Of a DNA stretch of 64,000 bases, positions 1-64,000 are shown in pieces. A program made the position numbers and the translations under genes. Source of the DNA: Sphingobium sp. (GTDB taxonomy: Bacteria; Pseudomonadota; Alphaproteobacteria; Sphingomonadales; Sphingomonadaceae); the NCBI GenBank assembly GCA_009360885.1, contig SPEL01000007.1:1-64000 (forward strand), in the 5' to 3' direction. Within the stretch, counting starts at the first letter, position 1. Every line of letters begins with the position of its first letter. A model generated the notes under the pieces. It was not told the DNA's origin and did no database searches. It saw only the letters and a list, made by a program, of their open reading frames with translations.

Positions 1-1150
1 TCCCGACGATAACGCCAATGTTCAGCCGTTCAACCAACCGAAAGCCCAAATAGGGCCGCGCCGGATCAGGCAGCTTCGCCCGGCGCTTCACCGTCCACAG
101 CACCAGCCCGCTCGCCACCATCACCGTCCCACCAACGCCAGATAAAAAATACAACCAGCGAAGCACCGGAGCGGAAAAACGCCCGGCATGCAGGTCGATC
201 ATGACATTTTGTGTTGTAAACGCAGGGCCGTGATGCGGAGGTGCCTGTACGACATTGCCGGTTTCAGCATCAAGATAGGTCGCGAGATGCGTGCCCCCGA
301 TCCGATTTCCTCTTGGCCAGATCGCTGCGATGCCCCCTGCTTTTCCCCAATTGTGAAGAGTAATCGCGCGAATATCATTGGGAGTATATCCGGCACGGGC
401 AACGAGTGTGGATGGCGCCAGCATGTCGGATGCCCCAAAAACCTGTGGTTTTGGCGCGGCCGGAAACGCTGCTTTGTAATATTCACTACGATTGGGGAAC
501 ACGGTATCGAGCGGCCATGGCATCAACGTAAACAATAATGTGACGAGGCCCGTATAGGTAATCATCACGTGGAAGGGCAGCGCCAGTACCGCCGTAATAT
601 TATGTGCGTCCAGCCATGACCTTTGCCCCTTGCCAAAGCGGAGCATGAAAAAGTCAGCAAATATTTTCTTATGAGTGATGACACCCGACAAGATAGCCAC
701 CAGCATGGCCAGAGTGGCAATGCTGATGAGCATACGCGCCCACATAGAAGGCATATAATGAAGGTCGAAATGGAAACGGTACAGGAAATATCCGCCTTCG
801 GTCGCGCGTATTATGAGTTCGCGGCCTATGACAGGGTCGAAATTCCGTTCTTCGCTTACCCCCGTCGGAGATTCCCACGAGGCTGTAATGGGGTCGCCGC
901 CTCGCTCGTCAGGAAGGGATACCCTCCAGTTCTTGGAGTCCGGAGCTGTTTCGGACAGGCGCTGAACGATCCGGTCGAGAGTGGCGTTGCTCACGCTGCC
1001 AGTTTGTAGCTCGGGGCGCATCCACGCGGAGATTTCCTGTTGGAAAAAGGCGATGGTTCCGAACAGGAATACCACATAAAGTAACCACCCGGGCAGGAGA
1101 CCTGCCCAGGTGTGAAGCGATGCCATCGACTGGCGCAAAGATGTGTTCAC
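1..1150 (-). CDS. PepSY-associated TM domain protein (partial, runs off left edge)
   Basis: The minus-strand frame is open from a GTG at 1150 to the first base of the window (about 383 codons), so the C-terminus is missing. The protein starts with a hydrophobic segment (WLLYVVFLFGTIAFFQQE), has the FHFDLHYMPSMW stretch and the DAHNITAVLALPFHVMITY segment typical of PepSY_TM inner-membrane proteins, and has a further membrane segment near the window edge. It begins 9 bp after the siderophore receptor stop, so it is very likely the last gene of the sigma-FecR-receptor operon. Such proteins are commonly found beside siderophore receptors and are thought to act in iron release or reduction at the inner membrane; that role is inference. 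An ATG at 1126 is the alternative start; neither has a clear ribosome site. Confidence 0.85.
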   Translation of the reverse strand, partial: MNTSLRQSMASLHTWAGLLPGWLLYVVFLFGTIAFFQQEISAWMRPELQTGSVSNATLDRIVQRLSETAPDSKNWRVSLPDERGGDPITASWESPTGVSEERNFDPVIGRELIIRATEGGYFLYRFHFDLHYMPSMWARMLISIATLAMLVAILSGVITHKKIFADFFMLRFGKGQRSWLDAHNITAVLALPFHVMITYTGLVTLLFTLMPWPLDTVFPNRSEYYKAAFPAAPKPQVFGASDMLAPSTLVARAGYTPNDIRAITLHNWGKAGGIAAIWPRGNRIGGTHLATYLDAETGNVVQAPPHHGPAFTTQNVMIDLHAGRFSAPVLRWLYFLSGVGGTVMVASGLVLWTVKRRAKLPDPARPYLGFRLVERLNIGVIVG

Positions 1151-1159
1151 CGTGCCAGC

Positions 1160-3541
1160 TTAAATTTTGCCGCGCAGCGTCAGCATGAAATTGCGCGGGG
1201 AGCCATAGTAATCGCGCCCTACCGTAGTAAAATAGGTCTCATCCAGCAGGTTGTCGACATTGAGCGAGAGATCGAATTGCTCATTTAAAGCATATCCGAT
1301 TTTTGCGCTGACAACCGTGTAAGGCGAATTGCGGAAGCCATTGCGTTCTTGTGCGCTCTGATATCGAACACCTGCACCCAGCGACCATGCCGAAAGCGAG
1401 GAAGGCAGACGATAATCAGCCCATAGACGCAGCATGTGCTTAGGCGAGATGAAGCTGGCGAAGTCCTCGATATGCTCCATATGGTTGTACGTATAGCCAC
1501 CGGATAGCTGAAGACCGGGTAGAACTTCACCGTTCACTTCGACTTCGATGCCCTGACTGCGGACTTTACCTGATGGCAGATAGCAGTAGTTCCCACCGCA
1601 AATCTCGCCGGATGCAACATCCGTGACAGCCAGATTGACCTGATCTGTGCGGAACAGTGCCAGAGAGGTGGTCAGACGACCATCGGCCAGTTCCCCCTTA
1701 ATGCCAGCTTCATAGCTCTTGCCCCGAACGGGGGGAAGAACATCGCCATTGGCCTGTAAGGATCGCTGTGGGTTGAAAACGTCCGTATAGCTTGCATAGG
1801 CTGACCATTGGGGGGTCAGCTTGTACACCAGCCCCGCATAGGGCACGACAACGCCATCCTGACTGAACGTGCTGGTGGCGCGAACAGCCTTGTACCAGTT
1901 GACCCTGGTGCCGAGAATAAGGGTTGCTGGCCCCAGCGTGCTGCGAACCATGCCATAGACGCCCTTCTGGATGATGGGCTGAAACAAATAGGTTGTAGAC
2001 CAACTGTAACTTGTCGGTTCGGGAATATTGGCTTCGGGGTTATACAGGTCGGTCGGATATGCCCCAAAGTTTGCAGCCAGATGCTCTATGGAATGCAGCC
2101 GTGATATGCTGCCCCCGACCATGATTTCATTTTGTAGCTGGCCCAGATTGAACTGACCATCGACATGGGCATCAATGCCAAAAGTGCGCGTTCCGTCGTA
2201 GGTTTTCCAAACATCTCTCGCTACTGTAGTCGCCGTTGGGCTGACGCTATTATCCGGCGTGAGATAGAGTTCGTGGGCGCGAGACTTGCTGTAGTTGCCC
2301 GCGATTTTCAAGCTCCAGTTGCTGTTGAAGCTGTGTTCCAGATCAGCCCAATATTGTTCCTCATCGACATCATTATAGCTCCATTCCGCACCATAAAAGG
2401 TTGAACGGGGGAGGTGAGGGTTAGAACCGTCGCTGAAATGGGGCAGGCCCTCATCCAGCACACTGCGCTTACGCCCGATAGAAGCTGCCATCCCGAAACG
2501 GGTGTCGGGATCGAAATCATAGTCGAGTGCCAGATATCCCGTGAAACGCTTACTATTCACAATATCAATAAAGCTGTCCTGCCGGTCATATTCCGCCACG
2601 GCGCGAACGCGCAAGGTCTTTGCATCATTCAGGGGAGCGCCAACATCGATGATGCCGCCAAAATGATTCCACGATCCTGCGCGCGCAGTATAGGAAATTT
2701 GCGGTTCAAACGTACCGCGCTTACGCACGAGATTGACCGCACCGCCCGGTGTTCCCTGTCCTTCCAACAGGCCTTGTGAGCCGCGCAACACCTCTACGCG
2801 GTCGACATAGGCAGTGCTTGCCGAGAAGGTGTTGCCCGACGGCATTGTGCTGCGATAGGTCGGAACCCCATCGAACTGGACGCTGCTCATCTGAAAACCA
2901 CGAGAGTAGAAGTCGGCACCGCCACCTACGCGCGGGTCAACCGCCACGCCGGTGACATTGGACATGACATCGGTAAGGGTAATGAGGTTCTGGTCGTCGA
3001 TCCGTTGACGCGTTACGACCGTCACTGACTGGGGAATGTCCAGCAACGACTTACCGCCCTTCATGATGCTGGCGCCAGCAGGAGCATAAGACCGCGTGCC
3101 TTCGGTGGCGAGCCGGTCGCTCGTCAGGCTATCGCCATAACCGTTTCCCGATGTTCCCGTCGCGCCTTCGACCCGGACCGGACCGAGCTGGATCGAACCG
3201 TCAGCCGTCTGCGGCGCGCGTTCCAGCGTCACGACATTGCCGTTGATGCGGAAGGTGAAGCCGCTACCTGCCAACAACTGGCTGAGGGCTTGCGCGGGAG
3301 CAAGGTTTCCCTTGACGCCGCCTGTCTGCACGCCGCGCAATGGAACGCCATTGGTGGTGACCTGCATGCCGGACTGGATACCGAATGTCACCAGCGCATC
3401 GCCGAGCGATTGCGCCGGAATATTGAAATTGCGTTCACCAGTTGCCTGCGCCGATGCGGCCGGAGCCAGCACCATTGGGCCAATCGCCGCCGTCGCCATC
3501 AATGCCACGCTCATCAACTGATGGGTGCGCCCACCCCTCAT
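1160..3541 (-). CDS. TonB-dependent siderophore receptor with STN signalling domain
   Basis: An outer-membrane receptor of about 793 residues. After a signal peptide ending near PAASAQA comes an STN (secretin/TonB N-terminal) domain (FNIPAQSLGDALVTFG onward), then a plug beginning with DIPQSVTVVTRQ, then a 22-strand barrel ending in the aromatic-rich YGSPRNFMLTLRGKI. This matches the FhuA/FoxA/FecA-like siderophore receptor family, and the STN domain indicates signalling to the upstream FecR. The frame extends to 3592, but the ATG at 3541 directly precedes a good signal peptide. No ideal ribosome site is visible; an ATG at 3571 is the other choice. The ligand, probably a ferric siderophore, cannot be read from sequence. 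Confidence 0.92.
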   Translation of the reverse strand: MRGGRTHQLMSVALMATAAIGPMVLAPAASAQATGERNFNIPAQSLGDALVTFGIQSGMQVTTNGVPLRGVQTGGVKGNLAPAQALSQLLAGSGFTFRINGNVVTLERAPQTADGSIQLGPVRVEGATGTSGNGYGDSLTSDRLATEGTRSYAPAGASIMKGGKSLLDIPQSVTVVTRQRIDDQNLITLTDVMSNVTGVAVDPRVGGGADFYSRGFQMSSVQFDGVPTYRSTMPSGNTFSASTAYVDRVEVLRGSQGLLEGQGTPGGAVNLVRKRGTFEPQISYTARAGSWNHFGGIIDVGAPLNDAKTLRVRAVAEYDRQDSFIDIVNSKRFTGYLALDYDFDPDTRFGMAASIGRKRSVLDEGLPHFSDGSNPHLPRSTFYGAEWSYNDVDEEQYWADLEHSFNSNWSLKIAGNYSKSRAHELYLTPDNSVSPTATTVARDVWKTYDGTRTFGIDAHVDGQFNLGQLQNEIMVGGSISRLHSIEHLAANFGAYPTDLYNPEANIPEPTSYSWSTTYLFQPIIQKGVYGMVRSTLGPATLILGTRVNWYKAVRATSTFSQDGVVVPYAGLVYKLTPQWSAYASYTDVFNPQRSLQANGDVLPPVRGKSYEAGIKGELADGRLTTSLALFRTDQVNLAVTDVASGEICGGNYCYLPSGKVRSQGIEVEVNGEVLPGLQLSGGYTYNHMEHIEDFASFISPKHMLRLWADYRLPSSLSAWSLGAGVRYQSAQERNGFRNSPYTVVSAKIGYALNEQFDLSLNVDNLLDETYFTTVGRDYYGSPRNFMLTLRGKI

Positions 3542-3590
3542 TTTTTTTAACACCAAAAAGTCTCCAATCATCGAACAATAGCTATATGAC

Positions 3591-3603
3591 AATGCTTCGC
3601 ATT
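3591..3603. promoter_or_regulatory. Small AT-rich palindrome upstream of receptor
   Basis: AATGC-TTC-GCATT forms a 5+3+5 inverted repeat about 50 bp upstream of the chosen receptor start, in an AT-rich 100-bp stretch between fecR and the receptor. Position and composition would suit an iron-responsive operator (Fur-like) or part of a receptor promoter, but the match to any consensus is weak. Confidence 0.2.
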
Positions 3604-3700
3604 ATTAGCGTTCATAGGCTCAACGATATGGACGACAGGCTTTTCGGTAAAAATTGCATTTTAGCTGAATTTTTTTAAATTATCTTTTATTATCTGATCC

Positions 3701-4720
3701 TTAAGAGCCAGATACGATCATCAGCCAAGGGGTTGTCCGGCGTACCGTTCCCCCATGTGGCTTAACAATAAGGCTCGCAGCCTCAAAAGGATTAGCCGTA
3801 TCGAACGTGCCAGTGACACTGCGGCTTGCCAACTTGTTGTCCGTTACGACGATAGCTCCGCGATAATAGCGACGCAGATCGGCGAGGACTTCTGACAAGG
3901 GACGATCCACGGCAGTAATACGCTTGTCGGACCATGATCCCACCAACTCCGTGGATCGGCTGCCATTTGTGGCCTTGCCTTCAGGCGACATATGTGTCCA
4001 TTGGCCTGCCGTCAGGATGACCGGACCAGATGTTTCCCGCAAGGATGCAACACGGACACGCCCATGCTTAACGGCGACATCGGTGCCTTTGTCGCCTCGC
4101 CGAACGTCAAAGCCTGTACCAAGGACGGTGACAGAGACATTATCCGAACGGACATTGAAAGGTCTCGCAGGGTTGTGGGCAACCTCAAAATAGGCTTCTC
4201 CCGCCAGAAGTTCTACACTTCGGAGGTCGGCTGCATAGGCAATTTTGACTGCGCTATCTGGCGCAAGGCGAACGATGCTACCGTCATCCAGAGTAAAGGT
4301 CTGTTGCTGACCTACGCCGGTGATATGATCTGCCCTGATGTGCAACAGGACGTGCGGCACCGCAAACCATGCTACCGCCGCAGCAACCGCTCCGGCCATA
4401 ATAGCTTTTTGCGTGGGACGAAAAGCCGCTTTGACTTGGCGCAAGGCTTCGACAGGCTCCGATTGGCGATAGGTAGAAGGAAAAAGAGCCATGTTCCGGG
4501 TCTGCGCTATCAGGCCAGATGCGTGGGATGCCTCCGTCCAAACCCGATTGTGCAGCGGGTCCTGTATCCGCCATATTTCAAAACGGGCGCGCAAATCGGT
4601 ATCGTCTGGATCGTCATCAAGATAGATGGTCCAATCGATCGCTTCGCGCATAGCCCGATCCCATGCCGCGCCTTCGCCAGATTCGGCGGGCTCTGCATCT
4701 GGGGCCGGTGGTAATGTCAT
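3701..4720 (-). CDS. FecR family anti-sigma factor / signal transducer
   Basis: 339 residues. The N-terminal cytoplasmic part has the FecR pattern (AIDWTIYLDDDP...DLRARFEIWRIQDPLHNRVW), followed by one membrane segment near residues 105-125 (AIMAGAVAAAVAWFAVPHVLL) and a periplasmic FecR domain (LDDGSIVRLAPDSAVKIAY, LLAGEAYFEVAHNPARPF). It should hold the neighbouring sigma factor until the STN domain of the loaded receptor signals. The start is supported by GGGAG about 6 nt upstream. It lies between the sigma gene (gap about 106 bp) and the receptor, all on one strand, the classical sigma-FecR-receptor order. Confidence 0.92.
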   Translation of the reverse strand: MTLPPAPDAEPAESGEGAAWDRAMREAIDWTIYLDDDPDDTDLRARFEIWRIQDPLHNRVWTEASHASGLIAQTRNMALFPSTYRQSEPVEALRQVKAAFRPTQKAIMAGAVAAAVAWFAVPHVLLHIRADHITGVGQQQTFTLDDGSIVRLAPDSAVKIAYAADLRSVELLAGEAYFEVAHNPARPFNVRSDNVSVTVLGTGFDVRRGDKGTDVAVKHGRVRVASLRETSGPVILTAGQWTHMSPEGKATNGSRSTELVGSWSDKRITAVDRPLSEVLADLRRYYRGAIVVTDNKLASRSVTGTFDTANPFEAASLIVKPHGGTVRRTTPWLMIVSGS

Positions 4721-4826
4721 GCTGTCTCCCTACTAGCAGCGTAGGTTGCAAGAATGCGAAAACTCGCCTCGTATTCCATAACGATCTGCCGCAAAGATTT
4801 TTCGCTATTATTTGAAACTAATTGGT

Positions 4827-5339
4827 TCAAGGTCGACGCGAAAGCCGTTTGATGCAATGCAGCTTACCCTCTGCAATTAATTGGTGGGTATATGTTATCG
4901 AGAGGCCCAGTCGCTCGGCAACTTCCCGAAGTTTCATCCCCTCAACAGTGTGAAGCAGAAGGGCAGAGCGGGTCCGGTCGGGTAATTCGTCCATACTCTC
5001 CAGAACGATGCGAAGTTCGTCCCGTGCGGCGACCTCCGTATCTGGCGCAGGCATGTCATCGGCGAGGACTTCGGATATATCTGCGATGTCTGCCCCATGG
5101 CGTTGCCCCTCACGGAGAAGTGAGCGACGCCCATCCAATGCGAGATTTCGTACGACCCGATAGAAATAGCGCAGAGGCTCGGTCAAAGAGCGGCTGCGCT
5201 CGACCGCTTCGATTCGTTCCCATGCTTCCTGCACCACGTCTTCCGCCCGTGCCCGGTCACGGACTATGCCGTTGGCATAATCCACCAAGGCACGACGATG
5301 CACCCGGTAAAGCAAAGTAGAGGCGCGTTCTGGCGTCAC
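4827..5339 (-). CDS. ECF RNA polymerase sigma factor, FecI type
   Basis: About 170 residues from a GTG at 5339. Region 2 is visible as RALVDYANGIVRDRARAEDVVQEAW and region 4 as LPDRTRSALLLHTVEGMKLREVAERLGLS, with a helix-turn-helix at the end. This is the sigma factor partner of the FecR downstream. The frame is open back to 5537, but the extra N-terminal residues are arginine-rich and unlike the family; starting at 5339 gives the usual ECF length. The ribosome site for that GTG is not convincing (AGGAG lies about 13 nt away), so the exact start is uncertain. Confidence 0.85.
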   Translation of the reverse strand: MTPERASTLLYRVHRRALVDYANGIVRDRARAEDVVQEAWERIEAVERSRSLTEPLRYFYRVVRNLALDGRRSLLREGQRHGADIADISEVLADDMPAPDTEVAARDELRIVLESMDELPDRTRSALLLHTVEGMKLREVAERLGLSITYTHQLIAEGKLHCIKRLSRRP

Positions 5340-5657
5340 GGGGCGCGATAATCTCCTGTTCGGCGAGCATATATGCAAGGGCACCGCGATGAAGAACTTT
5401 TCTTGCAATCGCCTCGCAACAGCTCCTCTAGAGTAAAGTGGAACGGTGCGCAATTCTTCACGTTTCCCCTTATACTGTGAAGGTAACTGTCTATGCGGCC
5501 GCGTGCTGATGCTGCCGCAGAGATGTCCACACCACAATGGCCGGTTGTTGCCGATTATCTGGAAACAATGTGGAGATAACGGCTTTTATCAGCCGCTTTG
5601 TCTCCAACAAAAAAGCAACCCGTTAATCGCTATTATGTTGATTTTTCTTAGAAAATC
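5340..5657. other. Intergenic region upstream of sigma factor
   Basis: About 320 bp with no convincing gene. It includes the possible N-terminal extension of the sigma factor on the minus strand and must hold its promoter. I see no clear promoter or RNA structure. Confidence 0.5.
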
Positions 5658-5732
5658 TGGAGCGGGCGAAGGGATTCGAACCCTCGACCCCAACCTTGGC
5701 AAGGTTGTGCTCTACCCCTGAGCTACGCCCGC
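5658..5732 (-). tRNA. tRNA-Gly (GCC)
   Basis: Minus-strand cloverleaf of 75 nt: acceptor stem GCGGGCG/CGCCCGC, D-loop with GTAGCTCAGGGGTAGAGC, anticodon loop CTTGCCAAG with anticodon GCC, and T-arm GGTTCGAATCC. The 3' CCA is encoded. It is the promoter-distal copy of two identical tandem genes 86 bp apart. Confidence 0.97.
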
Positions 5733-5818
5733 TCTGGCGCTGAACTATGATAGTATCATGTTCATGGACGATTGTGCGTTTGACTGCATAATCCATCTCC
5801 TCAGTCAGGAGGAGAAAC

Positions 5819-5893
5819 TGGAGCGGGCGAAGGGATTCGAACCCTCGACCCCAACCTTGGCAAGGTTGTGCTCTACCCCTGAGCTACGCCCGC
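5819..5893 (-). tRNA. tRNA-Gly (GCC), second copy
   Basis: Identical in sequence to the copy at 5658-5732, including the encoded CCA, with anticodon GCC. The bases just outside both copies are also similar (TGG AGCGGGC before, CTCTGGCG after), pointing to a tandem duplication of the whole unit and probable co-transcription on the minus strand. Confidence 0.97.
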
Positions 5894-5922
5894 TCTGGCG
5901 ACTGGCTGCAAAAGCGTAAGCT

Positions 5923-5974
5923 CTTGCCCCCAGTGGGTTGCGGCGAACTAGCAGCAGGTCGGCCACTGGGCAAG
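5923..5974. other. Hairpin with T-tail next to tRNA genes; possible tRNA promoter
   Basis: CTTGCCCCCAGTGG (5923-5936) can pair with CCACTGGGCAAG (5963-5974), with a 2-nt bulge and a 26-nt loop, followed on the plus strand by CCCTTTTT. On the minus strand the same stretch carries TTGCCC (5973-5968), a 17-nt spacer and TAGTTC (5950-5945), which would fit a sigma-70-type promoter for the two tRNA genes. Either reading is possible; neither is proven. Confidence 0.3.
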
Positions 5975-6096
5975 CCCTTTTTCAACTTATTTTGAAGATG
6001 GCTCGTTGATGGTTGCGCAAAGCCAGCTTTCTCCCCACATAATTACGGACTCGCTGCCTGTGACAGCGGATGAATGCAAACTTCGGGAGATTAAGT

Positions 6097-7008
6097 GTGG
6101 CGACCTTGGGGCTTAGTGAAGCGGACAAAAAAGCGGTTGATGAATTTCGCCGTGATGTTGTTGACCCATCCCGCACATCACTTGTGATTGTTGATTTTTG
6201 GGCGGAATGGTGCGGGCCATGCAAGCAACTGGCCCCGGTGATCGAAAAGGTTTGTGAAGATTATGCCGCTAAGGGCGTGAAGCTCGTCAAGGTGAACGTG
6301 GATGAAAATGGCTTCATCGCGTCGCAATTTCGCGTGCAGTCGATTCCCACCGTTTATGCTGTGTTTCAGGGGCAGCCCGTGGCCGACCTCAGCCAGGCCC
6401 GTACAGAAGGGCAATTGAAGCAGATGCTCGACCAGATATTGGCGCAATTGCCAATCGAGTCGGATGAAAAGCATCAGGCCGAAGAGCTCGCCCCCCTAAT
6501 CGCCATGGGTGAGCAGGTTCTGGATGAAGGGGATGGCGAACGCGCCCTCTCTATCTTCGCTCAGCTTGCAACAATGGCACCGGATAATGCTGTGGTCCTT
6601 GCTGGACAAGTTCGGGCATTGGTCATGCTGGGGCATCTGGATGAGGCGGAGGCGGCATTGACGCAGGTGCCAGAGGATATTGCGAAAGATCAGGCGATAG
6701 AGCGCGCTCGTGCGGCCCTTTCCCTTGCGCGCGACGCCAAGCCAGTGCAGGATTTCTCCGGGCTGGAAGGGCGTCTGGCAGCGAATGCGGATGACCATGA
6801 GGCACGCTTTGAGCTGGCCGGTGGTCTGATGGCCAGTGGTGACCGGCAAGGCGCGGCTGATGCCTTGCTGGAGATCATTGCCCGTGACCGGGGGTGGAAT
6901 GATGGTGCAGCCCGCACGCAGCTCCTGAAGCTGTTTGAAGTGGTCGGTCTGGAGGACCCATGGGTGTCAACGCAGCGCCGTCGCCTGTCAGCGATTTTAT
7001 TTACCTGA
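6097..7008 (+). CDS. ybbN: Thioredoxin-domain / TPR co-chaperone (YbbN/CnoX-like)
   Basis: 303 residues. The N-terminal half is a thioredoxin fold with WCGPC (Cys39 and Cys42) and the cis-proline stretch VQSIPTVYAV. The C-terminal half is alpha-helical with tetratricopeptide-like repeats (EQVLDEGDGERALSIFAQLATMAPDNAVVLAGQVRALVMLG). This is the YbbN/CnoX layout of a redox chaperone holding unfolded proteins under oxidative stress. The frame extends upstream to an ATG at 6070, but GTG at 6097 has GGGAG 7 nt before it and gives the usual N-terminus. The next gene starts about 40 bp downstream on the same strand, so the three genes to 8489 are probably one transcript. Confidence 0.9.
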   Translation: MATLGLSEADKKAVDEFRRDVVDPSRTSLVIVDFWAEWCGPCKQLAPVIEKVCEDYAAKGVKLVKVNVDENGFIASQFRVQSIPTVYAVFQGQPVADLSQARTEGQLKQMLDQILAQLPIESDEKHQAEELAPLIAMGEQVLDEGDGERALSIFAQLATMAPDNAVVLAGQVRALVMLGHLDEAEAALTQVPEDIAKDQAIERARAALSLARDAKPVQDFSGLEGRLAANADDHEARFELAGGLMASGDRQGAADALLEIIARDRGWNDGAARTQLLKLFEVVGLEDPWVSTQRRRLSAILFT

Positions 7009-7049
7009 CAGGTTAGGGAAAAACCAGACAGCAGAGCAGGGAGAGCGGG

Positions 7050-7667
7050 GTGAGCAAGCAGAGAATCTCAATCTTTCCATTGGCGGGGGCTTTGCTGTTC
7101 CCCGGCGCGCACCTGCCTCTCCATATCTTTGAGCCGCGCTATCGGGCGTTGATGCGTGATGCACTGGCGCGCGACAGGTTGATCGGCATGATACAGCCGC
7201 GCAATGACAAGGTGAGGCCTGATCTTTATTCTGTCGGTTGTCTGGGCCGGATTGTAGAGTGCGAGGCGCTGGACGATGGCCGGTTTGATATTGTGCTTCT
7301 GGGGGTGTCCCGCTTCCATTTGCTGCGTGAATTGGATGTGACCACGGCTTTTCGTCAGGTGGAAGGCGATGTGGAACCGGAAGTGCAGGATGAGGCCCCG
7401 GTTTTGCCTCTGGGGCAACGCGCCGCGATAGAGATGGAGGCGCGGCAACTGGCCGATCATCTGGGCTATGTGATTGATTGGTCGGCCGTGTCACAGTTGG
7501 ATGACAGGGCGTTGCTGCACGGTATTGCGCAGATTGCGCCCTTTGATGTCGCGGCAAAGCAGGCCTTGTTGGAGGCGGGCAGTTTTGAGGAACTGGCTGA
7601 GCGCACTATCCAATTGCTGCAATTTGCTCGCTGCGCCGGTGATGATGGTGCCGCTACTTTGCAATGA
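7050..7667 (+). CDS. LON peptidase substrate-binding domain protein
   Basis: 205 residues covering only the N-terminal substrate-binding domain of Lon, with no ATPase or protease part. The opening ISIFPLAGALLFPGAHLPLHIFEPRYRALMRDAL is the family signature, and GRIVECEALDDGRFDIVLLGVSRFHL is the second conserved block. Such stand-alone proteins are widespread in Alphaproteobacteria and usually follow a thioredoxin/TPR gene, as here. The start is a GTG with GGGAGAGCGG upstream. Its biochemical role is not established; involvement in protein quality control is inferred from the domain and neighbour. Confidence 0.9.
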   Translation: MSKQRISIFPLAGALLFPGAHLPLHIFEPRYRALMRDALARDRLIGMIQPRNDKVRPDLYSVGCLGRIVECEALDDGRFDIVLLGVSRFHLLRELDVTTAFRQVEGDVEPEVQDEAPVLPLGQRAAIEMEARQLADHLGYVIDWSAVSQLDDRALLHGIAQIAPFDVAAKQALLEAGSFEELAERTIQLLQFARCAGDDGAATLQ

Positions 7668-7691
7668 TGTTTCTGGTCGGGTGAGGAATGA

Positions 7692-8489
7692 ATGGACCTT
7701 ATAAATGGCGGTAAGCCGGTGGATAGCCCCGGCCATAATATTGCGTTGCTGATAGATGCGGATAATGCCTCGCCCGACAGCCTTGACCCGGTGCTGACTA
7801 TATTGGCGGAATTGGGGACGGTGAATATCCGCCGCGCTTATGGTAACTGGAGCAAGCCTGCGCTGAAGGGCTGGGCTAACCTGGTGCTGCGCTATGCGAT
7901 AGAGCCTCAGCAGCAATTTGACATTACCAAGGGCAAAAATGCGACAGATATGAAGATCGCTATTGATGCGATGGATTTGCTGTATCGCGGCCATATCGAT
8001 GGCTTTGGCATTATGTCGAGTGATAGCGATTTTATGCCGGTTGCGATGCGGATAAGGCAAAATGGCCTGCCGGTTTATGGTTTCGGTACTGAAAGGACGC
8101 CAGAGGGTTTCCGCGAGGCCTGCACGCGCTTCATTGATGTGGGCAAGCTGGTGCAGGCTGAGGCGTCGGCGGACGAGGGTGTTGAGGCAGGGAAGGGCGC
8201 TGATGGGGATGCCGTTGTTGCTCCTGCGGGGCAGGACGCTGTTATTGCTCCTTCGCCTCCGGTGGATGAGGCCCTCGTCACATTATTGGGTGATGCGTGG
8301 AAGGCATCCAAACGCGATGAGAAGGGCTTTGCGCGCTTGTCGGAGGTTGGGCAACGGGCGGGTAACCGTTCCTCCTTCGATGCGCGTAGCTATGGTTTTT
8401 CGCGCTTGTCGGAGCTGGTGGAATCCTTGCCGAACTTTGTGACAGAGCGCCGTGATGGCGGGGCGATGTATATTAAACGGGTGCGGTGA
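7692..8489 (+). CDS. NYN domain / LOTUS domain putative RNase
   Basis: 265 residues. The N-terminal NYN (PIN-like) nuclease domain has the acidic residues expected for metal binding: Asp22 and Asp24 in LLIDADNA, Asp86 in TDMKIAIDAMD, and Asp111/Asp113 in SSDSDF. A linker rich in Ala/Glu/Val (about 160-190) leads to a C-terminal OST-HTH/LOTUS domain (LLGDAWKASKRDEKGFARLSEVGQRAGNRSSFDARSYGFSRLSELVESLPNF, given here as its landmarks only by position 195-255). The family is known as LabA/DUF88-like and probably cleaves RNA. It follows the Lon-domain gene by 24 bp on the same strand. Confidence 0.88.
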   Translation: MDLINGGKPVDSPGHNIALLIDADNASPDSLDPVLTILAELGTVNIRRAYGNWSKPALKGWANLVLRYAIEPQQQFDITKGKNATDMKIAIDAMDLLYRGHIDGFGIMSSDSDFMPVAMRIRQNGLPVYGFGTERTPEGFREACTRFIDVGKLVQAEASADEGVEAGKGADGDAVVAPAGQDAVIAPSPPVDEALVTLLGDAWKASKRDEKGFARLSEVGQRAGNRSSFDARSYGFSRLSELVESLPNFVTERRDGGAMYIKRVR

Positions 8490-9042
8490 GGATGGGGGCG
8501 AGTTTGGGATGTTTTATGCCCTATCCTCGGATTGCGGTAGGGGAGATGGAGCCGTCTGAAGGAAGGCGTGGCCCACAGTCCGGCGGTCTGACAGATAGAG
8601 CCACCCGAGGGATAGCGCTCTTTGAAAGGGCGTGGGCGGCATGGTTGTGGGGATGATGCGATAAAGGCGGTGCGGGGCGAGGAGGAATTGCGGGGCGTGT
8701 GAAGCATTGGATGCCGTGTGGCAGTCGGGAGGCCTGTTGCGGGATCTCGATGTTATATGGCCTGATGTATCTGGGGGTGAGATAAGGCACCTCGTCATGC
8801 CTGCGCATTGTCATCATCATTACCACAGGCCAGCATATCGCCATAGCAATAGGGCTTCATGCCAGCGGTGCTATGGCGCTCCGTTATGATGGGCAGCCCG
8901 TTATGATAGTAGCGTCGCTATGCGAGTATCGCCATCGCGGGCCTGCTTCATGCTTTCACGCATACCAGCACCATCATGTGCAAAATAAAACGCCGGGGAG
9001 ATTGATCTCGCCCGGCGCTTTTACTGGTTATTTCAGCTAATC
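8490..9042. other. 550-bp non-coding gap
   Basis: No reading frame here has a ribosome site or a recognisable protein; the short frames on both strands have poor composition. The right end holds the transcription terminator listed at 8991-9018. The rest is G-rich on the plus strand at first, then more balanced, with short repeats such as GTTATGAT twice near 8884-8905. I recognise no RNA gene. Confidence 0.5.
8991..9018 (-). terminator. Intrinsic terminator after ornithine decarboxylase gene
   Basis: The arms CGCCGGGG-AGAT and ATCT-CGCCCGGCG form a GC-rich stem. On the minus strand the stem is followed by TTTTATTTT, on the plus strand by CTTTT, so it may stop transcription from both sides. 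It lies 24 bp beyond the decarboxylase stop. Confidence 0.8.
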
Positions 9043-10254
9043 TTATTTGCTTTTGCTGATCGGGATAATGGTCGCTGTCCGTATTTCCTGCGGATCATTG
9101 GCGGCAATATCATCATACATGCTGGCCATCGGCACATCGTCTACTTCAACCAGCGTTTCCGCCGTGAAGCCGTTGAAGCCGGTACGCATGGCGCAACCAT
9201 AAGCCCCCAGCATGCCGATTTCGATATAATCACCAACCTGCACATCGGCGGGCAGCATGAACGGGCCAGCCATATGGTCCATATCATCGCAGGTCGGGCC
9301 ATAAAAGCTGAAGGGCTTCATATCGGCTGTGCTGTCTTCGTTACGCAGCAGTTCAACCGGGAAGCGCCAGCCAATATGCGCGGCATCAAAGAGCGCGCCA
9401 TAGGCACCATCATTGATGTAGAGTTCGTCACCACGGCGGCGTTCCACCCGCACGACGAGCGAGCTATATTCCGCAGACAACGCCCGACCCGGTTCGCACC
9501 AGAGTTCGGATGAGTAGCTGACCGGAAGGCTTTCCGCCGCACGGTAGATTGCGTCGAAATAAAGTTCCAGCGCGGGTGGCTCCATACCGGGGTAGATCGA
9601 CGGAAAGCCGCCCCCTACATCGATAATGTCGACCGTAACGGCCGCGTCCACAATGGCGGCGCGCACGCGTTCCAATGCCTCGGTATAGGCGTGGGGTGAC
9701 ATGGCCTGGCTGCCGACATGAAAGCAAATGCCAAGGGCGTCTGCTGCCTGACGGGTGGCCATCAGCAATTCCTTGACCTCACCCAGTTCTGCGCCAAATT
9801 TCGACGCGAGGCTGAGTTCGCTATGGTCAGAGGAGACGCGCAGTCGAACGCACAGCTCCAGATCATCGGCGCGATTGGTTGCGCGCATGATCTTTTCCAA
9901 CTCTTCCATCGTGTCGAGTGAGAAGGTGCGCACGCCATATGTGTGATAGGCTTCGGCAATGGCTTCTTCGGCCTTTACCGGGTGCATGAAGCAAAGCTTC
10001 GCATCGGGCACGGTGCTGGCGACCAGACGCACTTCGGCAATGGATGCAACATCGAAATGGGTGATGCCGCTATCCCACAGGGTGCGAATGAGGCCGGGTG
10101 ACGGGTTCGCCTTTACCGCATAAAGCGACTTGCCCGGAAACTTCTCAACGAAGAAACGGGCTGCGCGGGCTGCTGCCTGCGGGCGAATGAGCGTTACCGG
10201 GGCTACCGGATTGAGGGTGGTTGCTACCCCCAGCGCGCTATGGTGCTTGTGCAA
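9043..10254 (-). CDS. Ornithine (or ornithine/lysine) decarboxylase, group IV PLP fold
   Basis: 403 residues from a TTG at 10254 that has GGAGG 9 nt upstream; the frame continues to an ATG at 10317 without a ribosome site. It is an alanine-racemase-fold decarboxylase: PLP lysine Lys48 in YAVKANPSP, His179 in HVGSQ, the glycine loop GGGFP near 214, EPGRA near 254, and catalytic Cys322 in GPTCDDMD. It should make putrescine from ornithine in the cytoplasm. Together with the two genes upstream on the same strand it supplies the substrate for spermidine synthesis through carboxyspermidine. Specificity for lysine as well as ornithine occurs in this family and cannot be excluded. Confidence 0.9.
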   Translation of the reverse strand: MHKHHSALGVATTLNPVAPVTLIRPQAAARAARFFVEKFPGKSLYAVKANPSPGLIRTLWDSGITHFDVASIAEVRLVASTVPDAKLCFMHPVKAEEAIAEAYHTYGVRTFSLDTMEELEKIMRATNRADDLELCVRLRVSSDHSELSLASKFGAELGEVKELLMATRQAADALGICFHVGSQAMSPHAYTEALERVRAAIVDAAVTVDIIDVGGGFPSIYPGMEPPALELYFDAIYRAAESLPVSYSSELWCEPGRALSAEYSSLVVRVERRRGDELYINDGAYGALFDAAHIGWRFPVELLRNEDSTADMKPFSFYGPTCDDMDHMAGPFMLPADVQVGDYIEIGMLGAYGCAMRTGFNGFTAETLVEVDDVPMASMYDDIAANDPQEIRTATIIPISKSK

Positions 10255-10368
10255 TTCAAGGGACCTCCAGTGGAACACATTTTGGCGAAACAAGCTGCCT
10301 TGCGGTGGAAGTCCCATGGGGCAGCGGAAGCTCGATATATGAGCAACTGAGGGGGGTGTAAAGTATGT

Positions 10369-10389
10369 CCTGCGAAAAAAAATCGCAGG
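10369..10389 (-). other. Hairpin between the two decarboxylase genes
   Basis: CCTGCGA and TCGCAGG pair perfectly around a loop of seven A (T on the minus strand). It lies in the 150-bp gap after the carboxynorspermidine decarboxylase stop. It lacks a U-tract after the stem, so it may be an mRNA-end or processing structure rather than a true terminator. Confidence 0.35.
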
Positions 10390-10405
10390 GTTACAACAAG
10401 GTTAA

Positions 10406-11605
10406 TCAGGAAAGGCGGCGTTTGAATTCGTCGTAATCAAAGCACCTTATGGCGCGTAATTCATCCGTCTCGCTGTTCCACAGCCATATGGAGGGCAGGG
10501 GGACACCGTTGAATGTGTTGGTTTTCACCATCGAATAATGGGCCTGATCCAGAAAAGCGAATCGTTGGCCGACTGTCGGTAGCCCATTTGATGGTCCGCC
10601 GAATCGATAATCACCGATAATATCCCCAGCGAGGCAGGACGGGCCGCCAATGCGGGTGGCTAGGCCATGCTCCGCCTCGCCCATCATGGCGGGGCGATAT
10701 GGGGCCTCAATCACATCGGGCATGTGGCAGGTGGCGGAAATATCGACAATGGCGACCGGCATCCCATTGTCGATCACGTCCAGTACCTCGCCCACCAATA
10801 TGCCCGCGTCCAGCGCAACAGCCTCGCCCGGTTCCATATAGAGGGTTAGGCCGGTCTGCGCCTTTACGTCTTTCAGAAATGCAACAAGGTCATCGCGTTG
10901 ATAATCGGCACGGGTGATATGGTGGCCGCCCCCGAAATTCAGCCATTTGAGGCGCGGGAAAAAGGGCGCGATGGTCGCGGACAGAGCCGCCCATGTGCGC
11001 TTCAAAGGTTCAAAATCCTGTTCGCACAGGCTATGAAAATGCAGGCCGTCTACGCCATCGAGATGTTCTGCCGTCAGTTGATCGACCGGAAAGCCAAGGC
11101 GGCTATGGGGTTGGCAGGGGTCATATTTCGCGACTTCCCCTTCGGCATGGAGCGGGTTGATGCGCAGGCCAACATGAAATTCATGGCCATCGGCGCGGGC
11201 GGCGTCCAATATGGCACGGAAACGGGCGTGCTGATAAGGCGAATTGAAAATGATGTGGTCAGACAGCGCGCAGATTTCCGACAAATCCTCGGCCTTATAG
11301 CCCGCGCAATAGGTGGCGACTTCGCGTTTCCCATCCGCGCCGCTATATTCCTCACGGCCCAGTTTCGCCTCATAAAGGCCGGATGCACACACGCCATCAA
11401 GATATTCCGCTACCACCGGCCCCAATGACCACATGGAAAAGGCCTTTAGCGCGGCGAGTATCTTGATCCCCGCCCGGTCACGCACATCGGCGAGGATGGC
11501 AAGGTTGCGCCGCACGGCGGCCTCATCCACCACAAAGGCGGGGGAGGGCACACGGGAGAGATCAAAATGCGCAAATGCGCCCGGATCGCCAGCCTTGGTT
11601 TCCAT
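10406..11605 (-). CDS. nspC: Carboxynorspermidine decarboxylase
   Basis: 399 residues from an ATG at 11605 preceded by AAGGAAAGGGA. It is a group IV PLP decarboxylase with the PLP lysine in ILAALKAFSMWS (Lys54), the LRINPLHAEGEVAKYDP and SRLGFP blocks, and the HFHSLCEQ motif, all typical of NspC rather than ornithine or diaminopimelate decarboxylases. It removes CO2 from carboxynorspermidine or carboxyspermidine to give norspermidine or spermidine. The dehydrogenase that makes its substrate lies directly upstream on the same strand. Since a putrescine-forming decarboxylase follows, spermidine is the more likely product. Confidence 0.92.
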   Translation of the reverse strand: METKAGDPGAFAHFDLSRVPSPAFVVDEAAVRRNLAILADVRDRAGIKILAALKAFSMWSLGPVVAEYLDGVCASGLYEAKLGREEYSGADGKREVATYCAGYKAEDLSEICALSDHIIFNSPYQHARFRAILDAARADGHEFHVGLRINPLHAEGEVAKYDPCQPHSRLGFPVDQLTAEHLDGVDGLHFHSLCEQDFEPLKRTWAALSATIAPFFPRLKWLNFGGGHHITRADYQRDDLVAFLKDVKAQTGLTLYMEPGEAVALDAGILVGEVLDVIDNGMPVAIVDISATCHMPDVIEAPYRPAMMGEAEHGLATRIGGPSCLAGDIIGDYRFGGPSNGLPTVGQRFAFLDQAHYSMVKTNTFNGVPLPSIWLWNSETDELRAIRCFDYDEFKRRLS

Positions 11606-11663
11606 GAACGTCCCTTTCCTTGCGGCGCACCGATGTGGTGGCAAATGAAATTCTATATAAAAA

Positions 11664-11698
11664 CCGGGCCGCCCAGCCGAAAAATGGCAGCGACCCGG
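11664..11698 (-). terminator. Terminator or attenuator between dehydrogenase and nspC
   Basis: On the minus strand CCGGGTCGC...GCGGCCCGG makes a GC-rich stem followed by TTTTTATAT. It lies 20 bp after the carboxynorspermidine dehydrogenase stop and about 60 bp before the nspC start. It would make the two genes separate transcripts or allow only partial read-through. Confidence 0.7.
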
Positions 11699-11719
11699 CC
11701 TTATATTTACAGTGCTAAA

Positions 11720-12928
11720 TCAGAAAGTCAGCGGACCGCTGAGTTCTTTGATCTGCCACGGCAGGCCATGTTTGTTCAGCATATCCATGAACGGATCGGG
11801 GTTAAGCTGTTCGATATTGAACACACCTTCTCCCGCCCATTCGCCGGTCAGCACCATCGCAGCACCGATCATCGCCGGAACGCCGGTGGTATAGCTGACG
11901 GCCTGATTACCGGTTTCGGCATAGGCTTCTTCATGGTCGCAAATATTATAGATGTAGAGCGTCTTTTCCTTGCCATCTTTGCCAAGGCCGGTGGCGATGT
12001 CGCCAATATTGGTCTTGCCCTTGGTGGTGGAACCGAGGGTGGATGGTTCAGGCAGAACGGCCTTCAGGAATTGCAGCGGAATGATTTCCTGACCATTATA
12101 GATCACCGGATCAATACGGGTCATGCCAACATTTTGCAGCACTTCCAGATGCTTGAGATAGGCATCGCCGAATGTCATCCAGAAACGGATGCGCTTCATT
12201 TCCGGGAAATGCTTGGCGAGGCTTTCCAGTTCCTCATGATACATGAGGTACATATTCTTGGGGCCAACCTGCTCGAAATCAAACTCCTGCTTGTGGGAAA
12301 GGGCGGGTGTCGTCACCCATTCCCCATTTTCCCAGTGGCGCGCAGGGGCGGTCACTTCGCGGATATTGATTTCCGGGTTGAAGTTGGTGGCGAAATGCTG
12401 GCCATGGTCGCCGCCATTGCAATCGAGAATATCGAGCGTGTCGATGCGGTCGAAATGATGCTTTTTGAGGTAAGTGGCGAAAACGCTTGTGACGCCGGGG
12501 TCAAAGCCGGAGCCGAGAACGGCCATCAGGCCAGCTTCTTTGAACTTATCCTGATAGGCCCACTGCCATGAATATTCGAAATGCGCCTCATCACGCGGTT
12601 CATAATTGGCGGTATCGAGATAATGCACGCCAGCAGCAAGGCAGGCATCCATGATCGCCAGATCCTGATACGGGAGGGCGAGGTTCACTACCAGCTTCGG
12701 GCCGACTTCTTGAATGAGGGCCGTGGTGGCTGCGACATCATCCGCGTCAATCTGTGCGGTTTTGATGGTGACGCCGGTGCGCTGTTTCACCGATTCTGCA
12801 ATCGCATCACATTTGGAAACCGTGCGGCTGGCGAGCGTGATGTCGCTGAAAATATCGGCGTTCATCGCCATTTTATGTACCGCGACGGAGCCTACGCCGC
12901 CTGCACCGATAACCAGAACTTTGCTCAC
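11720..12928 (-). CDS. Carboxynorspermidine / carboxyspermidine dehydrogenase (saccharopine dehydrogenase family)
   Basis: 402 residues from a GTG at 12928 with AGGAG 7 nt upstream; the frame itself opens at 12949. The N-terminus is a Rossmann NAD(P) site (KVLVIGAGGVGSVAVHKMA), and GVHYLDTANYEPRDEAHFEYSWQWAY, GSGFDPGVTSVFA and LDCNGGDHGQHFATNFNPEINIREV are family blocks of CASDH. It joins a diamine with aspartate semialdehyde and reduces the imine, giving carboxy(nor)spermidine for NspC. The neighbours nspC and ornithine decarboxylase confirm the pathway. Lysine-type saccharopine dehydrogenase is an unlikely alternative given this context. Confidence 0.92.
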   Translation of the reverse strand: MSKVLVIGAGGVGSVAVHKMAMNADIFSDITLASRTVSKCDAIAESVKQRTGVTIKTAQIDADDVAATTALIQEVGPKLVVNLALPYQDLAIMDACLAAGVHYLDTANYEPRDEAHFEYSWQWAYQDKFKEAGLMAVLGSGFDPGVTSVFATYLKKHHFDRIDTLDILDCNGGDHGQHFATNFNPEINIREVTAPARHWENGEWVTTPALSHKQEFDFEQVGPKNMYLMYHEELESLAKHFPEMKRIRFWMTFGDAYLKHLEVLQNVGMTRIDPVIYNGQEIIPLQFLKAVLPEPSTLGSTTKGKTNIGDIATGLGKDGKEKTLYIYNICDHEEAYAETGNQAVSYTTGVPAMIGAAMVLTGEWAGEGVFNIEQLNPDPFMDMLNKHGLPWQIKELSGPLTF

Positions 12929-13177
12929 TTGACGCTCCTGTCCACGCAAACCAGAAAGGCGCGATATAGTGCCCCGGTGTGACAGTGCAATGTCGCATTC
13001 TGCATCCTATGCCGGGTGCATCGCGTTATGGCCTGTTTCTCTCATAAATTTGCCGCCATTTCAGCTCGTTTCATGGCTTGAGCAATTTTTTGCTGTTCAT
13101 TATGTTTTTGTCATTATCCCTTATCTGTTGCTGGGGAATATCAGCATAGCAGATGAACCGAGTTTAGGGGGCGGGTT

Positions 13178-13825
13178 ATGAATGAGGGCCAGTCACAGGA
13201 ACAGGGTGAGCGTCGGTCAGGCGAACGTCAGGTGTCGGTGCTACTCCATGCCGGGATCGCGCACGGAGGGAAGGATGGGCTATGCCGTATACGCAATCTT
13301 TCCTCTGGCGGGGTGATGCTGGAAAGCAATTTACCGCTGATGCAGGATGACGACATAAGGTTGCAGCTTCGTTCCGGCCATCAGGTCAGAGGGCGTGTAC
13401 GCTGGGTTCTGGGAAATCGCGCGGGTATTGCCTTTCATGATCCGGCGGATGCGCTACTCTTCACCGGAACACCGCAAAAGCTGATGACCGACGTGGTTTC
13501 GCCCATTGGCTATCCTTTATTTGAACGTCATGGCCCGGTCCGGCTTGATAGTGGACGTGGCCATGCAACAGTGCCGTTGCTGATGGTGTCCCCAGCCGGA
13601 ATTATCGTGGCGGATCCGCCGCTATGGCCGGGTGAGACTGTCTATACCGTGCATATTCGGGGGCTCGATACATTCAAGGCACGGGTTGGGGAACAGATGA
13701 TGATGGAGGAAGGGGAGGCGCTATCGCTACTCTTTGTGGAGCCGCCCCACCATAAGGCACTGAATGACTGGCTGACGTCTTATGCTGCTGTGGTTGGGGA
13801 CGCGCCTGATGATGAGGGAGAATAG
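13178..13825 (+). CDS. PilZ domain protein
   Basis: 215 residues. The N-terminal half is a PilZ domain, with RRSGERQ supplying the arginine cluster near residues 9-15 and RNLSSGGVMLES supplying the D/NxSxxG-type motif, the two elements that bind cyclic-di-GMP in this family. The C-terminal 110 residues look like a second beta-rich PilZ-like or YcgR-like domain without the binding motifs. It probably senses cyclic-di-GMP in the cytoplasm, but the target (motility, polysaccharide or other) is not indicated by the neighbours. It stands alone, convergent with the azoreductase gene. Confidence 0.8.
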   Translation: MNEGQSQEQGERRSGERQVSVLLHAGIAHGGKDGLCRIRNLSSGGVMLESNLPLMQDDDIRLQLRSGHQVRGRVRWVLGNRAGIAFHDPADALLFTGTPQKLMTDVVSPIGYPLFERHGPVRLDSGRGHATVPLLMVSPAGIIVADPPLWPGETVYTVHIRGLDTFKARVGEQMMMEEGEALSLLFVEPPHHKALNDWLTSYAAVVGDAPDDEGE

Positions 13826-13856
13826 CCCGCACAAGGGTGATTGACGGATAAGAAAA

Positions 13857-13886
13857 GCCCCGCAGGCCGTTTGGGGCATGCGGGGC
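13857..13886 (-). terminator. Terminator between PilZ and azoreductase genes
   Basis: GCCCCGCA and TGCGGGGC form an 8-bp GC stem. Minus-strand transcription continues into TTTTCTTATC, a U-tract suited to ending the azoreductase transcript; it may also serve the converging PilZ gene. Confidence 0.75.
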
Positions 13887-13934
13887 GTATATTTACCGGG
13901 CTGATCCGGTATCAGCCACAACTTAGAGAACAGC

Positions 13935-14549
13935 TCAGAGAGATGTAGCGAGCTTGCTCAGTTCATTCTTACCAGCGGCGATAGAGGCGCTGGCGGCTTC
14001 TTCGCCAAAGGCCAGCTTTTCGACCAGCACGACATCGACATTGGTGATGCCGACAAAGGCCAGAAGCTGGCGCAGATAAGGAATCTGGAAATCCATCGCG
14101 GCAGCTTCGCCTTCGCTATAGGCACCAGCGCGGGTAGCAACGATGATAACGCGCTTATCACCAAGGAAGCCTTCCGGGCCGTTTTCGGTATATTGGAAGG
14201 TTGCACCAGCGCGCAGCACATGGTCAAACCAGCTACGCAGCGTGGTGGCGAGGCTGAAATTATACATAGGCGCGCCAATAACGATGACGTCTGCGGCCTT
14301 TACTTCGGCGATCAGGGCATCGGACAGTTCGCGGATCGGCTTGGCGGCTTCGGTTTCGGGGGCCGGGCGGCCAATGCCTGCCAGCGTTTCAGCGCGGATG
14401 TGGTCGATCGGGTTGGTGTCGAGGTTACGATCATTGACCGAAATATCAGCCGCAGCGGCCTTCGCATCAGCGAGAAAGCCATCAATTAGCGCGTTGGAAA
14501 CGGAGGCTGCGCCGGTTGCGCTGCTGCGGATTACCAGAAGATTGGTCAT
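13935..14549 (-). CDS. azoR: FMN-dependent NADH-azoreductase / quinone reductase
   Basis: 204 residues, the normal AzoR length. It has the flavodoxin-like phosphate-binding start (LLVIRSSATGAASVSNALIDGF) and the APMYNFSLATTLRSWFDHVLRAG block that contacts FMN. It reduces quinones and azo dyes with NADH as a cytoplasmic dimer. AGGAG 9 nt before the ATG fixes the start. It is transcribed away from the LysR gene 140 bp further on, the usual arrangement for a LysR regulator and its target, so induction by quinone or aromatic stress is a fair inference. Confidence 0.92.
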   Translation of the reverse strand: MTNLLVIRSSATGAASVSNALIDGFLADAKAAAADISVNDRNLDTNPIDHIRAETLAGIGRPAPETEAAKPIRELSDALIAEVKAADVIVIGAPMYNFSLATTLRSWFDHVLRAGATFQYTENGPEGFLGDKRVIIVATRAGAYSEGEAAAMDFQIPYLRQLLAFVGITNVDVVLVEKLAFGEEAASASIAAGKNELSKLATSL

Positions 14550-14689
14550 GGAAAAACGCTCCTGTCATTAGGGGAGGATGTGAAAAGAAATTGGTTATTG
14601 AGCCATCGACCTATGCTGTGCGACTAAAGAATATTGAATGCAATTCATTACTATTGCCTAATTGCCATGCATTTTTGTATGGCTGTGCC

Positions 14690-15553
14690 ATGAATTGGGA
14701 TGATCTGCGCGTTTTTCTGGCCGTTGCCCGGCATGGTTCCTTGTCAGCAGCGGGGCGTTCGCTGGGGTTGACCCAGCCCACAATAGGGCGCCGCCTCAAT
14801 GCGATGGAAGCGCAAATGGGGGCCCGTTTGCTGCACCGCACGCCGGAGCGCTATATTCTTACGCCTCTGGGCGAGTCGGTGATGCAACATGCGGAACGAA
14901 TCGAAACAGAATTTCTAACGGCAGAACGCATTATTTCCGGCCATGATTGCGCGCTGGAAGGGAAGGTACGGCTCACCACCGTTGATACGCTGGCGGCCCG
15001 CGTTGTGGTGCCCGCTCTCGCCCGGTTGCAGCAGGATCACCCCGGCATTGTGGTCGAATTGATGCCCGACACACGGCAACTGAGCCTTGCGCGCAGGGAG
15101 GCCGATATTGCCATTCGCATGACCCGCTTTGAAGGGCATGAGGTTATCACGCGCAAACTCGGAACGCTCGGCATGGCCTTTTATGCGGCGCGTGGATATG
15201 ATGCAGCTTCCCCTGCGGCGCGGATAATAACCGTGATGGATGATATGGCTCACCTGCCCGAAGCGCACTGGTTGCGGCAGCATTACCCTGATGCTCCGGT
15301 GGCTTTGCAATCTAATACTAGGGAGGCCCAATTATGGGCGGCGCGCCATGGAATGGGGGTCGCCTGTCTGGTATGTTATCGGGCGGATCAGGAACCCGAC
15401 CTCGTCCGGGTGCAGCCTGAACTGCCCTTGTTGCGGCGGGATATATGGCTGGGCATACATCGGGATATGAGGGATACGCCCAGGATGCGGGCGGTCATGG
15501 ATGTGATGACGGATATGGTGGCCCGGCGCGCAGCGGAACTATGCCCTGAATGA
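14690..15553 (+). CDS. LysR family transcriptional regulator
   Basis: 287 residues from an ATG at 14690 (MNWDDLRVFLAVARHGSL), the canonical LysR beginning; the frame continues upstream but over the azoR promoter. The N-terminal winged helix (SAAGRSLGLTQPTIGRRLNAME) is followed by the LysR substrate-binding fold. It is divergent from azoR and likely controls it and itself from the shared 140-bp region. The effector is unknown. Confidence 0.9.
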   Translation: MNWDDLRVFLAVARHGSLSAAGRSLGLTQPTIGRRLNAMEAQMGARLLHRTPERYILTPLGESVMQHAERIETEFLTAERIISGHDCALEGKVRLTTVDTLAARVVVPALARLQQDHPGIVVELMPDTRQLSLARREADIAIRMTRFEGHEVITRKLGTLGMAFYAARGYDAASPAARIITVMDDMAHLPEAHWLRQHYPDAPVALQSNTREAQLWAARHGMGVACLVCYRADQEPDLVRVQPELPLLRRDIWLGIHRDMRDTPRMRAVMDVMTDMVARRAAELCPE

Positions 15554-15570
15554 TAGGGATGGGGGTCAGG

Positions 15571-15645
15571 TTCGTAACCCGAATCTGAAGTTCGTATCAT
15601 TATTGGGCAGGCGCGCAGCGAGCCTCAGATTCATCAGGGTCACTG
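15571..15645. repeat. Dispersed intergenic repeat, copy A
   Basis: This stretch shares the exact 20-mer TCAGATTCATCAGGGTCACT (15625-15644) with a second intergenic site at 38576-38595, and GAAGTTCG with the same site. Inside it GAATCTGA (15581-15588) and TCAGATTC (15625-15632) form inverted arms. Both copies lie between convergent genes. It looks like a small REP/MITE-type element. Confidence 0.65.
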
Positions 15646-15683
15646 GTAATTTTATGATTCTGGGCTGCCCCTGAATGCATAAA

Positions 15684-15710
15684 CCGGCCTTTCCTATCAG
15701 GAAAGACCGG
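15684..15710 (-). terminator. Intrinsic terminator after cytochrome c gene
   Basis: On the minus strand CCGGTCTTTCCT-GAT-AGGAAAGGCCGG forms a 12-bp stem with a 3-nt loop and one G-U pair, followed by TTTAT. It lies 35 bp beyond the cytochrome c stop and can also stop the converging LysR transcript. Confidence 0.82.
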
Positions 15711-15745
15711 CATGTTTCGTTCTTATACAAGGGTGAAAATTGCCC

Positions 15746-16132
15746 TTATTTTGCCGCCTGTTGCAGATAGGCAATCAGGTCTTCACGGTCCTTGGCATTG
15801 GGCATGCCAGCAAAGACCATGCGGGTTCCCGGCACGGTTTTGCTGGGTGCGCGAATATAGGCATCCAGCAAGGCGACATTCCATGCCTTCGCATATTTCT
15901 TCATCGCGGGGGAATAGTTGAATTTGGCGGATGTGCCCGCTGTGCGGCCCCACATTTTAGAGAGAGATGGGCCGATCATGTTCACGCCGGGCTTCAGGCT
16001 GTGGCAGGTAGCACATCGCGCATAAAGGCTTTTGCCTTTATTAGCATCCCCTGCCGCCAGTGCCGGGGGTGTAGCAATCAAAAACAGGCTGGATACCAGC
16101 ATCGCCCCGGGCAGGACTTTATCCCACTTCAT
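15746..16132 (-). CDS. Class I cytochrome c, exported
   Basis: 128 residues: a signal peptide (SSLFLIATPPALAAG), one haem site CATCH near residue 40, and a distal methionine candidate in TRMVFAGMP near residue 105. The fold and spacing match small c550/c2-type electron carriers of the periplasm. GAGGACAGAGAG before the ATG supports the start. No partner enzyme is adjacent; it may serve a periplasmic dehydrogenase or the terminal oxidase. Confidence 0.9.
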   Translation of the reverse strand: MKWDKVLPGAMLVSSLFLIATPPALAAGDANKGKSLYARCATCHSLKPGVNMIGPSLSKMWGRTAGTSAKFNYSPAMKKYAKAWNVALLDAYIRAPSKTVPGTRMVFAGMPNAKDREDLIAYLQQAAK

Positions 16133-16205
16133 TCTCTCTGTCCTCTTCTCTTCGTTCTTTGTCTGGTCATGGAGACCTTCGCAGTCTGCTTCATACAGGC
16201 GTATT

Positions 16206-16219
16206 ATAACGATCGTTAT
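16206..16219. promoter_or_regulatory. 14-bp perfect palindrome upstream of cytochrome c
   Basis: ATAACGATCGTTAT is a perfect palindrome 74 bp upstream of the cytochrome c start, inside an AT-rich intergenic stretch between it and the end of the outer-membrane factor gene. It is a candidate operator for a dimeric regulator; no family is recognised. Confidence 0.35.
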
Positions 16220-16306
16220 CGTTTTAGTCGCGCAATATTAAGCAGAGCTGAATCAATTCCACGCCATTTTTATACAAATGTGTAAATTGATGAAAGCTGA
16301 ATATTC

Positions 16307-17737
16307 TTACTGCCAGCCCAGACCAAGGGCCTTTTGCAGCGCGATATACCCAGCCGTCATCCGTGCAGTCGCTTCTGATAGAGATTGACGAGCGGTTCGT
16401 AAATCCCGTTCTTGCTCTAAGAACGTAATTCTATTTACGGTGCCAGCATTGAATCTCTGTTGGGCAATGGCAACAGTACGTTCCGCCGATGCTTCGGTAC
16501 GGGCGACATTAATCAGTGCCTGTCGATAGGCGCCATAGCGGGTGAGGCTGTCCTCGGTATCACGCAGTGCGCCTAGTACGGCCTGATTATATTGGGCGGC
16601 TGCCTCATCTCGCGCTCCCTCGGCCTGCCGTACGCGGGCAGCGCTGCGCCCGAAATCAAGGAAATTCCATGTCAGACGGGGAAGAGCAATGGCGGAAAGA
16701 TTGTCTGGGTCGATCACATTGTCAATCTGGGAACCGCCCATGCCAATTATCCCCATGAAGCTGAGGCGTGGAAAACGGGCAGCCTCTGCGACGCCGATTT
16801 TCGCGGTGGCGGCGGCATATTTCCTCTCAGCAGCGCGAATATCCGGGCGGCGTTGAATGAGAGCGGCGGGGTCGCCAATATCAACATTGGCCGGGGGCAG
16901 GGGGATGGCCCCGCCAGTGCCCAGCATATCGTCAAGTGCGCCGGGGGCCTGCCCGGTCAGCACCGCAAGCGCATTACGCTGTGCGTCCTGCTCTGCCTGT
17001 AACGGGTGAATGGCCGCTTTTTTCTGTTCCAGCAACTGGCGCTGCATTTCTACCATGGAGGCAGAAGCTGCCCCCTGTGCAAAGCGCTGTTCCACCAGCT
17101 TCATAATGGCCTGCTGATCGTCGATAATCTGCCGGGCGAGGCTGAGGCGCTGCTGCACATCACGCAAAGTTACATAGCTTTGTGCGACATCGGCGGTCAG
17201 GCTGACCTGCGCATCGGCGATTGTAGCTATAGCGGCGTCTAGCTGTGCGCGGCTTGCCTCCACCGTGCGGCGCTGACCGCCGAACAAATCAATCTCCCAG
17301 CTTGCATCAAGGCCGAGATTGAAGAGGTTCATTTCGTCAATCTTGCCTTCCGTTTCCCCGTTGGTGATCTCGCTAAGATCAATGCCGGGCAACTGGGCAT
17401 GGGCATAGGTTCCGCTGGCACCAATAGAGGGCAGGCTGTTGCGTTTTTCCTGTCGTAATGCGGCACGGGCCTGCTGCATTCTTGCCTGCGTCGCTGCAAG
17501 GCTGGGGTTGCCCGCAAGGGCGCGGCTTTGCAGTTCATTGAGGATAGGGTCGCCCAATGTGGTCCACCATTGGGCTACTGCGGGTGCGGTGGTGCGGGTT
17601 TCGCCGTCGGCGCGGACAAAATTTTGTCCCGGCACAGGCGCGCCAGCGGAGGCTGGCCCCTGATAATCCGGCCCCAAAGTGCAAGCGGCCAACACCATCA
17701 TGGAAGAAAGCGGAAGAAAGCGGAAGGCGATGTGCAT
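16307..17737 (-). CDS. Outer-membrane efflux lipoprotein (NodT/OprM type)
   Basis: 476 residues from an ATG at 17737 with GAGGG 8 nt upstream. The signal peptide ends in a lipobox (VLAAC), so the mature protein is lipid-anchored. GPDYQGPASAGAPVPGQNFV and the two helical OEP repeats (NPSLAATQARMQQARAALRQEKRNSLP; FPRLSFMGIIGMGG) define the RND-type outer-membrane factor family. It is the exit duct for the EmrA/EmrB-like pair just upstream; its start lies 12 bp beyond the emrB stop, so the three are one operon. Confidence 0.92.
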   Translation of the reverse strand: MHIAFRFLPLSSMMVLAACTLGPDYQGPASAGAPVPGQNFVRADGETRTTAPAVAQWWTTLGDPILNELQSRALAGNPSLAATQARMQQARAALRQEKRNSLPSIGASGTYAHAQLPGIDLSEITNGETEGKIDEMNLFNLGLDASWEIDLFGGQRRTVEASRAQLDAAIATIADAQVSLTADVAQSYVTLRDVQQRLSLARQIIDDQQAIMKLVEQRFAQGAASASMVEMQRQLLEQKKAAIHPLQAEQDAQRNALAVLTGQAPGALDDMLGTGGAIPLPPANVDIGDPAALIQRRPDIRAAERKYAAATAKIGVAEAARFPRLSFMGIIGMGGSQIDNVIDPDNLSAIALPRLTWNFLDFGRSAARVRQAEGARDEAAAQYNQAVLGALRDTEDSLTRYGAYRQALINVARTEASAERTVAIAQQRFNAGTVNRITFLEQERDLRTARQSLSEATARMTAGYIALQKALGLGWQ

Positions 17738-17748
17738 GGCGTTGGCCC

Positions 17749-19356
17749 TCAATGCATGGCGGCCAGCTGCCCTTTGGGCAGGGGACGCAGAAACAGAACA
17801 AGCGGCATGACGATGAGGATACCGACCATCATCAGCCAGAAAATATCATTATAGGTCATCACCAGTGCTTCACGCTGGATGGTGCCGGAAATGGTGCGCA
17901 TGGCGGCCTCTGCGCTGCCAAAGGAGTGAGAAAGGCCGGTGACATAGCTCTGAACTTCGGGGTCGCTGGCATTCATGCCTTCCTCCAGTCGTCTGCTATG
18001 CAGCCACAGGCGTTGATCCTGCGCGATGGCGATAACCGCAATTGCAATGGAACCGCCCAGATTACGCATGGCGTTAAACAGGCCTGATGCATCTGCTGCA
18101 TAACGCGGGGGCACCGATGAAATGGCCGCCTGATTAAGAAAAATCATCCCCAATACAGTGCCAATGCCCCGTAAAAACTGAGAATCCACGAAATCGGACC
18201 CGATGGAATCTGCTGTCAGGCTGATGTCGACCCAGCAGCTAAGGGCCATCACGAGAAAACCAAAACCAACCGCAAGGCGAATATCAATATATCTGACCAT
18301 AAGCGGAATAAGCGGCATCATCATCAGGCTGGGTATGCCCGACAGCATCACGATCTTGCCCGATTGCAAGGCGTTATAATCGGCAATGGCGGCCAGAAAT
18401 TGCGGAATGACATAGGCCGTCCCGTACATCATGATCCCGACAACAAAGGCCAGAATGGCCGTTGCGCCGAATTGCCGCTGGAATAATAATTTCAGGGCAA
18501 TGACTGGTTTTTTAGCGAAAAGTTGACCGGCGATCAGAAAGGCAAAGCCAATAGCCGTAATGATGCTGAGGGTAACAATGGTACTGCTTTCAAACCATTG
18601 CTCGCGTTGTCCTTCTTCCAGTACAACGGTCAGGCCACCAAGGCCCAGTGCCATACCCAATATGCCTAGCCAATCTGCCTGAAACAGCTCGTCGAGCCGA
18701 GCCTTTTGGTGGGGAAGGCTGGTGAGAAGCAAGACAAGAAGAATGGCCCCTAGCGGGATATTGATGAAGAAAGAATAATGCCAGCTCAGGTTTTCTGTTA
18801 GCCAGCCGCCCAGTAACGGGCCCATTACCGGGCCTAAAATAGCAGTTGTGCCGAATAAAGCGGTGCCTATGGGTTGCTGTGATCGTGGGAGCCGGGTAGC
18901 AATAATGGTCATCGCCGTAGGGATCATCGCACCGCCGGTAAAACCTTGCCCGACACGACCGATAATCATGGTCGTGAGATCCGTTGCAACGCCGCAGAGC
19001 ATCGAAAAGCCGATGAAAAGTACAGTTGCGGTTAGCAATAACGTGCGCAGGCCCAACATGCGCTCCAGCCATGCCGTCAGCGGAATGATGACGATTTCCG
19101 CCACCAGATAGGATGTCGCAATCCATGTGCCTTCGGTGCCACTAGCGCCAATTTCCCCCTGTATGGTAGGTAGGGAAGAGTTGACGATGGAAATATCCAG
19201 TGTCGCCATCAACGCGCCGAGGCTGCCTGCAATAACAGCAAGCCATGCGGTCAGGTCTGCGCGTTGGGGCGTGCCGGTTTCTGCAACGCTATTCAGGCTG
19301 TTGTCCATAGATTTAGGGGTGTGGCCGGAGCCAGCCTCCCCAACAGTGGCGCTCAT
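17749..19356 (-). CDS. emrB: DHA2 family MFS drug efflux permease (EmrB-like)
   Basis: 535 residues with about 14 hydrophobic segments. It carries the DHA2 signatures LDISIVNSSLPTIQGEIGAS (motif D1), RVGQGFTGGAMIPTAMTII and GPVMGPLLGGWLTENLSWHYSFFINIPLG (motif C region). It uses the proton gradient to move hydrophobic compounds out with the HlyD-type adaptor. The ATG overlaps the stop of the adaptor gene (ATGA), which shows translational coupling. Substrates are not predictable. Confidence 0.93.
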   Translation of the reverse strand: MSATVGEAGSGHTPKSMDNSLNSVAETGTPQRADLTAWLAVIAGSLGALMATLDISIVNSSLPTIQGEIGASGTEGTWIATSYLVAEIVIIPLTAWLERMLGLRTLLLTATVLFIGFSMLCGVATDLTTMIIGRVGQGFTGGAMIPTAMTIIATRLPRSQQPIGTALFGTTAILGPVMGPLLGGWLTENLSWHYSFFINIPLGAILLVLLLTSLPHQKARLDELFQADWLGILGMALGLGGLTVVLEEGQREQWFESSTIVTLSIITAIGFAFLIAGQLFAKKPVIALKLLFQRQFGATAILAFVVGIMMYGTAYVIPQFLAAIADYNALQSGKIVMLSGIPSLMMMPLIPLMVRYIDIRLAVGFGFLVMALSCWVDISLTADSIGSDFVDSQFLRGIGTVLGMIFLNQAAISSVPPRYAADASGLFNAMRNLGGSIAIAVIAIAQDQRLWLHSRRLEEGMNASDPEVQSYVTGLSHSFGSAEAAMRTISGTIQREALVMTYNDIFWLMMVGILIVMPLVLFLRPLPKGQLAAMH

Positions 19357-20513
19357 TTTCCTGCCCGCTGGTTATGCTGTTCCTGCTCCTGACGGATGGT
19401 GTCGGCTTCCCCCTTAGCGGCGCGGGTGTCCACGCTTACCTCGACCGACATGCCCGGAACGAGCAGCTTTTCGGTTCCAGGGCCGGGCGTGATAGCGATG
19501 CGAACAGGTACGCGCTGAACGATCTTGGTGAAGTTGCCGGTCGCATTTTGCGGGGGCAGGATTGAAAATTGCGCGCCGGTGCCGGGGGAGAAGCTGGCAA
19601 CCTTGCCATGCAAATCTACGCCGGGCAGGGCGTCTACGCTGACTTTCACTGGCTGGCCTACCCGCATCAGGCCAAGCTGTGTTTCCTTGAAATTGGCGGT
19701 GATATATAGCTGGCCGGTGGGAACCAGCGTCATCAGCCGGGTAGCGGCCTGCACAAATTGCCCCTGACGCACCGTTTTATTACCAATTTTGCCATCAATA
19801 GCGGCGCGCAGCACTGTGGACTGCAAGTTGGTGTCGGCGGCGGAAAGCTGGGCGCGGGCGGCTTCGCCCTGTGCTTGTGCCTGTTTATATTGGGATTGCA
19901 GCGTGCCGATGCGGTCCTGCGCGCTGCTAAGGGCGGCGCGGGCGGAGGCCAGTTTAGCGCGTGTCTGTGCGGCCTGATTTCGCAATTGCGAAAGGCGTTC
20001 TTTTGTCTCCGCGCCGCTCTGGGCGAGGGGCTGATAGCGTGCGACTTCGTTGGCGGCAAACTCTGCATCGGCCTGTGCGGCGGCAAGCTGTGCCTGAGCC
20101 TGAACAATGGCGGAGCGTTGTTCTTGTATCTGGGCCTGAACACCGCTGGCGCTGGCGAGCGCTATGTTGATCTGGGCTTCGCTTTGTGCGGTTTGTGCGC
20201 GGTAATCGCGCGGATCAATCTCTACCAGCGGCTGTCCGGCCTTGACGAGTTGATTGTCCTCGACGAAAACCTTTTCGACATAGCCTGAAACCTTGGGCGA
20301 AACGATCACGCTGTCGGCCTGAATATAGGCGTCATTGGTGCTTTGCTGATATTTGCCGTAAAGGCTGTGTTCGCCATACCATGCCGCCCCGGCAAGGACG
20401 GCAACCCCGATTATCCCAAAAAAAATTGTGCGGGCGCGTTTGTTGTCACGGGGCGGGGTGTCCGCAGTAGTTTCGTTTTCGGGTTGGTCGGGGCTGGTGG
20501 CTTCGGCATTCAT
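19353..20513 (-). CDS. emrA: HlyD/EmrA family membrane fusion protein
   Basis: About 386 residues: a cytoplasmic Pro/Glu-rich start, one membrane anchor (TIFFGIIGVAVLAGAAWYG), then the periplasmic adaptor with a split lipoyl domain (VSPKVSGYVEKVFVEDNQLVKAGQPLVEIDP), a long Ala/Gln-rich coiled-coil hairpin (about 95-215) and the second half (LRAAIDGKIGNKTVRQGQFVQAATRLMTLVP). It links the EmrB-like permease to the outer-membrane factor. A GTG at 20522 is the alternative start. It is divergent from the MarR regulator. Confidence 0.92.
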   Translation of the reverse strand: MNAEATSPDQPENETTADTPPRDNKRARTIFFGIIGVAVLAGAAWYGEHSLYGKYQQSTNDAYIQADSVIVSPKVSGYVEKVFVEDNQLVKAGQPLVEIDPRDYRAQTAQSEAQINIALASASGVQAQIQEQRSAIVQAQAQLAAAQADAEFAANEVARYQPLAQSGAETKERLSQLRNQAAQTRAKLASARAALSSAQDRIGTLQSQYKQAQAQGEAARAQLSAADTNLQSTVLRAAIDGKIGNKTVRQGQFVQAATRLMTLVPTGQLYITANFKETQLGLMRVGQPVKVSVDALPGVDLHGKVASFSPGTGAQFSILPPQNATGNFTKIVQRVPVRIAITPGPGTEKLLVPGMSVEVSVDTRAAKGEADTIRQEQEQHNQRAGK

Positions 20514-20595
20514 AGCTGACACTCATTATCATCACATCAGGGGAGCATATGCGCGCACTTGCACAATAATGCAATGCCATATAATGAGGTTCCTC

Positions 20596-21024
20596 ATGAA
20601 TATAACAGAAACCGAAGATTTGATGAGGGAGCTTGGCCGGGTGTTCCTGATGGCGCATCGGCGGATTGATCGGGCGATGACGGCTTGTGGGGCGTCTCTC
20701 GCCCGCACCAAATTTCTGATTTATATTGCGCGTCATGAAGGTCATGCCCATGCGGCTGGCATAGCGGAATTATTTGATCTCGCCCCGCGCACCGTGACGG
20801 AGGCGCTGGATGCGTTGGAACGGGATGGCCTTATCACTCGTCAGGCTGACCCTAATGACAGACGCGTCAAGAGGTTGACGATAACTGATGAGGGGTATCG
20901 TGCTATTTCCGCGACAGAGCCTCTGCGCCATGAATTGATGGATGATATATGCCGCTACATGACGGCAGAGGATAAAGCAGGGCTGATAGAAGGTCTTAGG
21001 AAAATGGCCGCAGCGATGGAGTAA
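20596..21024 (+). CDS. MarR family transcriptional regulator
   Basis: 142 residues from an ATG at 20596 with GAGG 7 nt upstream; the frame opens earlier but across the emrA promoter. The winged helix is seen in ARHEGHAHAAGIAELFDLAPRTVTEALDALERDGLI and the wing in RQADPNDRRVKRLTITDEG, the DxRxxR hallmark of MarR. It is divergent from emrA with an 80-bp gap, so it should repress the pump and be relieved by pump substrates, as EmrR/MprA does for EmrAB. Confidence 0.93.
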   Translation: MNITETEDLMRELGRVFLMAHRRIDRAMTACGASLARTKFLIYIARHEGHAHAAGIAELFDLAPRTVTEALDALERDGLITRQADPNDRRVKRLTITDEGYRAISATEPLRHELMDDICRYMTAEDKAGLIEGLRKMAAAME

Positions 21025-21249
21025 ATGTCATTGCTGATAATGTGAATATTTCAGAGCTTCATTACATATGCCCCTAAATATGCGCCGAGAATAACATTCT
21101 CTGGGGCAGGTGAGGGATCATTATGTTTTACTTGTAAATTCCGAATCCTATTGCAATAGTCACCACAGAATATGGCCTGCCCATGAATAACGGGCAAGAT
21201 GATAGCCGGAAAACCGGAGTCATCGTGGCTATATAAAGGGGATGACTGG

Positions 21250-22188
21250 ATGTTAGGCGATGCAGAGCGTTTTTCTACGCATTATCTTGCCCATCAGCGG
21301 CGGCATTTGTTCTGGCGAGACGTGATCGCAGGGATATTTCCCGGTATGACGGCCTATCCCAGTGAGGGGATTAAGGCCGACATAGCTTTATGGTCACTAG
21401 GTGAAGTGCGTTTTGCACGGGCGCGCAGCGATCAGGCCCGTGTCAGCCGAATGCAGAATAAGGAGGGGCATAATATCATCCTGCACCTGCAACAGCAGGG
21501 GCGGTCTACCATGGCATATGGTGACCAGACCATAACGGCCAATATAGGTGATATAATCATTGCAGATGATAATCATCCTTATGCAATTGAAATTTTAGGA
21601 AAAAATGACTGCATGGTCATTCAGGTGCCGGTGTCGGCGCTGCCCGATGAAATGCGGGGAGGGCATTTGCATGGGCGACATTTGTCCGGCAAAGCGCCCA
21701 ATATCGCGTTGCTTGGTGCCTTGGTGCGTAATTTATGGGATCAGCACGCCGATGGTGGTGCCATTGATGAAGATTATGGCGCTGTGCTGACGGACGCCAT
21801 CAGAATTGCCTGTCGCGGGCGGGGCGCGGATATGAAGGCCGAAGTGCAGACAGCAGCCGAGCCTTCCCTGATTGAATATGCGTTGGGGCATTTGACTGAC
21901 CCTGCGATGGGGACGGCGTTATTATGTGAGGTAACAGGCCTGTCATCCCGTGCGGTGCAGAAGGCATTTTTGCGCCATACAGCGATGACGCCGACCAGTT
22001 TTATCGCGGAACGTCGCTTGTTGCGGGCTGCAGATTTGCTGCGCTTGTCTGATGAGCGCAGCATCACCGATATCGCGTTTCAGGTGGGGTTTAGTGATGC
22101 TGGTTTCTTCAGCAGATGCTTCCGCAAACGCTTTGGCGCTGCCCCGCGGGAATGGCGCAGTTCTGGTGCTGAAACCTCATTGTCCTAA
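21250..22188 (+). CDS. AraC family transcriptional regulator
   Basis: 312 residues from an ATG at 21250 with GGGG 8 nt upstream; an in-frame ATG at 21199 is the alternative. The N-terminal domain is the cupin-like AraC-binding type, and the C-terminus holds two helix-turn-helices ending with SITDIAFQVGFSDAGFFSRCFRKRFGAAPREWR, the AraC signature. It lies 170 bp upstream of the receptor gene on the same strand and heads the receptor-SDR-NTF2-SDR cluster, which it probably activates in response to the imported compound. Confidence 0.92.
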   Translation: MLGDAERFSTHYLAHQRRHLFWRDVIAGIFPGMTAYPSEGIKADIALWSLGEVRFARARSDQARVSRMQNKEGHNIILHLQQQGRSTMAYGDQTITANIGDIIIADDNHPYAIEILGKNDCMVIQVPVSALPDEMRGGHLHGRHLSGKAPNIALLGALVRNLWDQHADGGAIDEDYGAVLTDAIRIACRGRGADMKAEVQTAAEPSLIEYALGHLTDPAMGTALLCEVTGLSSRAVQKAFLRHTAMTPTSFIAERRLLRAADLLRLSDERSITDIAFQVGFSDAGFFSRCFRKRFGAAPREWRSSGAETSLS

Positions 22189-22357
22189 AGGCGCCAGAAG
22201 CTGATGGCCCTCGTTCGGTGCAGCGTATCCAAAGTGATGGAAAGCGGCTCCGGGCGTTCGCGCCAGTCCTGATGGCGGGTTCGTTTCCGTTCAAGACCTG
22301 CGCTGGGTAAATCTTATAATAGCTATCACATAATGAATATAATGGGGATGATGACTG

Positions 22358-24970
22358 ATGCATAAGCAGATGAGTTATGGGTTGCTGGCTTCGACCGTGA
22401 TGGCCGGAACACTATTGGCCGCAGCACCTGTGCAGGCGCAGGAAAGCAATACTTCCGAAGGTACAAGTGGCGGAGGTATCGCTGAAATCGTGGTGACGGC
22501 CCAGAAACGCGCCGAAAATGTGCAGGATGTGCCGATCGCCATATCTGCCTTCACCGCCAGCGCGCTGCAGGAGCGGGCCGTTGGCAGCATCTCTCAGCTT
22601 TCTGCCATAGCGCCCAACGTTAACCTTGATGCAGGTGCGCCTTTTTCTGGTTCTCCCTCCGTATTGGCCGCCTATATTCGTGGTATCGGGTCAGATGATT
22701 TTGCGTTCAACATTGATCCGGGCGTGGGTATCTACCTCGACGGTGTTTATCTGGCCCGCACTGTTGGCGCCAATCAGGATTTGATGGATGTTGAACGGGT
22801 GGAGGTGCTGAAGGGGCCGCAGGGGACGCTGTTTGGCCGCAACACCATTGGCGGTGCGATCTCCATCGTAACGCGGGACCCCGGCAAGGAATTCCGGGTC
22901 ATCGGTGATCTTACCACGGGCCGCTATAATCTGCTGCAGGCGCGTGGCTCGGTTGATGTGCCGATTACCGAAAGCCTTGGTTCCGTCATTAGTTTCGGCA
23001 TTAAGAGCCGTGATGGCTTCCTGAAACGTGTGGCTTACCCCGATCAGCGCGCCCATAATGCGACGCCATATACTGCCTTTTCATCCCCCGGTTTCGGCAA
23101 TGACAGCCGTGAGGGTAAGAGCGATAACTGGAATCTGCGTGGTAAGCTGAAATGGGATGATGGCGGCCCTCTGCGCCTCACTGTGTCGGGTGATTATACC
23201 CGCGATAATGGCACGACTGCCAATAAATTGCTGGCGACGACCGAAAATGTTCCGGGCAATTTTGCAGGCACCAGCAACCTGCCGGGCACGTCTTTTGACC
23301 CCACCGGCACAACTGGCTTCCTGTTCGCGGGCCTTTATAATTTTTGCATCGGCTCCACAGGTGCGGAAATCGCCGCACGTAACGCGCAAGCACTGTGCGG
23401 TGTCACCGGCACCCAATATAATCCGCAGTTTCAGTTGCCTAGCTATGCCAGCGTTAATGTGGATGGTAACCCGGCGAATGACCGCCTGCCGTGGGATGGC
23501 CGTTATCTGATCGACAATCCTGACCGCAGCTATGCGACCGGCAACAGCTATTCCCGCCTGAAGGCATGGGGCCTTTCGGGTGTGATTGATTATGATCTGT
23601 CTGATGATGTGGCCATCAAATCCATCACGGCATATCGTAAACTAGCGTGGAATGCGGCGCTGGATATTGACGGATCGCCGCTCAATATCCTGCAACTGGG
23701 TTTCACCATGAACCAATGGCAGTTCAGTCAGGAATTGCAGCTATTGGGTAATGCGCTGGATAATAAGCTGAATTATGTTCTGGGCGCTTATTATTTTAAG
23801 GAAGCGGGCGATCTGCATGATTATGTGACCTTTGGCGAAGGTCTGGCGCAGGTGGATGGTCCTAATGACCTAAAGACCGAAAATTATGCGATATTCGGGC
23901 AGGTTGATTTCCGTCCGTCTGACCTGATCGGCTTTACCGTTGGCGGGCGCTATACCCGCGAGAAAAAATGGTTCACCGGGGGGCAGCAGGAACTGAATGG
24001 CTTTAACTATAAGCTGTTCGGATGCGGCGATGCCAATGGGAATGTCTATCCCAATGCGCCATTCCCGCTTGCGCCGGTTGTCGGATGCCAGACGGGCCTT
24101 GAATATCCCAACCCGGCGAACCCGGTTCAGGTCTATCGCCCCGGTGAGAACCGCAAAAAGTTCAGCAATTTTGCGCCAAAGCTGGGTGTTCAGATCCACC
24201 CAAATCAGGATGTGATGCTCTATGGTAGTTGGTCAAAGGGCTATAAGACGGGCGGCTGGACCACACGCCTCACTAACCCGCAGGGGGATGTTGCGCCTGA
24301 TTTCAACGAGGAAAAGGCCACCACATGGGAAGTTGGCGTTAAATCGACATGGCTTGACCGGCGACTGCAACTGAATGCGGCTGCGTTCACCACGGGTTAT
24401 CGCGATATTCAGCTCAATGTGCAGGTCGGCACATCGCCCACCATCGCCAATGCGGGTGATGCACGCATCAAGGGCTTTGAACTGGAGGCGGTGGTCGCCC
24501 CGGCAGATGGCCTGACGATCAACGCATCTGTGGGCTATATAGATGCCAAATATACCGATGTTTCGGCGGCTGTGGCGGCTGTTGGCGGGGCAAATGCCAT
24601 TCAGGCCGGCACGATGGCTGGGGCGGCACTCCCCAAAACGCCGAATTGGAAAACCAATATCAGCCCCCGGTTTGAAGCGCCGCTGGGCAATGGCGGGGCA
24701 TTGGTGTTCCTCGCGGACTGGAGCCACGCCAGCAGCGTGTGGAATGATGCGCAGCGCACCTATGCGTTGAAGCGTGCTTCAACGGACATCATCAACGCCA
24801 GCGTGATGTATCAGGAACCAAGCGGGCATTGGACGCTGACGCTGGGCGGGACGAACCTCACTGATGATCGTTATGTGACATCGGGCGGGCCAAATGTGGC
24901 GGCAGGCGCAATTTTCGGCACCTATAGCCGCCCGCGTGAATGGTATGCGCGCTTTGGCTTCAAATTCTAA
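22358..24970 (+). CDS. TonB-dependent receptor, catabolic type
   Basis: 870 residues: signal peptide ending AAAPVQAQ, then a TonB-box-like segment (AEIVVTAQKRAENVQDVPIAISAF), a plug with VERVEVLKGPQGTLFGRNTIGGAISIVTRDP, and a barrel closing at EWYARFGFKF. There is no STN domain, so it does not signal to a FecR partner. It belongs to the large sphingomonad receptor class for aromatic and other organic substrates. The gene sits between its likely AraC regulator and two SDR genes, so it probably imports their substrate. Confidence 0.93.
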   Translation: MHKQMSYGLLASTVMAGTLLAAAPVQAQESNTSEGTSGGGIAEIVVTAQKRAENVQDVPIAISAFTASALQERAVGSISQLSAIAPNVNLDAGAPFSGSPSVLAAYIRGIGSDDFAFNIDPGVGIYLDGVYLARTVGANQDLMDVERVEVLKGPQGTLFGRNTIGGAISIVTRDPGKEFRVIGDLTTGRYNLLQARGSVDVPITESLGSVISFGIKSRDGFLKRVAYPDQRAHNATPYTAFSSPGFGNDSREGKSDNWNLRGKLKWDDGGPLRLTVSGDYTRDNGTTANKLLATTENVPGNFAGTSNLPGTSFDPTGTTGFLFAGLYNFCIGSTGAEIAARNAQALCGVTGTQYNPQFQLPSYASVNVDGNPANDRLPWDGRYLIDNPDRSYATGNSYSRLKAWGLSGVIDYDLSDDVAIKSITAYRKLAWNAALDIDGSPLNILQLGFTMNQWQFSQELQLLGNALDNKLNYVLGAYYFKEAGDLHDYVTFGEGLAQVDGPNDLKTENYAIFGQVDFRPSDLIGFTVGGRYTREKKWFTGGQQELNGFNYKLFGCGDANGNVYPNAPFPLAPVVGCQTGLEYPNPANPVQVYRPGENRKKFSNFAPKLGVQIHPNQDVMLYGSWSKGYKTGGWTTRLTNPQGDVAPDFNEEKATTWEVGVKSTWLDRRLQLNAAAFTTGYRDIQLNVQVGTSPTIANAGDARIKGFELEAVVAPADGLTINASVGYIDAKYTDVSAAVAAVGGANAIQAGTMAGAALPKTPNWKTNISPRFEAPLGNGGALVFLADWSHASSVWNDAQRTYALKRASTDIINASVMYQEPSGHWTLTLGGTNLTDDRYVTSGGPNVAAGAIFGTYSRPREWYARFGFKF

Positions 24971-25020
24971 ATACTGATCGGGGCAGGGGAAACTCTGCCC
25001 TGTCAGACCAGTTAGTGGGG

Positions 25021-25049
25021 ATGCCCTCTGCCTATATGGCAGGGGGCAT
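25021..25049 (+). terminator. Intrinsic terminator after receptor gene
   Basis: ATGCCCTCTGCC and GGCAGGGGGCAT pair over 12 bp (one G-U) with the loop TATAT, followed by ATTTAT. It lies 51 bp beyond the receptor stop. A weaker hairpin (GGGCAG.../CTGCCC) precedes it at about 24981-25003. Confidence 0.7.
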
Positions 25050-25180
25050 ATTTATGGATGAGGCCTGTTCCTGCCCCTACCTCTGATAGGGTGGCACTCA
25101 TAACACTATGACTCTGGCTGGCATGGACGGGCAGGCGAATCTCTGCAAATCATGCGGTCAATAACCATGCGGAGAGAGAC

Positions 25181-26050
25181 ATGCCGATAGAGTCCTTTGA
25201 AGGGAAAATTGCGTTTGTAACGGGCGGTGCCAGCGGCATTGGCCTTGGAATATCTAAGGTTCTGGTGGCGCGGGGCGCGCAGGTCATCATGGCTGATCTG
25301 CGGCAGGACCATATCGACAAGGCATTGGCGGAATTTGCAGGAGGCGGGCAATCTAACGCCGTTTCTGCATTGCAACTGGATGTCACCAGCCGCGAGAAAT
25401 ATCGCGATGCTGCCCGCCGGATGCAGGATGAATTTGGCGGCATTGATATATTGGTCAATAATGCGGGCGTGGGGCTGGAAGGGCCGCTGCTGGAGGCCAC
25501 TTATGCCGATTATGACTTTGGCTTTGGCGTCAATCTGGGCGGGGTCATCAATGGCTTTACCGAATTTTTGCCGCAGATGATTGCCCATGGTCGTGGTGGG
25601 CATATTGTGTCCACCGCCAGCCTTGCCGCCGAAGTGGTGATGCCGTCTGCCATGGCGATTTACGCCGCCAGCAAGGCAGCCGTGTGCCATTATTGCGAAG
25701 CCGCGAAGGCCGAACTGGCCGAGCATGATATCGGCGTTTCGATATTGCTGCCGGGGCCGGTCAAATCCAATATCCATGAAACCATTGATAACCGCCCGGC
25801 CCATTTGCGCGAAGGCAGCGGGTTCAAGGATAGCGAAGCGAAACTATCCCGCCGGATTGTCGGGGATGACTGGATGGATGCTGTCGACGCGGGCGCGCTG
25901 GTGGCGGATGGCATCATCGCCAACACTACTTATATCGTCACCCATGGCATGTTTAAGGAAGCCATGCGGATGCGGAGCAACGCCGTACTGGATGCAACGC
26001 CAGACAGGATAGAGGCCATGCCGGATTTTGGCCGTTATCGTGATGAGTAA
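25181..26050 (+). CDS. SDR family dehydrogenase, LigD/LigL-like
   Basis: 289 residues. It has the NAD site VTGGASGIGLG, the NNAG motif (VNNAGVGLEGP), catalytic Ser and YxxxK in YAASKAA near residues 147-151, and the C-terminal block LLPGPVKSNIHETIDNRP, which is shared with the C-alpha alcohol dehydrogenases LigD/LigL/LigN/LigO of lignin-dimer breakdown as I recall them. Length also fits LigL. GGAGAGAGAC before the ATG supports the start. It probably oxidises a secondary benzylic-type alcohol imported by the receptor upstream; the true substrate is unknown. Confidence 0.85.
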   Translation: MPIESFEGKIAFVTGGASGIGLGISKVLVARGAQVIMADLRQDHIDKALAEFAGGGQSNAVSALQLDVTSREKYRDAARRMQDEFGGIDILVNNAGVGLEGPLLEATYADYDFGFGVNLGGVINGFTEFLPQMIAHGRGGHIVSTASLAAEVVMPSAMAIYAASKAAVCHYCEAAKAELAEHDIGVSILLPGPVKSNIHETIDNRPAHLREGSGFKDSEAKLSRRIVGDDWMDAVDAGALVADGIIANTTYIVTHGMFKEAMRMRSNAVLDATPDRIEAMPDFGRYRDE

Positions 26051-26086
26051 GGTTTAGGGTCCTGACCCTAAGCAGGAAGGCGCGGA

Positions 26087-26116
26087 AAAGGCAGGGGAAA
26101 GGTTCCCTGCCTTTTG
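26087..26116 (+). terminator. Terminator after first SDR gene
   Basis: AAAAGGCAGGGGAA and TTCCCTGCCTTTT pair into a long stem with a short AGG loop, and the run of T closes the right side. It lies 37 bp beyond the SDR stop and suits both converging transcripts. Confidence 0.8.
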
Positions 26117-26121
26117 AATTT

Positions 26122-26152
26122 CCGCCCTGTCCATCATCAGAGAACAGGGCGG
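26122..26152 (-). terminator. Second hairpin in SDR/NTF2 convergent gap
   Basis: CCGCCCTGT and ACAGGGCGG form a perfect 9-bp stem with a 13-nt loop, 45 bp beyond the NTF2-protein stop on the minus strand. It lacks a clear U-tract and may be a protective 3' hairpin. Confidence 0.45.
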
Positions 26153-26196
26153 AGTAAGAGAAGATCAGCGCATAATCAATGGGGCGGCTGCCCGGT

Positions 26197-26892
26197 TTAT
26201 TTCTCCTGCCCGGCAAGCAATGCGCCGAATTTCGGATGGGCGAAATGCATTGGCACATCCTGACGATAGGGCCATGTCTGGCGATGTTCTTCCTTTGGCA
26301 GCAGGAAATCCGGGCCAATCGGGTCTTCCGGGAAGGTCTTCTCGGCAGGCTGAAGATGGGCCGTAGTATGCGCCCAACCATTTTCATAGTCGCCCTGCCA
26401 CTGCATCATATAATTCAGGCGTTTAATCTTCCACACGCCATTTTCCACGACATAGTCATTTTCATAAATGCCTGCCTCCATAAATTGCTGGGGCATCATT
26501 TCTTCTTTGGTTTCGGTGAAATCATCATGCCATCCGCCCAGCAACATGCCGCGAAAACGCCCTTTAGCGCTCTGGCGATCAGGCGCGACTGTGATGACAT
26601 CCTGCATCTGGAAATGATCGAGCAAAAGGCCGTTCACTGGGCCGGGCTTACCGCCGGTAAAGCGTTGCTGAATCCAATCCCCATAAAGGCGTTTTACGCC
26701 TGCTTTGCCGACATATTCACCGGAGAGAAACACCACGGAGCCATCTTCTGAAAACAGATCGGCCACTTCATCGGGCAGGTTGAAATCAATATAATAACCA
26801 TAGGCCCAATGCAGACGGCGAATAGCGTTTATATCCTCCAGTTCGCCGATACGATGTTCCAATTGGCTCAGGCGTTTCTCGACATCACTCAT
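26197..26892 (-). CDS. SnoaL-like / NTF2-fold protein
   Basis: 231 residues. An N-terminal coiled coil (MSDVEKRLSQLEHRIGELED) leads to a SnoaL-like domain (NAIRRLHWAYGYYIDFNLPDEVADLFSEDGSVVF...AGIYENDYVVENGVWKIKRLNY). Members act as cyclases, dehydratases, isomerases or hydrolases on hydrophobic substrates, often in aromatic and steroid breakdown; the reaction here is open. It is encoded against its neighbours, between two SDR genes, and its start (GAGGAGAGTG upstream) is 71 bp from the second SDR start, so the two share a divergent promoter region. A paralogue with the same layout is at 61026. Confidence 0.85.
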   Translation of the reverse strand: MSDVEKRLSQLEHRIGELEDINAIRRLHWAYGYYIDFNLPDEVADLFSEDGSVVFLSGEYVGKAGVKRLYGDWIQQRFTGGKPGPVNGLLLDHFQMQDVITVAPDRQSAKGRFRGMLLGGWHDDFTETKEEMMPQQFMEAGIYENDYVVENGVWKIKRLNYMMQWQGDYENGWAHTTAHLQPAEKTFPEDPIGPDFLLPKEEHRQTWPYRQDVPMHFAHPKFGALLAGQEK

Positions 26893-26963
26893 TTACACTC
26901 TCCTCGTTTTTATAGTATCGAACCATAACAAATGGTAATAATAAAGCGAGAGGAATTTCAGGC

Positions 26964-27905
26964 ATGAGCGGCGATAATCAGACCCTGAATCAGCCATGGC
27001 AGGGGCGCGTGGCCTTCATAACTGGCGCGGTGACGGGCATTGGCCTTGGTGTGGCGCAGGCCTTTTCTGATGCAGGAATGCGCCTTGCACTATCCTATCG
27101 GAATGAGGATGACCGCGCCCGCACAGCGCAATGGTTTGCGGAAAAAGGGCGGGAGCAGCCTTTATTCGTCAAGCTGGATGTGACGGACCGTGCCCGCTTT
27201 GCCGAATTGGCGGACGAAGTGACCCGCTATTTTGGTGAGGTGCATGTGCTGGTCAATAATGCTGGGGTGTCGGTTTTCGGGCCGACGGATGAAGCCAGCT
27301 ATGATGATTATGATTGGATTATGGGGGTGAATTTCGGCGGGGTGGTGAATGGCCTCGTCAGTTTCTTGCCAAAGATTAAGGCATCGCAGGGCCGCCGCCA
27401 TGTGGTGAATGTTGCGTCCATGGCGGCCTTTTTGCCGGGGCCGCAGGCGGGCATTTATACTGCTAGTAAATTTGCGGTACGCGGCCTTACAGAATCGCTG
27501 CGCTATAATCTGGCCCCGCATGGAATCGGTTGCTCACTCTGCTGTCCGGCGCTCACGAAAACCAATGCATGGGCGTCCGCCACCAAAAGGCCCGATAATT
27601 TCGCCGGCAGTGGCTTTCCTGAAACCAGCAAGGCGGAACTTGAGCAATTCGGCACCGCCTTTGAGGAAGGGATGGAGCCTTATGAGGTCGGCACGAAAAT
27701 AGTGCGCGGCATGACGGAGCAGCGCGGCCTGATCCTCACTCACCCGGAACATGGCCCGGATTTCACCGAGATTTATGAAGCCAGTATGGCGGCCTTGCCG
27801 GTTGAGGAAGCTCCCGCCGGACGCCTGAAGATAGAGCAGCTCCGCCGCGACGCGATGAAGGCCGCAGAAGCGGGTATGGCCGTCAGCCTGAATGACCTGA
27901 CCTGA
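26964..27905 (+). CDS. SDR family dehydrogenase (second), LigD-like
   Basis: 313 residues. It shows ITGAVTGIGLGVAQAF (NAD site), VNNAGVSVFGP, catalytic YTASKFAVRG near residues 160-164 and IGCSLCCPALTKTNAWASATKRPDNF, the C-terminal substrate loop that places it in the same subfamily as the SDR at 25181 and LigD-type Calpha-dehydrogenases. The two SDRs are distinct in sequence, which would suit two stereoisomers of one alcohol, as known for LigD/O versus LigL/N; that is inference. GAGGAATTTC precedes the ATG. Confidence 0.85.
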   Translation: MSGDNQTLNQPWQGRVAFITGAVTGIGLGVAQAFSDAGMRLALSYRNEDDRARTAQWFAEKGREQPLFVKLDVTDRARFAELADEVTRYFGEVHVLVNNAGVSVFGPTDEASYDDYDWIMGVNFGGVVNGLVSFLPKIKASQGRRHVVNVASMAAFLPGPQAGIYTASKFAVRGLTESLRYNLAPHGIGCSLCCPALTKTNAWASATKRPDNFAGSGFPETSKAELEQFGTAFEEGMEPYEVGTKIVRGMTEQRGLILTHPEHGPDFTEIYEASMAALPVEEAPAGRLKIEQLRRDAMKAAEAGMAVSLNDLT

Positions 27906-27922
27906 TCGGATGGACGGGTAAA

Positions 27923-27950
27923 CGGGGGAGGGCGTATCTGCCTTCCCCCG
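27923..27950. terminator. Hairpin between converging SDR and SCO genes
   Basis: CGGGGGAGGGC and GCCTTCCCCCG pair over 11 bp (one G-U) around GTATCT. It lies in the 78-bp gap between the second SDR and the SCO gene. No strong U-tract follows on either strand. Confidence 0.6.
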
Positions 27951-27983
27951 ATGCGGATGTGTGTGATCTGAGGGGGCGCGCTG

Positions 27984-28646
27984 TTAACTGCGGCCAATCA
28001 GATCCCGCATTTTACCAAGGGCGCTTTCCTGTGTTTCCTGATGGTCGATGGTTGTTACAAATTTTCCGTGGCGGTCCATCAGGAAAATGGATGCCGTATG
28101 GTCAATGGTATAATCGCCGCCATCCACCGGAACCTTCTGATAATAAACGCCAAAGGCCTTTACTATCCGGGCAATTTGCTCGTCCGTTCCGGTAAGGCCG
28201 ATAATCGGCGTGTTAAACAGGGTGAGATAATCCCTGATGCTTTCCTTTGTGTCATATTTGGGGTCAACCGACACAAAGACGATGTTCATTTTGCTGCCAT
28301 CCGCGCCCAGTTGTTTGCGTAGTTGCGCCATATGGCTGAGGGTCGTTGGGCAGACATCGGGGCAGCGGGTAAAGCCAAAGAATATCGCATAAGGCTTGCC
28401 GCTAAGGGTCTGGTCGGTGACGGTGTGACCGTTCTGGTCGGTCATCGTAAAGCCGCTGCCAAAGCCAGAGGTCGCATCTTTTTGCGCTGCTTTGTCGCCC
28501 GAAATATTGGGTTGCACAATGATGAGCGCACCCACCGCCAGTAATAGCAAAGCGACCAGACCGAAAATCCACCGGTGCGTTTTGCCTATTGTGGTGCCGG
28601 GCTGGCCCTCTGCGTCTGGTTTAGCATTCGGGTCAATGATGGTCAT
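27984..28646 (-). CDS. SCO1/SenC family copper metallochaperone
   Basis: 220 residues from an ATG at 28646 preceded by GAGGGCGGCC, overlapping the end of the PCu(A)C gene. One N-terminal membrane anchor (WIFGLVALLLLAVGALIIV) is followed by a thioredoxin-like domain with copper-binding Cys95 and Cys99 in FTRCPDVCPTT and the partner His in YTIDHTASIFLMD near residue 190. It delivers copper to the CuA centre of cytochrome c oxidase from the periplasmic face. The upstream PCu(A)C gene provides the matching periplasmic copper carrier. Confidence 0.93.
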   Translation of the reverse strand: MTIIDPNAKPDAEGQPGTTIGKTHRWIFGLVALLLLAVGALIIVQPNISGDKAAQKDATSGFGSGFTMTDQNGHTVTDQTLSGKPYAIFFGFTRCPDVCPTTLSHMAQLRKQLGADGSKMNIVFVSVDPKYDTKESIRDYLTLFNTPIIGLTGTDEQIARIVKAFGVYYQKVPVDGGDYTIDHTASIFLMDRHGKFVTTIDHQETQESALGKMRDLIGRS

Positions 28647-29112
28647 GGCCGCCCTCGCTGCCATAATTGATGGGTTCGACCTTTATTTTCACCTGGGCCT
28701 TGCCTGCGTGCTGAAAATGGAGCGTCAGTGGCAGCATCTCACCTAGTTTGAGCGGTGCCTTGAGGCCGATGAACATGATGTGATAGCTGCCGGGTTTTAG
28801 CTCCAGCCTGCCGCCAGCGGGAACATCAAGGCCGCCGGAAACAGGGCGCATTTTCATCACCCCATTTTCCATGGTCATAGTGTGAATTTCGACCTTTTCA
28901 GCGATGGAGGAGGTGGCAGAGAGCAATTTGTCTCCGCTTTTTGCGCTGTTGCTGATAGTCATGAAGCTGCCGCCGACCTTTTGTGACGGGGCTGTTTGTC
29001 GGGCCCATGGGTGGGCGATGGAAATCGCGCCCTGTTTATAATCATGGGCATGGGCGGCGTGGGTGATGAGGGCGGTCGCTGATATGATAAGGGCCAGAAA
29101 TTGATGTTTCAC
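28633..29112 (-). CDS. PCu(A)C periplasmic copper chaperone
   Basis: 159 residues from a GTG at 29112 with AAAGGA upstream; the frame runs further back without a signal peptide. After the signal peptide (ALIISATALITHAAHAH) comes the DUF461/PCu(A)C domain with HPWARQTAP, GGSFMTISN and the copper motif EIHTMTMENGVMKMRP, where His and Met residues bind Cu(I). The C-terminus ends His-rich (EGGHDHH), a further metal site. It hands copper to SCO and the oxidase. It overlaps the SCO gene by 14 bp. Confidence 0.92.
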   Translation of the reverse strand: MKHQFLALIISATALITHAAHAHDYKQGAISIAHPWARQTAPSQKVGGSFMTISNSAKSGDKLLSATSSIAEKVEIHTMTMENGVMKMRPVSGGLDVPAGGRLELKPGSYHIMFIGLKAPLKLGEMLPLTLHFQHAGKAQVKIKVEPINYGSEGGHDHH

Positions 29113-29219
29113 GGCGAATATCCTTTCGGATGAAATGGAAAATAATGCTGCAATGGATAATATGACGCGGCCTTTGATGAATATAGGCACAGCATCGATC
29201 CTACGATGAGAGGGTGCGC

Positions 29220-29624
29220 TTAGCGCGCTGTGGGTGGCCCTCTGGATGGAGGCATCCAATAGGCAGAGATGTCTGGCAATATCGGTGCTATATGGGGCGG
29301 CGCTGTCTGCCCCGGCACCATGAGCGGCAGAGGGAGGATAGCCGCGCCACCGCCCGTCATGAATGGAACGGATAGTGCCGAAAACAGGCAGGGCAATATA
29401 TGCGCAGGGGCGGGGGTTTCCGGCCCTTGCTTTCTGTGTTCCAGAGGAAATTGAAGGGCGGTAGCTTTCGCCCCATCACCGGTGCAGAGGGTGATGACTA
29501 TGCCTTGATAGGTTTGCACCGGCATAAAGCCAGCGGGTATCAGCAGGTGCAACGCAAAGGCGCAGGCCAGCATGATGCTGGCAAGGCCGTGGGAATACTG
29601 TATCTGGCGGCGCAGGCGATGCAT
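29220..29624 (-). CDS. DUF2946-like small membrane/exported protein
   Basis: 134 residues with one N-terminal hydrophobic segment (ASIMLACAFALHLLIPAGFMP), then VITLCTGDG and a Pro/Ala-rich tail. The GFMP...LCTG pattern matches the DUF2946 family that often accompanies copper-uptake genes. It lies 107 bp upstream of the PCu(A)C start on the same strand, consistent with a copper operon. No catalytic residues are visible and the function is unknown. The start is uncertain, with ATG at 29624 or 29573. Confidence 0.65.
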   Translation of the reverse strand: MHRLRRQIQYSHGLASIMLACAFALHLLIPAGFMPVQTYQGIVITLCTGDGAKATALQFPLEHRKQGPETPAPAHILPCLFSALSVPFMTGGGAAILPLPLMVPGQTAPPHIAPILPDISAYWMPPSRGPPTAR

Positions 29625-30005
29625 GATATAGGGTTCATAGCCATTATGGCGCAGGGTGTCATCCGTCTTGCAATGATTAGATCAGGGCATATTGCCTCGC
29701 CCGGTTGAGCGTGCCACCATTAGAGGCGGCGCGACGGCGACTGTAATCAGGCTGGTTTCTTATATAGCTATGCCGGGGGCGTTAAAGGGGGTGATCTGGT
29801 CATTCGTTTTGGTTATCAGCGGTTCCAGATAGCTAACAGCGGTTCCGGACGGGCGTGATGATCGTGGCGGTTGCGCTGCTGGTGGTGCTGGTGCAGGCTC
29901 TACATGGTATCGGGACAGGTTGATTATTCATTTCAGCCGGGGTGTTAATCGGGCAGGCCGGGGCAAAGCGGCTGGACCTGCTGATGATGAGGGACAAAGG
30001 CAGCC
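29625..30005. other. 380-bp gap with short direct repeat
   Basis: No gene is convincing here. AGCGGTTCC occurs at 29818-29826 and again at 29838-29846, a 20-bp spacing that puts both on one face of the helix, about 160-190 bp before the FAD/NAD(P)-protein start. This could be an activator site. I see no terminator hairpin or riboswitch. Confidence 0.4.
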
Positions 30006-31373
30006 ATGGCAGATGAAAAGCATATCGTCATCGTGGGGGCGGGGTTTAGTGGCTCATTAATGGCGATCAATCTGCTGCGTCAGCAAGGCGGCAGAGTAAC
30101 ACTGATTGAACGGGATGCCGCAAAAATTGCGCGTGGTACGGCCTATGGCACACGCCGGTCCGAACATCTTCTGAATGTTCGTGCGGGTAATATGAGCGCT
30201 TATCCGGATGACCCCTCCCATTTCCTGCGCTGGATAGAAAAGCGGGGTGAGGCCGCAGATCAGTTCATCCCCAGAAAAATCTACGGCCAGTATATCGGCG
30301 ATCAACTGGCCGAGATGGTACGCACCGAGGGGGAGCGGTTCCAACTGATCGTGGGAGAGGTCATCGCCGCTGATCGGAAAATTGCGGAGCCGGGCTTTTC
30401 TGTCACGCTGGCGGATGGCTCGTCTTTGGCTTATGATACGCTCATCCTTGCGCAGGGGAATTTGCCGCCGGGGGATATGCCGGTCTTTGCAGGCCTTAAG
30501 CCACCGCTTTATCATGCGGATAGCTGGGGCAGCGATTGGCTTTCCGGTCTTTCCGCGCAGGATCATATCGTGCTGATAGGAACCGGGCTGACATCGGTTG
30601 ATGTCATTCTGACGCTGGATGAGGCAGGCTTTCGCGGCAAGGTGACGGCTCTTTCCCGCCGAGGGCTGAAGCCGCAGGCGCATCTGGAAAAGGGGCCGGT
30701 TGTACAATTGGTGGATCGGCCCGAAGGCGATGGTTCCCATGCTATTGCACATATCAGAAATCGCGCTGCAACGGTCGGCTGGCATATGGCGGTCGATGAA
30801 TTAAGGCCGCATGTGCAGGATTTATGGCGCCGGATGGACCGGGCTGGGCAGGGGCGCTTCCTGCGTCATGCGCGGCCTTATTGGGATGTGCATCGGCACC
30901 GCATAGCGCCCTCCGTCGCGGCTATATTGGAGAGATGGAGCAATGAGGGCAGGCTGGAATTTGCGGCGGGTAAAATTACCGATGTTGCCGCCGTGCAAGA
31001 GGGTGAGCCGCCGCTCGCCACTATCCGGTGGCGGGTGCGTGGCAGCGAAGAAAAACGCGCCATTGCGGTAAGCCGCATCATCAACTGTACGGGACCGCAT
31101 GGGGATATTCGCCGCAGTACCGACCCTTTACTGGGCTATTTAGCGCAGCAAGGGCTGATCCGTAATGATGTGCATCATCTGGGGCTGGATGTGGATCGTT
31201 TTGGCGGGGTACGGAACGTGGTTGGTCATGTTCAGCCTGATTTGCGCGCTCTTGGTCCGCTGACAAAGGGGGAGGCATGGGAAATTACCGCCGTCCCTGA
31301 TATTCGGCGGCAGGTGTGGGACATGGCGCGGTCTCTTTCCAATAGTCATTGGGTAGGCGGAGAGGGGCTATAG
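30006..31373 (+). CDS. FAD/NAD(P)-binding protein, YdhS-like
   Basis: 455 residues. The N-terminus is a dinucleotide site (HIVIVGAGFSGSLMAINLLRQ), followed by LIERDAAKIARGTAYGTRRSEHLLNVRAGNMSAYPDDPSHFLRW, a stretch typical of the YdhS-type family, and a second nucleotide site VLIGTGLTSVDVILTL near residue 195. INCTGPHGDI marks the FAD-end loop. These proteins are predicted flavin-dependent oxidoreductases or hydroxylases; no reaction is established. GAGGGACAAAGG precedes the ATG. The next gene overlaps its end, so both form an operon. Confidence 0.85.
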   Translation: MADEKHIVIVGAGFSGSLMAINLLRQQGGRVTLIERDAAKIARGTAYGTRRSEHLLNVRAGNMSAYPDDPSHFLRWIEKRGEAADQFIPRKIYGQYIGDQLAEMVRTEGERFQLIVGEVIAADRKIAEPGFSVTLADGSSLAYDTLILAQGNLPPGDMPVFAGLKPPLYHADSWGSDWLSGLSAQDHIVLIGTGLTSVDVILTLDEAGFRGKVTALSRRGLKPQAHLEKGPVVQLVDRPEGDGSHAIAHIRNRAATVGWHMAVDELRPHVQDLWRRMDRAGQGRFLRHARPYWDVHRHRIAPSVAAILERWSNEGRLEFAAGKITDVAAVQEGEPPLATIRWRVRGSEEKRAIAVSRIINCTGPHGDIRRSTDPLLGYLAQQGLIRNDVHHLGLDVDRFGGVRNVVGHVQPDLRALGPLTKGEAWEITAVPDIRRQVWDMARSLSNSHWVGGEGL

Positions 31374-31393
31374 CTCCCCCTGCGTTGGAAGAT

Positions 31394-32095
31394 ATGGGCT
31401 GTGAGATATTGCAGAAAGATCAGGAAATAGTACAATATTCGCCCCATCAGCCTGTCCAGCAAACCATGGGTAAAGCCTTGTGCGCGAAGGGGCAGGCTTC
31501 CCCCGGTTTGCTGCATGCATATGAAACGCTTAATTCCGGATGCGCGTTTTTCATTCGGTCTGCGGAGGATCAGCCACAATCTTTGGGGCCGCAGGCGCGC
31601 TATGCGTTCCATCGGCTGATGGGCAATCGCCTCCGGGAACTGGATCGCTTTCTTTCTGTGGTGCTGGATGAAATTGTGCTGATGTCTGCTATTTCCGGGC
31701 AGGATGCTTTGACCTTTTCCCGCTGGCGGAACACTGCCCGAAAACTGGCTAAGGTTGAACAAATTCTGCGCACAACGACGGGGGATGCAAAATGGCTAGC
31801 TGCCATTGGCCGGATATGCGCCTGCCTTCATCATTGCGGCGGGAAAATCCATGATGCAGGCCTTTTGCAGGATGTTACGATGATAAGCGCGCGCGCGGAG
31901 GCGGGCTATAAGGTGATGCCACCTCTTATATCAGAGCCGCTGATGCTTTGCCCGGTTACCATATATGCGATCGGTGGATTTTATCATATCCTTGGTGATC
32001 GGCTTGTGGCGCAGGCTGTTTTAAATCCGACGCGGGATTTTCCTAGCGATGGAGGCACCGCTAGAATTCCTGAAGCAGGCCGTACCAGAATGTGA
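31394..32095 (+). CDS. Hypothetical protein
   Basis: About 233 residues; not recognised. The frame opens at a TTG at 31349 inside the preceding gene, and an ATG at 31394 or 31466 is also possible. It is mostly alpha-helical, with FRx-like charged helices (GNRLRELDRFLSVVLDEIV, FSRWRNTARKLAKVEQIL), four scattered Cys including CACLHHCGG, and no membrane segment or signal peptide. Composition is protein-like throughout and differs from a shadow frame. It follows the FAD/NAD(P) gene without a gap and faces the second STN-receptor gene. Confidence 0.55.
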   Translation: MGCEILQKDQEIVQYSPHQPVQQTMGKALCAKGQASPGLLHAYETLNSGCAFFIRSAEDQPQSLGPQARYAFHRLMGNRLRELDRFLSVVLDEIVLMSAISGQDALTFSRWRNTARKLAKVEQILRTTTGDAKWLAAIGRICACLHHCGGKIHDAGLLQDVTMISARAEAGYKVMPPLISEPLMLCPVTIYAIGGFYHILGDRLVAQAVLNPTRDFPSDGGTARIPEAGRTRM

Positions 32096-32223
32096 TTGCA
32101 GGCTGATTAATCTGTTCGGGACACCGAAAGCCCCATTCTTATCAGGTCATCAACATTGGGTGTCTTTACTTCCCAACCTTCCCCGCCGATTAAGGCAGGG
32201 GAAGGCCAGAAATAGGCGATGGC

Positions 32224-34827
32224 TTAGAAGGTAAAGCCTAATGTCCCGAAAAACTGTCGCGGTGCAGAGGAATGGAACACCTGAATAGTGCCTGCCGTAT
32301 CATCTGGTGCGAACACGCTATTATCGAAATTAGATGCATACCGCTTATTGGTAAGGTTGGTGACATTGAGGGACAGTTTTGCTCCCTTTAGCGCGCCAAT
32401 ATTGCCAAAGTCATACCCCACGCCAAGGTCGAATGTGACATATCCGCCAAAGCTCTGGTCGTTTGTATAAGTATAATAGCGGCGGCCAGTATATTTCCCC
32501 TGAACTGAAGCAGAAAATCCGCCTTCCTTCAGTGTGACGACACTGGCAAACATTTCTTTTGGCGTGTCTACCTGCTGCTTGTCTTTTGTGGGCTTCACTA
32601 CGCAGCTATTGCCAGAGCACCAATCAAGATCTTCATTATAGGTCGATTTATTGTATGATGCCGAATTATACCAGCTCAGCCAGGGCAGGGGCTTCCACAA
32701 TATGCCCAGTTCGACGCCCTTGCTGGTGACGCCGCCAGCATTGTGGAAGGAGTTGCCACAGCCCGGATTCTGCTGCTGATTGGTTGGGCAGGGGTTATAT
32801 TGCAGCAGGCGATCGTCAAAATTCACCCAATAGCCGGAAAGGGCGATTTGTAACGGGCCACTGACATAACGATAGCCGCCCTCGAAGCTTTTGGACGTTT
32901 CAGGCTTCAGCGTATGGCCCTGTGCGTCCCATACGGCCTGCGATACGGACTGTGGGCCAAGTTTGAAGCCCCCCTGAAACATCGCCATATTTTCAGAATA
33001 GCTGGCGAACAGTTCATGCTGCGGCGCGACCTGCCAATGGGCACCAATTTGCGGCAGGAAATAGTCTTTGGCCGTTAATGAGCCGGATGCGAACTGGCTG
33101 GTTGCTGTTACCGGTGCCTTGGCAATTCCGCGCTGGGCCTCCGCATCCGAACGGGAATAGGTGCCCTTGAAACCGAAATCGATGCTGAGCGCTTCGTTGA
33201 ACAGTTTCACCGTGTCCTGAACATAGAACTGGCGCGTTTTCCATTTGGTTTCCTGCACCCACTGGGCGAGGTCTGGCTGGCCCTTCAGATATTGGCCCAG
33301 ATTGAACGGCTGGGTAACATTGGTCCAGAGATAACGTGCGGCGCTGCTGGTATTATCTTCCACCCAAAAGCCTGCCTGAAACTGGTTAAAACCAATTTCC
33401 CAGTTCACGCTGCCGAGTAAGCCCGTGCGGTTGATGGTATAGCGTGTGTCGCGAATGCGAACGGGGATGTCGTCGGCGGTGGAGGTGGTGCCCTGCGTGG
33501 ACCAGCCCGTAATCCAGTTATTGCCCGCGCCCTTATTGGTGTGGTGATAGACCTGAACCCGAGTGCTGAGGCTATTGGTGATGTTAAAATCGCCAGCGAG
33601 ATAGAACAGATTATCCTTACGCAGAATCTGGCCATTGGTATAGGTTATGTCAGATTGCTTTTCTGCGCCTGTTGGCGGAACGCATTTGCCCACAGCAGCA
33701 GGCCCGGTGACAGCGCAATAAGCGCGGCTGACATAGGCATCCCAGTCCGGCGCATAACCGCCCCAGTCCCAGCCGAGACGACGCTGCATGTCCTTTGAAA
33801 TATAGGCGTCATCGGCCTGATTAGTGCGGGAAAGGTCGCCAAAGGCGGTAATGGTGCCGCCGGTAAATTCATATTTCAGCTTACCGTTAAACTGCTTCCC
33901 GGTGGATTTATTCCATGCGGGCTGATTAACGAACAGGTCTTGTTCGCTGTAGTGGCCAGAGAAATAAGCCGAGAAGCCGCCATGTTCACCGGTGTCGAAA
34001 CGCACGAAGGTGCGCAGCGTATCTTCGCTGCCGAATGTCTGGCTGACGGACAAACCCATTTCCTTCTTCGGGTCGCTGCTGACATAGGTAAGCGCGCCGC
34101 CAAGATTGCTGGTGGAAGGAATGCCTAGCCCCGCAATGCCCGTTGCCAGATCAGCGCGGCCCAGATTTTCGGAAATCAATGCACGGCTGATCGTGAGGCC
34201 GTTATAGTTATTATAGGCGCCATCGCCCAGCGGCATGCCATCCAGAGTATAGCCGAGATGGGTGGTGCTGAAACCGCGCACCTGAAGGGAGAGGGACTGT
34301 TCATTCACGCCCAGCGCGTCAATGGAATGCGCGCTGACACCGGGGAGGAAGTTCAGCGCCTTTTGCACGCTGGTGCCGGGGGGAAGGGTTTCAAGATTGG
34401 CTGGCACCAGCGTTGATACGGAGCGGGTAAGGCCGCTGCCGATCACGACGATATCGCTCGGCGCGCTATTGGATGCGGCCCGGTCGTCATTCTGTGCGGA
34501 TATCGCCTGGCGGGTGGCGCCGACCTTGCGCAATATGATGGTTTTGCCATCATCGCTTGCAATTTCGAGGTTCAGGCCAGTGATGAGCCGGGCTAATGCC
34601 GTGCGGACGTCATAGTCGCCTTTGATGGCGGGGGTTTGTTTGCCGTTCAGCCCGGAAACCGGCGCTGAAATCCGAATTCCGGCCTGACGCGCAAATTCAG
34701 GAATGGTTCTGGCTGCTTCGCCGGACGACACATTGAAACCACGGACCTGCGCCTGTGCTGTCGATGTGACAGACATGGCGGCAAAGGCTACAACAGATAT
34801 TGCTGTTGCCTGAAAATCTCTAATCAT
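32224..34827 (-). CDS. TonB-dependent receptor with STN signalling domain (second)
   Basis: 867 residues from an ATG at 34827 with GGGG 10 nt upstream. Signal peptide ending STAQAQ; STN domain (FNVSSGEAARTIPEFARQAGIRISA...ALARLITGLNLEI); plug with GTSVQKALNFLPGV; barrel ending SSAPRQFFGTLGFTF. The STN domain pairs it with the FecR and sigma genes upstream on the same strand. It is the PUL/siderophore-like signalling receptor type; the Cys pairs in WCSGNSCV and CPTNQQQNPGC loops may be disulfides. Substrate unknown; an iron complex or a carbohydrate or organic ligand are both possible. Confidence 0.92.
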   Translation of the reverse strand: MIRDFQATAISVVAFAAMSVTSTAQAQVRGFNVSSGEAARTIPEFARQAGIRISAPVSGLNGKQTPAIKGDYDVRTALARLITGLNLEIASDDGKTIILRKVGATRQAISAQNDDRAASNSAPSDIVVIGSGLTRSVSTLVPANLETLPPGTSVQKALNFLPGVSAHSIDALGVNEQSLSLQVRGFSTTHLGYTLDGMPLGDGAYNNYNGLTISRALISENLGRADLATGIAGLGIPSTSNLGGALTYVSSDPKKEMGLSVSQTFGSEDTLRTFVRFDTGEHGGFSAYFSGHYSEQDLFVNQPAWNKSTGKQFNGKLKYEFTGGTITAFGDLSRTNQADDAYISKDMQRRLGWDWGGYAPDWDAYVSRAYCAVTGPAAVGKCVPPTGAEKQSDITYTNGQILRKDNLFYLAGDFNITNSLSTRVQVYHHTNKGAGNNWITGWSTQGTTSTADDIPVRIRDTRYTINRTGLLGSVNWEIGFNQFQAGFWVEDNTSSAARYLWTNVTQPFNLGQYLKGQPDLAQWVQETKWKTRQFYVQDTVKLFNEALSIDFGFKGTYSRSDAEAQRGIAKAPVTATSQFASGSLTAKDYFLPQIGAHWQVAPQHELFASYSENMAMFQGGFKLGPQSVSQAVWDAQGHTLKPETSKSFEGGYRYVSGPLQIALSGYWVNFDDRLLQYNPCPTNQQQNPGCGNSFHNAGGVTSKGVELGILWKPLPWLSWYNSASYNKSTYNEDLDWCSGNSCVVKPTKDKQQVDTPKEMFASVVTLKEGGFSASVQGKYTGRRYYTYTNDQSFGGYVTFDLGVGYDFGNIGALKGAKLSLNVTNLTNKRYASNFDNSVFAPDDTAGTIQVFHSSAPRQFFGTLGFTF

Positions 34828-34954
34828 TTTCAAATTACCCCTTGTTCAATATAAAGCATCCGCGATGTTTGATCGCGGTTTCGGGGCTAGACGCAAGAAA
34901 CTAAACTGTTCCTCCAAAATATTTATTATTTTTTTAATGACATTTTTATTACAA

Positions 34955-35938
34955 TTACTTTGTGATGTGGATTTCTCCGCTGGATATTTCTGTTCTTGCG
35001 CGTAATGATTCTGCAACGGCTTTTGCAAAACCAATGGGATCACTGGTTTGATAGAGGCCGGCAATTTGTTCACCAGCAAGGCCCGGTGCCACCAATATTC
35101 GGGTGTCGCTATAGCGTGCAAATTCGCGGGCAGCTTCCTGTAGTGTCTCCCCCTGAAAATCAATCTGGCCATCTCGCCACGCCAGCGCGCGGTCAATGGA
35201 TATGGGGGATATGTTGTTCACAAGGACCGCGTCAGATATGGCATCTGTTTCCGCCGGAAGGCTTACTGCGCTCATATTCGCCTTCAGCCGATAAGGGCGT
35301 TTTCCTTCGTCCCTCTTCCGGCTCACTTCAACAATGCCTTCGCGGACCAGAACCTTCACGGGTTCCCCCGGTAGCGCCTGTACGATGAAACTGGTTCCCA
35401 CCGCCATGGCGGCGGTATCGCCGGAACTGACGATGAAGGGGCGGGTTTTATCCGGGGCAACATCGAATAGTGCCTCACCGCTTATCAATTCGATATGGCG
35501 GCCTTTTTCTGTCATTCTGACTTTCATTTCCGAGGCTGTATTCAGGGTGACGACAGATCCGTCCTGAAGAGCGATTTGCCGCATTTCTCCCTTGTGCGTC
35601 AGAATATGCTCTGGCTTCATCCACCACCAGCCTGCGGTTGCCATGCCAGCCAGACTGGCGGCCATTGCCCCGCCAGACAGCAGGAAACGCCTGCGGGATG
35701 GCTGTGTCGTTTCTTCTTCTGGTGAGGCGTTATATGAACTGTGAAGGGGGCCTGATGCGGCAACGCGTTCTGTCTGCAGGGCCAGCGCGCGCATCCGTCC
35801 AAAGGCCCCTATATGGCGAATGTCGCCGCTCAGCCAAAGATCGAGATCGGATTGCTCGTCGCTGGATAGCGCACGATCAACCTTAGCGGCCCATTCGGCT
35901 GCTTCCTGGTCAATTTTATTTGCTTTATCCTGCTTCAT
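34955..35938 (-). CDS. FecR family anti-sigma factor (second)
   Basis: 327 residues from an ATG at 35938 that overlaps the end of the sigma gene by 14 bp. It has the DUF4880-type N-terminus (IDQEAAEWAAKVDRALSSDEQSDLDLWLSGDIRHIGAFGRM), a membrane segment near residue 90 (FLLSGGAMAASLAGMATAGWWW, containing a twin-Arg-like SRRRFLLSGG stretch) and a periplasmic FecR domain (LQDGSVVTLNTASEMKVRM, LISGEALFDVAPDKTRPF). The extreme C-terminus resembles a STN-like fold, a normal feature of FecR. It holds the neighbouring sigma until the receptor signals. Confidence 0.9.
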   Translation of the reverse strand: MKQDKANKIDQEAAEWAAKVDRALSSDEQSDLDLWLSGDIRHIGAFGRMRALALQTERVAASGPLHSSYNASPEEETTQPSRRRFLLSGGAMAASLAGMATAGWWWMKPEHILTHKGEMRQIALQDGSVVTLNTASEMKVRMTEKGRHIELISGEALFDVAPDKTRPFIVSSGDTAAMAVGTSFIVQALPGEPVKVLVREGIVEVSRKRDEGKRPYRLKANMSAVSLPAETDAISDAVLVNNISPISIDRALAWRDGQIDFQGETLQEAAREFARYSDTRILVAPGLAGEQIAGLYQTSDPIGFAKAVAESLRARTEISSGEIHITK

Positions 35939-36506
35939 TCTCAACCCGTCTATTGATTCCTGCATCCTTAGACGCAAAAATCCTCCGTGTTCCTCCACGC
36001 CCGAACATATTAGATATTTGTAACAAGGCGCGGCTTATATGTTTTTCGATTGTGCTTTCCGGCATACGCAACCGTCTGGCTATGTCGCGCTGAGGCATTT
36101 GTTCAATGCGGCGCAGGCGAAAAATCGTTCTCGTCGGGTCTGGCAGGGCAGATATTGCATCCATCAGGCGCTGCAGCTCCTCTCGGTCGGAAAGTTGTAC
36201 ATCGGCGGATGGTTCATCCGCTGCCAGATCCAGCACTTCCGGGTCTGATACGGTGATGGTGACGACCTTTAGCCCTCTCACATGGCTGGCAATCACGGAT
36301 CGGGCGACCTGAAACAAATAGGCCTTTGGGTTTCTGACGCCCTCTATGTTCGGTGCCATGATGAGCTTGGCGTAGCTTTCCTGAATAATATCATCGACAT
36401 CCAGCCCGCCCACGGTCCGGCGCGAGAGCCATGACCGCAACGCAGGCTCATGTGGCAAAATATACTGCCCCAGCCAAAGTGCGCGTTCATCCGACAGATG
36501 AGACAT
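35925..36506 (-). CDS. ECF RNA polymerase sigma factor (second)
   Basis: 193 residues. Region 2 is at GGLDVDDIIQESYAKLI with the DDxxQ core, and region 4 at LPDPTRTIFRLRRIEQMPQRDIARRLRMPESTIEKHISRALLQI. The family is FecI-like. It heads a three-gene unit with FecR (overlapping) and the STN receptor and should direct transcription of the receptor when ligand binds. Confidence 0.92.
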   Translation of the reverse strand: MSHLSDERALWLGQYILPHEPALRSWLSRRTVGGLDVDDIIQESYAKLIMAPNIEGVRNPKAYLFQVARSVIASHVRGLKVVTITVSDPEVLDLAADEPSADVQLSDREELQRLMDAISALPDPTRTIFRLRRIEQMPQRDIARRLRMPESTIEKHISRALLQISNMFGRGGTRRIFASKDAGINRRVENEAG

Positions 36507-36999
36507 GGCGCGCTGGGATTTCTATAGCCGACACCGACGCAATCCTCGTTAGCTGGATTAGTATAGGGGCGGCACCTCCTTATTTCAGGATAGAGCCTGC
36601 CTTGGGTTCACATACTCGCCCGTTAGGCTCTCTATGTGACAGTTTTGTGGATTGTATGACAATCGGCAGGAGAGGGGGTGATCCATTATGGCTCAGGCCG
36701 TGACAGAGGACGTCTCTGTTTTCAGGATTATTGGGGTCAGGATGGTTCGGGCAGGCCGAAAAAAAAGCGTGGCGCGCACCTTTAACATTCAGATGACGAA
36801 CATCATATTTTCACCAAGATGATGGGCGCATATGAATGCGATTACGTTGCGGCACACTATCCCTAATGCTCAGCGGATTTTCACCCCGGATTCAGGCCAT
36901 GGATTGATATTCCATATTCAGGGATCGTTTGTGGCCACCGCCAGTTTGTTTCTTGACGCTGCCTGAGTACCGCGCCGAGTGTTGAAGAAAGGACCTTCT
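36507..36999. other. 490-bp gap between sigma and semialdehyde dehydrogenase genes
   Basis: Divergent genes flank this gap, so both promoters lie here. The short frames on both strands are not protein-like. The right side (about 36770-36900) is AT-richer. AAAGGA before the ATG at 37000 is the ribosome site of the dehydrogenase gene. No RNA gene is recognised. Confidence 0.5.
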
Positions 37000-38391
37000 A
37001 TGGCTTATGCTACGATCAATCCCTATACAGGTGAAACGCTCCAGACATTTCCGGATGCTACGGACGATGAAGTTCGTGACGCGATTGGTAAGGCGCACAA
37101 TGCCTTCCTGTTCTGGAGAAATGTGTCTTTTGCGGAACGCGGACATATTCTTCAGAAAGCTGCGGATCTGCTGCGTGCCAATAGTGACGCCTATGCAAAG
37201 CTCCTGACGCTGGAAATGGGTAAGCTGTTTTCTGAGGCAAAGGCCGAGGTTGAACTGTCGGCAAAGATATTCGAATATTATGTTCGCAATGCCGAAGAAC
37301 TTCTCAAGCCTGAAAAGCTTCCTGTTCTGGATGCTGCCGAAGGTGAGAATATTATTGTTCACGAACCGCTCGGTGTTCTGTTGGCCATTGAACCGTGGAA
37401 TTTCCCTTATTACCAGATCGCCCGCATTATCGCTCCGCAACTTTCAGCGGGGAATACGGTGCTGCTGAAGCATGCTTCGAATGTACCGCAGAGTGCCGCC
37501 GCTTTCGAGAAGCTGATGCGTGACGCTGGCCTGCCGGATGGCGCCTTCCGCAACCTTTATGCAACACGTTCACAGATTGAGCTGATCCTCAATGACAGCC
37601 GGGTCCATGGTGTGGCGTTGACCGGATCAGAAGGGGCGGGCTCTGTCGTCGCTGCGCAGGCGGGTAAAGCGCTGAAGAAATCGACGCTGGAACTGGGTGG
37701 GGCAGATGCCTTTGTGGTGCTGGCGGATGCGGACCTTAACAAGACCGTAAACTGGGGCGTATTCGGTCGTCACTGGAATGGTGGTCAGGTCTGCGTATCG
37801 TCAAAGCGGATGATCGTCGTTGATGAAGTATATGATGCTTTCCTCACAAAATATCGTGAAGGCGTGGCCGGTCTGGTGGCCGGTGATCCGTTTGATCCGA
37901 ACACTACACTTGCGCCTTTGTCGTCACAGGGGGCCGCCGATGAGGTGAAGGATAAAATTCGCGAGGCGGTGAAGCTGGGTGCTAAGGCCGAAGAAGTCGG
38001 CCCGCCGGTTCCCAATCAGGGGGCCTTTGTTCAACCAACAATTCTGACGGATCTGGCAGAGGATAATCCCGCCCGTTACTGGGAGTTTTTTGGCCCGGTT
38101 TCTATGCTCTTTCGGGCAAAGGATGAGGCGGACGCAGTGCGTATCGCCAATGACTCTCCCTTTGGTCTGGGTGGTTCGGTGTTTACCTCTGACCCGGCGC
38201 ATGGTGCAGACATTGCCCGGCAGATCGAAACCGGCATGGTGTTCGTTAATCATCCGACCAAGGTGGAAGCAGACCTGCCATTTGGGGGCATTAAGCGCTC
38301 AGGCTATGGCCGTGAACTGATCGGTCTGGGGCTGAAGGAGTTCGTCAATCACAAGCTGATTGGTGTGGTCGATATCGACGCTCATTTCTGA
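37000..38391 (+). CDS. NAD(P)-dependent succinate-semialdehyde dehydrogenase (Sad/YneI-like)
   Basis: 463 residues from an ATG at 37000; the frame opens 7 codons earlier. It has the ALDH general base Glu231 in LELGG, the nucleophile Cys265 in GGQVCVSSKR and the NFP motif EPWNFPYYQ. The overall pattern (MAYATINPYTGE, KHASNVPQSA, FGGIKRSGYGREL) is that of the Sad/YneI short-chain semialdehyde dehydrogenases. It oxidises succinate semialdehyde or a similar aldehyde in the cytoplasm. It stands alone with its own strong terminator, so it is not obviously part of a local pathway. Confidence 0.88.
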   Translation: MAYATINPYTGETLQTFPDATDDEVRDAIGKAHNAFLFWRNVSFAERGHILQKAADLLRANSDAYAKLLTLEMGKLFSEAKAEVELSAKIFEYYVRNAEELLKPEKLPVLDAAEGENIIVHEPLGVLLAIEPWNFPYYQIARIIAPQLSAGNTVLLKHASNVPQSAAAFEKLMRDAGLPDGAFRNLYATRSQIELILNDSRVHGVALTGSEGAGSVVAAQAGKALKKSTLELGGADAFVVLADADLNKTVNWGVFGRHWNGGQVCVSSKRMIVVDEVYDAFLTKYREGVAGLVAGDPFDPNTTLAPLSSQGAADEVKDKIREAVKLGAKAEEVGPPVPNQGAFVQPTILTDLAEDNPARYWEFFGPVSMLFRAKDEADAVRIANDSPFGLGGSVFTSDPAHGADIARQIETGMVFVNHPTKVEADLPFGGIKRSGYGRELIGLGLKEFVNHKLIGVVDIDAHF

Positions 38392-38414
38392 AATTGAGCA
38401 AGGTTCTTATAAAT

Positions 38415-38444
38415 ATAAAGGCCTCTGGTAACAGGGGCCTTTAT
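38415..38444 (+). terminator. Intrinsic terminator after semialdehyde dehydrogenase gene
   Basis: ATAAAGGCCTCTG and CAGGGGCCTTTAT pair over 13 bp (one G-U) around GTAA. It lies 23 bp after the stop and is followed by ATTGTC. Confidence 0.85.
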
Positions 38445-38534
38445 ATTGTCCGCAGGGGGATAGCATCATCACTGCGGGGTGGGGTGGTCAGTTGTCGATG
38501 AGGACGGCTTCCTCAAGGAGACGACCGGATAATT

Positions 38535-38600
38535 TCGGAAGTTCGCAGCGCGCTTACCCAATCCTAGGGCGAACTTCAGATTCATCAGGGTCACTAGCCC
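38535..38600. repeat. Dispersed intergenic repeat, copy B
   Basis: This site shares TCAGATTCATCAGGGTCACT (38576-38595) exactly with copy A at 15625-15644. It carries GAAGTTCGC (38538-38546) and GCGAACTTC (38569-38577) as a perfect 9-bp inverted pair. Like copy A it sits between convergent genes. Confidence 0.65.
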
Positions 38601-38606
38601 GCCGCA

Positions 38607-40463
38607 TCATAATTTCGGCATTTGTTTAACCACCCAGCGTGATGCCGACAGAGTCAAATGCCCATAATCAAATTGCATGGGGCCGCCATCCGGAGCGAAT
38701 AATGTGCATCCATTATTGGGGCATATAAGGTCATAAGCCGATACATAGGTCAAATCTTCATGCCGCATCTTATCTTTGATAAGATGGTCCAGAGTGAGAC
38801 GGGTCGGATCAATATAATCAGGCATCTCATCAGGGTTGCCATCCGCCAGTGAACGGGCAAGCAGCAAAGGCGTTTCGCCCTGATATTCAACCGTAGGGCC
38901 AATTACCGTTACATCCACATGATATTTGTCCAGATAACGAACGGTCTTGACCAGCTTGTCTACGTCTTTTTCTTTCCAGCGTCCGGCGATGACAATCTCG
39001 TCAACAACTCCGGTTGGTACATATTTTTCGAAGACATAATCCATAACGTCCGTGCAGCGTTCTGCCCCGTCAGCATCTATTGTTGGGCGACATCCCGATG
39101 CTGTTGCCTGCATCACATTATCATTGGGATAACGTAGTGATATAGCGCGCCAATATTGTGCGGCGTGGCTGTCTCCTACGACAAGGATATTTCTCCTGTC
39201 TGGGCTTGTCTTTAGACATAATGCGGGGTCGAATTGTGCTGCGTCATTCTGTCCCGCGAAACAGGGTCCGCGGCGGAATTGCACTTTATAATCCGGGAGG
39301 CTCCGATAGTCCGAATAGGATGCAACCTTTGCGGCTACCGGGCTCAGTTGGTTAAAGCTTTTGGCATTGACCACTACAAATATCCCGGCAAGGACGACTG
39401 CGCCCAGACCGGCAAATCCACCGATAAGGATTGGGCCGGATTTTTTGCTGGAACGCAATCTGGCCATAACCGGTTGCTCTACGAAATAATATGAAAGCGC
39501 CGCGGCAACAAACGATAGCGCCAGCAGCAGGATAGTTTCACCCATTTGCAGATCAACGCCAGTGCGTAACCGGTAGAATGTGATGATCGGCCAATGCCAG
39601 AGATAGAGCGAATAGGATATTTTGCCGATCCAGCGAACGGGACTGGTGCTGAGTATATTTCCGATCAGCGTGTTTTCACCATAGATAATCAGCACTGCTG
39701 CGCCCATACATGGGATAACCGCCCATGGAGCTGGAAAGAGCGATGAAGGCGTGATCCAGAATAGACCGAAAAGGATTAGCAAGATGGCAAATATGGCGAT
39801 GCCATTACGCACCTTTTCTGAGCGCAGAGAGGGGTAGCACCCTACCGCTATCATTGCGCCGATACCCAGTTCCCATGCGCGCGCCGGAATAAGGTAAAAG
39901 GCAGCCTGCGGATGTTTCAGCGTTGCATAGCCACCAATGAGGAATGAAATAAAAGTCATCGCCGCAAGAATGGTCCGCATGCGCGACGGCGCGTATCGGA
40001 TAACCAGCAAGAGAAGTAGCGGGAAGAGCAGATAAAATTGTTCTTCTACACCGAGCGACCATGTGTGCAGCAGGGGTTTGGTTTCCGCTGAGCTGTCGAA
40101 ATAATCTGCCGTAAACCAGAAATAGATATTCGCCGCAAACAGCATCGCGGCGATTGCACTGTGGCCCAACCCGCTTAACTCTTGCGGGAGCATGATGAAT
40201 GTTCCCGCCAGTAAGACAGCGAGCAGCATGAAAATTAAGGCCGGGAATATGCGCACGACGCGGCGGCGATAAAATTCAACGATCGAAAACCGATCCTCAT
40301 TCATTTCGCGAACAATGATAGAGGTGATTAGGTAACCGGAAATAACGAAGAAAATATCTACCCCGATAAATCCGCCTGACATTGCCGAAATGCCAGCATG
40401 GAACAGCACAATGGGAATAACGGCAATGCTGCGTAAGCCATCAATATCGCTGCGATATTTCAT
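38607..40463 (-). CDS. Acyltransferase 3 family protein with SGNH domain (OafA-like)
   Basis: 618 residues. The N-terminal 350 form ten or so membrane helices of the acyltransferase-3 fold, starting with YRSDIDGLRSIAVIPIVLFHAG, with the HTWSLGVEEQFYLLFPLLLLL motif. The C-terminal periplasmic SGNH domain has the nucleophile Ser in VVGDSHAAQYW and the catalytic Asp-x-x-His in DYGHLTLS near the end. Such fusions O-acetylate surface polysaccharide such as O-antigen or exopolysaccharide. No other polysaccharide genes lie nearby, so the acceptor is unknown. Confidence 0.9.
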   Translation of the reverse strand: MKYRSDIDGLRSIAVIPIVLFHAGISAMSGGFIGVDIFFVISGYLITSIIVREMNEDRFSIVEFYRRRVVRIFPALIFMLLAVLLAGTFIMLPQELSGLGHSAIAAMLFAANIYFWFTADYFDSSAETKPLLHTWSLGVEEQFYLLFPLLLLLVIRYAPSRMRTILAAMTFISFLIGGYATLKHPQAAFYLIPARAWELGIGAMIAVGCYPSLRSEKVRNGIAIFAILLILFGLFWITPSSLFPAPWAVIPCMGAAVLIIYGENTLIGNILSTSPVRWIGKISYSLYLWHWPIITFYRLRTGVDLQMGETILLLALSFVAAALSYYFVEQPVMARLRSSKKSGPILIGGFAGLGAVVLAGIFVVVNAKSFNQLSPVAAKVASYSDYRSLPDYKVQFRRGPCFAGQNDAAQFDPALCLKTSPDRRNILVVGDSHAAQYWRAISLRYPNDNVMQATASGCRPTIDADGAERCTDVMDYVFEKYVPTGVVDEIVIAGRWKEKDVDKLVKTVRYLDKYHVDVTVIGPTVEYQGETPLLLARSLADGNPDEMPDYIDPTRLTLDHLIKDKMRHEDLTYVSAYDLICPNNGCTLFAPDGGPMQFDYGHLTLSASRWVVKQMPKL

Positions 40464-40872
40464 TTTTGCCCCAGTTTAAAAATCAGACCAGCCAGACATC
40501 CCCATGCCTGTTCCGCTCCGGCCTGCATAGCGGGCCTGCAATCGTTATAAAACCACAAATATTTTGCAGGAATTTGAAAAAATGCTGGGGCCGGTTCAGT
40601 TCCCTTACATGGCCGGACCATGGGGGAGTACTGGCAACCACATATTGTTATCGACATTGCAGCATGATCATGCGTGGGGGGCTGGTATCATATCACCGTT
40701 AGCGACAAAGACCGGGTGCAGCATTTGCCGCAACCGGGGCATATTCTCTTTGCGGAGATGTTAGCCGACACCCATCGGCAAAGAGATACACTGATTGCCG
40801 ATGGGTAGGATGTTACGCTGTCTGGGCTTTATAGAAAGCCATCGATTGCGTCAGACGTTTTGCGGCCTGCTA
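40464..40872. other. 410-bp gap between acyltransferase and carotenoid oxygenase genes
   Basis: No convincing gene; small frames are not protein-like. It holds the acyltransferase promoter and the hairpin at 40770-40806. Nothing else is recognised. Confidence 0.5.
40770..40806 (-). terminator. Perfect 12-bp inverted repeat after carotenoid oxygenase gene
   Basis: ACCCATCGGCAA (40770-40781) and TTGCCGATGGGT (40795-40806) pair perfectly with a 13-nt loop, 66 bp beyond the oxygenase stop. There is no U-tract, so it may be a rho-associated 3' hairpin or an operator rather than an intrinsic terminator. Confidence 0.45.
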
Positions 40873-42366
40873 TTATGCGTCTTCGTTCGCGTTTTCGCCT
40901 GCGGTGGCGCGGGCCTGTGCCAGCTTATCCGCAGGCACCCATGTGCCATGGACCTGCGCCCGCATCGGTACAGGCATGGGGACGCGGGCTATTGGCCCTT
41001 TTGCGATGTCGGCGGCCTCCACCACCCACAGCTCCGACGCGAAGCTATTCTCGCCCGTCTGCCTGTCTACCACAGCGAGCAACCAGCCTTCATGTCCTTC
41101 TTGCGTAGAGGGAACATGCACCGGCTCATTAATCGCCATATTCGGCCCCAGCGGCATCATATCAAGCCTGCCATTACCCGGTTCAATGCGAAACATGGCG
41201 TTAAACGCTATGCCCACCGGCCCACCGGGCAGCGGCGGGCCACCTTGCGGGTTCATCGAAAGATACCATGCCGCGCGATGGTTACGGCCCTGATCTTCAT
41301 CGCGCAGGCGCGGCATATCACCGGGAGGGCCAATCACGCGGGATTCAAAACCATCCCCTTCTTTGGCCATATCAAAGGTCCAGCGCGTCAGGCCGCCACC
41401 AATATCGCGCTGATCCCGCTGCACCCCACCAGCCTCACGCATGAAGCCAAAGGCATTGGTGTCACTGAGGCAGATATCCAGATGGACAAGATCACCATCT
41501 TCATAGGCGTTGACGAAGTGAAAGGCCGATACGCCCTTTGGTCCTTTGAACCAGCGCATTTCCTCAACCTTGCCATAGCGCGGCATGATGCCAACCCAGC
41601 TTTCCAGATCCTGCTGATGTGCCCAGTGCGGCCCGCCAGCCTTTAACCGGTCCAGATCAGCCGTGGTCGGAAAAATCGGGAATACCGCATAATGTTCGGT
41701 AATCGCGAAATCATGAATGGTAGAGCAATAAGGTTGCTGGAACCATTGTTCCGACACCAGAGTACCGTCCTTATCCGCAATGCAATAAGCGACATCGAGG
41801 CTCGCCAATCCACCAGCCTCATAGCCAAAGAAAAACATCTCCCCCGTTACCGGGTCAATGCGCGGATGGGCGGTGAAGGTTTCTGATTTCAGCGCGCCAT
41901 AATAATCCCACCGGCCAATGGTTTCGAGGGTGTCCGGGTTCACCTCATAGCCCAGACCATCTTCCTTGGTCATGAACAGCCGCCCGCCATGCCAGACCGG
42001 CGTGGTATTGGCGACGGTGCGGTCCTTGCCCTTTACGGATGGATCATCGGTGAAGGGGTTGCGATAGGCACCAAAGAGCGCGTGACGCGCTTCCTTCTCC
42101 AGCCGATAGCGCTCTGTTTCAACATAGCGAATGGCATAATCCACCACCCCATTATGGATCCTGAACTTCGCCACCATGCCATCGCCCGACAAAGCAATGT
42201 CATCGGCAAACATCGGTGCCTGCGCAGGGTCTGGCACCGCACGGAAAAAGGCCCCGTCAATTTCCGATGGTATCTCACCCACAACATCAAGATTGCGCGC
42301 AGACCACTCAATGCCAACCGGAGTGTTCAACCCCGTAAAGTGAACAGTCGATGGATATTTGCTCAT
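40873..42366 (-). CDS. Carotenoid oxygenase family dioxygenase (stilbene-cleaving type)
   Basis: 497 residues from an ATG at 42366 with AGGAGAAAGAG just upstream. All four iron-binding histidines of the family are present: about His167 (TAHPRIDP), His218 (CSTIHDFAIT), His283 (SAFHFVNAYE) and His473 (QVHGTWVP). The family cleaves C=C bonds with O2; bacterial members include carotenoid cleavers and lignostilbene dioxygenases of sphingomonads. The lack of carotenoid genes nearby and the presence of an NTF2 protein, receptor and MFS transporter favour a plant stilbene or similar phenylpropanoid substrate. The gene follows the NTF2 gene by 41 bp, forming an operon. Confidence 0.9.
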   Translation of the reverse strand: MSKYPSTVHFTGLNTPVGIEWSARNLDVVGEIPSEIDGAFFRAVPDPAQAPMFADDIALSGDGMVAKFRIHNGVVDYAIRYVETERYRLEKEARHALFGAYRNPFTDDPSVKGKDRTVANTTPVWHGGRLFMTKEDGLGYEVNPDTLETIGRWDYYGALKSETFTAHPRIDPVTGEMFFFGYEAGGLASLDVAYCIADKDGTLVSEQWFQQPYCSTIHDFAITEHYAVFPIFPTTADLDRLKAGGPHWAHQQDLESWVGIMPRYGKVEEMRWFKGPKGVSAFHFVNAYEDGDLVHLDICLSDTNAFGFMREAGGVQRDQRDIGGGLTRWTFDMAKEGDGFESRVIGPPGDMPRLRDEDQGRNHRAAWYLSMNPQGGPPLPGGPVGIAFNAMFRIEPGNGRLDMMPLGPNMAINEPVHVPSTQEGHEGWLLAVVDRQTGENSFASELWVVEAADIAKGPIARVPMPVPMRAQVHGTWVPADKLAQARATAGENANEDA

Positions 42367-42407
42367 CTCTTTCTCCTCTCCTTCCAAATATTATCATTTG
42401 AGGAAAG

Positions 42408-42926
42408 TTATTGGGGAATACGCTTCTTATTAGGGTCGAGCTTCAGCATGTCCGGGCTTTTCAGGGCTGGGTCCCAATGCTCGACAATTTTACCATTTTC
42501 GATACGGAAGAGGTCAAACCAACTGGTGTAATAGGTCTGGCCATTTTCATCCTGTTCAGACCGAACAAATGTGAACTGGACCATATCCCGCTCGGCTACG
42601 ATGGCAATGAGGGGCAGTTCAATTGTCGGGGCGATAGGGCGCTCTGGGCGACTGTTGCGGATGAAAGTTTCCAGCGCCTCAACCCCGCTGATGACATTCG
42701 GGTTGTGCTGAATATAATGCGGACCGATATAGTCCCGCACTTTGTCGGCGCGTCCGGCCTGTAAAACGGTGCGGTACATATCATAACATAGCCGTTTATT
42801 CGCGGCGATTGTCGGATCATCACTCAGTAGCAGAGAGGCCTGATCGGCAGCGATCATGGGCGGGGTTTGCCCTTCCGGAACTTTGGCTGCGGGAATCAGG
42901 GCGGTGGATGCGGTGTGGCTGTTCAT
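42408..42926 (-). CDS. SnoaL-like polyketide-cyclase family protein
   Basis: 172 residues from an ATG at 42926 (the frame opens at a TTG 12 bp earlier). After an N-terminal tail comes a SnoaL domain: NKRLCYDMYRTVLQAGRADKVRDYIGPHYIQHNP, VSGVEALETFI, YYTSWFDLFRIENGKIVEHWD, with the HWD motif typical of this branch. It is cytoplasmic. It lies upstream of the oxygenase gene on the same strand, and proteins of this kind often handle unstable cleavage products; that link is inference. Confidence 0.85.
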   Translation of the reverse strand: MNSHTASTALIPAAKVPEGQTPPMIAADQASLLLSDDPTIAANKRLCYDMYRTVLQAGRADKVRDYIGPHYIQHNPNVISGVEALETFIRNSRPERPIAPTIELPLIAIVAERDMVQFTFVRSEQDENGQTYYTSWFDLFRIENGKIVEHWDPALKSPDMLKLDPNKKRIPQ

Positions 42927-43028
42927 AATGAAGCGCAACTCCTGTTTAACCGGACTCAGGACGAGTAGGAAACATCATGATCGACGCAGATTGGACCTGC
43001 GCCGATCATCAGAATATAGGGGCATGGG

Positions 43029-43074
43029 TTGGGCAATCATGCGTGCCAGAGGGAGTGCATGCGCCATGCCCAAT
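43029..43074 (-). terminator. Imperfect hairpin after receptor gene
   Basis: TTGGGCAATC... and its partner ...GCCCAAT form an imperfect stem, with a GCATGC-rich middle, 26 bp past the receptor stop. No U-run follows, so this is a tentative 3' hairpin. Confidence 0.35.
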
Positions 43075-43099
43075 CGCTATTTTGCCATGAGCGGTGCAA

Positions 43100-45472
43100 T
43101 CAGAACCGCTTTGTTACAGTTAAAGCCCATTCCCGTGGACGCCCCGGCTGGCCCATTGCTGATCCCTGACCCAGCGTCTGATCGAAAAGCGTTTGCAGAT
43201 AATATTTATCCATAACGTTGGTAACTTCTGCGGATAGCTCCAGATCGCGGTCTGCATTGCGCCATGTGATGCGGCCATTGACCAGCGTATAAGAGGGCAC
43301 GTAACTCGTTGGATCATTACGTGCGGCCGCATATAAGCCAGACTGATAGGTTGCATCAATGCGAGGGGTGATGGATGAACCGTTGGCGAACTTTGCCTCA
43401 TATTGTGCGCCGATGGCCCATTTCCACTTGCTCATAAACGGGGCAACGTCAGTCAGGCGCACGCCGGTGGGGCCGCTGGCTGCTGCCGCGATCCTCTTAT
43501 ATTCAAAGTCAATATAGCTTGCCGATGCGTCAATCAGCAGGCCATCAACCGGGCGCAACGTGGTTTCGACTTCAAAGCCCTTTACATCTGCATCCCCGGC
43601 ATTGGCGGTCATTGAGCAAGGCGCGACCATGTTATTGGGTGTGAACTGCGGGCAGGATGTCAGGACGAGCTGAATGTCCTGATATTTATTCAAATAAGCC
43701 GACAGATTAAGACGCATTTTACGATCAAAGAGATCGCTCTTCATCCCAATCTCATATGCCTTGATGGATTCCGATCCAAAGGACCGCACCTGAGATGGGA
43801 AATAGGGACGAGGGTTAATGCCGCCACCCTTATAACCAGTCGAAAACTGGGCGTATGTCATGACATTAGGCGCCCATTCATACTGAAGATTCGCGCGATA
43901 ATCCCAGCGGGTTTCGCGGTAGAACCCGGTTACGCCGTCCAGCGAGCCGACAATTGGTTGACCAACAGACCCGTCAGCGAAGCGACGAGAGAAGGTGTAA
44001 TCTTTTTCCTCTCTGGTGCGGCGAATGCCACCGGTAATTGTCAGGCCGTCGGTCAGTTCCCAGGCAATATGGCCAAACATTGCAAGGGATTCCGATGGAA
44101 CTTCGTCACCGAGGCTGGCGAATTGCAGGCCAGCATATCGAATATCCTGAATATTGGCGAAGACGCTCTTCATATGGCTGTAGTAGCCGCCGATGGTGGT
44201 ATTAATGCGTCCATCCGCAAAAGAGCCATTAAGGCGCAGTTCCTGACTGAAAAAGTTCATATCTATATCAGTGGAGGAGCCGTTAACAGGCAGGGGAGAG
44301 AGGTCAGCATCTGCGGCATAGCTGCTTTGGAATTCGCGGTATCCGGTGATTGAAGTAAACTGAACCTCATCGCTCAGCTTAATATCCACCTGCCCGGAAA
44401 GGCCAAAGCCTTCATATTTAGAACGCAGAGGACGTGTTGATGCATAAGGGATACCGTTTGCAGGGTCTGCTGCCATTACGCCTGTTGAGTAATTACAATA
44501 ACGACCGCAGATAAACCGGGAATCGAAAGGCACGTTGAAATAAGGCCCACGCATTGCGCCTGTTGCGTTGTTATTCGCCGATAATAAAACAGACGCGGAT
44601 TGTGACCTGCTATCATAAACATAATCGCCTGATACCAGAACATCTATAACATCACTGGGATTATACCGTAACTGCCCGCGAATGGCCTGATAGTTGACGT
44701 CACCATTACGGTCAGTTCGGCAATCGCCTTGTAGTCGGGTTGCCGGGACGCCACCAACTGCAGGGTTATTCGCCGAGCCCTGCGGATTGACGCAGCCATA
44801 ATCATAGACATCGACATAGCCATCCTGTTTTTTGGAAACGACTGCTATGCGGGCATTGAGGTCGCCTGTCAGATGGAAGTCAAAGCTGCCGCGCATGTCA
44901 ATGCGATCGCGGCTGCCATAAGCGATCTGGACCATGCCGTCATTGCTGCCAACAGGACGCTTGGAATACAGCTTTACCGCGCCACCGATGGAATTTCTGC
45001 CAGCCAGAGTACCTTGCGGGCCGCGCAATATTTCAACCCGATCAAGATCGAGAAGATCAAATATCGCGCCTGTCAGCGATGGGTAATAAACATCATCGAC
45101 ATAAAAACCTACGCCGGGTTCTACCGCCGGGCTGGGGTCATATTGACCAACGCCGCGAATGGATGCGGCCATTGAGGGGCCGAAATTGGCATTATTAGGC
45201 TGTAGGTTGATACCCGGTGCCTGTGCGGCGACTTGTGAAATATTGGTCTGGCTGCGCGCGTTCATCATGTCGGCGGACATGGCGGTGATTGCGATCGGCG
45301 TATCCTGCAGATTTTGTGCGCGGAACTGAGCGGTCACGACAATGTCTTCGACGCCTGCGTGGCTGCTTTCGCTATTCTCAGTCTGCGCGAGGGCCACAGG
45401 TGCCAGCGAGCAAACCGCTATTGCGGATGTCATTGCGGCACAGCCCATCAAAGCTGATCTAAAATTCTTCAT
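43100..45472 (-). CDS. TonB-dependent receptor
   Basis: 790 residues: signal peptide ending APVALAQ; TonB-box-like VEDIVVTAQFRAQNLQDTPIAITAM; plug with VEILRGPQGTLAGRNSIGGAVKLYSKRP; barrel ending EWALTVTKRF. There is no STN domain. GGGAGAGAAACC precedes the ATG. It lies between the MFS transporter gene upstream and the NTF2/oxygenase pair downstream, all on the minus strand, so it likely imports the oxygenase substrate. Confidence 0.93.
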   Translation of the reverse strand: MKNFRSALMGCAAMTSAIAVCSLAPVALAQTENSESSHAGVEDIVVTAQFRAQNLQDTPIAITAMSADMMNARSQTNISQVAAQAPGINLQPNNANFGPSMAASIRGVGQYDPSPAVEPGVGFYVDDVYYPSLTGAIFDLLDLDRVEILRGPQGTLAGRNSIGGAVKLYSKRPVGSNDGMVQIAYGSRDRIDMRGSFDFHLTGDLNARIAVVSKKQDGYVDVYDYGCVNPQGSANNPAVGGVPATRLQGDCRTDRNGDVNYQAIRGQLRYNPSDVIDVLVSGDYVYDSRSQSASVLLSANNNATGAMRGPYFNVPFDSRFICGRYCNYSTGVMAADPANGIPYASTRPLRSKYEGFGLSGQVDIKLSDEVQFTSITGYREFQSSYAADADLSPLPVNGSSTDIDMNFFSQELRLNGSFADGRINTTIGGYYSHMKSVFANIQDIRYAGLQFASLGDEVPSESLAMFGHIAWELTDGLTITGGIRRTREEKDYTFSRRFADGSVGQPIVGSLDGVTGFYRETRWDYRANLQYEWAPNVMTYAQFSTGYKGGGINPRPYFPSQVRSFGSESIKAYEIGMKSDLFDRKMRLNLSAYLNKYQDIQLVLTSCPQFTPNNMVAPCSMTANAGDADVKGFEVETTLRPVDGLLIDASASYIDFEYKRIAAAASGPTGVRLTDVAPFMSKWKWAIGAQYEAKFANGSSITPRIDATYQSGLYAAARNDPTSYVPSYTLVNGRITWRNADRDLELSAEVTNVMDKYYLQTLFDQTLGQGSAMGQPGRPREWALTVTKRF

Positions 45473-45742
45473 GGTTTCTCTCCCTTCACCTGCTCTTATT
45501 GGCGTGCATTTCGCCTTGTCTGGCGGATGCTGGCTTTGTTCTTATGAAAACGGCCCGGCCATGCCTTTTCGCTGAAGATGGACGATGGCCACGACTGAAC
45601 CGGATGCTACCCGCGATAATCGGGGCAGAGATATTCCCTAATCGGGTGATTGTTCATGGGCTTGTACCAAAGTGTCCGTTTAGGGACTCCCTGCGCCTTT
45701 GCCGGGGCGCATATATTCGTTGCTGGTGGGGTGGATGACGGG

Positions 45743-47059
45743 TTATGACAACGCGGCTTTGCGGTAGCGCGCAGCCCAGATCATGTGCAGTCCGCTCCAT
45801 ATATAGGCGACACCGAAACAGGCGATGGCATAGCGTATGCCGGTCGCCGTGGCATTCGCACAGGCGGACCCGGTTATTTGCCCGGCAGCGCCTGCGCATT
45901 GGGTCGCAAAGTCAGATGTTCCATAGCTCCATGCCGAAATGACATCACTGATAAGTCCGGCAATGGGCGGGCCAAATCCCTGACCAATCAGATGCATAAT
46001 CAACAGGAAAATAGCAGATCCTGTGGCTCGGCTGCGGGAATCCAGCAACCCGTGCAGGGCGGCAATCGCCGGCCCCATCGCCATGTAAAAGAATAAAGAG
46101 CCCAGCAGCATGAGCGTGAAAGCCAGTTTCAGATCATTTTGCATCAGGCCGATAATGAAAAGCGGCGCACCAATAATGGCCCCAATGCCTGGTACGGCTA
46201 TCAACCAGCGGGGATCGCGTCGGGCCAGCCATTCGCTGCCATATCCTCCGGCAATTGTACCAATGGCCGATGCAATGCCAGTGAGCAGGCCAAAAATCAG
46301 GCCTGATTGCGCAACATCCAGCCCGTAGTTGCGAGAGAAAAAGGCGGGCAAGAATGTATTCATCCCGAAGGCGCCAAGGCTGATAAGGGAGACGCCCGCC
46401 AGCACATGGCGCATGGATTTGTCCCGGAATAATATCAGGAACACTTCTTTCATGCTGGCGGTTGGCTGGTGGTCGCTCACCGTCTGGCGGGCAGGTTCTT
46501 TCATCACGATAAGGGACAAAATCGCAACGATGATACCCAGACCGCCGATAACGTAAAAGGTGGCGCGCCACCCGTGGGTTGCAGCGATAGAGCCGCCGAT
46601 GAAAGAGCCGAGCAAAGCCGCCACGGGTACGCCCAGCATGAACAGGGATATAGCGGAAGCGCGTTTTTCCGGGCCATACATGTCAGAGATCATGGAATGG
46701 GGCGGGGCCTCCGTTCCGGCGCTTCCTGCGGCCATGCCAACGCGGGCAATCAGCATTTGCATAAACCCTGACGCTGCGCCGCATATAGCGGTGAAAGCAG
46801 AGGCAACTAGCAGAGAGCCTGCGGATACCCATTTGCGGGGGTAACGATCGGCCAGCCAGGCCAGAGGCAATGAGGCGAGGGTATTGACCACTGCAAAAGC
46901 AGTGCCGCCCAGCAGGCCGATTTCAAAATCGCTAATGCCAAAATCGGCCTTTATCTGCTGCGCCACCAGCGCAATGATGATACGGTCTATGAAACCAAAA
47001 CCATATATGGTGGTCAGCAGTAATAAGGTGGCCCTGCGGGTGGGTGGCGTCATTGTCAT
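45743..47059 (-). CDS. MFS transporter, Spinster-like
   Basis: 438 residues with 12 hydrophobic segments. It has the MFS motif PLAWLADRYPRKWV between helices 2 and 3 and the start YGFGFIDRIIIALVAQQIKADFGISDFEIGLLGGTAFAV, typical of the Spinster-like MFS subgroup common in sphingomonad aromatic-acid and steroid clusters. It would move an organic substrate over the inner membrane. The receptor gene follows after 270 bp on the same strand, and an AraC gene precedes it. Confidence 0.9.
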   Translation of the reverse strand: MTMTPPTRRATLLLLTTIYGFGFIDRIIIALVAQQIKADFGISDFEIGLLGGTAFAVVNTLASLPLAWLADRYPRKWVSAGSLLVASAFTAICGAASGFMQMLIARVGMAAGSAGTEAPPHSMISDMYGPEKRASAISLFMLGVPVAALLGSFIGGSIAATHGWRATFYVIGGLGIIVAILSLIVMKEPARQTVSDHQPTASMKEVFLILFRDKSMRHVLAGVSLISLGAFGMNTFLPAFFSRNYGLDVAQSGLIFGLLTGIASAIGTIAGGYGSEWLARRDPRWLIAVPGIGAIIGAPLFIIGLMQNDLKLAFTLMLLGSLFFYMAMGPAIAALHGLLDSRSRATGSAIFLLIMHLIGQGFGPPIAGLISDVISAWSYGTSDFATQCAGAAGQITGSACANATATGIRYAIACFGVAYIWSGLHMIWAARYRKAALS

Positions 47060-47263
47060 TATGATGCTGCGGTACAGAGAGGGGTGGGGGTACTGATTTC
47101 AGCACCGCAAAATGCATGGGACGACATAGCCCGAAAATCCTCTGCCTGTGTTTTTATGATTCCCCCTGACCTAACAAAAATATGAAACATCGCTTGGACG
47201 GGAGTGCCTCATTGTGGCTGGATGTGCCGTCCTGTGTGCGATGCCGGCGTTGGAAAGGATGGA

Positions 47264-48187
47264 TCAATGGGGCAGATTGCTGTTGCGAAAATCCCGTGGC
47301 GGCGTGCCAAATCGTGCCTTGAAGGCGCGACTGAAATGCTGGCTGTCGCTAAAGCCCCAGCTATGGGCAATTTCTGTGATGGAACGCCCGGCCTGCGCCG
47401 GATCGAGCAATTGCTGACGACAATGTTCCAGACGCCTGTTCCATATCTGGCGACTGAGGGTGGCCGTGTCATCCGCAAATAATTTGTGCAATGTTCGTTT
47501 GGAATAACCCAACGCATCGGCAATATAGCTGATATCCAGATCAGGATTGGCCAGATTGCGTTCCACAAAATTCATGACGGCTATACGCCGCGCGCGCGAT
47601 GTTCGCGATCCCGCTGTAAGAGGATCTGCCTGCCAGGCCATGTTAATCATGTGAACCAGAACGTCACCCAGACGTGCGCGATCGCGGCGGCCTAATAGGG
47701 TGGCGGCGCTGATGGCGGCATTGGCGCTTTCGTGCAGCACATTACCCGCGCCCTGAAGAAACCCCTGAGGCAGGATGAGGGCGTGGCTGGTGCAATGCCA
47801 CCCGTTTATCCGTCTTTTGGGCAGGGACAAAGCGAGCTGTCGTGTTGTTCCCGCAGAATCCGTGCAATATGGCTGATTTTTGTCAATTGCACACCATTGA
47901 CCAGCGGTTAGCGTGATGGTTTTGCCGCATTGCTCCAGATGGCACTCTCCTTCTTCCTGAAACAGAAATTTGATGGAGCCATCATCATTACGGGTGGGGC
48001 TATCATTTTCCAGACGATGTTCGCCTAATATGACGGAACACAGGCGCAGTTCCCCCAGATCACAGCCGCGAATGGAGGCTTCTCTGTCATCGCCCAGTAC
48101 AGCATATGGTGCGCGGGTAACATTTTGCCATTGCATGCTGCGTTCGTGACGGTTTGCGGCTTTGGTCGCAAAACTTAAATAGTCCAT
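47264..48187 (-). CDS. AraC family transcriptional regulator
   Basis: 307 residues with GAGGG before the ATG. The N-terminal AraC-binding-like domain is followed by the two-HTH DNA-binding part: SYIADALGYSKRTLHKLFADDTATLSRQIWNRRLEHCRQQLLDP (first HTH at ISYIADALGYSKRTLHK) and SITEIAHSWGFSDSQHFSRAFKARFGTPPRDFR. It is divergent from the ALDH-DUF3237-GMC operon across a 254-bp gap, making that operon its main expected target. It could also control the MFS gene downstream. Confidence 0.9.
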   Translation of the reverse strand: MDYLSFATKAANRHERSMQWQNVTRAPYAVLGDDREASIRGCDLGELRLCSVILGEHRLENDSPTRNDDGSIKFLFQEEGECHLEQCGKTITLTAGQWCAIDKNQPYCTDSAGTTRQLALSLPKRRINGWHCTSHALILPQGFLQGAGNVLHESANAAISAATLLGRRDRARLGDVLVHMINMAWQADPLTAGSRTSRARRIAVMNFVERNLANPDLDISYIADALGYSKRTLHKLFADDTATLSRQIWNRRLEHCRQQLLDPAQAGRSITEIAHSWGFSDSQHFSRAFKARFGTPPRDFRNSNLPH

Positions 48188-48441
48188 CCAATGTCCCTCG
48201 CCCTGCGCTCCATTTTATTTTTTGCCGGAACGCCTGTTTTTGTTTGTCCTTCTTTTGTCGAAGGAAAGGCTGCAGGCTAATTGCCTGTTACGGTGATGTC
48301 CAGATTGAAGGCCGATAATATACCATAGATATGGCATCAGATGCTCTGTCGCACTGAATTGCGGCACGCCGGGGCAAGTTTTGTTTGCAGGCTCTTCCTT
48401 AGAAGGCTTTCCTAAATGGTTAAGGAACAGGGCCTGATAAG

Positions 48442-49914
48442 ATGACACAATATGACAAGCTGCTCTCTGCGCATGCCGGAGAGGTTTTCATCGATGGGGA
48501 ATGGCGGCAGGCGAAAAGCGGCAAGGCCATAGATGTCATCAACCCCTCTGACGGTGAGTGTATTGGCGAAGTGGCTGCCTCTGGCGCTGATGATGTAAAT
48601 GATGCGGTTGAGGCCGCAGCAGCGGCAATGCGCAGGGCGTCTTCCGGTGGCTGGACCCCGGCAATGCGGCAGGATGCACTGCTTTCTTTGGCGCGGGCGA
48701 TTGATGATAATGCCGAGGAACTGGCTCAGCTCGAAATGATTGATGCTGGTAAGCCAATCCGTAATGTACGTTTTCTTGATGTGCCGCAATCAGCCGCTGG
48801 CCTGCGCTATTTTGCGGGCTGGGCGACTAAATTATCGGGCGAGACTATGGAGTTGTCTGTGCCGGGTGACTGGCACGCCTGCACCGTGCGAGAGCCTGTT
48901 GGCGTTGTCGGGCAGATTATCCCATGGAATTACCCTCTAATGGGGGCCGCCATGAAAATTGGCCCGGCATTGGCGGCAGGCTGCGCAGTGATATTGAAGC
49001 CAGCGGAACAAACCTCTCTCTCGGCGTTACGGTTAGCGGAGTTGATCCGGCAATGCGGCTTTCCGGCTGGCATGGTCAATATTCTGCCCGGCTATGGGGC
49101 CGATGCCGGGGCCGCACTTGTGGCGCATCCCGATGTCGCAAAAATTGCGTTCACCGGCTCAACCGCGACAGGGCGGGTCATATTGCGCGATGCTTCTGCG
49201 CATTTGAAACGAGTGACGGTTGAACTAGGCGGGAAATCACCTGTCATCGTCATGCCTGACGCCAATATTGAGGAAGCCGCCCGTGCAATCGCCATGGGTA
49301 TTTTCTTCAATTCCGGGCAGACTTGTTCTGCCGGTTCACGCTTGCTGGTTCATGCATCAGTCGTGAAGGATGTGGTCGCACGGGTCGCTGAAATAGCATC
49401 CTCCATGGCGATGGGCGCGCCTTCCGATCCGGCAACGGCGTTGGGGCCAGTGATTTCACAGGCGCAGCAAGACCGAATTTTTGCTTATGTGGACCGAGCG
49501 GTGGCCGAAGGAGCGCGCTGCGTAGTAGGGGGGCAGCGTCCATCTGGCGCAGGCTTCTTTGTTCCCCCGACTGTTCTGACGGATATGCATGCCGATATGG
49601 AAGCCGTCCGGGAGGAGATTTTCGGGCCTGTGCTATCCGTACTGACATTCGATACGACGGATCTCGACGCCATTGCCGATCTTGCCAATGATAATGATTA
49701 TGGTCTGGCCGCTTATGTCTGGACCAATAGTGTCAGCCATGGGCTGGGGCTGGTAAAACGATTGCGGGCGGGGACTGTGCGCGTCAACACCAGTGGCGGG
49801 AATGATTTCGTATTGCCCGCAGGCGGAATGAAACAATCGGGCAATGGTCGTGAAAATGGCCGGGCCGGTGTGGAAGCCTATACAGAATTAAAGGCCGTAA
49901 CCATTGCTTTGTGA
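48442..49914 (+). CDS. NAD(P)-dependent aldehyde dehydrogenase
   Basis: 490 residues. Glu261 (VELGGKSP) and Cys295 (NSGQTCSAGSR) are the catalytic pair, with PWNYPLM and FTGSTATG for cofactor binding. The pattern is that of broad-range aldehyde dehydrogenases near betaine-aldehyde and phenylacetaldehyde types. It is the first gene of an operon with two DUF3237 genes and a GMC oxidase, so it should oxidise the aldehyde that the oxidase makes. Confidence 0.9.
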   Translation: MTQYDKLLSAHAGEVFIDGEWRQAKSGKAIDVINPSDGECIGEVAASGADDVNDAVEAAAAAMRRASSGGWTPAMRQDALLSLARAIDDNAEELAQLEMIDAGKPIRNVRFLDVPQSAAGLRYFAGWATKLSGETMELSVPGDWHACTVREPVGVVGQIIPWNYPLMGAAMKIGPALAAGCAVILKPAEQTSLSALRLAELIRQCGFPAGMVNILPGYGADAGAALVAHPDVAKIAFTGSTATGRVILRDASAHLKRVTVELGGKSPVIVMPDANIEEAARAIAMGIFFNSGQTCSAGSRLLVHASVVKDVVARVAEIASSMAMGAPSDPATALGPVISQAQQDRIFAYVDRAVAEGARCVVGGQRPSGAGFFVPPTVLTDMHADMEAVREEIFGPVLSVLTFDTTDLDAIADLANDNDYGLAAYVWTNSVSHGLGLVKRLRAGTVRVNTSGGNDFVLPAGGMKQSGNGRENGRAGVEAYTELKAVTIAL

Positions 49915-49964
49915 TGTCTGGCACCAGACCTTCGGGCGCAACTGAGGGGGGGGAGGAAAGAAAA

Positions 49965-50399
49965 ATGAACGAGCAGGATCAGGATATGCCCTCTCCGGGA
50001 TTGGAAGAGGCGTTTCGGTTAAATTTGACCTTTGCCGATATGATGCAGGTTGGGAAACTGGCAACCGGCGGACGACGCGCTGTTGCACCGGTAACCGGTG
50101 GGCAACTGAATGGCGAGAGGCTCAGCGCTAATGTGCTGAGCGGCAGTGAAACCCGGCTTACCCGCCTTGATGGCGTCACGACGATAGAGGCAGTTTATCT
50201 GATTGCAGCGGAAAATGCCTCTCTCATTCGCATCATTGGCACTGGCATGGATGTGCGTGAAGGGGGCTATGATGGTGTGCGGATGAGCATAGTTTTCGAG
50301 GTGGATGACGCATCGCCCCATAGCTGGTTGGCGACGCGCGCCTTCATTGCGGAACGGGCAAGAGGTTCCGACACGCTCATCATTGTTCAGATTATATAA
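49965..50399 (+). CDS. DUF3237 family protein (first of tandem pair)
   Basis: 144 residues from an ATG at 49965 with GGGAGGAAAG just upstream; the frame opens earlier within the ALDH end. It matches DUF3237: FRLNLTFADMMQVGKLATGGRRAVAPVTGGQLNGERLSANV near the start, and a beta-rich remainder. The family has no settled activity and forms a small beta-barrel. It lacks the C-terminal FEAPAGPYDWLNRSIFIGVG block of the next gene, so the two have diverged. Tandem placement between ALDH and GMC genes suggests a binding or isomerising role in the same pathway. Confidence 0.75.
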   Translation: MNEQDQDMPSPGLEEAFRLNLTFADMMQVGKLATGGRRAVAPVTGGQLNGERLSANVLSGSETRLTRLDGVTTIEAVYLIAAENASLIRIIGTGMDVREGGYDGVRMSIVFEVDDASPHSWLATRAFIAERARGSDTLIIVQII

Positions 50400-50411
50400 G
50401 GGGGGCATTTC

Positions 50412-50867
50412 ATGAAACTGGAATTTGCTCTGGAACTTCGCATTTCGCTTGGCGCGCGTATGCATATCAATGTTGCGGATGATTATGTGCGCGGGGCGGT
50501 GCTGATTGAAAGCGGTAGTTTCTCCGGGCCGAACGGCCTGTCGGGTACGGTTGTGCCTGCCAGTGGCGGGGATATGCCCATGGTTCGGGCTGACGGCGGC
50601 GGTCGGTTTGAATCGCAATATTTGCTACGTACAGATGACGGGGCCGTCATACTGAAGCGTAGCGCGGGGGTGCGCCACGCGCCGCCAGAGGTCGTGCAGA
50701 AACTTTTGGCTGGCGAGCAGGTTGATCCGCATAGCTATTATATGCGGATGACCCCACGTTTCGAGGCCCCGGCGGGTCCTTATGACTGGCTCAATCGTTC
50801 CATTTTTATTGGGGTTGGGCGACGTAATCCCACAGGTTCCACCTTCAGATTCTGGAAAGTCGTATGA
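50412..50867 (+). CDS. DUF3237 family protein (second of tandem pair)
   Basis: 151 residues with AAGGGGGGC before the ATG. It has the full DUF3237 pattern: EFALELRISLGARMHINVADDYVRGAVLIESGSFSGPNGLSGTVVP in the first half and RMTPRFEAPAGPYDWLNRSIFIGVGRR at the end. The function is unknown; it is cytoplasmic with no signal peptide. Its stop overlaps the start of the GMC gene (ATGA), showing translational coupling, so the proteins are probably needed in similar amounts. Confidence 0.82.
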   Translation: MKLEFALELRISLGARMHINVADDYVRGAVLIESGSFSGPNGLSGTVVPASGGDMPMVRADGGGRFESQYLLRTDDGAVILKRSAGVRHAPPEVVQKLLAGEQVDPHSYYMRMTPRFEAPAGPYDWLNRSIFIGVGRRNPTGSTFRFWKVV

Positions 50868-52489
50868 AGCAGGCAGGCGATCATTTTGATTATGTCATCA
50901 TTGGGGCTGGATCGGCTGGTTGCGCCCTTGCCAACCGTCTGAGCGAAGATAGTGATAAGCAGGTTTTGCTGTTGGAGGCCGGTGGGAAGGGGCGTCGCCT
51001 TGACGTTTCCCTGCCACTTGCGGTTTCAAAATTATGGCCCAATCCTGATATTACATGGGGGTTTGTCTCTGAACCGGAGCCGGAACTGAATGGCCGCCGC
51101 TTGCCTGTCGCGCGTGGGAAAATGCTGGGTGGCACATCATCGCTGAATGGGATGATGGCCATACGCGGCCATGCCAGCGATTATGATGGCTGGCGTGACA
51201 TGGGCCTGCCGGGGTGGGGATATGAGGATGTGCTGCCTTATTTCCGCCGTCTGGAAAATCATTGGCGGGGTGATAGCGATTTGCATGGGGGCAGGGGGCC
51301 GGTTTCGGTTCAGCCCCACCCATCACCCAGTCCGCTTTTTAGTGTTGCGCAAGTGGCCGCATCCTCCATGGGTTTCCCATTGACCGATGATTTCAATGGA
51401 GAGCGTACCGATGGTTTCGGCATGCCTGATTTCACCATAACGGCAAAAGGGCGAAGGGCCAGCACCGAGCAAGCCTATCTGCGCCCGGCCATGGGGCGTC
51501 CCAATCTGACGATCATAACCGAGGCAGAAGTACAAAAAATCCTGATCGAACAGGGTGAGGCTAAAGCCGTTGTTTACCGGCGGGCGGGACAAAACCACAT
51601 CGCTTATGCGGGGGCAGAGGTGTTGCTCTGCGGCGGGGCGATCAATTCGCCGCAGCTTTTGATGCTGTCGGGCATTGGCCCGGCAGATCATTTGCAGGCT
51701 ATGGGGATAGAGGTGATAGCCGACAGGCCGGAGGTCGGTGCTAATCTTCAGGATCACCCCGGTGCGGGGATGGAGTTTGAACTGGACCGGCGCTGGGCGT
51801 TTGAGGAACAGGTACGCTTTGACCGGGTGGCCGGCTCCTTCCTGCGCTGGATGGCCAGCGGGCAAGGGATAATGGGTGCGCCGCCGCTGGCTATTTCCGC
51901 CAATGTAGCGACGCAGCCGGGCAATTCAGAGGTTGACCTGCATTTCTTGCTGGTGCCGCTGGCGATGGAAACCCATATATGGTTCCCCGGTGTGAAGCCG
52001 CGTCATGGCGCGAGGCTGGGGGCGATGTGGTCGCTAAATTATCCGCACAGCCGTGGGCGGTTGTCGTTGGCCAGCGCGGATCCATCGGCTCATCCGTCCA
52101 TTCAGTTCAACCTCTTGTCTGACCAGCGAGACCGTGATGCGATGGTCCATGGTTATCGCGTGCTGCGTGATTTGATGGGGCAGCCTGCCCTTTCCAAAGT
52201 AACCGGCGCGATGACGCGCCCCGCGCATGATCCGCAAAGTGACGGTGATATTCTTGCCTATGTGCGGGATGCCACGATGACGGCCTATCACCCTTCAGGT
52301 ACCTGCCGAATGGGTGGGGATGAAGCATCGGTCGTCGATGGCGAGTTGAAGGTTCGCGGCGTTGAAAAATTGCGGGTGGTGGATGCGTCCATATTCCCGC
52401 GTCTGCCCGGTGGTAACACCAATTTGCCGACGATCATGGTTGCGGAAAAAGCCGCAGATCTCATCCGTAAGCGGCCCTGCACCGGATAG
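50864..52489 (+). CDS. GMC family FAD-dependent alcohol oxidase/dehydrogenase
   Basis: 541 residues. FAD site DYVIIGAGSAGCALANRLSED near 9-28, the GKMLGGTSSLNGM motif, and the C-terminal active site with His476 in YHPSGTCRMG and Asn near 518-520 in GGNTNLPTIM. Members oxidise primary alcohols such as choline, alkanols, polyethylene glycol and aromatic alcohols to aldehydes. It has no signal peptide, so it acts in the cytoplasm. It is the last gene in the ALDH operon and supplies the aldehyde. Confidence 0.92.
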   Translation: MKQAGDHFDYVIIGAGSAGCALANRLSEDSDKQVLLLEAGGKGRRLDVSLPLAVSKLWPNPDITWGFVSEPEPELNGRRLPVARGKMLGGTSSLNGMMAIRGHASDYDGWRDMGLPGWGYEDVLPYFRRLENHWRGDSDLHGGRGPVSVQPHPSPSPLFSVAQVAASSMGFPLTDDFNGERTDGFGMPDFTITAKGRRASTEQAYLRPAMGRPNLTIITEAEVQKILIEQGEAKAVVYRRAGQNHIAYAGAEVLLCGGAINSPQLLMLSGIGPADHLQAMGIEVIADRPEVGANLQDHPGAGMEFELDRRWAFEEQVRFDRVAGSFLRWMASGQGIMGAPPLAISANVATQPGNSEVDLHFLLVPLAMETHIWFPGVKPRHGARLGAMWSLNYPHSRGRLSLASADPSAHPSIQFNLLSDQRDRDAMVHGYRVLRDLMGQPALSKVTGAMTRPAHDPQSDGDILAYVRDATMTAYHPSGTCRMGGDEASVVDGELKVRGVEKLRVVDASIFPRLPGGNTNLPTIMVAEKAADLIRKRPCTG

Positions 52490-52583
52490 GGACGGGCTGC
52501 AACAAGGCTTTGGGGCAGGTGAAACTGACGGAAGTAAGGCCCATCCGGCTCTGCCCTGTGCGCCAGATCGTGCGGCATCTGGT

Positions 52584-52614
52584 GCCCCGGCTCGTCAGGG
52601 TAACGAGCCGGGGC
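52584..52614. terminator. Terminator between converging GMC and sulfatase genes
   Basis: GCCCCGGCTCGT and ACGAGCCGGGGC pair perfectly over 12 bp around CAGGGTA. It lies between the GMC stop and the sulfatase stop and can act on both strands, though no U-tract follows. Confidence 0.65.
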
Positions 52615-52619
52615 CAGCA

Positions 52620-54911
52620 TCACTTATCCGTCGATACCGTGACGGAATTCAGCTTTCCCTGATACACGAAGGGAGGCTCCAGTCCCTTCATTATGGCTTC
52701 TTCGCCCAGCATACCGACTGTCGCTGACTGGCCGAGGAAGGTGGACGACATTTCAATGGGCTGCGTCGCAACTTCTTTGCCGTCTATGCTCAGTGATAAT
52801 GTGCCGCCGCGCTTTGGTTTTGCATCCGGGACAAAACGGGCGGTTATAACATGCTTGCCGGGGGTTAACTTGTTCGTTCCAACCAGTTTGGCATCCGGGT
52901 TATGGTCAGATGCGCGATAGAAAAATACTGGTTTGCCATCTGTTATAAACAGGCCCCAGCCGTTGCCCCAGCTTCCCTGTGCTATCAGTGTGCCATCTGC
53001 GGGTGCGTTGGGTACTTCGATATCGGCGGATGCCTGCCATCCTGTACCTGCCAGACTGGGGAAGCTGCCGGGGGCATAACGTGTGTCACCCGGATAATAA
53101 GTGACAGATTTTCGTCCTTTGAGGATGGAGGGCCGTAAGCGGGAATCCAGCCTGCTGAAGAAATCAGCCTGCAAAGGAAAGACGTTGTTCTGCTGTGCTG
53201 CTTCTGTAAAGGCGGCTTTCAGTTCCTCCAGCTTTTGCGGGTTGCTGGCGGCAAGGTCCTTTGACTGGGAATAGTCAATGTTGAGATTATAGAGTTCCCA
53301 TTTGTAATTTTCCGGGTCGCTGCGGGTTGGGCTATGGTCCCATGTCGGGCGCGGGGGAACAGTGTTGGCGAACCAGCCATCACGGTAAAAACCGCGATTG
53401 CCCATCAGTTCGAAATATTGCTCGCGATGGCGTGAAGGTGCGCGGGCATCCTTGAAACTATAGGCGAAGCTGATGCCATCGAATGGCATTTGATCGCTGT
53501 TGTTCAGCCGGGCGGGTGGAGTGATGCCGATGGCCTCGTAGATTGTCGGGGCGACATCAATCACATGGGTGAATTGTGGCCTGATGGTGCCGCCATCCTT
53601 AATTTTGGCAGGCCACGACACGACCATCGCGTTCATTGTGCCGCCCAGATGAGAAGCGACCTGTTTCGACCATTGAAAGGGCGTATTGAGGGCATAGCCC
53701 CAGCCTGCCTGATAAACGCCGGCGCTCTCGCGGCCACCAAAACTATCCTCTTTCCCGATCATATCGGCCCATTGGGGATCATTATTATTCATGGATGCAT
53801 ATTCATTATTGGTGCCGCGTGGGCCTGCTTCCTGTGATGCACCATTATCCCCCTGAACATAGAGGATCAGCGTATTATCATATTCGCCCAGCCGCTTTAG
53901 TTCGTCCACCACGCGGCCAAGCTGCGCATCAAAATAGGCGAGCTGGGCAGCGTAAACCTCCATCATGCGGGCGGAGACTTTCTGCTGTTCCGGGGTCAGC
54001 GTGTCCCACGCAGCCAGAGTGTCGGCGCGTGGGTTCAGCTTGGCATCTTTGGGGATGACACCCATGGCCTTTTGCCGGCGGAAAATGTCGGCGCGCAGCT
54101 TGTCCCAGCCCATGTCAAACTGGCCATGGAATTTCTCAATCCATTCCTTTGGGGCCTGATGGGGGCCATGGGCTGTACCCGGCGCATAATATAGCAGAAA
54201 GGGAGCATCAGGACGCAGGCTTTTCTGGCGGCCAAGCCATGCAATGGCCTGATCGGCGAGGTCTTTATCCAGCACATAATCGGGCTTACCCACTGAAGGC
54301 CGGATAGAGTTTAGATTTTCGGTCAATATGGGGTCAAACTGGCTGGTTGCGGGGCCGTTGAAACCATAGAAATAATCAAAGCCCAGCCCCAGCGGCCAAC
54401 GATCAAATGGTCCGAAGGGGCTGGTTTCCCAAGGCGGGGTATTATGGTTTTTGCCGAACCATGATGTGTCATAACCATTGGCCTTCAATACCTGCCCGAT
54501 GGTCGCTGCTGATGCCGGAATCGTCGCATTATAACCGGGCAGGTCGAGCGATACTTCCGATATTGCACCAAAGCCGACCCGGTGATGGTTGCGCCCCGTC
54601 AGTAGGGCCGCCCGCGTTGGGCTACACATGGCGGTTGTATGAAAATTATTATAGCGCAGCCCCTGTTTAGCCAGCGCATCATAAGTGGGCATGGGGACGG
54701 GCCCACCAAAAGTGCTGCTGGCCGCAAAGCCAACGTCGTCCGTCATAATGACGATGATATTGGGGGCATGTGCGGGTGCTTCGGGGCGAACAGGAAATGT
54801 TTTAAACGCCTGCGGTGCTGGGTTTGTCTGCTGTCCGGTTGCCTGAACAGATGCCATAGCTGCTGACATTGCAATGGCAGAGGCTAATAGTCTCAATTTA
54901 CTTTTTGCCAT
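52620..54911 (-). CDS. Exported type I arylsulfatase
   Basis: 763 residues. Signal peptide (LLASAIAMSAAMASVQATG), metal-binding Asp58/Asp59 (IIVIMTDDVGF), and the formylglycine motif CSPTR with Cys96, followed by GRNHHRVG, all define a type I sulfatase. Cys96 must be converted to formylglycine by an FGE enzyme not found in the window. About 180 C-terminal residues form a beta-rich lectin-like domain (GTGWQASADIEVPNAPADGTLIAQG...). It removes sulfate from an ester in the periplasm. It lies 17 bp before the MFS stop on the same strand, and a paralogue is at 62671. Confidence 0.92.
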   Translation of the reverse strand: MAKSKLRLLASAIAMSAAMASVQATGQQTNPAPQAFKTFPVRPEAPAHAPNIIVIMTDDVGFAASSTFGGPVPMPTYDALAKQGLRYNNFHTTAMCSPTRAALLTGRNHHRVGFGAISEVSLDLPGYNATIPASAATIGQVLKANGYDTSWFGKNHNTPPWETSPFGPFDRWPLGLGFDYFYGFNGPATSQFDPILTENLNSIRPSVGKPDYVLDKDLADQAIAWLGRQKSLRPDAPFLLYYAPGTAHGPHQAPKEWIEKFHGQFDMGWDKLRADIFRRQKAMGVIPKDAKLNPRADTLAAWDTLTPEQQKVSARMMEVYAAQLAYFDAQLGRVVDELKRLGEYDNTLILYVQGDNGASQEAGPRGTNNEYASMNNNDPQWADMIGKEDSFGGRESAGVYQAGWGYALNTPFQWSKQVASHLGGTMNAMVVSWPAKIKDGGTIRPQFTHVIDVAPTIYEAIGITPPARLNNSDQMPFDGISFAYSFKDARAPSRHREQYFELMGNRGFYRDGWFANTVPPRPTWDHSPTRSDPENYKWELYNLNIDYSQSKDLAASNPQKLEELKAAFTEAAQQNNVFPLQADFFSRLDSRLRPSILKGRKSVTYYPGDTRYAPGSFPSLAGTGWQASADIEVPNAPADGTLIAQGSWGNGWGLFITDGKPVFFYRASDHNPDAKLVGTNKLTPGKHVITARFVPDAKPKRGGTLSLSIDGKEVATQPIEMSSTFLGQSATVGMLGEEAIMKGLEPPFVYQGKLNSVTVSTDK

Positions 54912-54928
54912 ATCCAGTTCCTCTCATT

Positions 54929-56176
54929 TCATGATTTTTTATTGATTTTACAGATTAATATGATCCAGCCCAGGCACAGGCTGGTAGGGGCCAGCGCTGC
55001 CAGCATGAAAGGCGACATGCCGTGGCTGTTGCCGATCAGCCAGCCTCCTGCCATAGGTCCGCTAATGGCTCCGATCCGTGTGATAGCGATTGATAATCCG
55101 ATGAAGCTGGAGATCATGTAGTTCGGATAAAAGCCTATGCCGAAAATGGTGATGGCAACATGGGCGCCCGATATGCCGATTCCTGCTATCAACAGCAAAA
55201 TCGTCCATATCACGCCATTATAAGGCACGAAACCGAGCAAGATAAAGGCGAGTGCTGCCGCTATATAGCCAGCCATAAAGGTGATGATGGCATGTCCTTT
55301 ATCCATCAGATAGGCGAAGAGAAAACCACCCATGATGCCGCCAAACTGAAATATACTGCTGAGCTGTGCGGCGCTGTCTACCGATACGCCGCCGCGTGGC
55401 AGCAAGGTCGGAAGCCAGTTCACCACCATATACATCAGAAAAGTATTGGTGGTCGCCAGCCCCAATAGCAGCAATGTTATACTGCGGTAGCGGCCTTTGA
55501 TAAGCTCAGTAAGGGGGGATTGAGATGGGGGGGGGAGTTCGGTTCTGGCCGTCTCATGGTCGGTTGACGCTGGCACTGGCACTGGCGCTGGCATGAGGGA
55601 TCGCAGAGCAACGGTAACCAGTAATGTCAGTATGCCTGCGAAAAGGAATAAAGCAGGCCAGTTGCCGATTTTAATAAGGGGGACTGCTATGAATCCCGCC
55701 AATACGGAGCCAGCAGGAATGGCCGTATTGACGACCGCCAGAATGCGGGCGCGCATATGGTCCGGGGCCATTTGCGCGACACTCGCCGTAATATTAGGGA
55801 GGCAGGCCCCCAGACCCAGCCCGGTTAAGAAGCGCCACACTGTGAAGGCTGTAACGCTTGTCGAATAAGCGGTAGCGACAGTAACAACCGCCGTAAAAAG
55901 ACCGGACCAGAAAATCATCCGCCGCCGGCCTATTTTTTCTCCAAATGGCGCAATGGCAATTGCAGCAATTCCGATACCAATCACGACAATTGACAGGCTG
56001 ATAGAAAAATCGGCGGCGGGTAATCCCCATTGCGCGCTGACGCGTGGAATGGTGAGGGGCATGGCCGCAAGATCAAGCCCTTCTACCAGCATGAAGGCTG
56101 CGCAAAAGCACAATATGATGATGCTACGCACAGATAGCGGGCCGGTCTGCGCCGGTTGCTTTTGAAAATTGGTCAT
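54929..56176 (-). CDS. MFS transporter, aromatic acid:proton symporter type
   Basis: About 415 residues from an ATG at 56176, with GGGGATGAGG upstream (ATG at 56182 or 56224 are alternatives). Twelve hydrophobic segments; EGLDLAAMPLTIPRVSAQWGL and RRMIFWSGLFTAVVTVATAYSTS match the AAHS (4-hydroxybenzoate/benzoate) family, with the GLGLGACLPNITASVAQMAP motif. It probably imports a carboxylated aromatic or other small acid. The arylsulfatase gene follows it, so the two belong to one transcript, starting opposite the receptor gene at 56442. Confidence 0.9.
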   Translation of the reverse strand: MTNFQKQPAQTGPLSVRSIIILCFCAAFMLVEGLDLAAMPLTIPRVSAQWGLPAADFSISLSIVVIGIGIAAIAIAPFGEKIGRRRMIFWSGLFTAVVTVATAYSTSVTAFTVWRFLTGLGLGACLPNITASVAQMAPDHMRARILAVVNTAIPAGSVLAGFIAVPLIKIGNWPALFLFAGILTLLVTVALRSLMPAPVPVPASTDHETARTELPPPSQSPLTELIKGRYRSITLLLLGLATTNTFLMYMVVNWLPTLLPRGGVSVDSAAQLSSIFQFGGIMGGFLFAYLMDKGHAIITFMAGYIAAALAFILLGFVPYNGVIWTILLLIAGIGISGAHVAITIFGIGFYPNYMISSFIGLSIAITRIGAISGPMAGGWLIGNSHGMSPFMLAALAPTSLCLGWIILICKINKKS

Positions 56177-56441
56177 CCTCATCCCCGGCTTATGATGTTC
56201 CCTAATCCTTTTGCGTAGGGGCATTGCCTGTGGGCCAGTATAAGCCGGAACCGGCTATTCCGACGAGTGCAGGGAATGGAAAAATTCAAGCAATAGCGAT
56301 AATGTTTTTATTATCACTACCCCGTCATTTTCGACCTTCTCAACCTGTAGCCAATAGCGCAGCTTATGCCTGCTGCCGAGTGGAAAAACTTCGAAACAGA
56401 AGATGCATCGAGCAGTTTTGGAACCCGGGAGGGAGAGGAAT

Positions 56442-58847
56442 ATGAACGAAATTCAGGAAATTAACGCCCCGGTTATGTCTGAGGGCGGGGCTATTGTGCG
56501 CAGCAAAAAATGGCGTTTCACTGGTGCGGCGGTGATGGCCATATCATTGGCGGCCATCAGCCCGACTCATGCAGAGGAGCGGGGTAGCGAAATAGGCCGG
56601 GTGGCCGATGGCGATATCATTGTGACCGCACAGCGACGCGCTCAGTCGCTCAAGGATGTTCCAGTTGCGGTATCGGTTGTGTCCGGTGAAATGCTGGATC
56701 AGGCCAATATCAAGTCGCTGGAGGATATGGCGGCCCGTATGCCGTCCGTTCGTGTGACATCCGGCACTATCACCAACTCTATTGCCATTCGTGGTGTTGC
56801 CTCTGGTGCCAATGGTGGTTTTGAACAGTCTGTAGCGACATTTGTGGATGGGGTTTATCGCAACCGGTCCCGCTCTACCCGTGGTGCTATGTTTGATATT
56901 GAACGGGTGGAAGTGCTGAAAGGCCCGCAAACGACATTCTTTGGGGCCAATGCTATTGCAGGAGCGCTCAATATCTCCACCCGTAAACCGGGGGATGATT
57001 TCGATTACAACGCCAGCGCCTTTTATACTCCGGCGACCGGCGAATATAATCTTGAAGCAGGTGTTGATGTCCCCGCAGGAGAAACTTTTGCTGCGCGTGT
57101 CGCTGCCCGTGTATCCGGCAGCGAGGGCTATGTTCATAATGATGTAACGGGTGAAGACGGCCCGCATGACCGCAGCGTGCAAGGTCGGTTGTCCTTGCGG
57201 TGGGAACCATCTGCCTCCTTCCGCTCGGACCTGCGCGTAGAAGGAAGCCGTTCGCGAACCCAAAACGCAATGCCCTTGCAGTTGTTAAATTGTGCGCCGG
57301 ATGCCGCGTTCACTATGGCCCCGACTAATACGTGCCGGGGGTATCTCAACCGCAGTGGCGGGGTGGTTGATGATCGGCTGGATTATCACACCAGCACAGG
57401 GAAGAATTTTTCTAATTTCGATTATGTAGAAACGGCATGGTCCAACAGCCTTGATCTGGGCGGAGGGACTCTGAATTCCATCACCGGCTATCAATGGCAG
57501 GATTTCACGACGCAGGGTGGTTCCATGCCCTTTCCTATGCCAGCCGTTGGTGGCGGGGATGTAGGGTTTCCGACCTATCAGAACGAAAAATACCGACAGT
57601 TCAGTCAGGAAATACGTTTTCAATCTGAAACCGGGGGTGCCTTTGAATATATGGTCGGCGCTTATGCTGCATGGGGTAAGCTCGATTTTCAGGGACTGGT
57701 AGGGTTCCGCTTCGCGCCATTTGGTGGTTTTAACCCTACAGGAACAACCAATGCCGCCACGCCCATTTCCAGCGAGATTGGAGTGGACCAGAAAGACCGC
57801 ACGCTCTCCACCTTCGCAGCGGCCACCATTCGTCCGGTTACAGGAATGCGGATTAATCTGGGTGCGCGCTATTCCAACGTGCGTAAAACGGTGACCCGTT
57901 TTGCGTCCATGGGATCAGCCGACCCATATGTTACGCCGGGTTCTTACGTTGTATTCGATCCGGCAACGCAGACGATTATTGCGGGGATATTGGGGGCTAA
58001 TATTGCGCCCTTTGTTAATCCGCGCCGCACAGATGATAAATTCATGCCTTCGGTCAGTGTGCAATATGATGTCACCCCTGATGTCATGGTATATGCAAGC
58101 TATGCCAATGGTTTTAAAGCGGGTGGCTATTCGACCGGGGCCAATAATAATGAATTTGGCCCGGAAAGTGTGGATGCTTATGAAATTGGCTTGAAAGGCC
58201 GTTTTCTTGATCGTCGCCTGACATTCGATCTGGCATTATATCGCAGTGATTATACCGATTTGCAGGAAACCGCACTGCAAATATTAACATCAGGCGCGGT
58301 TACATCGGTTGTCGGAAACGCGGCTGGCTCGCGCGCGCAAGGTGTGGAACTATCGACCAGTTTTCGTTTTGCGCCCTGGTTCACTTTGGCAGCGGATGTT
58401 GCCTACACCGATTCCAAATATACCGATTATACCGATGCGGCATGTACGATTTACGGGCTGTATCTCTCCTCCACCTGCGTTCAGGATATGTCGGGCAAGC
58501 GGCGCAGCTATGCACCGAAATGGAGCGGTAATGTCAGCGCCCATATCGTTGCACCACTGGGGGGTGGCAATCGCCTGACGATTGATCCGCTGATGTATTT
58601 CAGTTCGGCAACCTATTTGTCCGCCACGGCTGATCCACTGCTGGAACAGAAGAGCTATACCAAATATGATCTGCGTGTTGGTATCGGTCCGGACACTGGC
58701 CGTTGGGAACTGGCGATCGTCGGTAAAAATCTGAGCAACCGCAAAACCGCAATGTTCCGTCAGGCAGTCGTTGGCGCGCCGGGCAGTGTCGGTGCGCTGA
58801 TTGATCCGCCGCGTACTGTCGGTATTCAGTTCACAATCAGAAAATAA
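56442..58847 (+). CDS. TonB-dependent receptor
   Basis: 801 residues from an ATG at 56442 with GGGAGGGAGAGG upstream; the frame opens 13 codons earlier. After a signal segment comes DGDIIVTAQRRAQSLKDVPVAVSVVSGEM, a plug with VERVEVLKGPQTTFFGANAIAGALNISTRKP, and a barrel ending PRTVGIQFTIRK. There is no STN domain. It starts the operon with the PQQ dehydrogenase only 23 bp downstream, so it probably imports the alcohol that enzyme oxidises. Confidence 0.92.
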   Translation: MNEIQEINAPVMSEGGAIVRSKKWRFTGAAVMAISLAAISPTHAEERGSEIGRVADGDIIVTAQRRAQSLKDVPVAVSVVSGEMLDQANIKSLEDMAARMPSVRVTSGTITNSIAIRGVASGANGGFEQSVATFVDGVYRNRSRSTRGAMFDIERVEVLKGPQTTFFGANAIAGALNISTRKPGDDFDYNASAFYTPATGEYNLEAGVDVPAGETFAARVAARVSGSEGYVHNDVTGEDGPHDRSVQGRLSLRWEPSASFRSDLRVEGSRSRTQNAMPLQLLNCAPDAAFTMAPTNTCRGYLNRSGGVVDDRLDYHTSTGKNFSNFDYVETAWSNSLDLGGGTLNSITGYQWQDFTTQGGSMPFPMPAVGGGDVGFPTYQNEKYRQFSQEIRFQSETGGAFEYMVGAYAAWGKLDFQGLVGFRFAPFGGFNPTGTTNAATPISSEIGVDQKDRTLSTFAAATIRPVTGMRINLGARYSNVRKTVTRFASMGSADPYVTPGSYVVFDPATQTIIAGILGANIAPFVNPRRTDDKFMPSVSVQYDVTPDVMVYASYANGFKAGGYSTGANNNEFGPESVDAYEIGLKGRFLDRRLTFDLALYRSDYTDLQETALQILTSGAVTSVVGNAAGSRAQGVELSTSFRFAPWFTLAADVAYTDSKYTDYTDAACTIYGLYLSSTCVQDMSGKRRSYAPKWSGNVSAHIVAPLGGGNRLTIDPLMYFSSATYLSATADPLLEQKSYTKYDLRVGIGPDTGRWELAIVGKNLSNRKTAMFRQAVVGAPGSVGALIDPPRTVGIQFTIRK

Positions 58848-58870
58848 CAATGAATAATGGGGATGAGAGG

Positions 58871-60991
58871 ATGAAGGTCGCTGTTAAATCATGGTTATTG
58901 GCCGGGTTTGCGGGTATGCTTTCTGCATGCGGTGGTAATGGTGATACCGCAGGACAAAAAGAAACCGGGGTTGTTCAATCCGCTGACTGGCCGACGCATG
59001 GGCGGACACCAGAGGCACAGCGTTTCAGTCCTCTCTCCTCAATTAACCTGTCGAATATCAATCGGCTTGGTCTGGCGTGGTCAGTCGATCTGGAGACCAA
59101 TGCCGGGCAGGAGGCTACCCCCATTATGCGGGATGGCATCCTCTATATCGCCAGCGCCTATAATATTGTCCGGGCGGTGGACGCGAGAAGCGGTAAAACC
59201 CTCTGGGTCTATGACCCGGACGTTCGGGAGGCATCGGCCCGGTCATGTTGCGGGCCGGTTTCCCGCGGGGTAGCAGTCGAAAATGGCCGCGTTTTTGTCG
59301 GCGCGCTGGATGGTCGCCTGATTGCGCTGGATGCAAAAACCGGGAAGCCCGTCTGGGAGGTCCAGACGCTGGATCAGGACCATCCGCCAGCCGTGAATTA
59401 TACCATCACGGGCGCACCGCGCATTGTTAAGGGCAAGGTGATAATTGGCAATGGCGGCGCGGAATTTGGCGCGCGCGGCTATGTCAGTGCTTATGACATG
59501 GCGACAGGCAAACGGGTCTGGCGTTTTTATACTGTGCCGGGAAAACCGGGAACGCAGGATGGAGAGATTTCCGATCAGCCGCTCAAGGATATTGCGGCCT
59601 CAACCTGGCATGGCGAATATTGGCGCTGGGGCGGCGGGGGCACCGTTTGGGATTCTATTGAATATGATCCTGAGCTGGACCTGCTTTATATCGGGGTAGG
59701 CAATGGTAGCCCAACCAATCATGGCATCCGTAGCGCGGGGAAGGGCGACAATCTTTTCCTTTCCTCTATCGTCGCGTTGAAGCCGGATACCGGGAAATAT
59801 GTCTGGCATTATCAGGAAACCCCCGGCGAGGCGTGGGATTATACCGCGACACAGCCCATTATCTTTGCCGATATTGAAATGAATGGGGCAAAGCATAAGG
59901 TACTGATGCAGGCGCCGAAAAACGGGTTTTTCTATATATTAGACCGTGCCACGGGTAAATTACTGGCGGCGGACCCAATAGCCCGCACCACATGGGCCAG
60001 CCATATTGATCTTAAAACCGGGCGACCTGTCGAAAACCCGGAGGCCCGCTATTATCTGACAAACCAGCCTGCTCTGGTATTCCCCAGTTCCGGCGGGGCG
60101 CATAACTGGCAACCCATGTCCTATAGCCCCGAAACCGGGCTGGTTTATATTCCGGTGCAGGATATGGGCCTTCCCTTCGCGGGAGAGGCAGATATTGCCC
60201 GTCAGGCGGGGGTGTATAATAGCGGCACGATCATGACAGGCGGCGCGGCCATGAATGATGCCGACCTCAAAGAAGCCATGAAGCAGATGAAGGGGTATCT
60301 GCTGGCATGGGACCCGGTGCGGCGCAAAGTCGCGTGGCGCAAAGAACTGGCGGCAACCTTTAATGGCGGTGTGCTGGCAACTGGCGGTGGCATTGTTTTT
60401 CAGGGCAATGGTGCCCGGAAACTTGCGGCTTACAATGCCAAAGATGGCACCTTGCTTTGGTCATTTGATGCCCAGACCGGAATTGTTGCCCCGCCTATCA
60501 CCTATGCCATAGATGGCGTTCAATATATCGCCGTGATGGCCGGATGGGGTGGTGCATGGCCGATGCTGGGCGGACAATTTGCCGAGCAACCGGCCAATGG
60601 TGTCGGGAATAACAGACTGCTGGTTTTTAAGCTGGATGGCAAGGCCCGCCTGCCTGCCCCGGAAGGAAGCGCGTATTTGCCGTTTGATCCTCCGGCGGAC
60701 ACAGCGCCTGCTGCCGTGGTTGCGCGGGGGGATAGCCTCTATGGTCAATATTGCCTCCGTTGTCATGGTATCGGAGCGGTTAGCGCCAGTATGGTCCCGG
60801 ATTTGCGACGCAGCGGTTATCTTGCTGACAGCAACTTTGACCAGATCGTTGTTGATGGGGCGCTGTCGTCCATGGGGATGCCCTCCTTCAAAGGGGTGCT
60901 GGACGCCAGAGATGTCGCTGCCATCCGTGCTTATCTCATCCATCGCGCCAATCGTGATAAGGCAATGATGTTGCCTTCATCACAGCGTTGA
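58871..60991 (+). CDS. PQQ-dependent alcohol dehydrogenase with cytochrome c domain (quinohaemoprotein)
   Basis: 706 residues from an ATG at 58871 with GATGAGAGG upstream. The signal peptide ends in a lipobox (MLSAC), so it is a periplasmic lipoprotein. The eight-bladed PQQ propeller carries the vicinal disulfide Cys126-Cys127 (ARSCCGPVSRG) found in quinoprotein alcohol dehydrogenases, plus propeller repeats such as LDAKTGKPVWEVQT and YDMATGKRVWRFYT. The C-terminal cytochrome c has CLRCH at about 628 and the Met ligand region MGMPSF. Electrons pass from PQQ to haem and on to a carrier such as the small cytochrome c. Substrate: a primary or secondary alcohol taken up by the receptor. Confidence 0.93.
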   Translation: MKVAVKSWLLAGFAGMLSACGGNGDTAGQKETGVVQSADWPTHGRTPEAQRFSPLSSINLSNINRLGLAWSVDLETNAGQEATPIMRDGILYIASAYNIVRAVDARSGKTLWVYDPDVREASARSCCGPVSRGVAVENGRVFVGALDGRLIALDAKTGKPVWEVQTLDQDHPPAVNYTITGAPRIVKGKVIIGNGGAEFGARGYVSAYDMATGKRVWRFYTVPGKPGTQDGEISDQPLKDIAASTWHGEYWRWGGGGTVWDSIEYDPELDLLYIGVGNGSPTNHGIRSAGKGDNLFLSSIVALKPDTGKYVWHYQETPGEAWDYTATQPIIFADIEMNGAKHKVLMQAPKNGFFYILDRATGKLLAADPIARTTWASHIDLKTGRPVENPEARYYLTNQPALVFPSSGGAHNWQPMSYSPETGLVYIPVQDMGLPFAGEADIARQAGVYNSGTIMTGGAAMNDADLKEAMKQMKGYLLAWDPVRRKVAWRKELAATFNGGVLATGGGIVFQGNGARKLAAYNAKDGTLLWSFDAQTGIVAPPITYAIDGVQYIAVMAGWGGAWPMLGGQFAEQPANGVGNNRLLVFKLDGKARLPAPEGSAYLPFDPPADTAPAAVVARGDSLYGQYCLRCHGIGAVSASMVPDLRRSGYLADSNFDQIVVDGALSSMGMPSFKGVLDARDVAAIRAYLIHRANRDKAMMLPSSQR

Positions 60992-61025
60992 CTCTGCTTT
61001 AATAGAAATGAAGGAAGGAATATTC

Positions 61026-61643
61026 GTGAATATCGAAACCGAAATTCAGGAACTGAAAGAAAGGCTGACGCTGGCGGAGCGTCGCGCTCAGGCAGCGGAG
61101 GATTATGTAGCAATATCCAATTTGCAGCGCACTTATGGATATTATGTCGATAAATCCCAATGGGATCAGGTAGCGGATTTATTCGCGCGGGATGGCGTGC
61201 TGGAAATTAACGCGCGCGGTAAATTTTTCGGGCAGGACCGTATCCGCGAATATATGCACCATTTTGGTCCGGCAGAACCCGGCGTGCTGATGAACCATAT
61301 TCAGATACAGCCGGTCATCAATATTGCGCCGGATGGCATGACGGCGAGTGGTCGTTTCCGTGCGTTGATGCAGGTTGGCCGCATGGGCGGGGAAGGACTA
61401 TGGGGGGACGCGATCTATGAAAATCGCTACGTCAAGGAAGATGGTGTATGGAAAATTGCATCTCTTCGTGCCTATCAGTCATTCTATGTCCCTTATGATA
61501 AGGGCTGGGCGCAGGAAGCCTTGCCATTAATGACGGATTTTGACGATTTCCCACCTGATGAACCAACAGAGGCCTATCCTGTTTATCCAGAGATATTTGT
61601 GCCTCCCTATCATTATGCAAATCCGGTAAGCGGGCGAAAATAA
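61026..61643 (+). CDS. SnoaL-like / NTF2-fold protein (paralogue of 26197 gene)
   Basis: 205 residues from a GTG at 61026 with GGAAGGA upstream; an ATG at 61008 has no ribosome site. A short coiled coil (ETEIQELKERLTLAERRAQA) is followed by the SnoaL domain (SNLQRTYGYYVDKSQWDQVADLFARDGVLEI...YENRYVKEDGVWKIASLRAYQ). The order and motifs are the same as in the NTF2-fold protein at 26197, so both are paralogues in different catabolic clusters. It sits in the receptor/PQQ-dehydrogenase operon, where it probably acts on a cytoplasmic intermediate. The reaction is unknown. Confidence 0.85.
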   Translation: MNIETEIQELKERLTLAERRAQAAEDYVAISNLQRTYGYYVDKSQWDQVADLFARDGVLEINARGKFFGQDRIREYMHHFGPAEPGVLMNHIQIQPVINIAPDGMTASGRFRALMQVGRMGGEGLWGDAIYENRYVKEDGVWKIASLRAYQSFYVPYDKGWAQEALPLMTDFDDFPPDEPTEAYPVYPEIFVPPYHYANPVSGRK

Positions 61644-61666
61644 GAAACGAAAGGGGCGGTTGAAAA

Positions 61667-62551
61667 GTGCTGACCATCCGGCAAATGATGATTTTTTCGG
61701 CAGTGGTCCGGCATGGTAGTTTCCGGGCCTGCGCTGAAAATATTGGCGTTTCTCAGGTGGTCGTCAGTGCCCATATTCGTGAACTGGAAAGCAGGCTTGG
61801 GGTGGCGTTGTTTAACCGCCATCCCGGGCATGCCGCAGAACTGACAGATCAGGGGCAGCATGCTTTTAACCGGATTTCGGCCATACTTACCGACATTGCT
61901 GACCTGCGACAGGAACTGGCGGGGGAGCATGAACAGCGCCAGATAAAGATCACAACCTATAGCTTTATCATGCTGAAACTACAGGACAGGCTGGATGCAT
62001 TTCGTGATATGCGTCCGCATGTAAACCTTCATATAGATCTTGATCCGCCAGATAATATGAAGCTGGCTTTGCAGGTAAACCGCGGTGACGTGGACATCGG
62101 CTGCTTTTTCTCAATGGCCGATAATGAAGTGCCGGAAAGCACAATATTTAGCGAAGAAAAACTGGCCATTTATGTGGGGCCTGACCATCCACTGGCCAAT
62201 GTCATGAATGTCACGGGGGATCAATTGCAGGCCCATCCCGCGATTATGCTGACCAGCACCAACCCGCAGCGCCGATTGACGGACAGGGCGCTGGGGCTGA
62301 TCGGTGCCAGTCCGGCGAATATATTAATGGAAACCGACGCACTGGCATTGATGCTCAGTAACGTAAGAAAGAACAGGGCATGGATATGCCTGTTTCAGGA
62401 TTCTGTCGATGATATGTTGCCCGGATTAAAGCGGGTGAATCTGGCGAAAGATATTCCGGCAGTGCAGGTGCGCATGCTGATGCGTTCCTCCGCGCGGCAT
62501 GATGCAAATTTACGGGCCCTGCAAAGAGCAATCAGTGGCGCTAAGCGCTGA
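61667..62551 (+). CDS. LysR family transcriptional regulator
   Basis: 294 residues starting at a GTG (61667) with GAAAGGGGCGG upstream. The LysR winged helix is at LTIRQMMIFSAVVRHGSFRACAENIGVSQVVVSAHIRELESRLGV. The C-terminal part is the effector-binding fold. Its place inside the receptor/dehydrogenase/sulfatase gene set, on the same strand, suggests it regulates this set. LysR genes are more often divergent from targets, so this arrangement is slightly unusual. Confidence 0.9.
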   Translation: MLTIRQMMIFSAVVRHGSFRACAENIGVSQVVVSAHIRELESRLGVALFNRHPGHAAELTDQGQHAFNRISAILTDIADLRQELAGEHEQRQIKITTYSFIMLKLQDRLDAFRDMRPHVNLHIDLDPPDNMKLALQVNRGDVDIGCFFSMADNEVPESTIFSEEKLAIYVGPDHPLANVMNVTGDQLQAHPAIMLTSTNPQRRLTDRALGLIGASPANILMETDALALMLSNVRKNRAWICLFQDSVDDMLPGLKRVNLAKDIPAVQVRMLMRSSARHDANLRALQRAISGAKR

Positions 62552-62670
62552 CCAGAAAAAGGCGCTGTACACCCATATGGTGGCGCACAGGGACAAGCGG
62601 GGCAAATAGTCCATTGATAGTGTTGCAGCCCGCAAAACGACGTCAAAAAAATAGCAGAGGATAATTCATA

Positions 62671-64000
62671 ATGCGACAGGGAAATTCGGGTCAGACGTGG
62701 TGTATAATTCGTTTGCGGCTTATGAAAAATGTCGGGCCGGCTGTTGGGCTTGGCTTGATGGCCCTGGCGGGTAATCAGGCGTTGGCGCAGGCCGGTGCCC
62801 CCGCAGCATCAGCCCAAAAGCCTATTCGGACGCAGGCTGACGGCGGGTGGCTCAATTACCCTAACTCCCCCAAAGCGCCAAAGGGTGCGCCCAATGTCAT
62901 CCTTGTGCTGACTGATGATGTCGGTTTTGGCGCAACCAGTACTTTTGGTGGCCCCATACCGACGCCTTATTTTGACATGTTGGCCAAAAAAGGCCTGAAA
63001 TATACTCAGTTTCATACCACATCCATGTGCTCACCCACGCGGGCATCGCTGTTGACCGGGCGTAACCATCATGCGGTTGGCGCTGGCTCTATCAGTAACG
63101 TATCTGTCGATGAGCCGGGCTATACGTCCGTTATCCCGGATAGCGCCGCAACATTGGGCCGCGTTCTGCGTGACAATGGCTATGATACCGCATGGTTCGG
63201 CAAAAACCATAACACGCCCGACTGGGAATTGGGACCAATGGGGCCGTTTAAGCATTGGCCCAGCGGCATGGGTTTCAATTATTTTTACGGGTTTAATGCT
63301 GCCGGAACGGATCAGGTGAATCCGCCAATATTGGAAAATCATATTGGTATCCGCCGCGATCCCACAGACCCCAATTATTTCTTTGAACGTGACATGGCCG
63401 ACCGCATGCTGGCGTGGATGAGTGCGCAGCATGGGTCAAATCCCGACAAGCCATTTTTTGCTTATTATGCGCCCGGCGCGATGCATGGCCCGCAACAGGC
63501 CCCCAAAGAATGGATTGAGAAATTTAAGGGTAAGTTCGATATGGGGTGGGATGCAATCCGCCCCGAAATATTGGCGCGGCAAAAGAAGCTGGGTGTTGTA
63601 CCGTCCAACACCAAAATGGCCCCTGCGTTGCCTGATGTGCCGGAGTGGAGTAGCCTGTCTGCCGACCAGAAGAAATTATATGCGCGCCTGATGGAAGTCG
63701 CCGCTGCCCAGTTGGCCTATACGGATTATCAATTTGGGCGCATAATTGAACGTCTGAAGGAAACGGGGCAATTCGATAATACTCTGATTATCTTTATTCA
63801 GGGGGATAACGGCGCGGCTCTGCACAATATGCGGGGTAGCAACAATATCTATTCTCAGTTTGCCGGTATCGAGCCAACAGATGAAGATTTGATGAAGGAT
63901 TATGACCGGCTCGGCAGTGAGAATGTCCTGAGTAATTACCCCGTAGGCTGGGGCTATGCCACCAACACGCCATTCCCATGGGGAAAGACCGTGGCGTCCA
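62671..64000 (+). CDS. Exported type I arylsulfatase (partial, runs off right edge)
   Basis: 443 codons are seen; the C-terminus lies outside the window. Signal peptide (VGLGLMALAGNQALAQA), Asp82/Asp83 (VILVLTDDVGFG), and the formylglycine site CSPTR (Cys120) followed by GRNHHAVGAG. It is closely related to the sulfatase at 52620 (same PNVI, TDDVGF, FGGPIPTP, CSPTRA and FGKNHNTP landmarks) but is not a copy. The ATG at 62671 has GAGG 10 nt before it; an ATG at 62722 is the alternative. It should act in the periplasm on a sulfate ester and may share the substrate class of its paralogue. Confidence 0.9.
   Translation, partial: MRQGNSGQTWCIIRLRLMKNVGPAVGLGLMALAGNQALAQAGAPAASAQKPIRTQADGGWLNYPNSPKAPKGAPNVILVLTDDVGFGATSTFGGPIPTPYFDMLAKKGLKYTQFHTTSMCSPTRASLLTGRNHHAVGAGSISNVSVDEPGYTSVIPDSAATLGRVLRDNGYDTAWFGKNHNTPDWELGPMGPFKHWPSGMGFNYFYGFNAAGTDQVNPPILENHIGIRRDPTDPNYFFERDMADRMLAWMSAQHGSNPDKPFFAYYAPGAMHGPQQAPKEWIEKFKGKFDMGWDAIRPEILARQKKLGVVPSNTKMAPALPDVPEWSSLSADQKKLYARLMEVAAAQLAYTDYQFGRIIERLKETGQFDNTLIIFIQGDNGAALHNMRGSNNIYSQFAGIEPTDEDLMKDYDRLGSENVLSNYPVGWGYATNTPFPWGKTVAS

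Follow-up and report, generated by a model that had tools for sequence, protein, structure and literature searches.

A conserved sphingomonad gene cluster that may couple sulfatases to the breakdown of phenolic dimers

A 64,000-nucleotide stretch of DNA from Sphingobium sp. (the window) carries, between 40873 and 64000, a set of catabolic, transport and regulatory genes (Table 1). A Pfam profile search found in place every family that an initial annotation had named there: two formylglycine (FGly)-type sulfatases, a PQQ alcohol dehydrogenase, a GMC oxidoreductase, an ALDH, two MFS transporters, AraC and LysR regulators, and two TonB-dependent receptors made up of plug and barrel only, with no STN match at E ≤ 0.001. 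The genes for an LSD, a SnoaL protein, two DUF3237 proteins and an LdpA-like SnoaL_4 protein lie within the same interval and had gone unmentioned. Extending the window, as had been advised, completed sulfatase B and brought into view an FGE gene after it.

Table 1. Coordinates of the genes at the sulfatase locus, with the profile matches on which their family assignments rest.
Feature	Coordinates	Strand	Profile
Lignostilbene-alpha,beta-dioxygenase (LSD), NOV2/LSD5 type, RPE65 fold family	40873..42387	-	NF053780
SnoaL/NTF2-like protein	42408..42938	-	PF07366, 37.8 bits
TonB-dependent receptor 1, no STN	43100..45472	-	PF00593, PF07715
MFS transporter 1 (MFS1)	45743..47059	-	PF07690
AraC regulator, nearest model FeaR (below cut-off)	47264..48187	-	PF12833
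Aldehyde dehydrogenase (ALDH), nearest model StyD (below cut-off)	48442..49914	+	PF00171, 553 bits
DUF3237 protein a (DUF3237a, divergent)	49911..50399	+	PF11578, 58.9 bits
DUF3237 protein b (DUF3237b), PhcF/PhcG/PinX family	50412..50867	+	PF11578, 126.3 bits
GMC oxidoreductase	50864..52489	+	PF00732, PF05199
Sulfatase A	52620..54911	-	PF00884, 203.6 bits
MFS transporter 2, nearest aromatic acid/H+ symport family (below cut-off)	54929..56224	-	PF07690
TonB-dependent receptor 2, no STN	56403..58847	+	PF00593, PF07715
Type II quinohaemoprotein (PQQ) alcohol dehydrogenase with cytochrome c domain	58850..60991	+	TIGR03075
LdpA-like SnoaL_4/NTF2 lyase	61008..61643	+	PF13577
LysR regulator	61667..62551	+	PF00126, PF03466
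Sulfatase B, 5' part in window	62671..64000 (gene end at 65007 of contig C6)	+	PF00884
Formylglycine-generating enzyme (FGE), after sulfatase B	65223-66152 of contig C6, beyond window		

The ALDH and DUF3237a genes overlap by 4 bp, DUF3237a and DUF3237b stand 12 bp apart, and DUF3237b overlaps the GMC gene by 4 bp; receptor 2 and the PQQ, LdpA-like and LysR genes are separated by gaps of 2-23 bp (2 bp between receptor 2 and the PQQ gene), and the SnoaL gene lies 20 bp from that of the LSD. Copies of the SnoaL protein occur on contig C3 (87%) and in genome G080 (74%), in both cases with a window-type LSD in the same stretch. Several family members fall below the cut-offs of their nearest models: the AraC regulator against FeaR (131.9 bits, cut-off 199), the ALDH, which has both its Cys and Glu motifs, against StyD (533.9, cut-off 850), and MFS transporter 2 against TIGR00895 (200.3, cut-off 418.6). 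A recent horizontal island was considered and rejected, GC content being an unremarkable 0.52-0.57 across the window. Plasmid records held neither the sulfatase nor DUF3237b at 60% identity or above (0/108 at E ≤ 1e-50 and 0/43 at E ≤ 1e-5).

The C-x-P-x-R signature, the catalytic residues and a nearby FGE gene, by which FGly (S1) sulfatases are recognised, are all present. The motif CSPTR occurs once in each sulfatase, at residues 96-100 in sulfatase A, whose sole cysteine is the FGly one and whose N-terminus contains a hydrophobic segment. Eleven positions, which we take to be catalytic and which were located through an alignment to the Pseudomonas aeruginosa arylsulfatase PAS, were compared: in sulfatase A ten of them are identical in 26/26 aligned relatives and the motif proline is kept in 24/26, and sulfatase B and the two proteins closest to it agree at all eleven. 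The nearest folds to the sulfatase A model are 7all and PAS, level with each other; because 7all stems from work on a mucin-glycan sulfatase, we regard the aryl specificity of these enzymes as putative.

The PQQ enzyme scores 606.9 against TIGR03075 (cut-off 480), matches 1kv9 at E 1.4e-218, and possesses the PQQ propeller, the vicinal Cys pair and a C-terminal CxxCH haem motif. PqqE exceeded its cut-off in none of the seven genomes searched, the same model being positive in 14/76 of the class sample, and the PQQ step would thus need cofactor from outside; this concerns cofactor supply and leaves membership of the quinohaemoprotein family unaffected. The periplasmic location proposed earlier for desulfation and oxidation looks right for the sulfatases and for the PQQ enzyme, whose N-terminus is lipobox-like, and is uncertain for the GMC enzyme, because its hydrophobic N-terminus reads as an FAD-binding motif. 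Judged likewise by eye, the N-termini of the ALDH, DUF3237, LdpA-like and LSD proteins are without signal-like character.

The dioxygenase passes the NCBIfam NOV2 equivalog cut-off (NF053780, 896.6 bits against 650) and matches the structure of LSD4 at E 1.3e-109. Its iron ligands H167, H218, H284 and H476 are kept, as are the acidic partners E135, E418 and, as Asp, E353. Tyr101 and Lys134, which bind the 4-hydroxyl in LSD4 according to PMC8191317, are retained, S283 is replaced by Phe, and the Phe59/Tyr101/Lys134 triad is incomplete, position 59 being Leu. The same Leu is found in a 78% relative in G080, a genome that we infer to be that of SYK-6, and in the SCN18 copy; a stacking Phe59 has been described for LSD4 and relatives. 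In PMC8191317, lysates with LSD5 preferred lignostilbene over DCA-S, and the physiological roles of the SYK-6 LSD homologues are called undetermined. The LdpA-like lyase matches the LdpA structures 8abt and 8abv at E of about 1e-27 (8ABV is named LdpA in PMC11476836) and keeps the sole residue compared, a His that distinguishes chain 8abt from 8abu in their printed parts. The host genome encodes, near another LSD on contig C4, a protein much closer to LdpA (E 1e-47 against about 1e-27), and by sequence the window lyase is an LdpA paralogue. At 9/13 places fetched around LdpA-like relatives, the core of DUF3237, ALDH and GMC genes is missing.

Both DUF3237 proteins exceed the PF11578 cut-off of 24 bits. 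DUF3237a shares 23-28% identity with four other aligned DUF3237 proteins, and DUF3237b is 40% identical to the DUF3237 protein encoded next to LSD4 in G080. The model of DUF3237b (pLDDT 90.8) fits DUF3237 structures, and also 6jjs at E 8e-7. A PadC-like fold was rejected, no phenolic acid decarboxylase being named among the 50 matches listed of 656. PinX, as described in PMC12607616, carries a DUF3237 domain and is 42% and 38% identical to the decarboxylases PhcG and PhcF; PinY is there a PhcC-related GMC enzyme. The window GMC protein resembles PhcC and PinY at the level of its domains, with 9lq0 and 8b7s as best PDB matches. In the host genome, 3/5 DUF3237 loci, the window's own among the three, have an LSD within 10 kb (chance 0.001).

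The initial annotation had suggested searching other sphingomonads for the same neighbourhood. With ALDH-DUF3237a-DUF3237b-GMC defined as the core, a close sulfatase accompanies it, reshuffled, in six further sphingomonad genomes, including Sphingobium xenophagum, Novosphingobium ovatum and Altericroceibacterium endophyticum (counted once, G269 and G155 being the same genome). The regions G155:C5 and G154:C24 belong to other contigs and enter none of the counts. Loci were found through queries with cluster proteins, and a query gene is present there by construction; at the seven loci, window included, AraC and MFS1 are found in 7/7, the PQQ enzyme and the LdpA-like gene in 6/7 each, and a window-type LSD and an FGE gene in 3/7 each (the latter in the window, the SCN18 MAG and G542). 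Another six core loci have no sulfatase next to them and retain ALDH-DUF3237a-DUF3237b-GMC-AraC-MFS1, which would fit desulfation having been added at the front of the pathway. MFS1 at other core loci is represented by 54-78% relatives; in all 13 core loci both DUF3237 genes lie between ALDH and GMC, and 11 have the LdpA-like gene. LSD relatives occur elsewhere in the genomes of S. xenophagum (81%) and A. endophyticum (72%), and the best in two Novosphingobium genomes reach only 55-56%. Strain NBRC 107872 of S. xenophagum is kept in a culture collection.

The joint recurrence of these genes across other genera thus goes beyond chance, which bears out the earlier view that sulfatases and dehydrogenases form one conserved unit. 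Genomes in which sulfatases never lie beside dehydrogenases had been named as evidence against that view, and the outcome speaks for it: among the six loci with sulfatase B relatives of at least 60% identity, the PQQ enzyme is present in five, and GMC, DUF3237b and ALDH genes lie within 10 kb in four.

The LSD, DUF3237, LdpA-like, GMC and ALDH proteins match, by family, the enzyme set of stilbene-forming lignin-dimer and lignan catabolism, and the first three of these suggest that a C-C bond of a phenolic dimer is cleaved via a stilbene. We propose, with a probability of somewhat under one half (about 0.47), that the genes of the locus form a single unit for the catabolism of a sulfated phenolic compound that is lignan- or neolignan-like and yields a stilbene; substrate and order of steps are deduced from the gene content. 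The sulfated compound would enter the periplasm through the TonB receptors, and sulfatases A and B, matured by the FGE encoded next door, would strip the aryl sulfate to leave a free para-phenol, a chemistry suggested by their family and intact residues. The quinohaemoprotein could then oxidise one side-chain CH2OH, and the product would be imported by the MFS carriers. The GMC enzyme and ALDH may convert CH2OH to a carboxylate, which DUF3237b, perhaps with DUF3237a, would remove with formation of a double bond, giving a 4-hydroxystilbene; alternatively, the LdpA-like lyase would arrive at the 4-hydroxystilbene by splitting off formaldehyde. The NOV2/LSD5-type dioxygenase would cleave the stilbene to two aromatic aldehydes, both of which the ALDH might oxidise. 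Desulfation would come first, since the dioxygenase binds a free 4-hydroxyl and lyase-type quinone-methide formation needs one. Several observations count against this reading: the window-type LSD at only 3/7 loci and its Leu at position 59, the low identity of DUF3237a, the ALDH, AraC and MFS scores below cut-off, the mucin-glycan background of 7all, the absence of a PqqE match, and the sulfatase B and LdpA-like relatives found away from the core.

The initial annotation had envisaged a sulfated alcohol or phenol oxidised to an acid, and, although the conserved unit stands, this route is too narrow, leaving out the LSD, both DUF3237 proteins and the LdpA-like protein. In its monomeric form, with the LSD, DUF3237 and NTF2 proteins serving other substrates or side reactions, we consider it unlikely: the nearest models of the ALDH and AraC proteins, StyD and FeaR, although both below cut-off, do fit aryl-acetaldehyde chemistry, and window-type LSDs are confined to a minority of the sulfatase-plus-core loci, yet plain alcohol oxidation needs neither the DUF3237 genes, universal among core loci, nor the LdpA-like gene, present at most of them.

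It is less probable again that the sulfatases scavenge sulfur and merely adjoin an aromatic catabolic cluster. Such an arrangement would suit the 6/13 core loci that are without an adjacent sulfatase and a sulfatase family widespread away from the cluster (74/80 fetched loci), but the close sulfatase group remains linked to it across genera despite shuffling: cluster genes adjoin in 6/6 fetched loci with sulfatase B relatives of at least 60% identity and in 0/74 below that. The FGE genes of three sulfatase-plus-core loci argue in the same direction, as does a family sample in which the DUF3237b core was found in 4/8 genomes with the closest sulfatase B (E ≤ 1e-250) and in 6/396 others, with a p of 1e-6 that ignores relatedness and an E limit picked after the list was seen; the four core-less genomes of the eight have the sulfatase at 52-57% identity. 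Least credible is a pathway for a surfactant or a polymer (an alkyl or alkyl-ether sulfate, or a PEG-like compound), with desulfation, oxidation of the terminal alcohol by GMC or PQQ enzyme, and then ALDH. The combination of GMC, ALDH, TonB receptor and AraC may resemble the peg operon; the sulfatases, however, are nearest to PAS and 7all, and the LSD, DUF3237 and LdpA-like proteins are not known to take part in such a route.

More tentatively, the phenolic-dimer unit might represent a dedicated route, common among sphingomonads, for degrading sulfated lignans, neolignans or stilbenoids, with sulfatases in the periplasm freeing the phenol that the lyase or decarboxylase and the NOV2-type LSD need. 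If so, the orphan LSD5/NOV2 dioxygenases would gain a physiological substrate class, the conserved front end would make sulfated plant phenolics a carbon source for sphingomonads, and a step of the organosulfur cycle would be tied to aromatic-dimer breakdown; the dimer pathways in the cited literature were established on unsulfated model compounds.

Among the papers searched, none mentioned a sulfatase together with lignostilbene, and the matches listed for related searches included no description of this gene set. The nearest systems each share part of the set. PAS (1hdh) shares the fold and the residues of the FGly type, with a sequence match at E 3e-65; the locus sulfatases are longer (763-778 aa against 536) with a signal-like N-terminus, and the model of sulfatase A predicts an extra C-terminal beta domain. 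The Phc pathway of Sphingobium sp. SYK-6, which breaks down dehydrodiconiferyl alcohol (beta-5), is described in the available parts of PMC12997858, PMC8191317 and PMC11323797 with GMC oxidation of the side-chain alcohol, decarboxylation to a stilbene by PhcF/PhcG and LSD cleavage, and with no sulfatase; the locus adds the PQQ enzyme and the LdpA-like lyase, and its dioxygenase is of NOV2/LSD5 type, with Phe at 283. The Pin pathway of Novosphingobium rhizosphaerae LY for pinoresinol (beta-beta), described in PMC12607616, shares a GMC enzyme (PinY), a DUF3237 decarboxylase (PinX) and an LSD relative (PinU). The Pfam scans recognised neither a PinZ reductase nor a PinVW flavocytochrome among the 17 genes of the locus, which instead has the sulfatases, the FGE and a PQQ dehydrogenase. 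The gamma-formaldehyde lyases LdpA and PcfL of N. aromaticivorans (beta-1, beta-5), described in PMC11323797, likewise pair an NTF2-fold lyase with an LSD, from which the window lyase differs as a paralogue. Set against these systems, the new element looks like a sulfatase front end joined to a known phenolic-dimer enzyme set.

The cluster that pairs two formylglycine-type sulfatases with several oxidoreductases is, we are nearly certain, a conserved unit. Pfam annotation places 17 genes between 40.9 kb and 66.2 kb on the 67,699-base contig that bears the window (C6), in a host genome of 2.93 Mb and 79.6% completeness. All gene families named in the initial annotation, which had proposed that a sulfated alcohol or phenol is desulfated and oxidised, are present, together with an RPE65-family lignostilbene dioxygenase (LSD), two SnoaL/NTF2 proteins and two DUF3237 proteins. 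Sulfatase B runs on past the window end and is followed by a formylglycine-generating enzyme (FGE) with two cysteines in KGGSHLCAPNYC, which we take to be active-site residues. Gene spacing suggests four putative transcription units, namely ALDH-DUF3237a-DUF3237b-GMC (4 bp overlaps and one 12 bp gap), receptor 2-PQQ-LdpA-like-LysR (gaps of 2, 16 and 23 bp), MFS2-sulfatase A (17 bp) and SnoaL-LSD (20 bp); the AraC gene faces the ALDH operon. Near the cluster, at the contig end, an ORF with a RepC N-terminal domain (PF03428) suggests a repABC-type replicon or an integrated element.

Coordinates of cluster genes and of related features in the host and other genomes
Feature	Sequence	Positions
LdpA-like SnoaL_4 protein, AraC, TonB receptor, SDR	window	21199-27905
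Stretch shared with C3	window	40652-42400
LSD	window	40873-42387
DUF3237a	window	49911-50399
DUF3237b	window	50412-50867
GMC	window	50864-52489
Sulfatase A	window	52620-54911
PQQ enzyme	window	58850-60991
LdpA-like lyase	window	61008-61643
Sulfatase B	window	from 62671
RepC ORF	C6	67046-67699
Second host locus (L047)	host genome (G000), C3	131900-151800
C3 copy of shared stretch	L047	14864-16616
Metallo-beta-lactamase-fold protein	L038 (SCN18 MAG)	9665-10651
Metallo-beta-lactamase-fold protein	L040 (S. xenophagum)	8749-9735

Relatives were sought with the LdpA-like protein, sulfatase B and DUF3237b, and loci fetched around such genes, in which the query gene is present by construction, were annotated with the window's 17 proteins. 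The core (ALDH-DUF3237a-DUF3237b-GMC) adjoins a sulfatase at least 55% identical to sulfatase B at seven loci: the window, S. xenophagum NBRC 107872, MAG SCN18_30_10_14_R1_P_65_26, Novosphingobium sp. SG707, N. ovatum FSY-8, A. endophyticum LMG 29518 and genome G542. AraC and MFS1 accompany all seven, the PQQ enzyme and the LdpA-like gene six each (A. endophyticum has neither in the 40 kb covered), and the window-type LSD three (window, SCN18, G542); gene order varies. Six further loci carry the core with AraC and MFS1 (genomes G346, G386 and G224, of one genus, and G391, G087 and G041), with no sulfatase of at least 50% identity in the stretch of roughly 20 kb covered at each; the PQQ enzyme occurs at three and the LdpA-like gene at five. 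Fetching around LdpA-like relatives gave 13 places, of which just four hold the core (G062, G058, G087, G041). A marine MAG locus (L056) combines PQQ and FGE with two sulfatases but lacks the core in 22 kb, and locus L057 has a 56% sulfatase without other cluster genes. The SCN18 and S. xenophagum clusters enclose a 328-aa metallo-beta-lactamase-fold protein that is not among the window's 17. On N. capsulatum plasmid NZ_CP140001.1 (L237), DUF3237-LSD-TonB receptor-NTF2 is flanked by several esterase/hydrolase genes, not sulfatases, perhaps an ester-unmasking counterpart.

A genome scan with sulfatase B ties close sulfatase relatives to the cluster. Among the best 80 of at least 440 confirmed loci, all six with sulfatases of at least 60% carry further cluster genes (GMC, DUF3237b and ALDH in four), and none of the remaining 74 does, except for FGE alone in five. 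In a family sample of 397 genomes, host included and assumed to be the same for both searches, 7 carry DUF3237b and 59 have a sulfatase-B relative at E<=1e-150. With the host excluded, DUF3237b is found in 4/8 genomes whose sulfatase-B relative reaches E<=1e-250, a limit set after the list was seen, versus 6/396 overall (p 1e-6), and in 5/58 at the preset E<=1e-150 (p 3e-4); these tests ignore relatedness among genomes. Against exclusivity, the core is missing from the other four of the eight, and in G346 and G386, two of the four genomes that hold both genes, sulfatase and DUF3237b lie apart (on different contigs, or by 1.7 Mb).

The LSD scores 896.6 bits, above the 650-bit NCBIfam equivalog cut-off for NOV2, and conserves the iron ligands, Tyr101 and Lys134, with Leu replacing Phe59 and Phe replacing Ser283. 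According to PMC8191317, Tyr101 and Lys134 bind the 4-hydroxyl in LSD4, Phe283 is found in LSD5 and LSD6, which both favour lignostilbene relative to DCA-S, and NOV2 acts very well on piceatannol. Genome G080 encodes a 78% relative of the window LSD. We infer G080 to be strain SYK-6 from its 100% match to LSD4 (486 letters searched); G537 likewise matches LSD4 at 100%. The entire LSD gene lies in a 1.75-kb stretch that shares 99.66% identity with a copy on host contig C3, whereas the adjoining SnoaL copy has just 82% DNA identity, which suggests that LSD alone was recently duplicated or gene-converted. That second host locus encodes GMC, DUF3237, SnoaL, LdpA-like, MFS and TonB receptor proteins beside the same LSD, with no sulfatase match; G080 has a similar locus and genome G044 a partial one.

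The LdpA-like lyase matches LdpA structures, such as 8ABV (PMC11476836), at E of about 1e-27. Since a relative closer to LdpA (1e-47) lies near another LSD on host contig C4, the window copy is a paralogue. Elsewhere in the window, another LdpA-like protein with AraC, TonB receptor and SDR genes possibly marks a second aromatic catabolic locus. PMC12607616 describes PinX, a DUF3237-domain protein related to PhcG and PhcF, as preceded by PinY, a GMC enzyme that shares 39% identity with PhcC. Modelled at a pLDDT of 90.8, DUF3237b resembles known bacterial DUF3237 structures; it also matches 6jjs (8e-7), an enzyme of Penicillium herquei taken to be PhnH from a reference title within PMC8704240. 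In that paper PhnH adds a phenol to an alkene, a reaction that may correspond approximately to the ring opening ascribed to PhcF/PhcG in PMC11323797, run backwards.

Read by eye, the sulfatases, receptors and PQQ enzyme begin with hydrophobic, signal-like stretches, the PQQ enzyme with a lipobox-like LSAC; the LdpA-like, DUF3237, ALDH and LSD proteins have no recognisable signal stretch. The location of GMC is ambiguous, because its hydrophobic N-terminus reads as an FAD-binding motif and PhcC and PhcD are reportedly membrane-associated, from a paper's title. In SYK-6 the lignin-derived dimer DDVA is taken up via a TonB receptor (PMC6874591). PqqE exceeded its cut-off in none of seven genomes (the incomplete host, S. 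xenophagum, SCN18, SG707, N. ovatum, A. endophyticum and the marine MAG), while the identical model was positive for 14 of 76 members of the class; hence the PQQ enzyme probably relies on imported cofactor.

Sulfated lignans, neolignans and stilbenes may occur in plants, since studies of Frankenia, a genus of halophytes, figure among the literature matches listed for such compounds. Polyphenol sulfates that are excreted could be a further source. We judge a sulfated substrate the likelier case and put an aromatic stilbene-forming route at about even odds. An LSD-cleavable stilbene is an intermediate in six of the seven dimer pathways reviewed in PMC12997858, and the window offers a candidate gene for every later step. 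Because the LSD contact residues and LdpA's proposed quinone methide suggest a free phenol, a periplasmic sulfatase would be a sensible gate, freeing the phenol ahead of lyase and LSD. The gene families are ordinary, their combination is unexpected and conserved, and the cluster reads as a variant of the sphingomonad aromatic-dimer pathways, whose novel element relative to those known would be that desulfation comes first.
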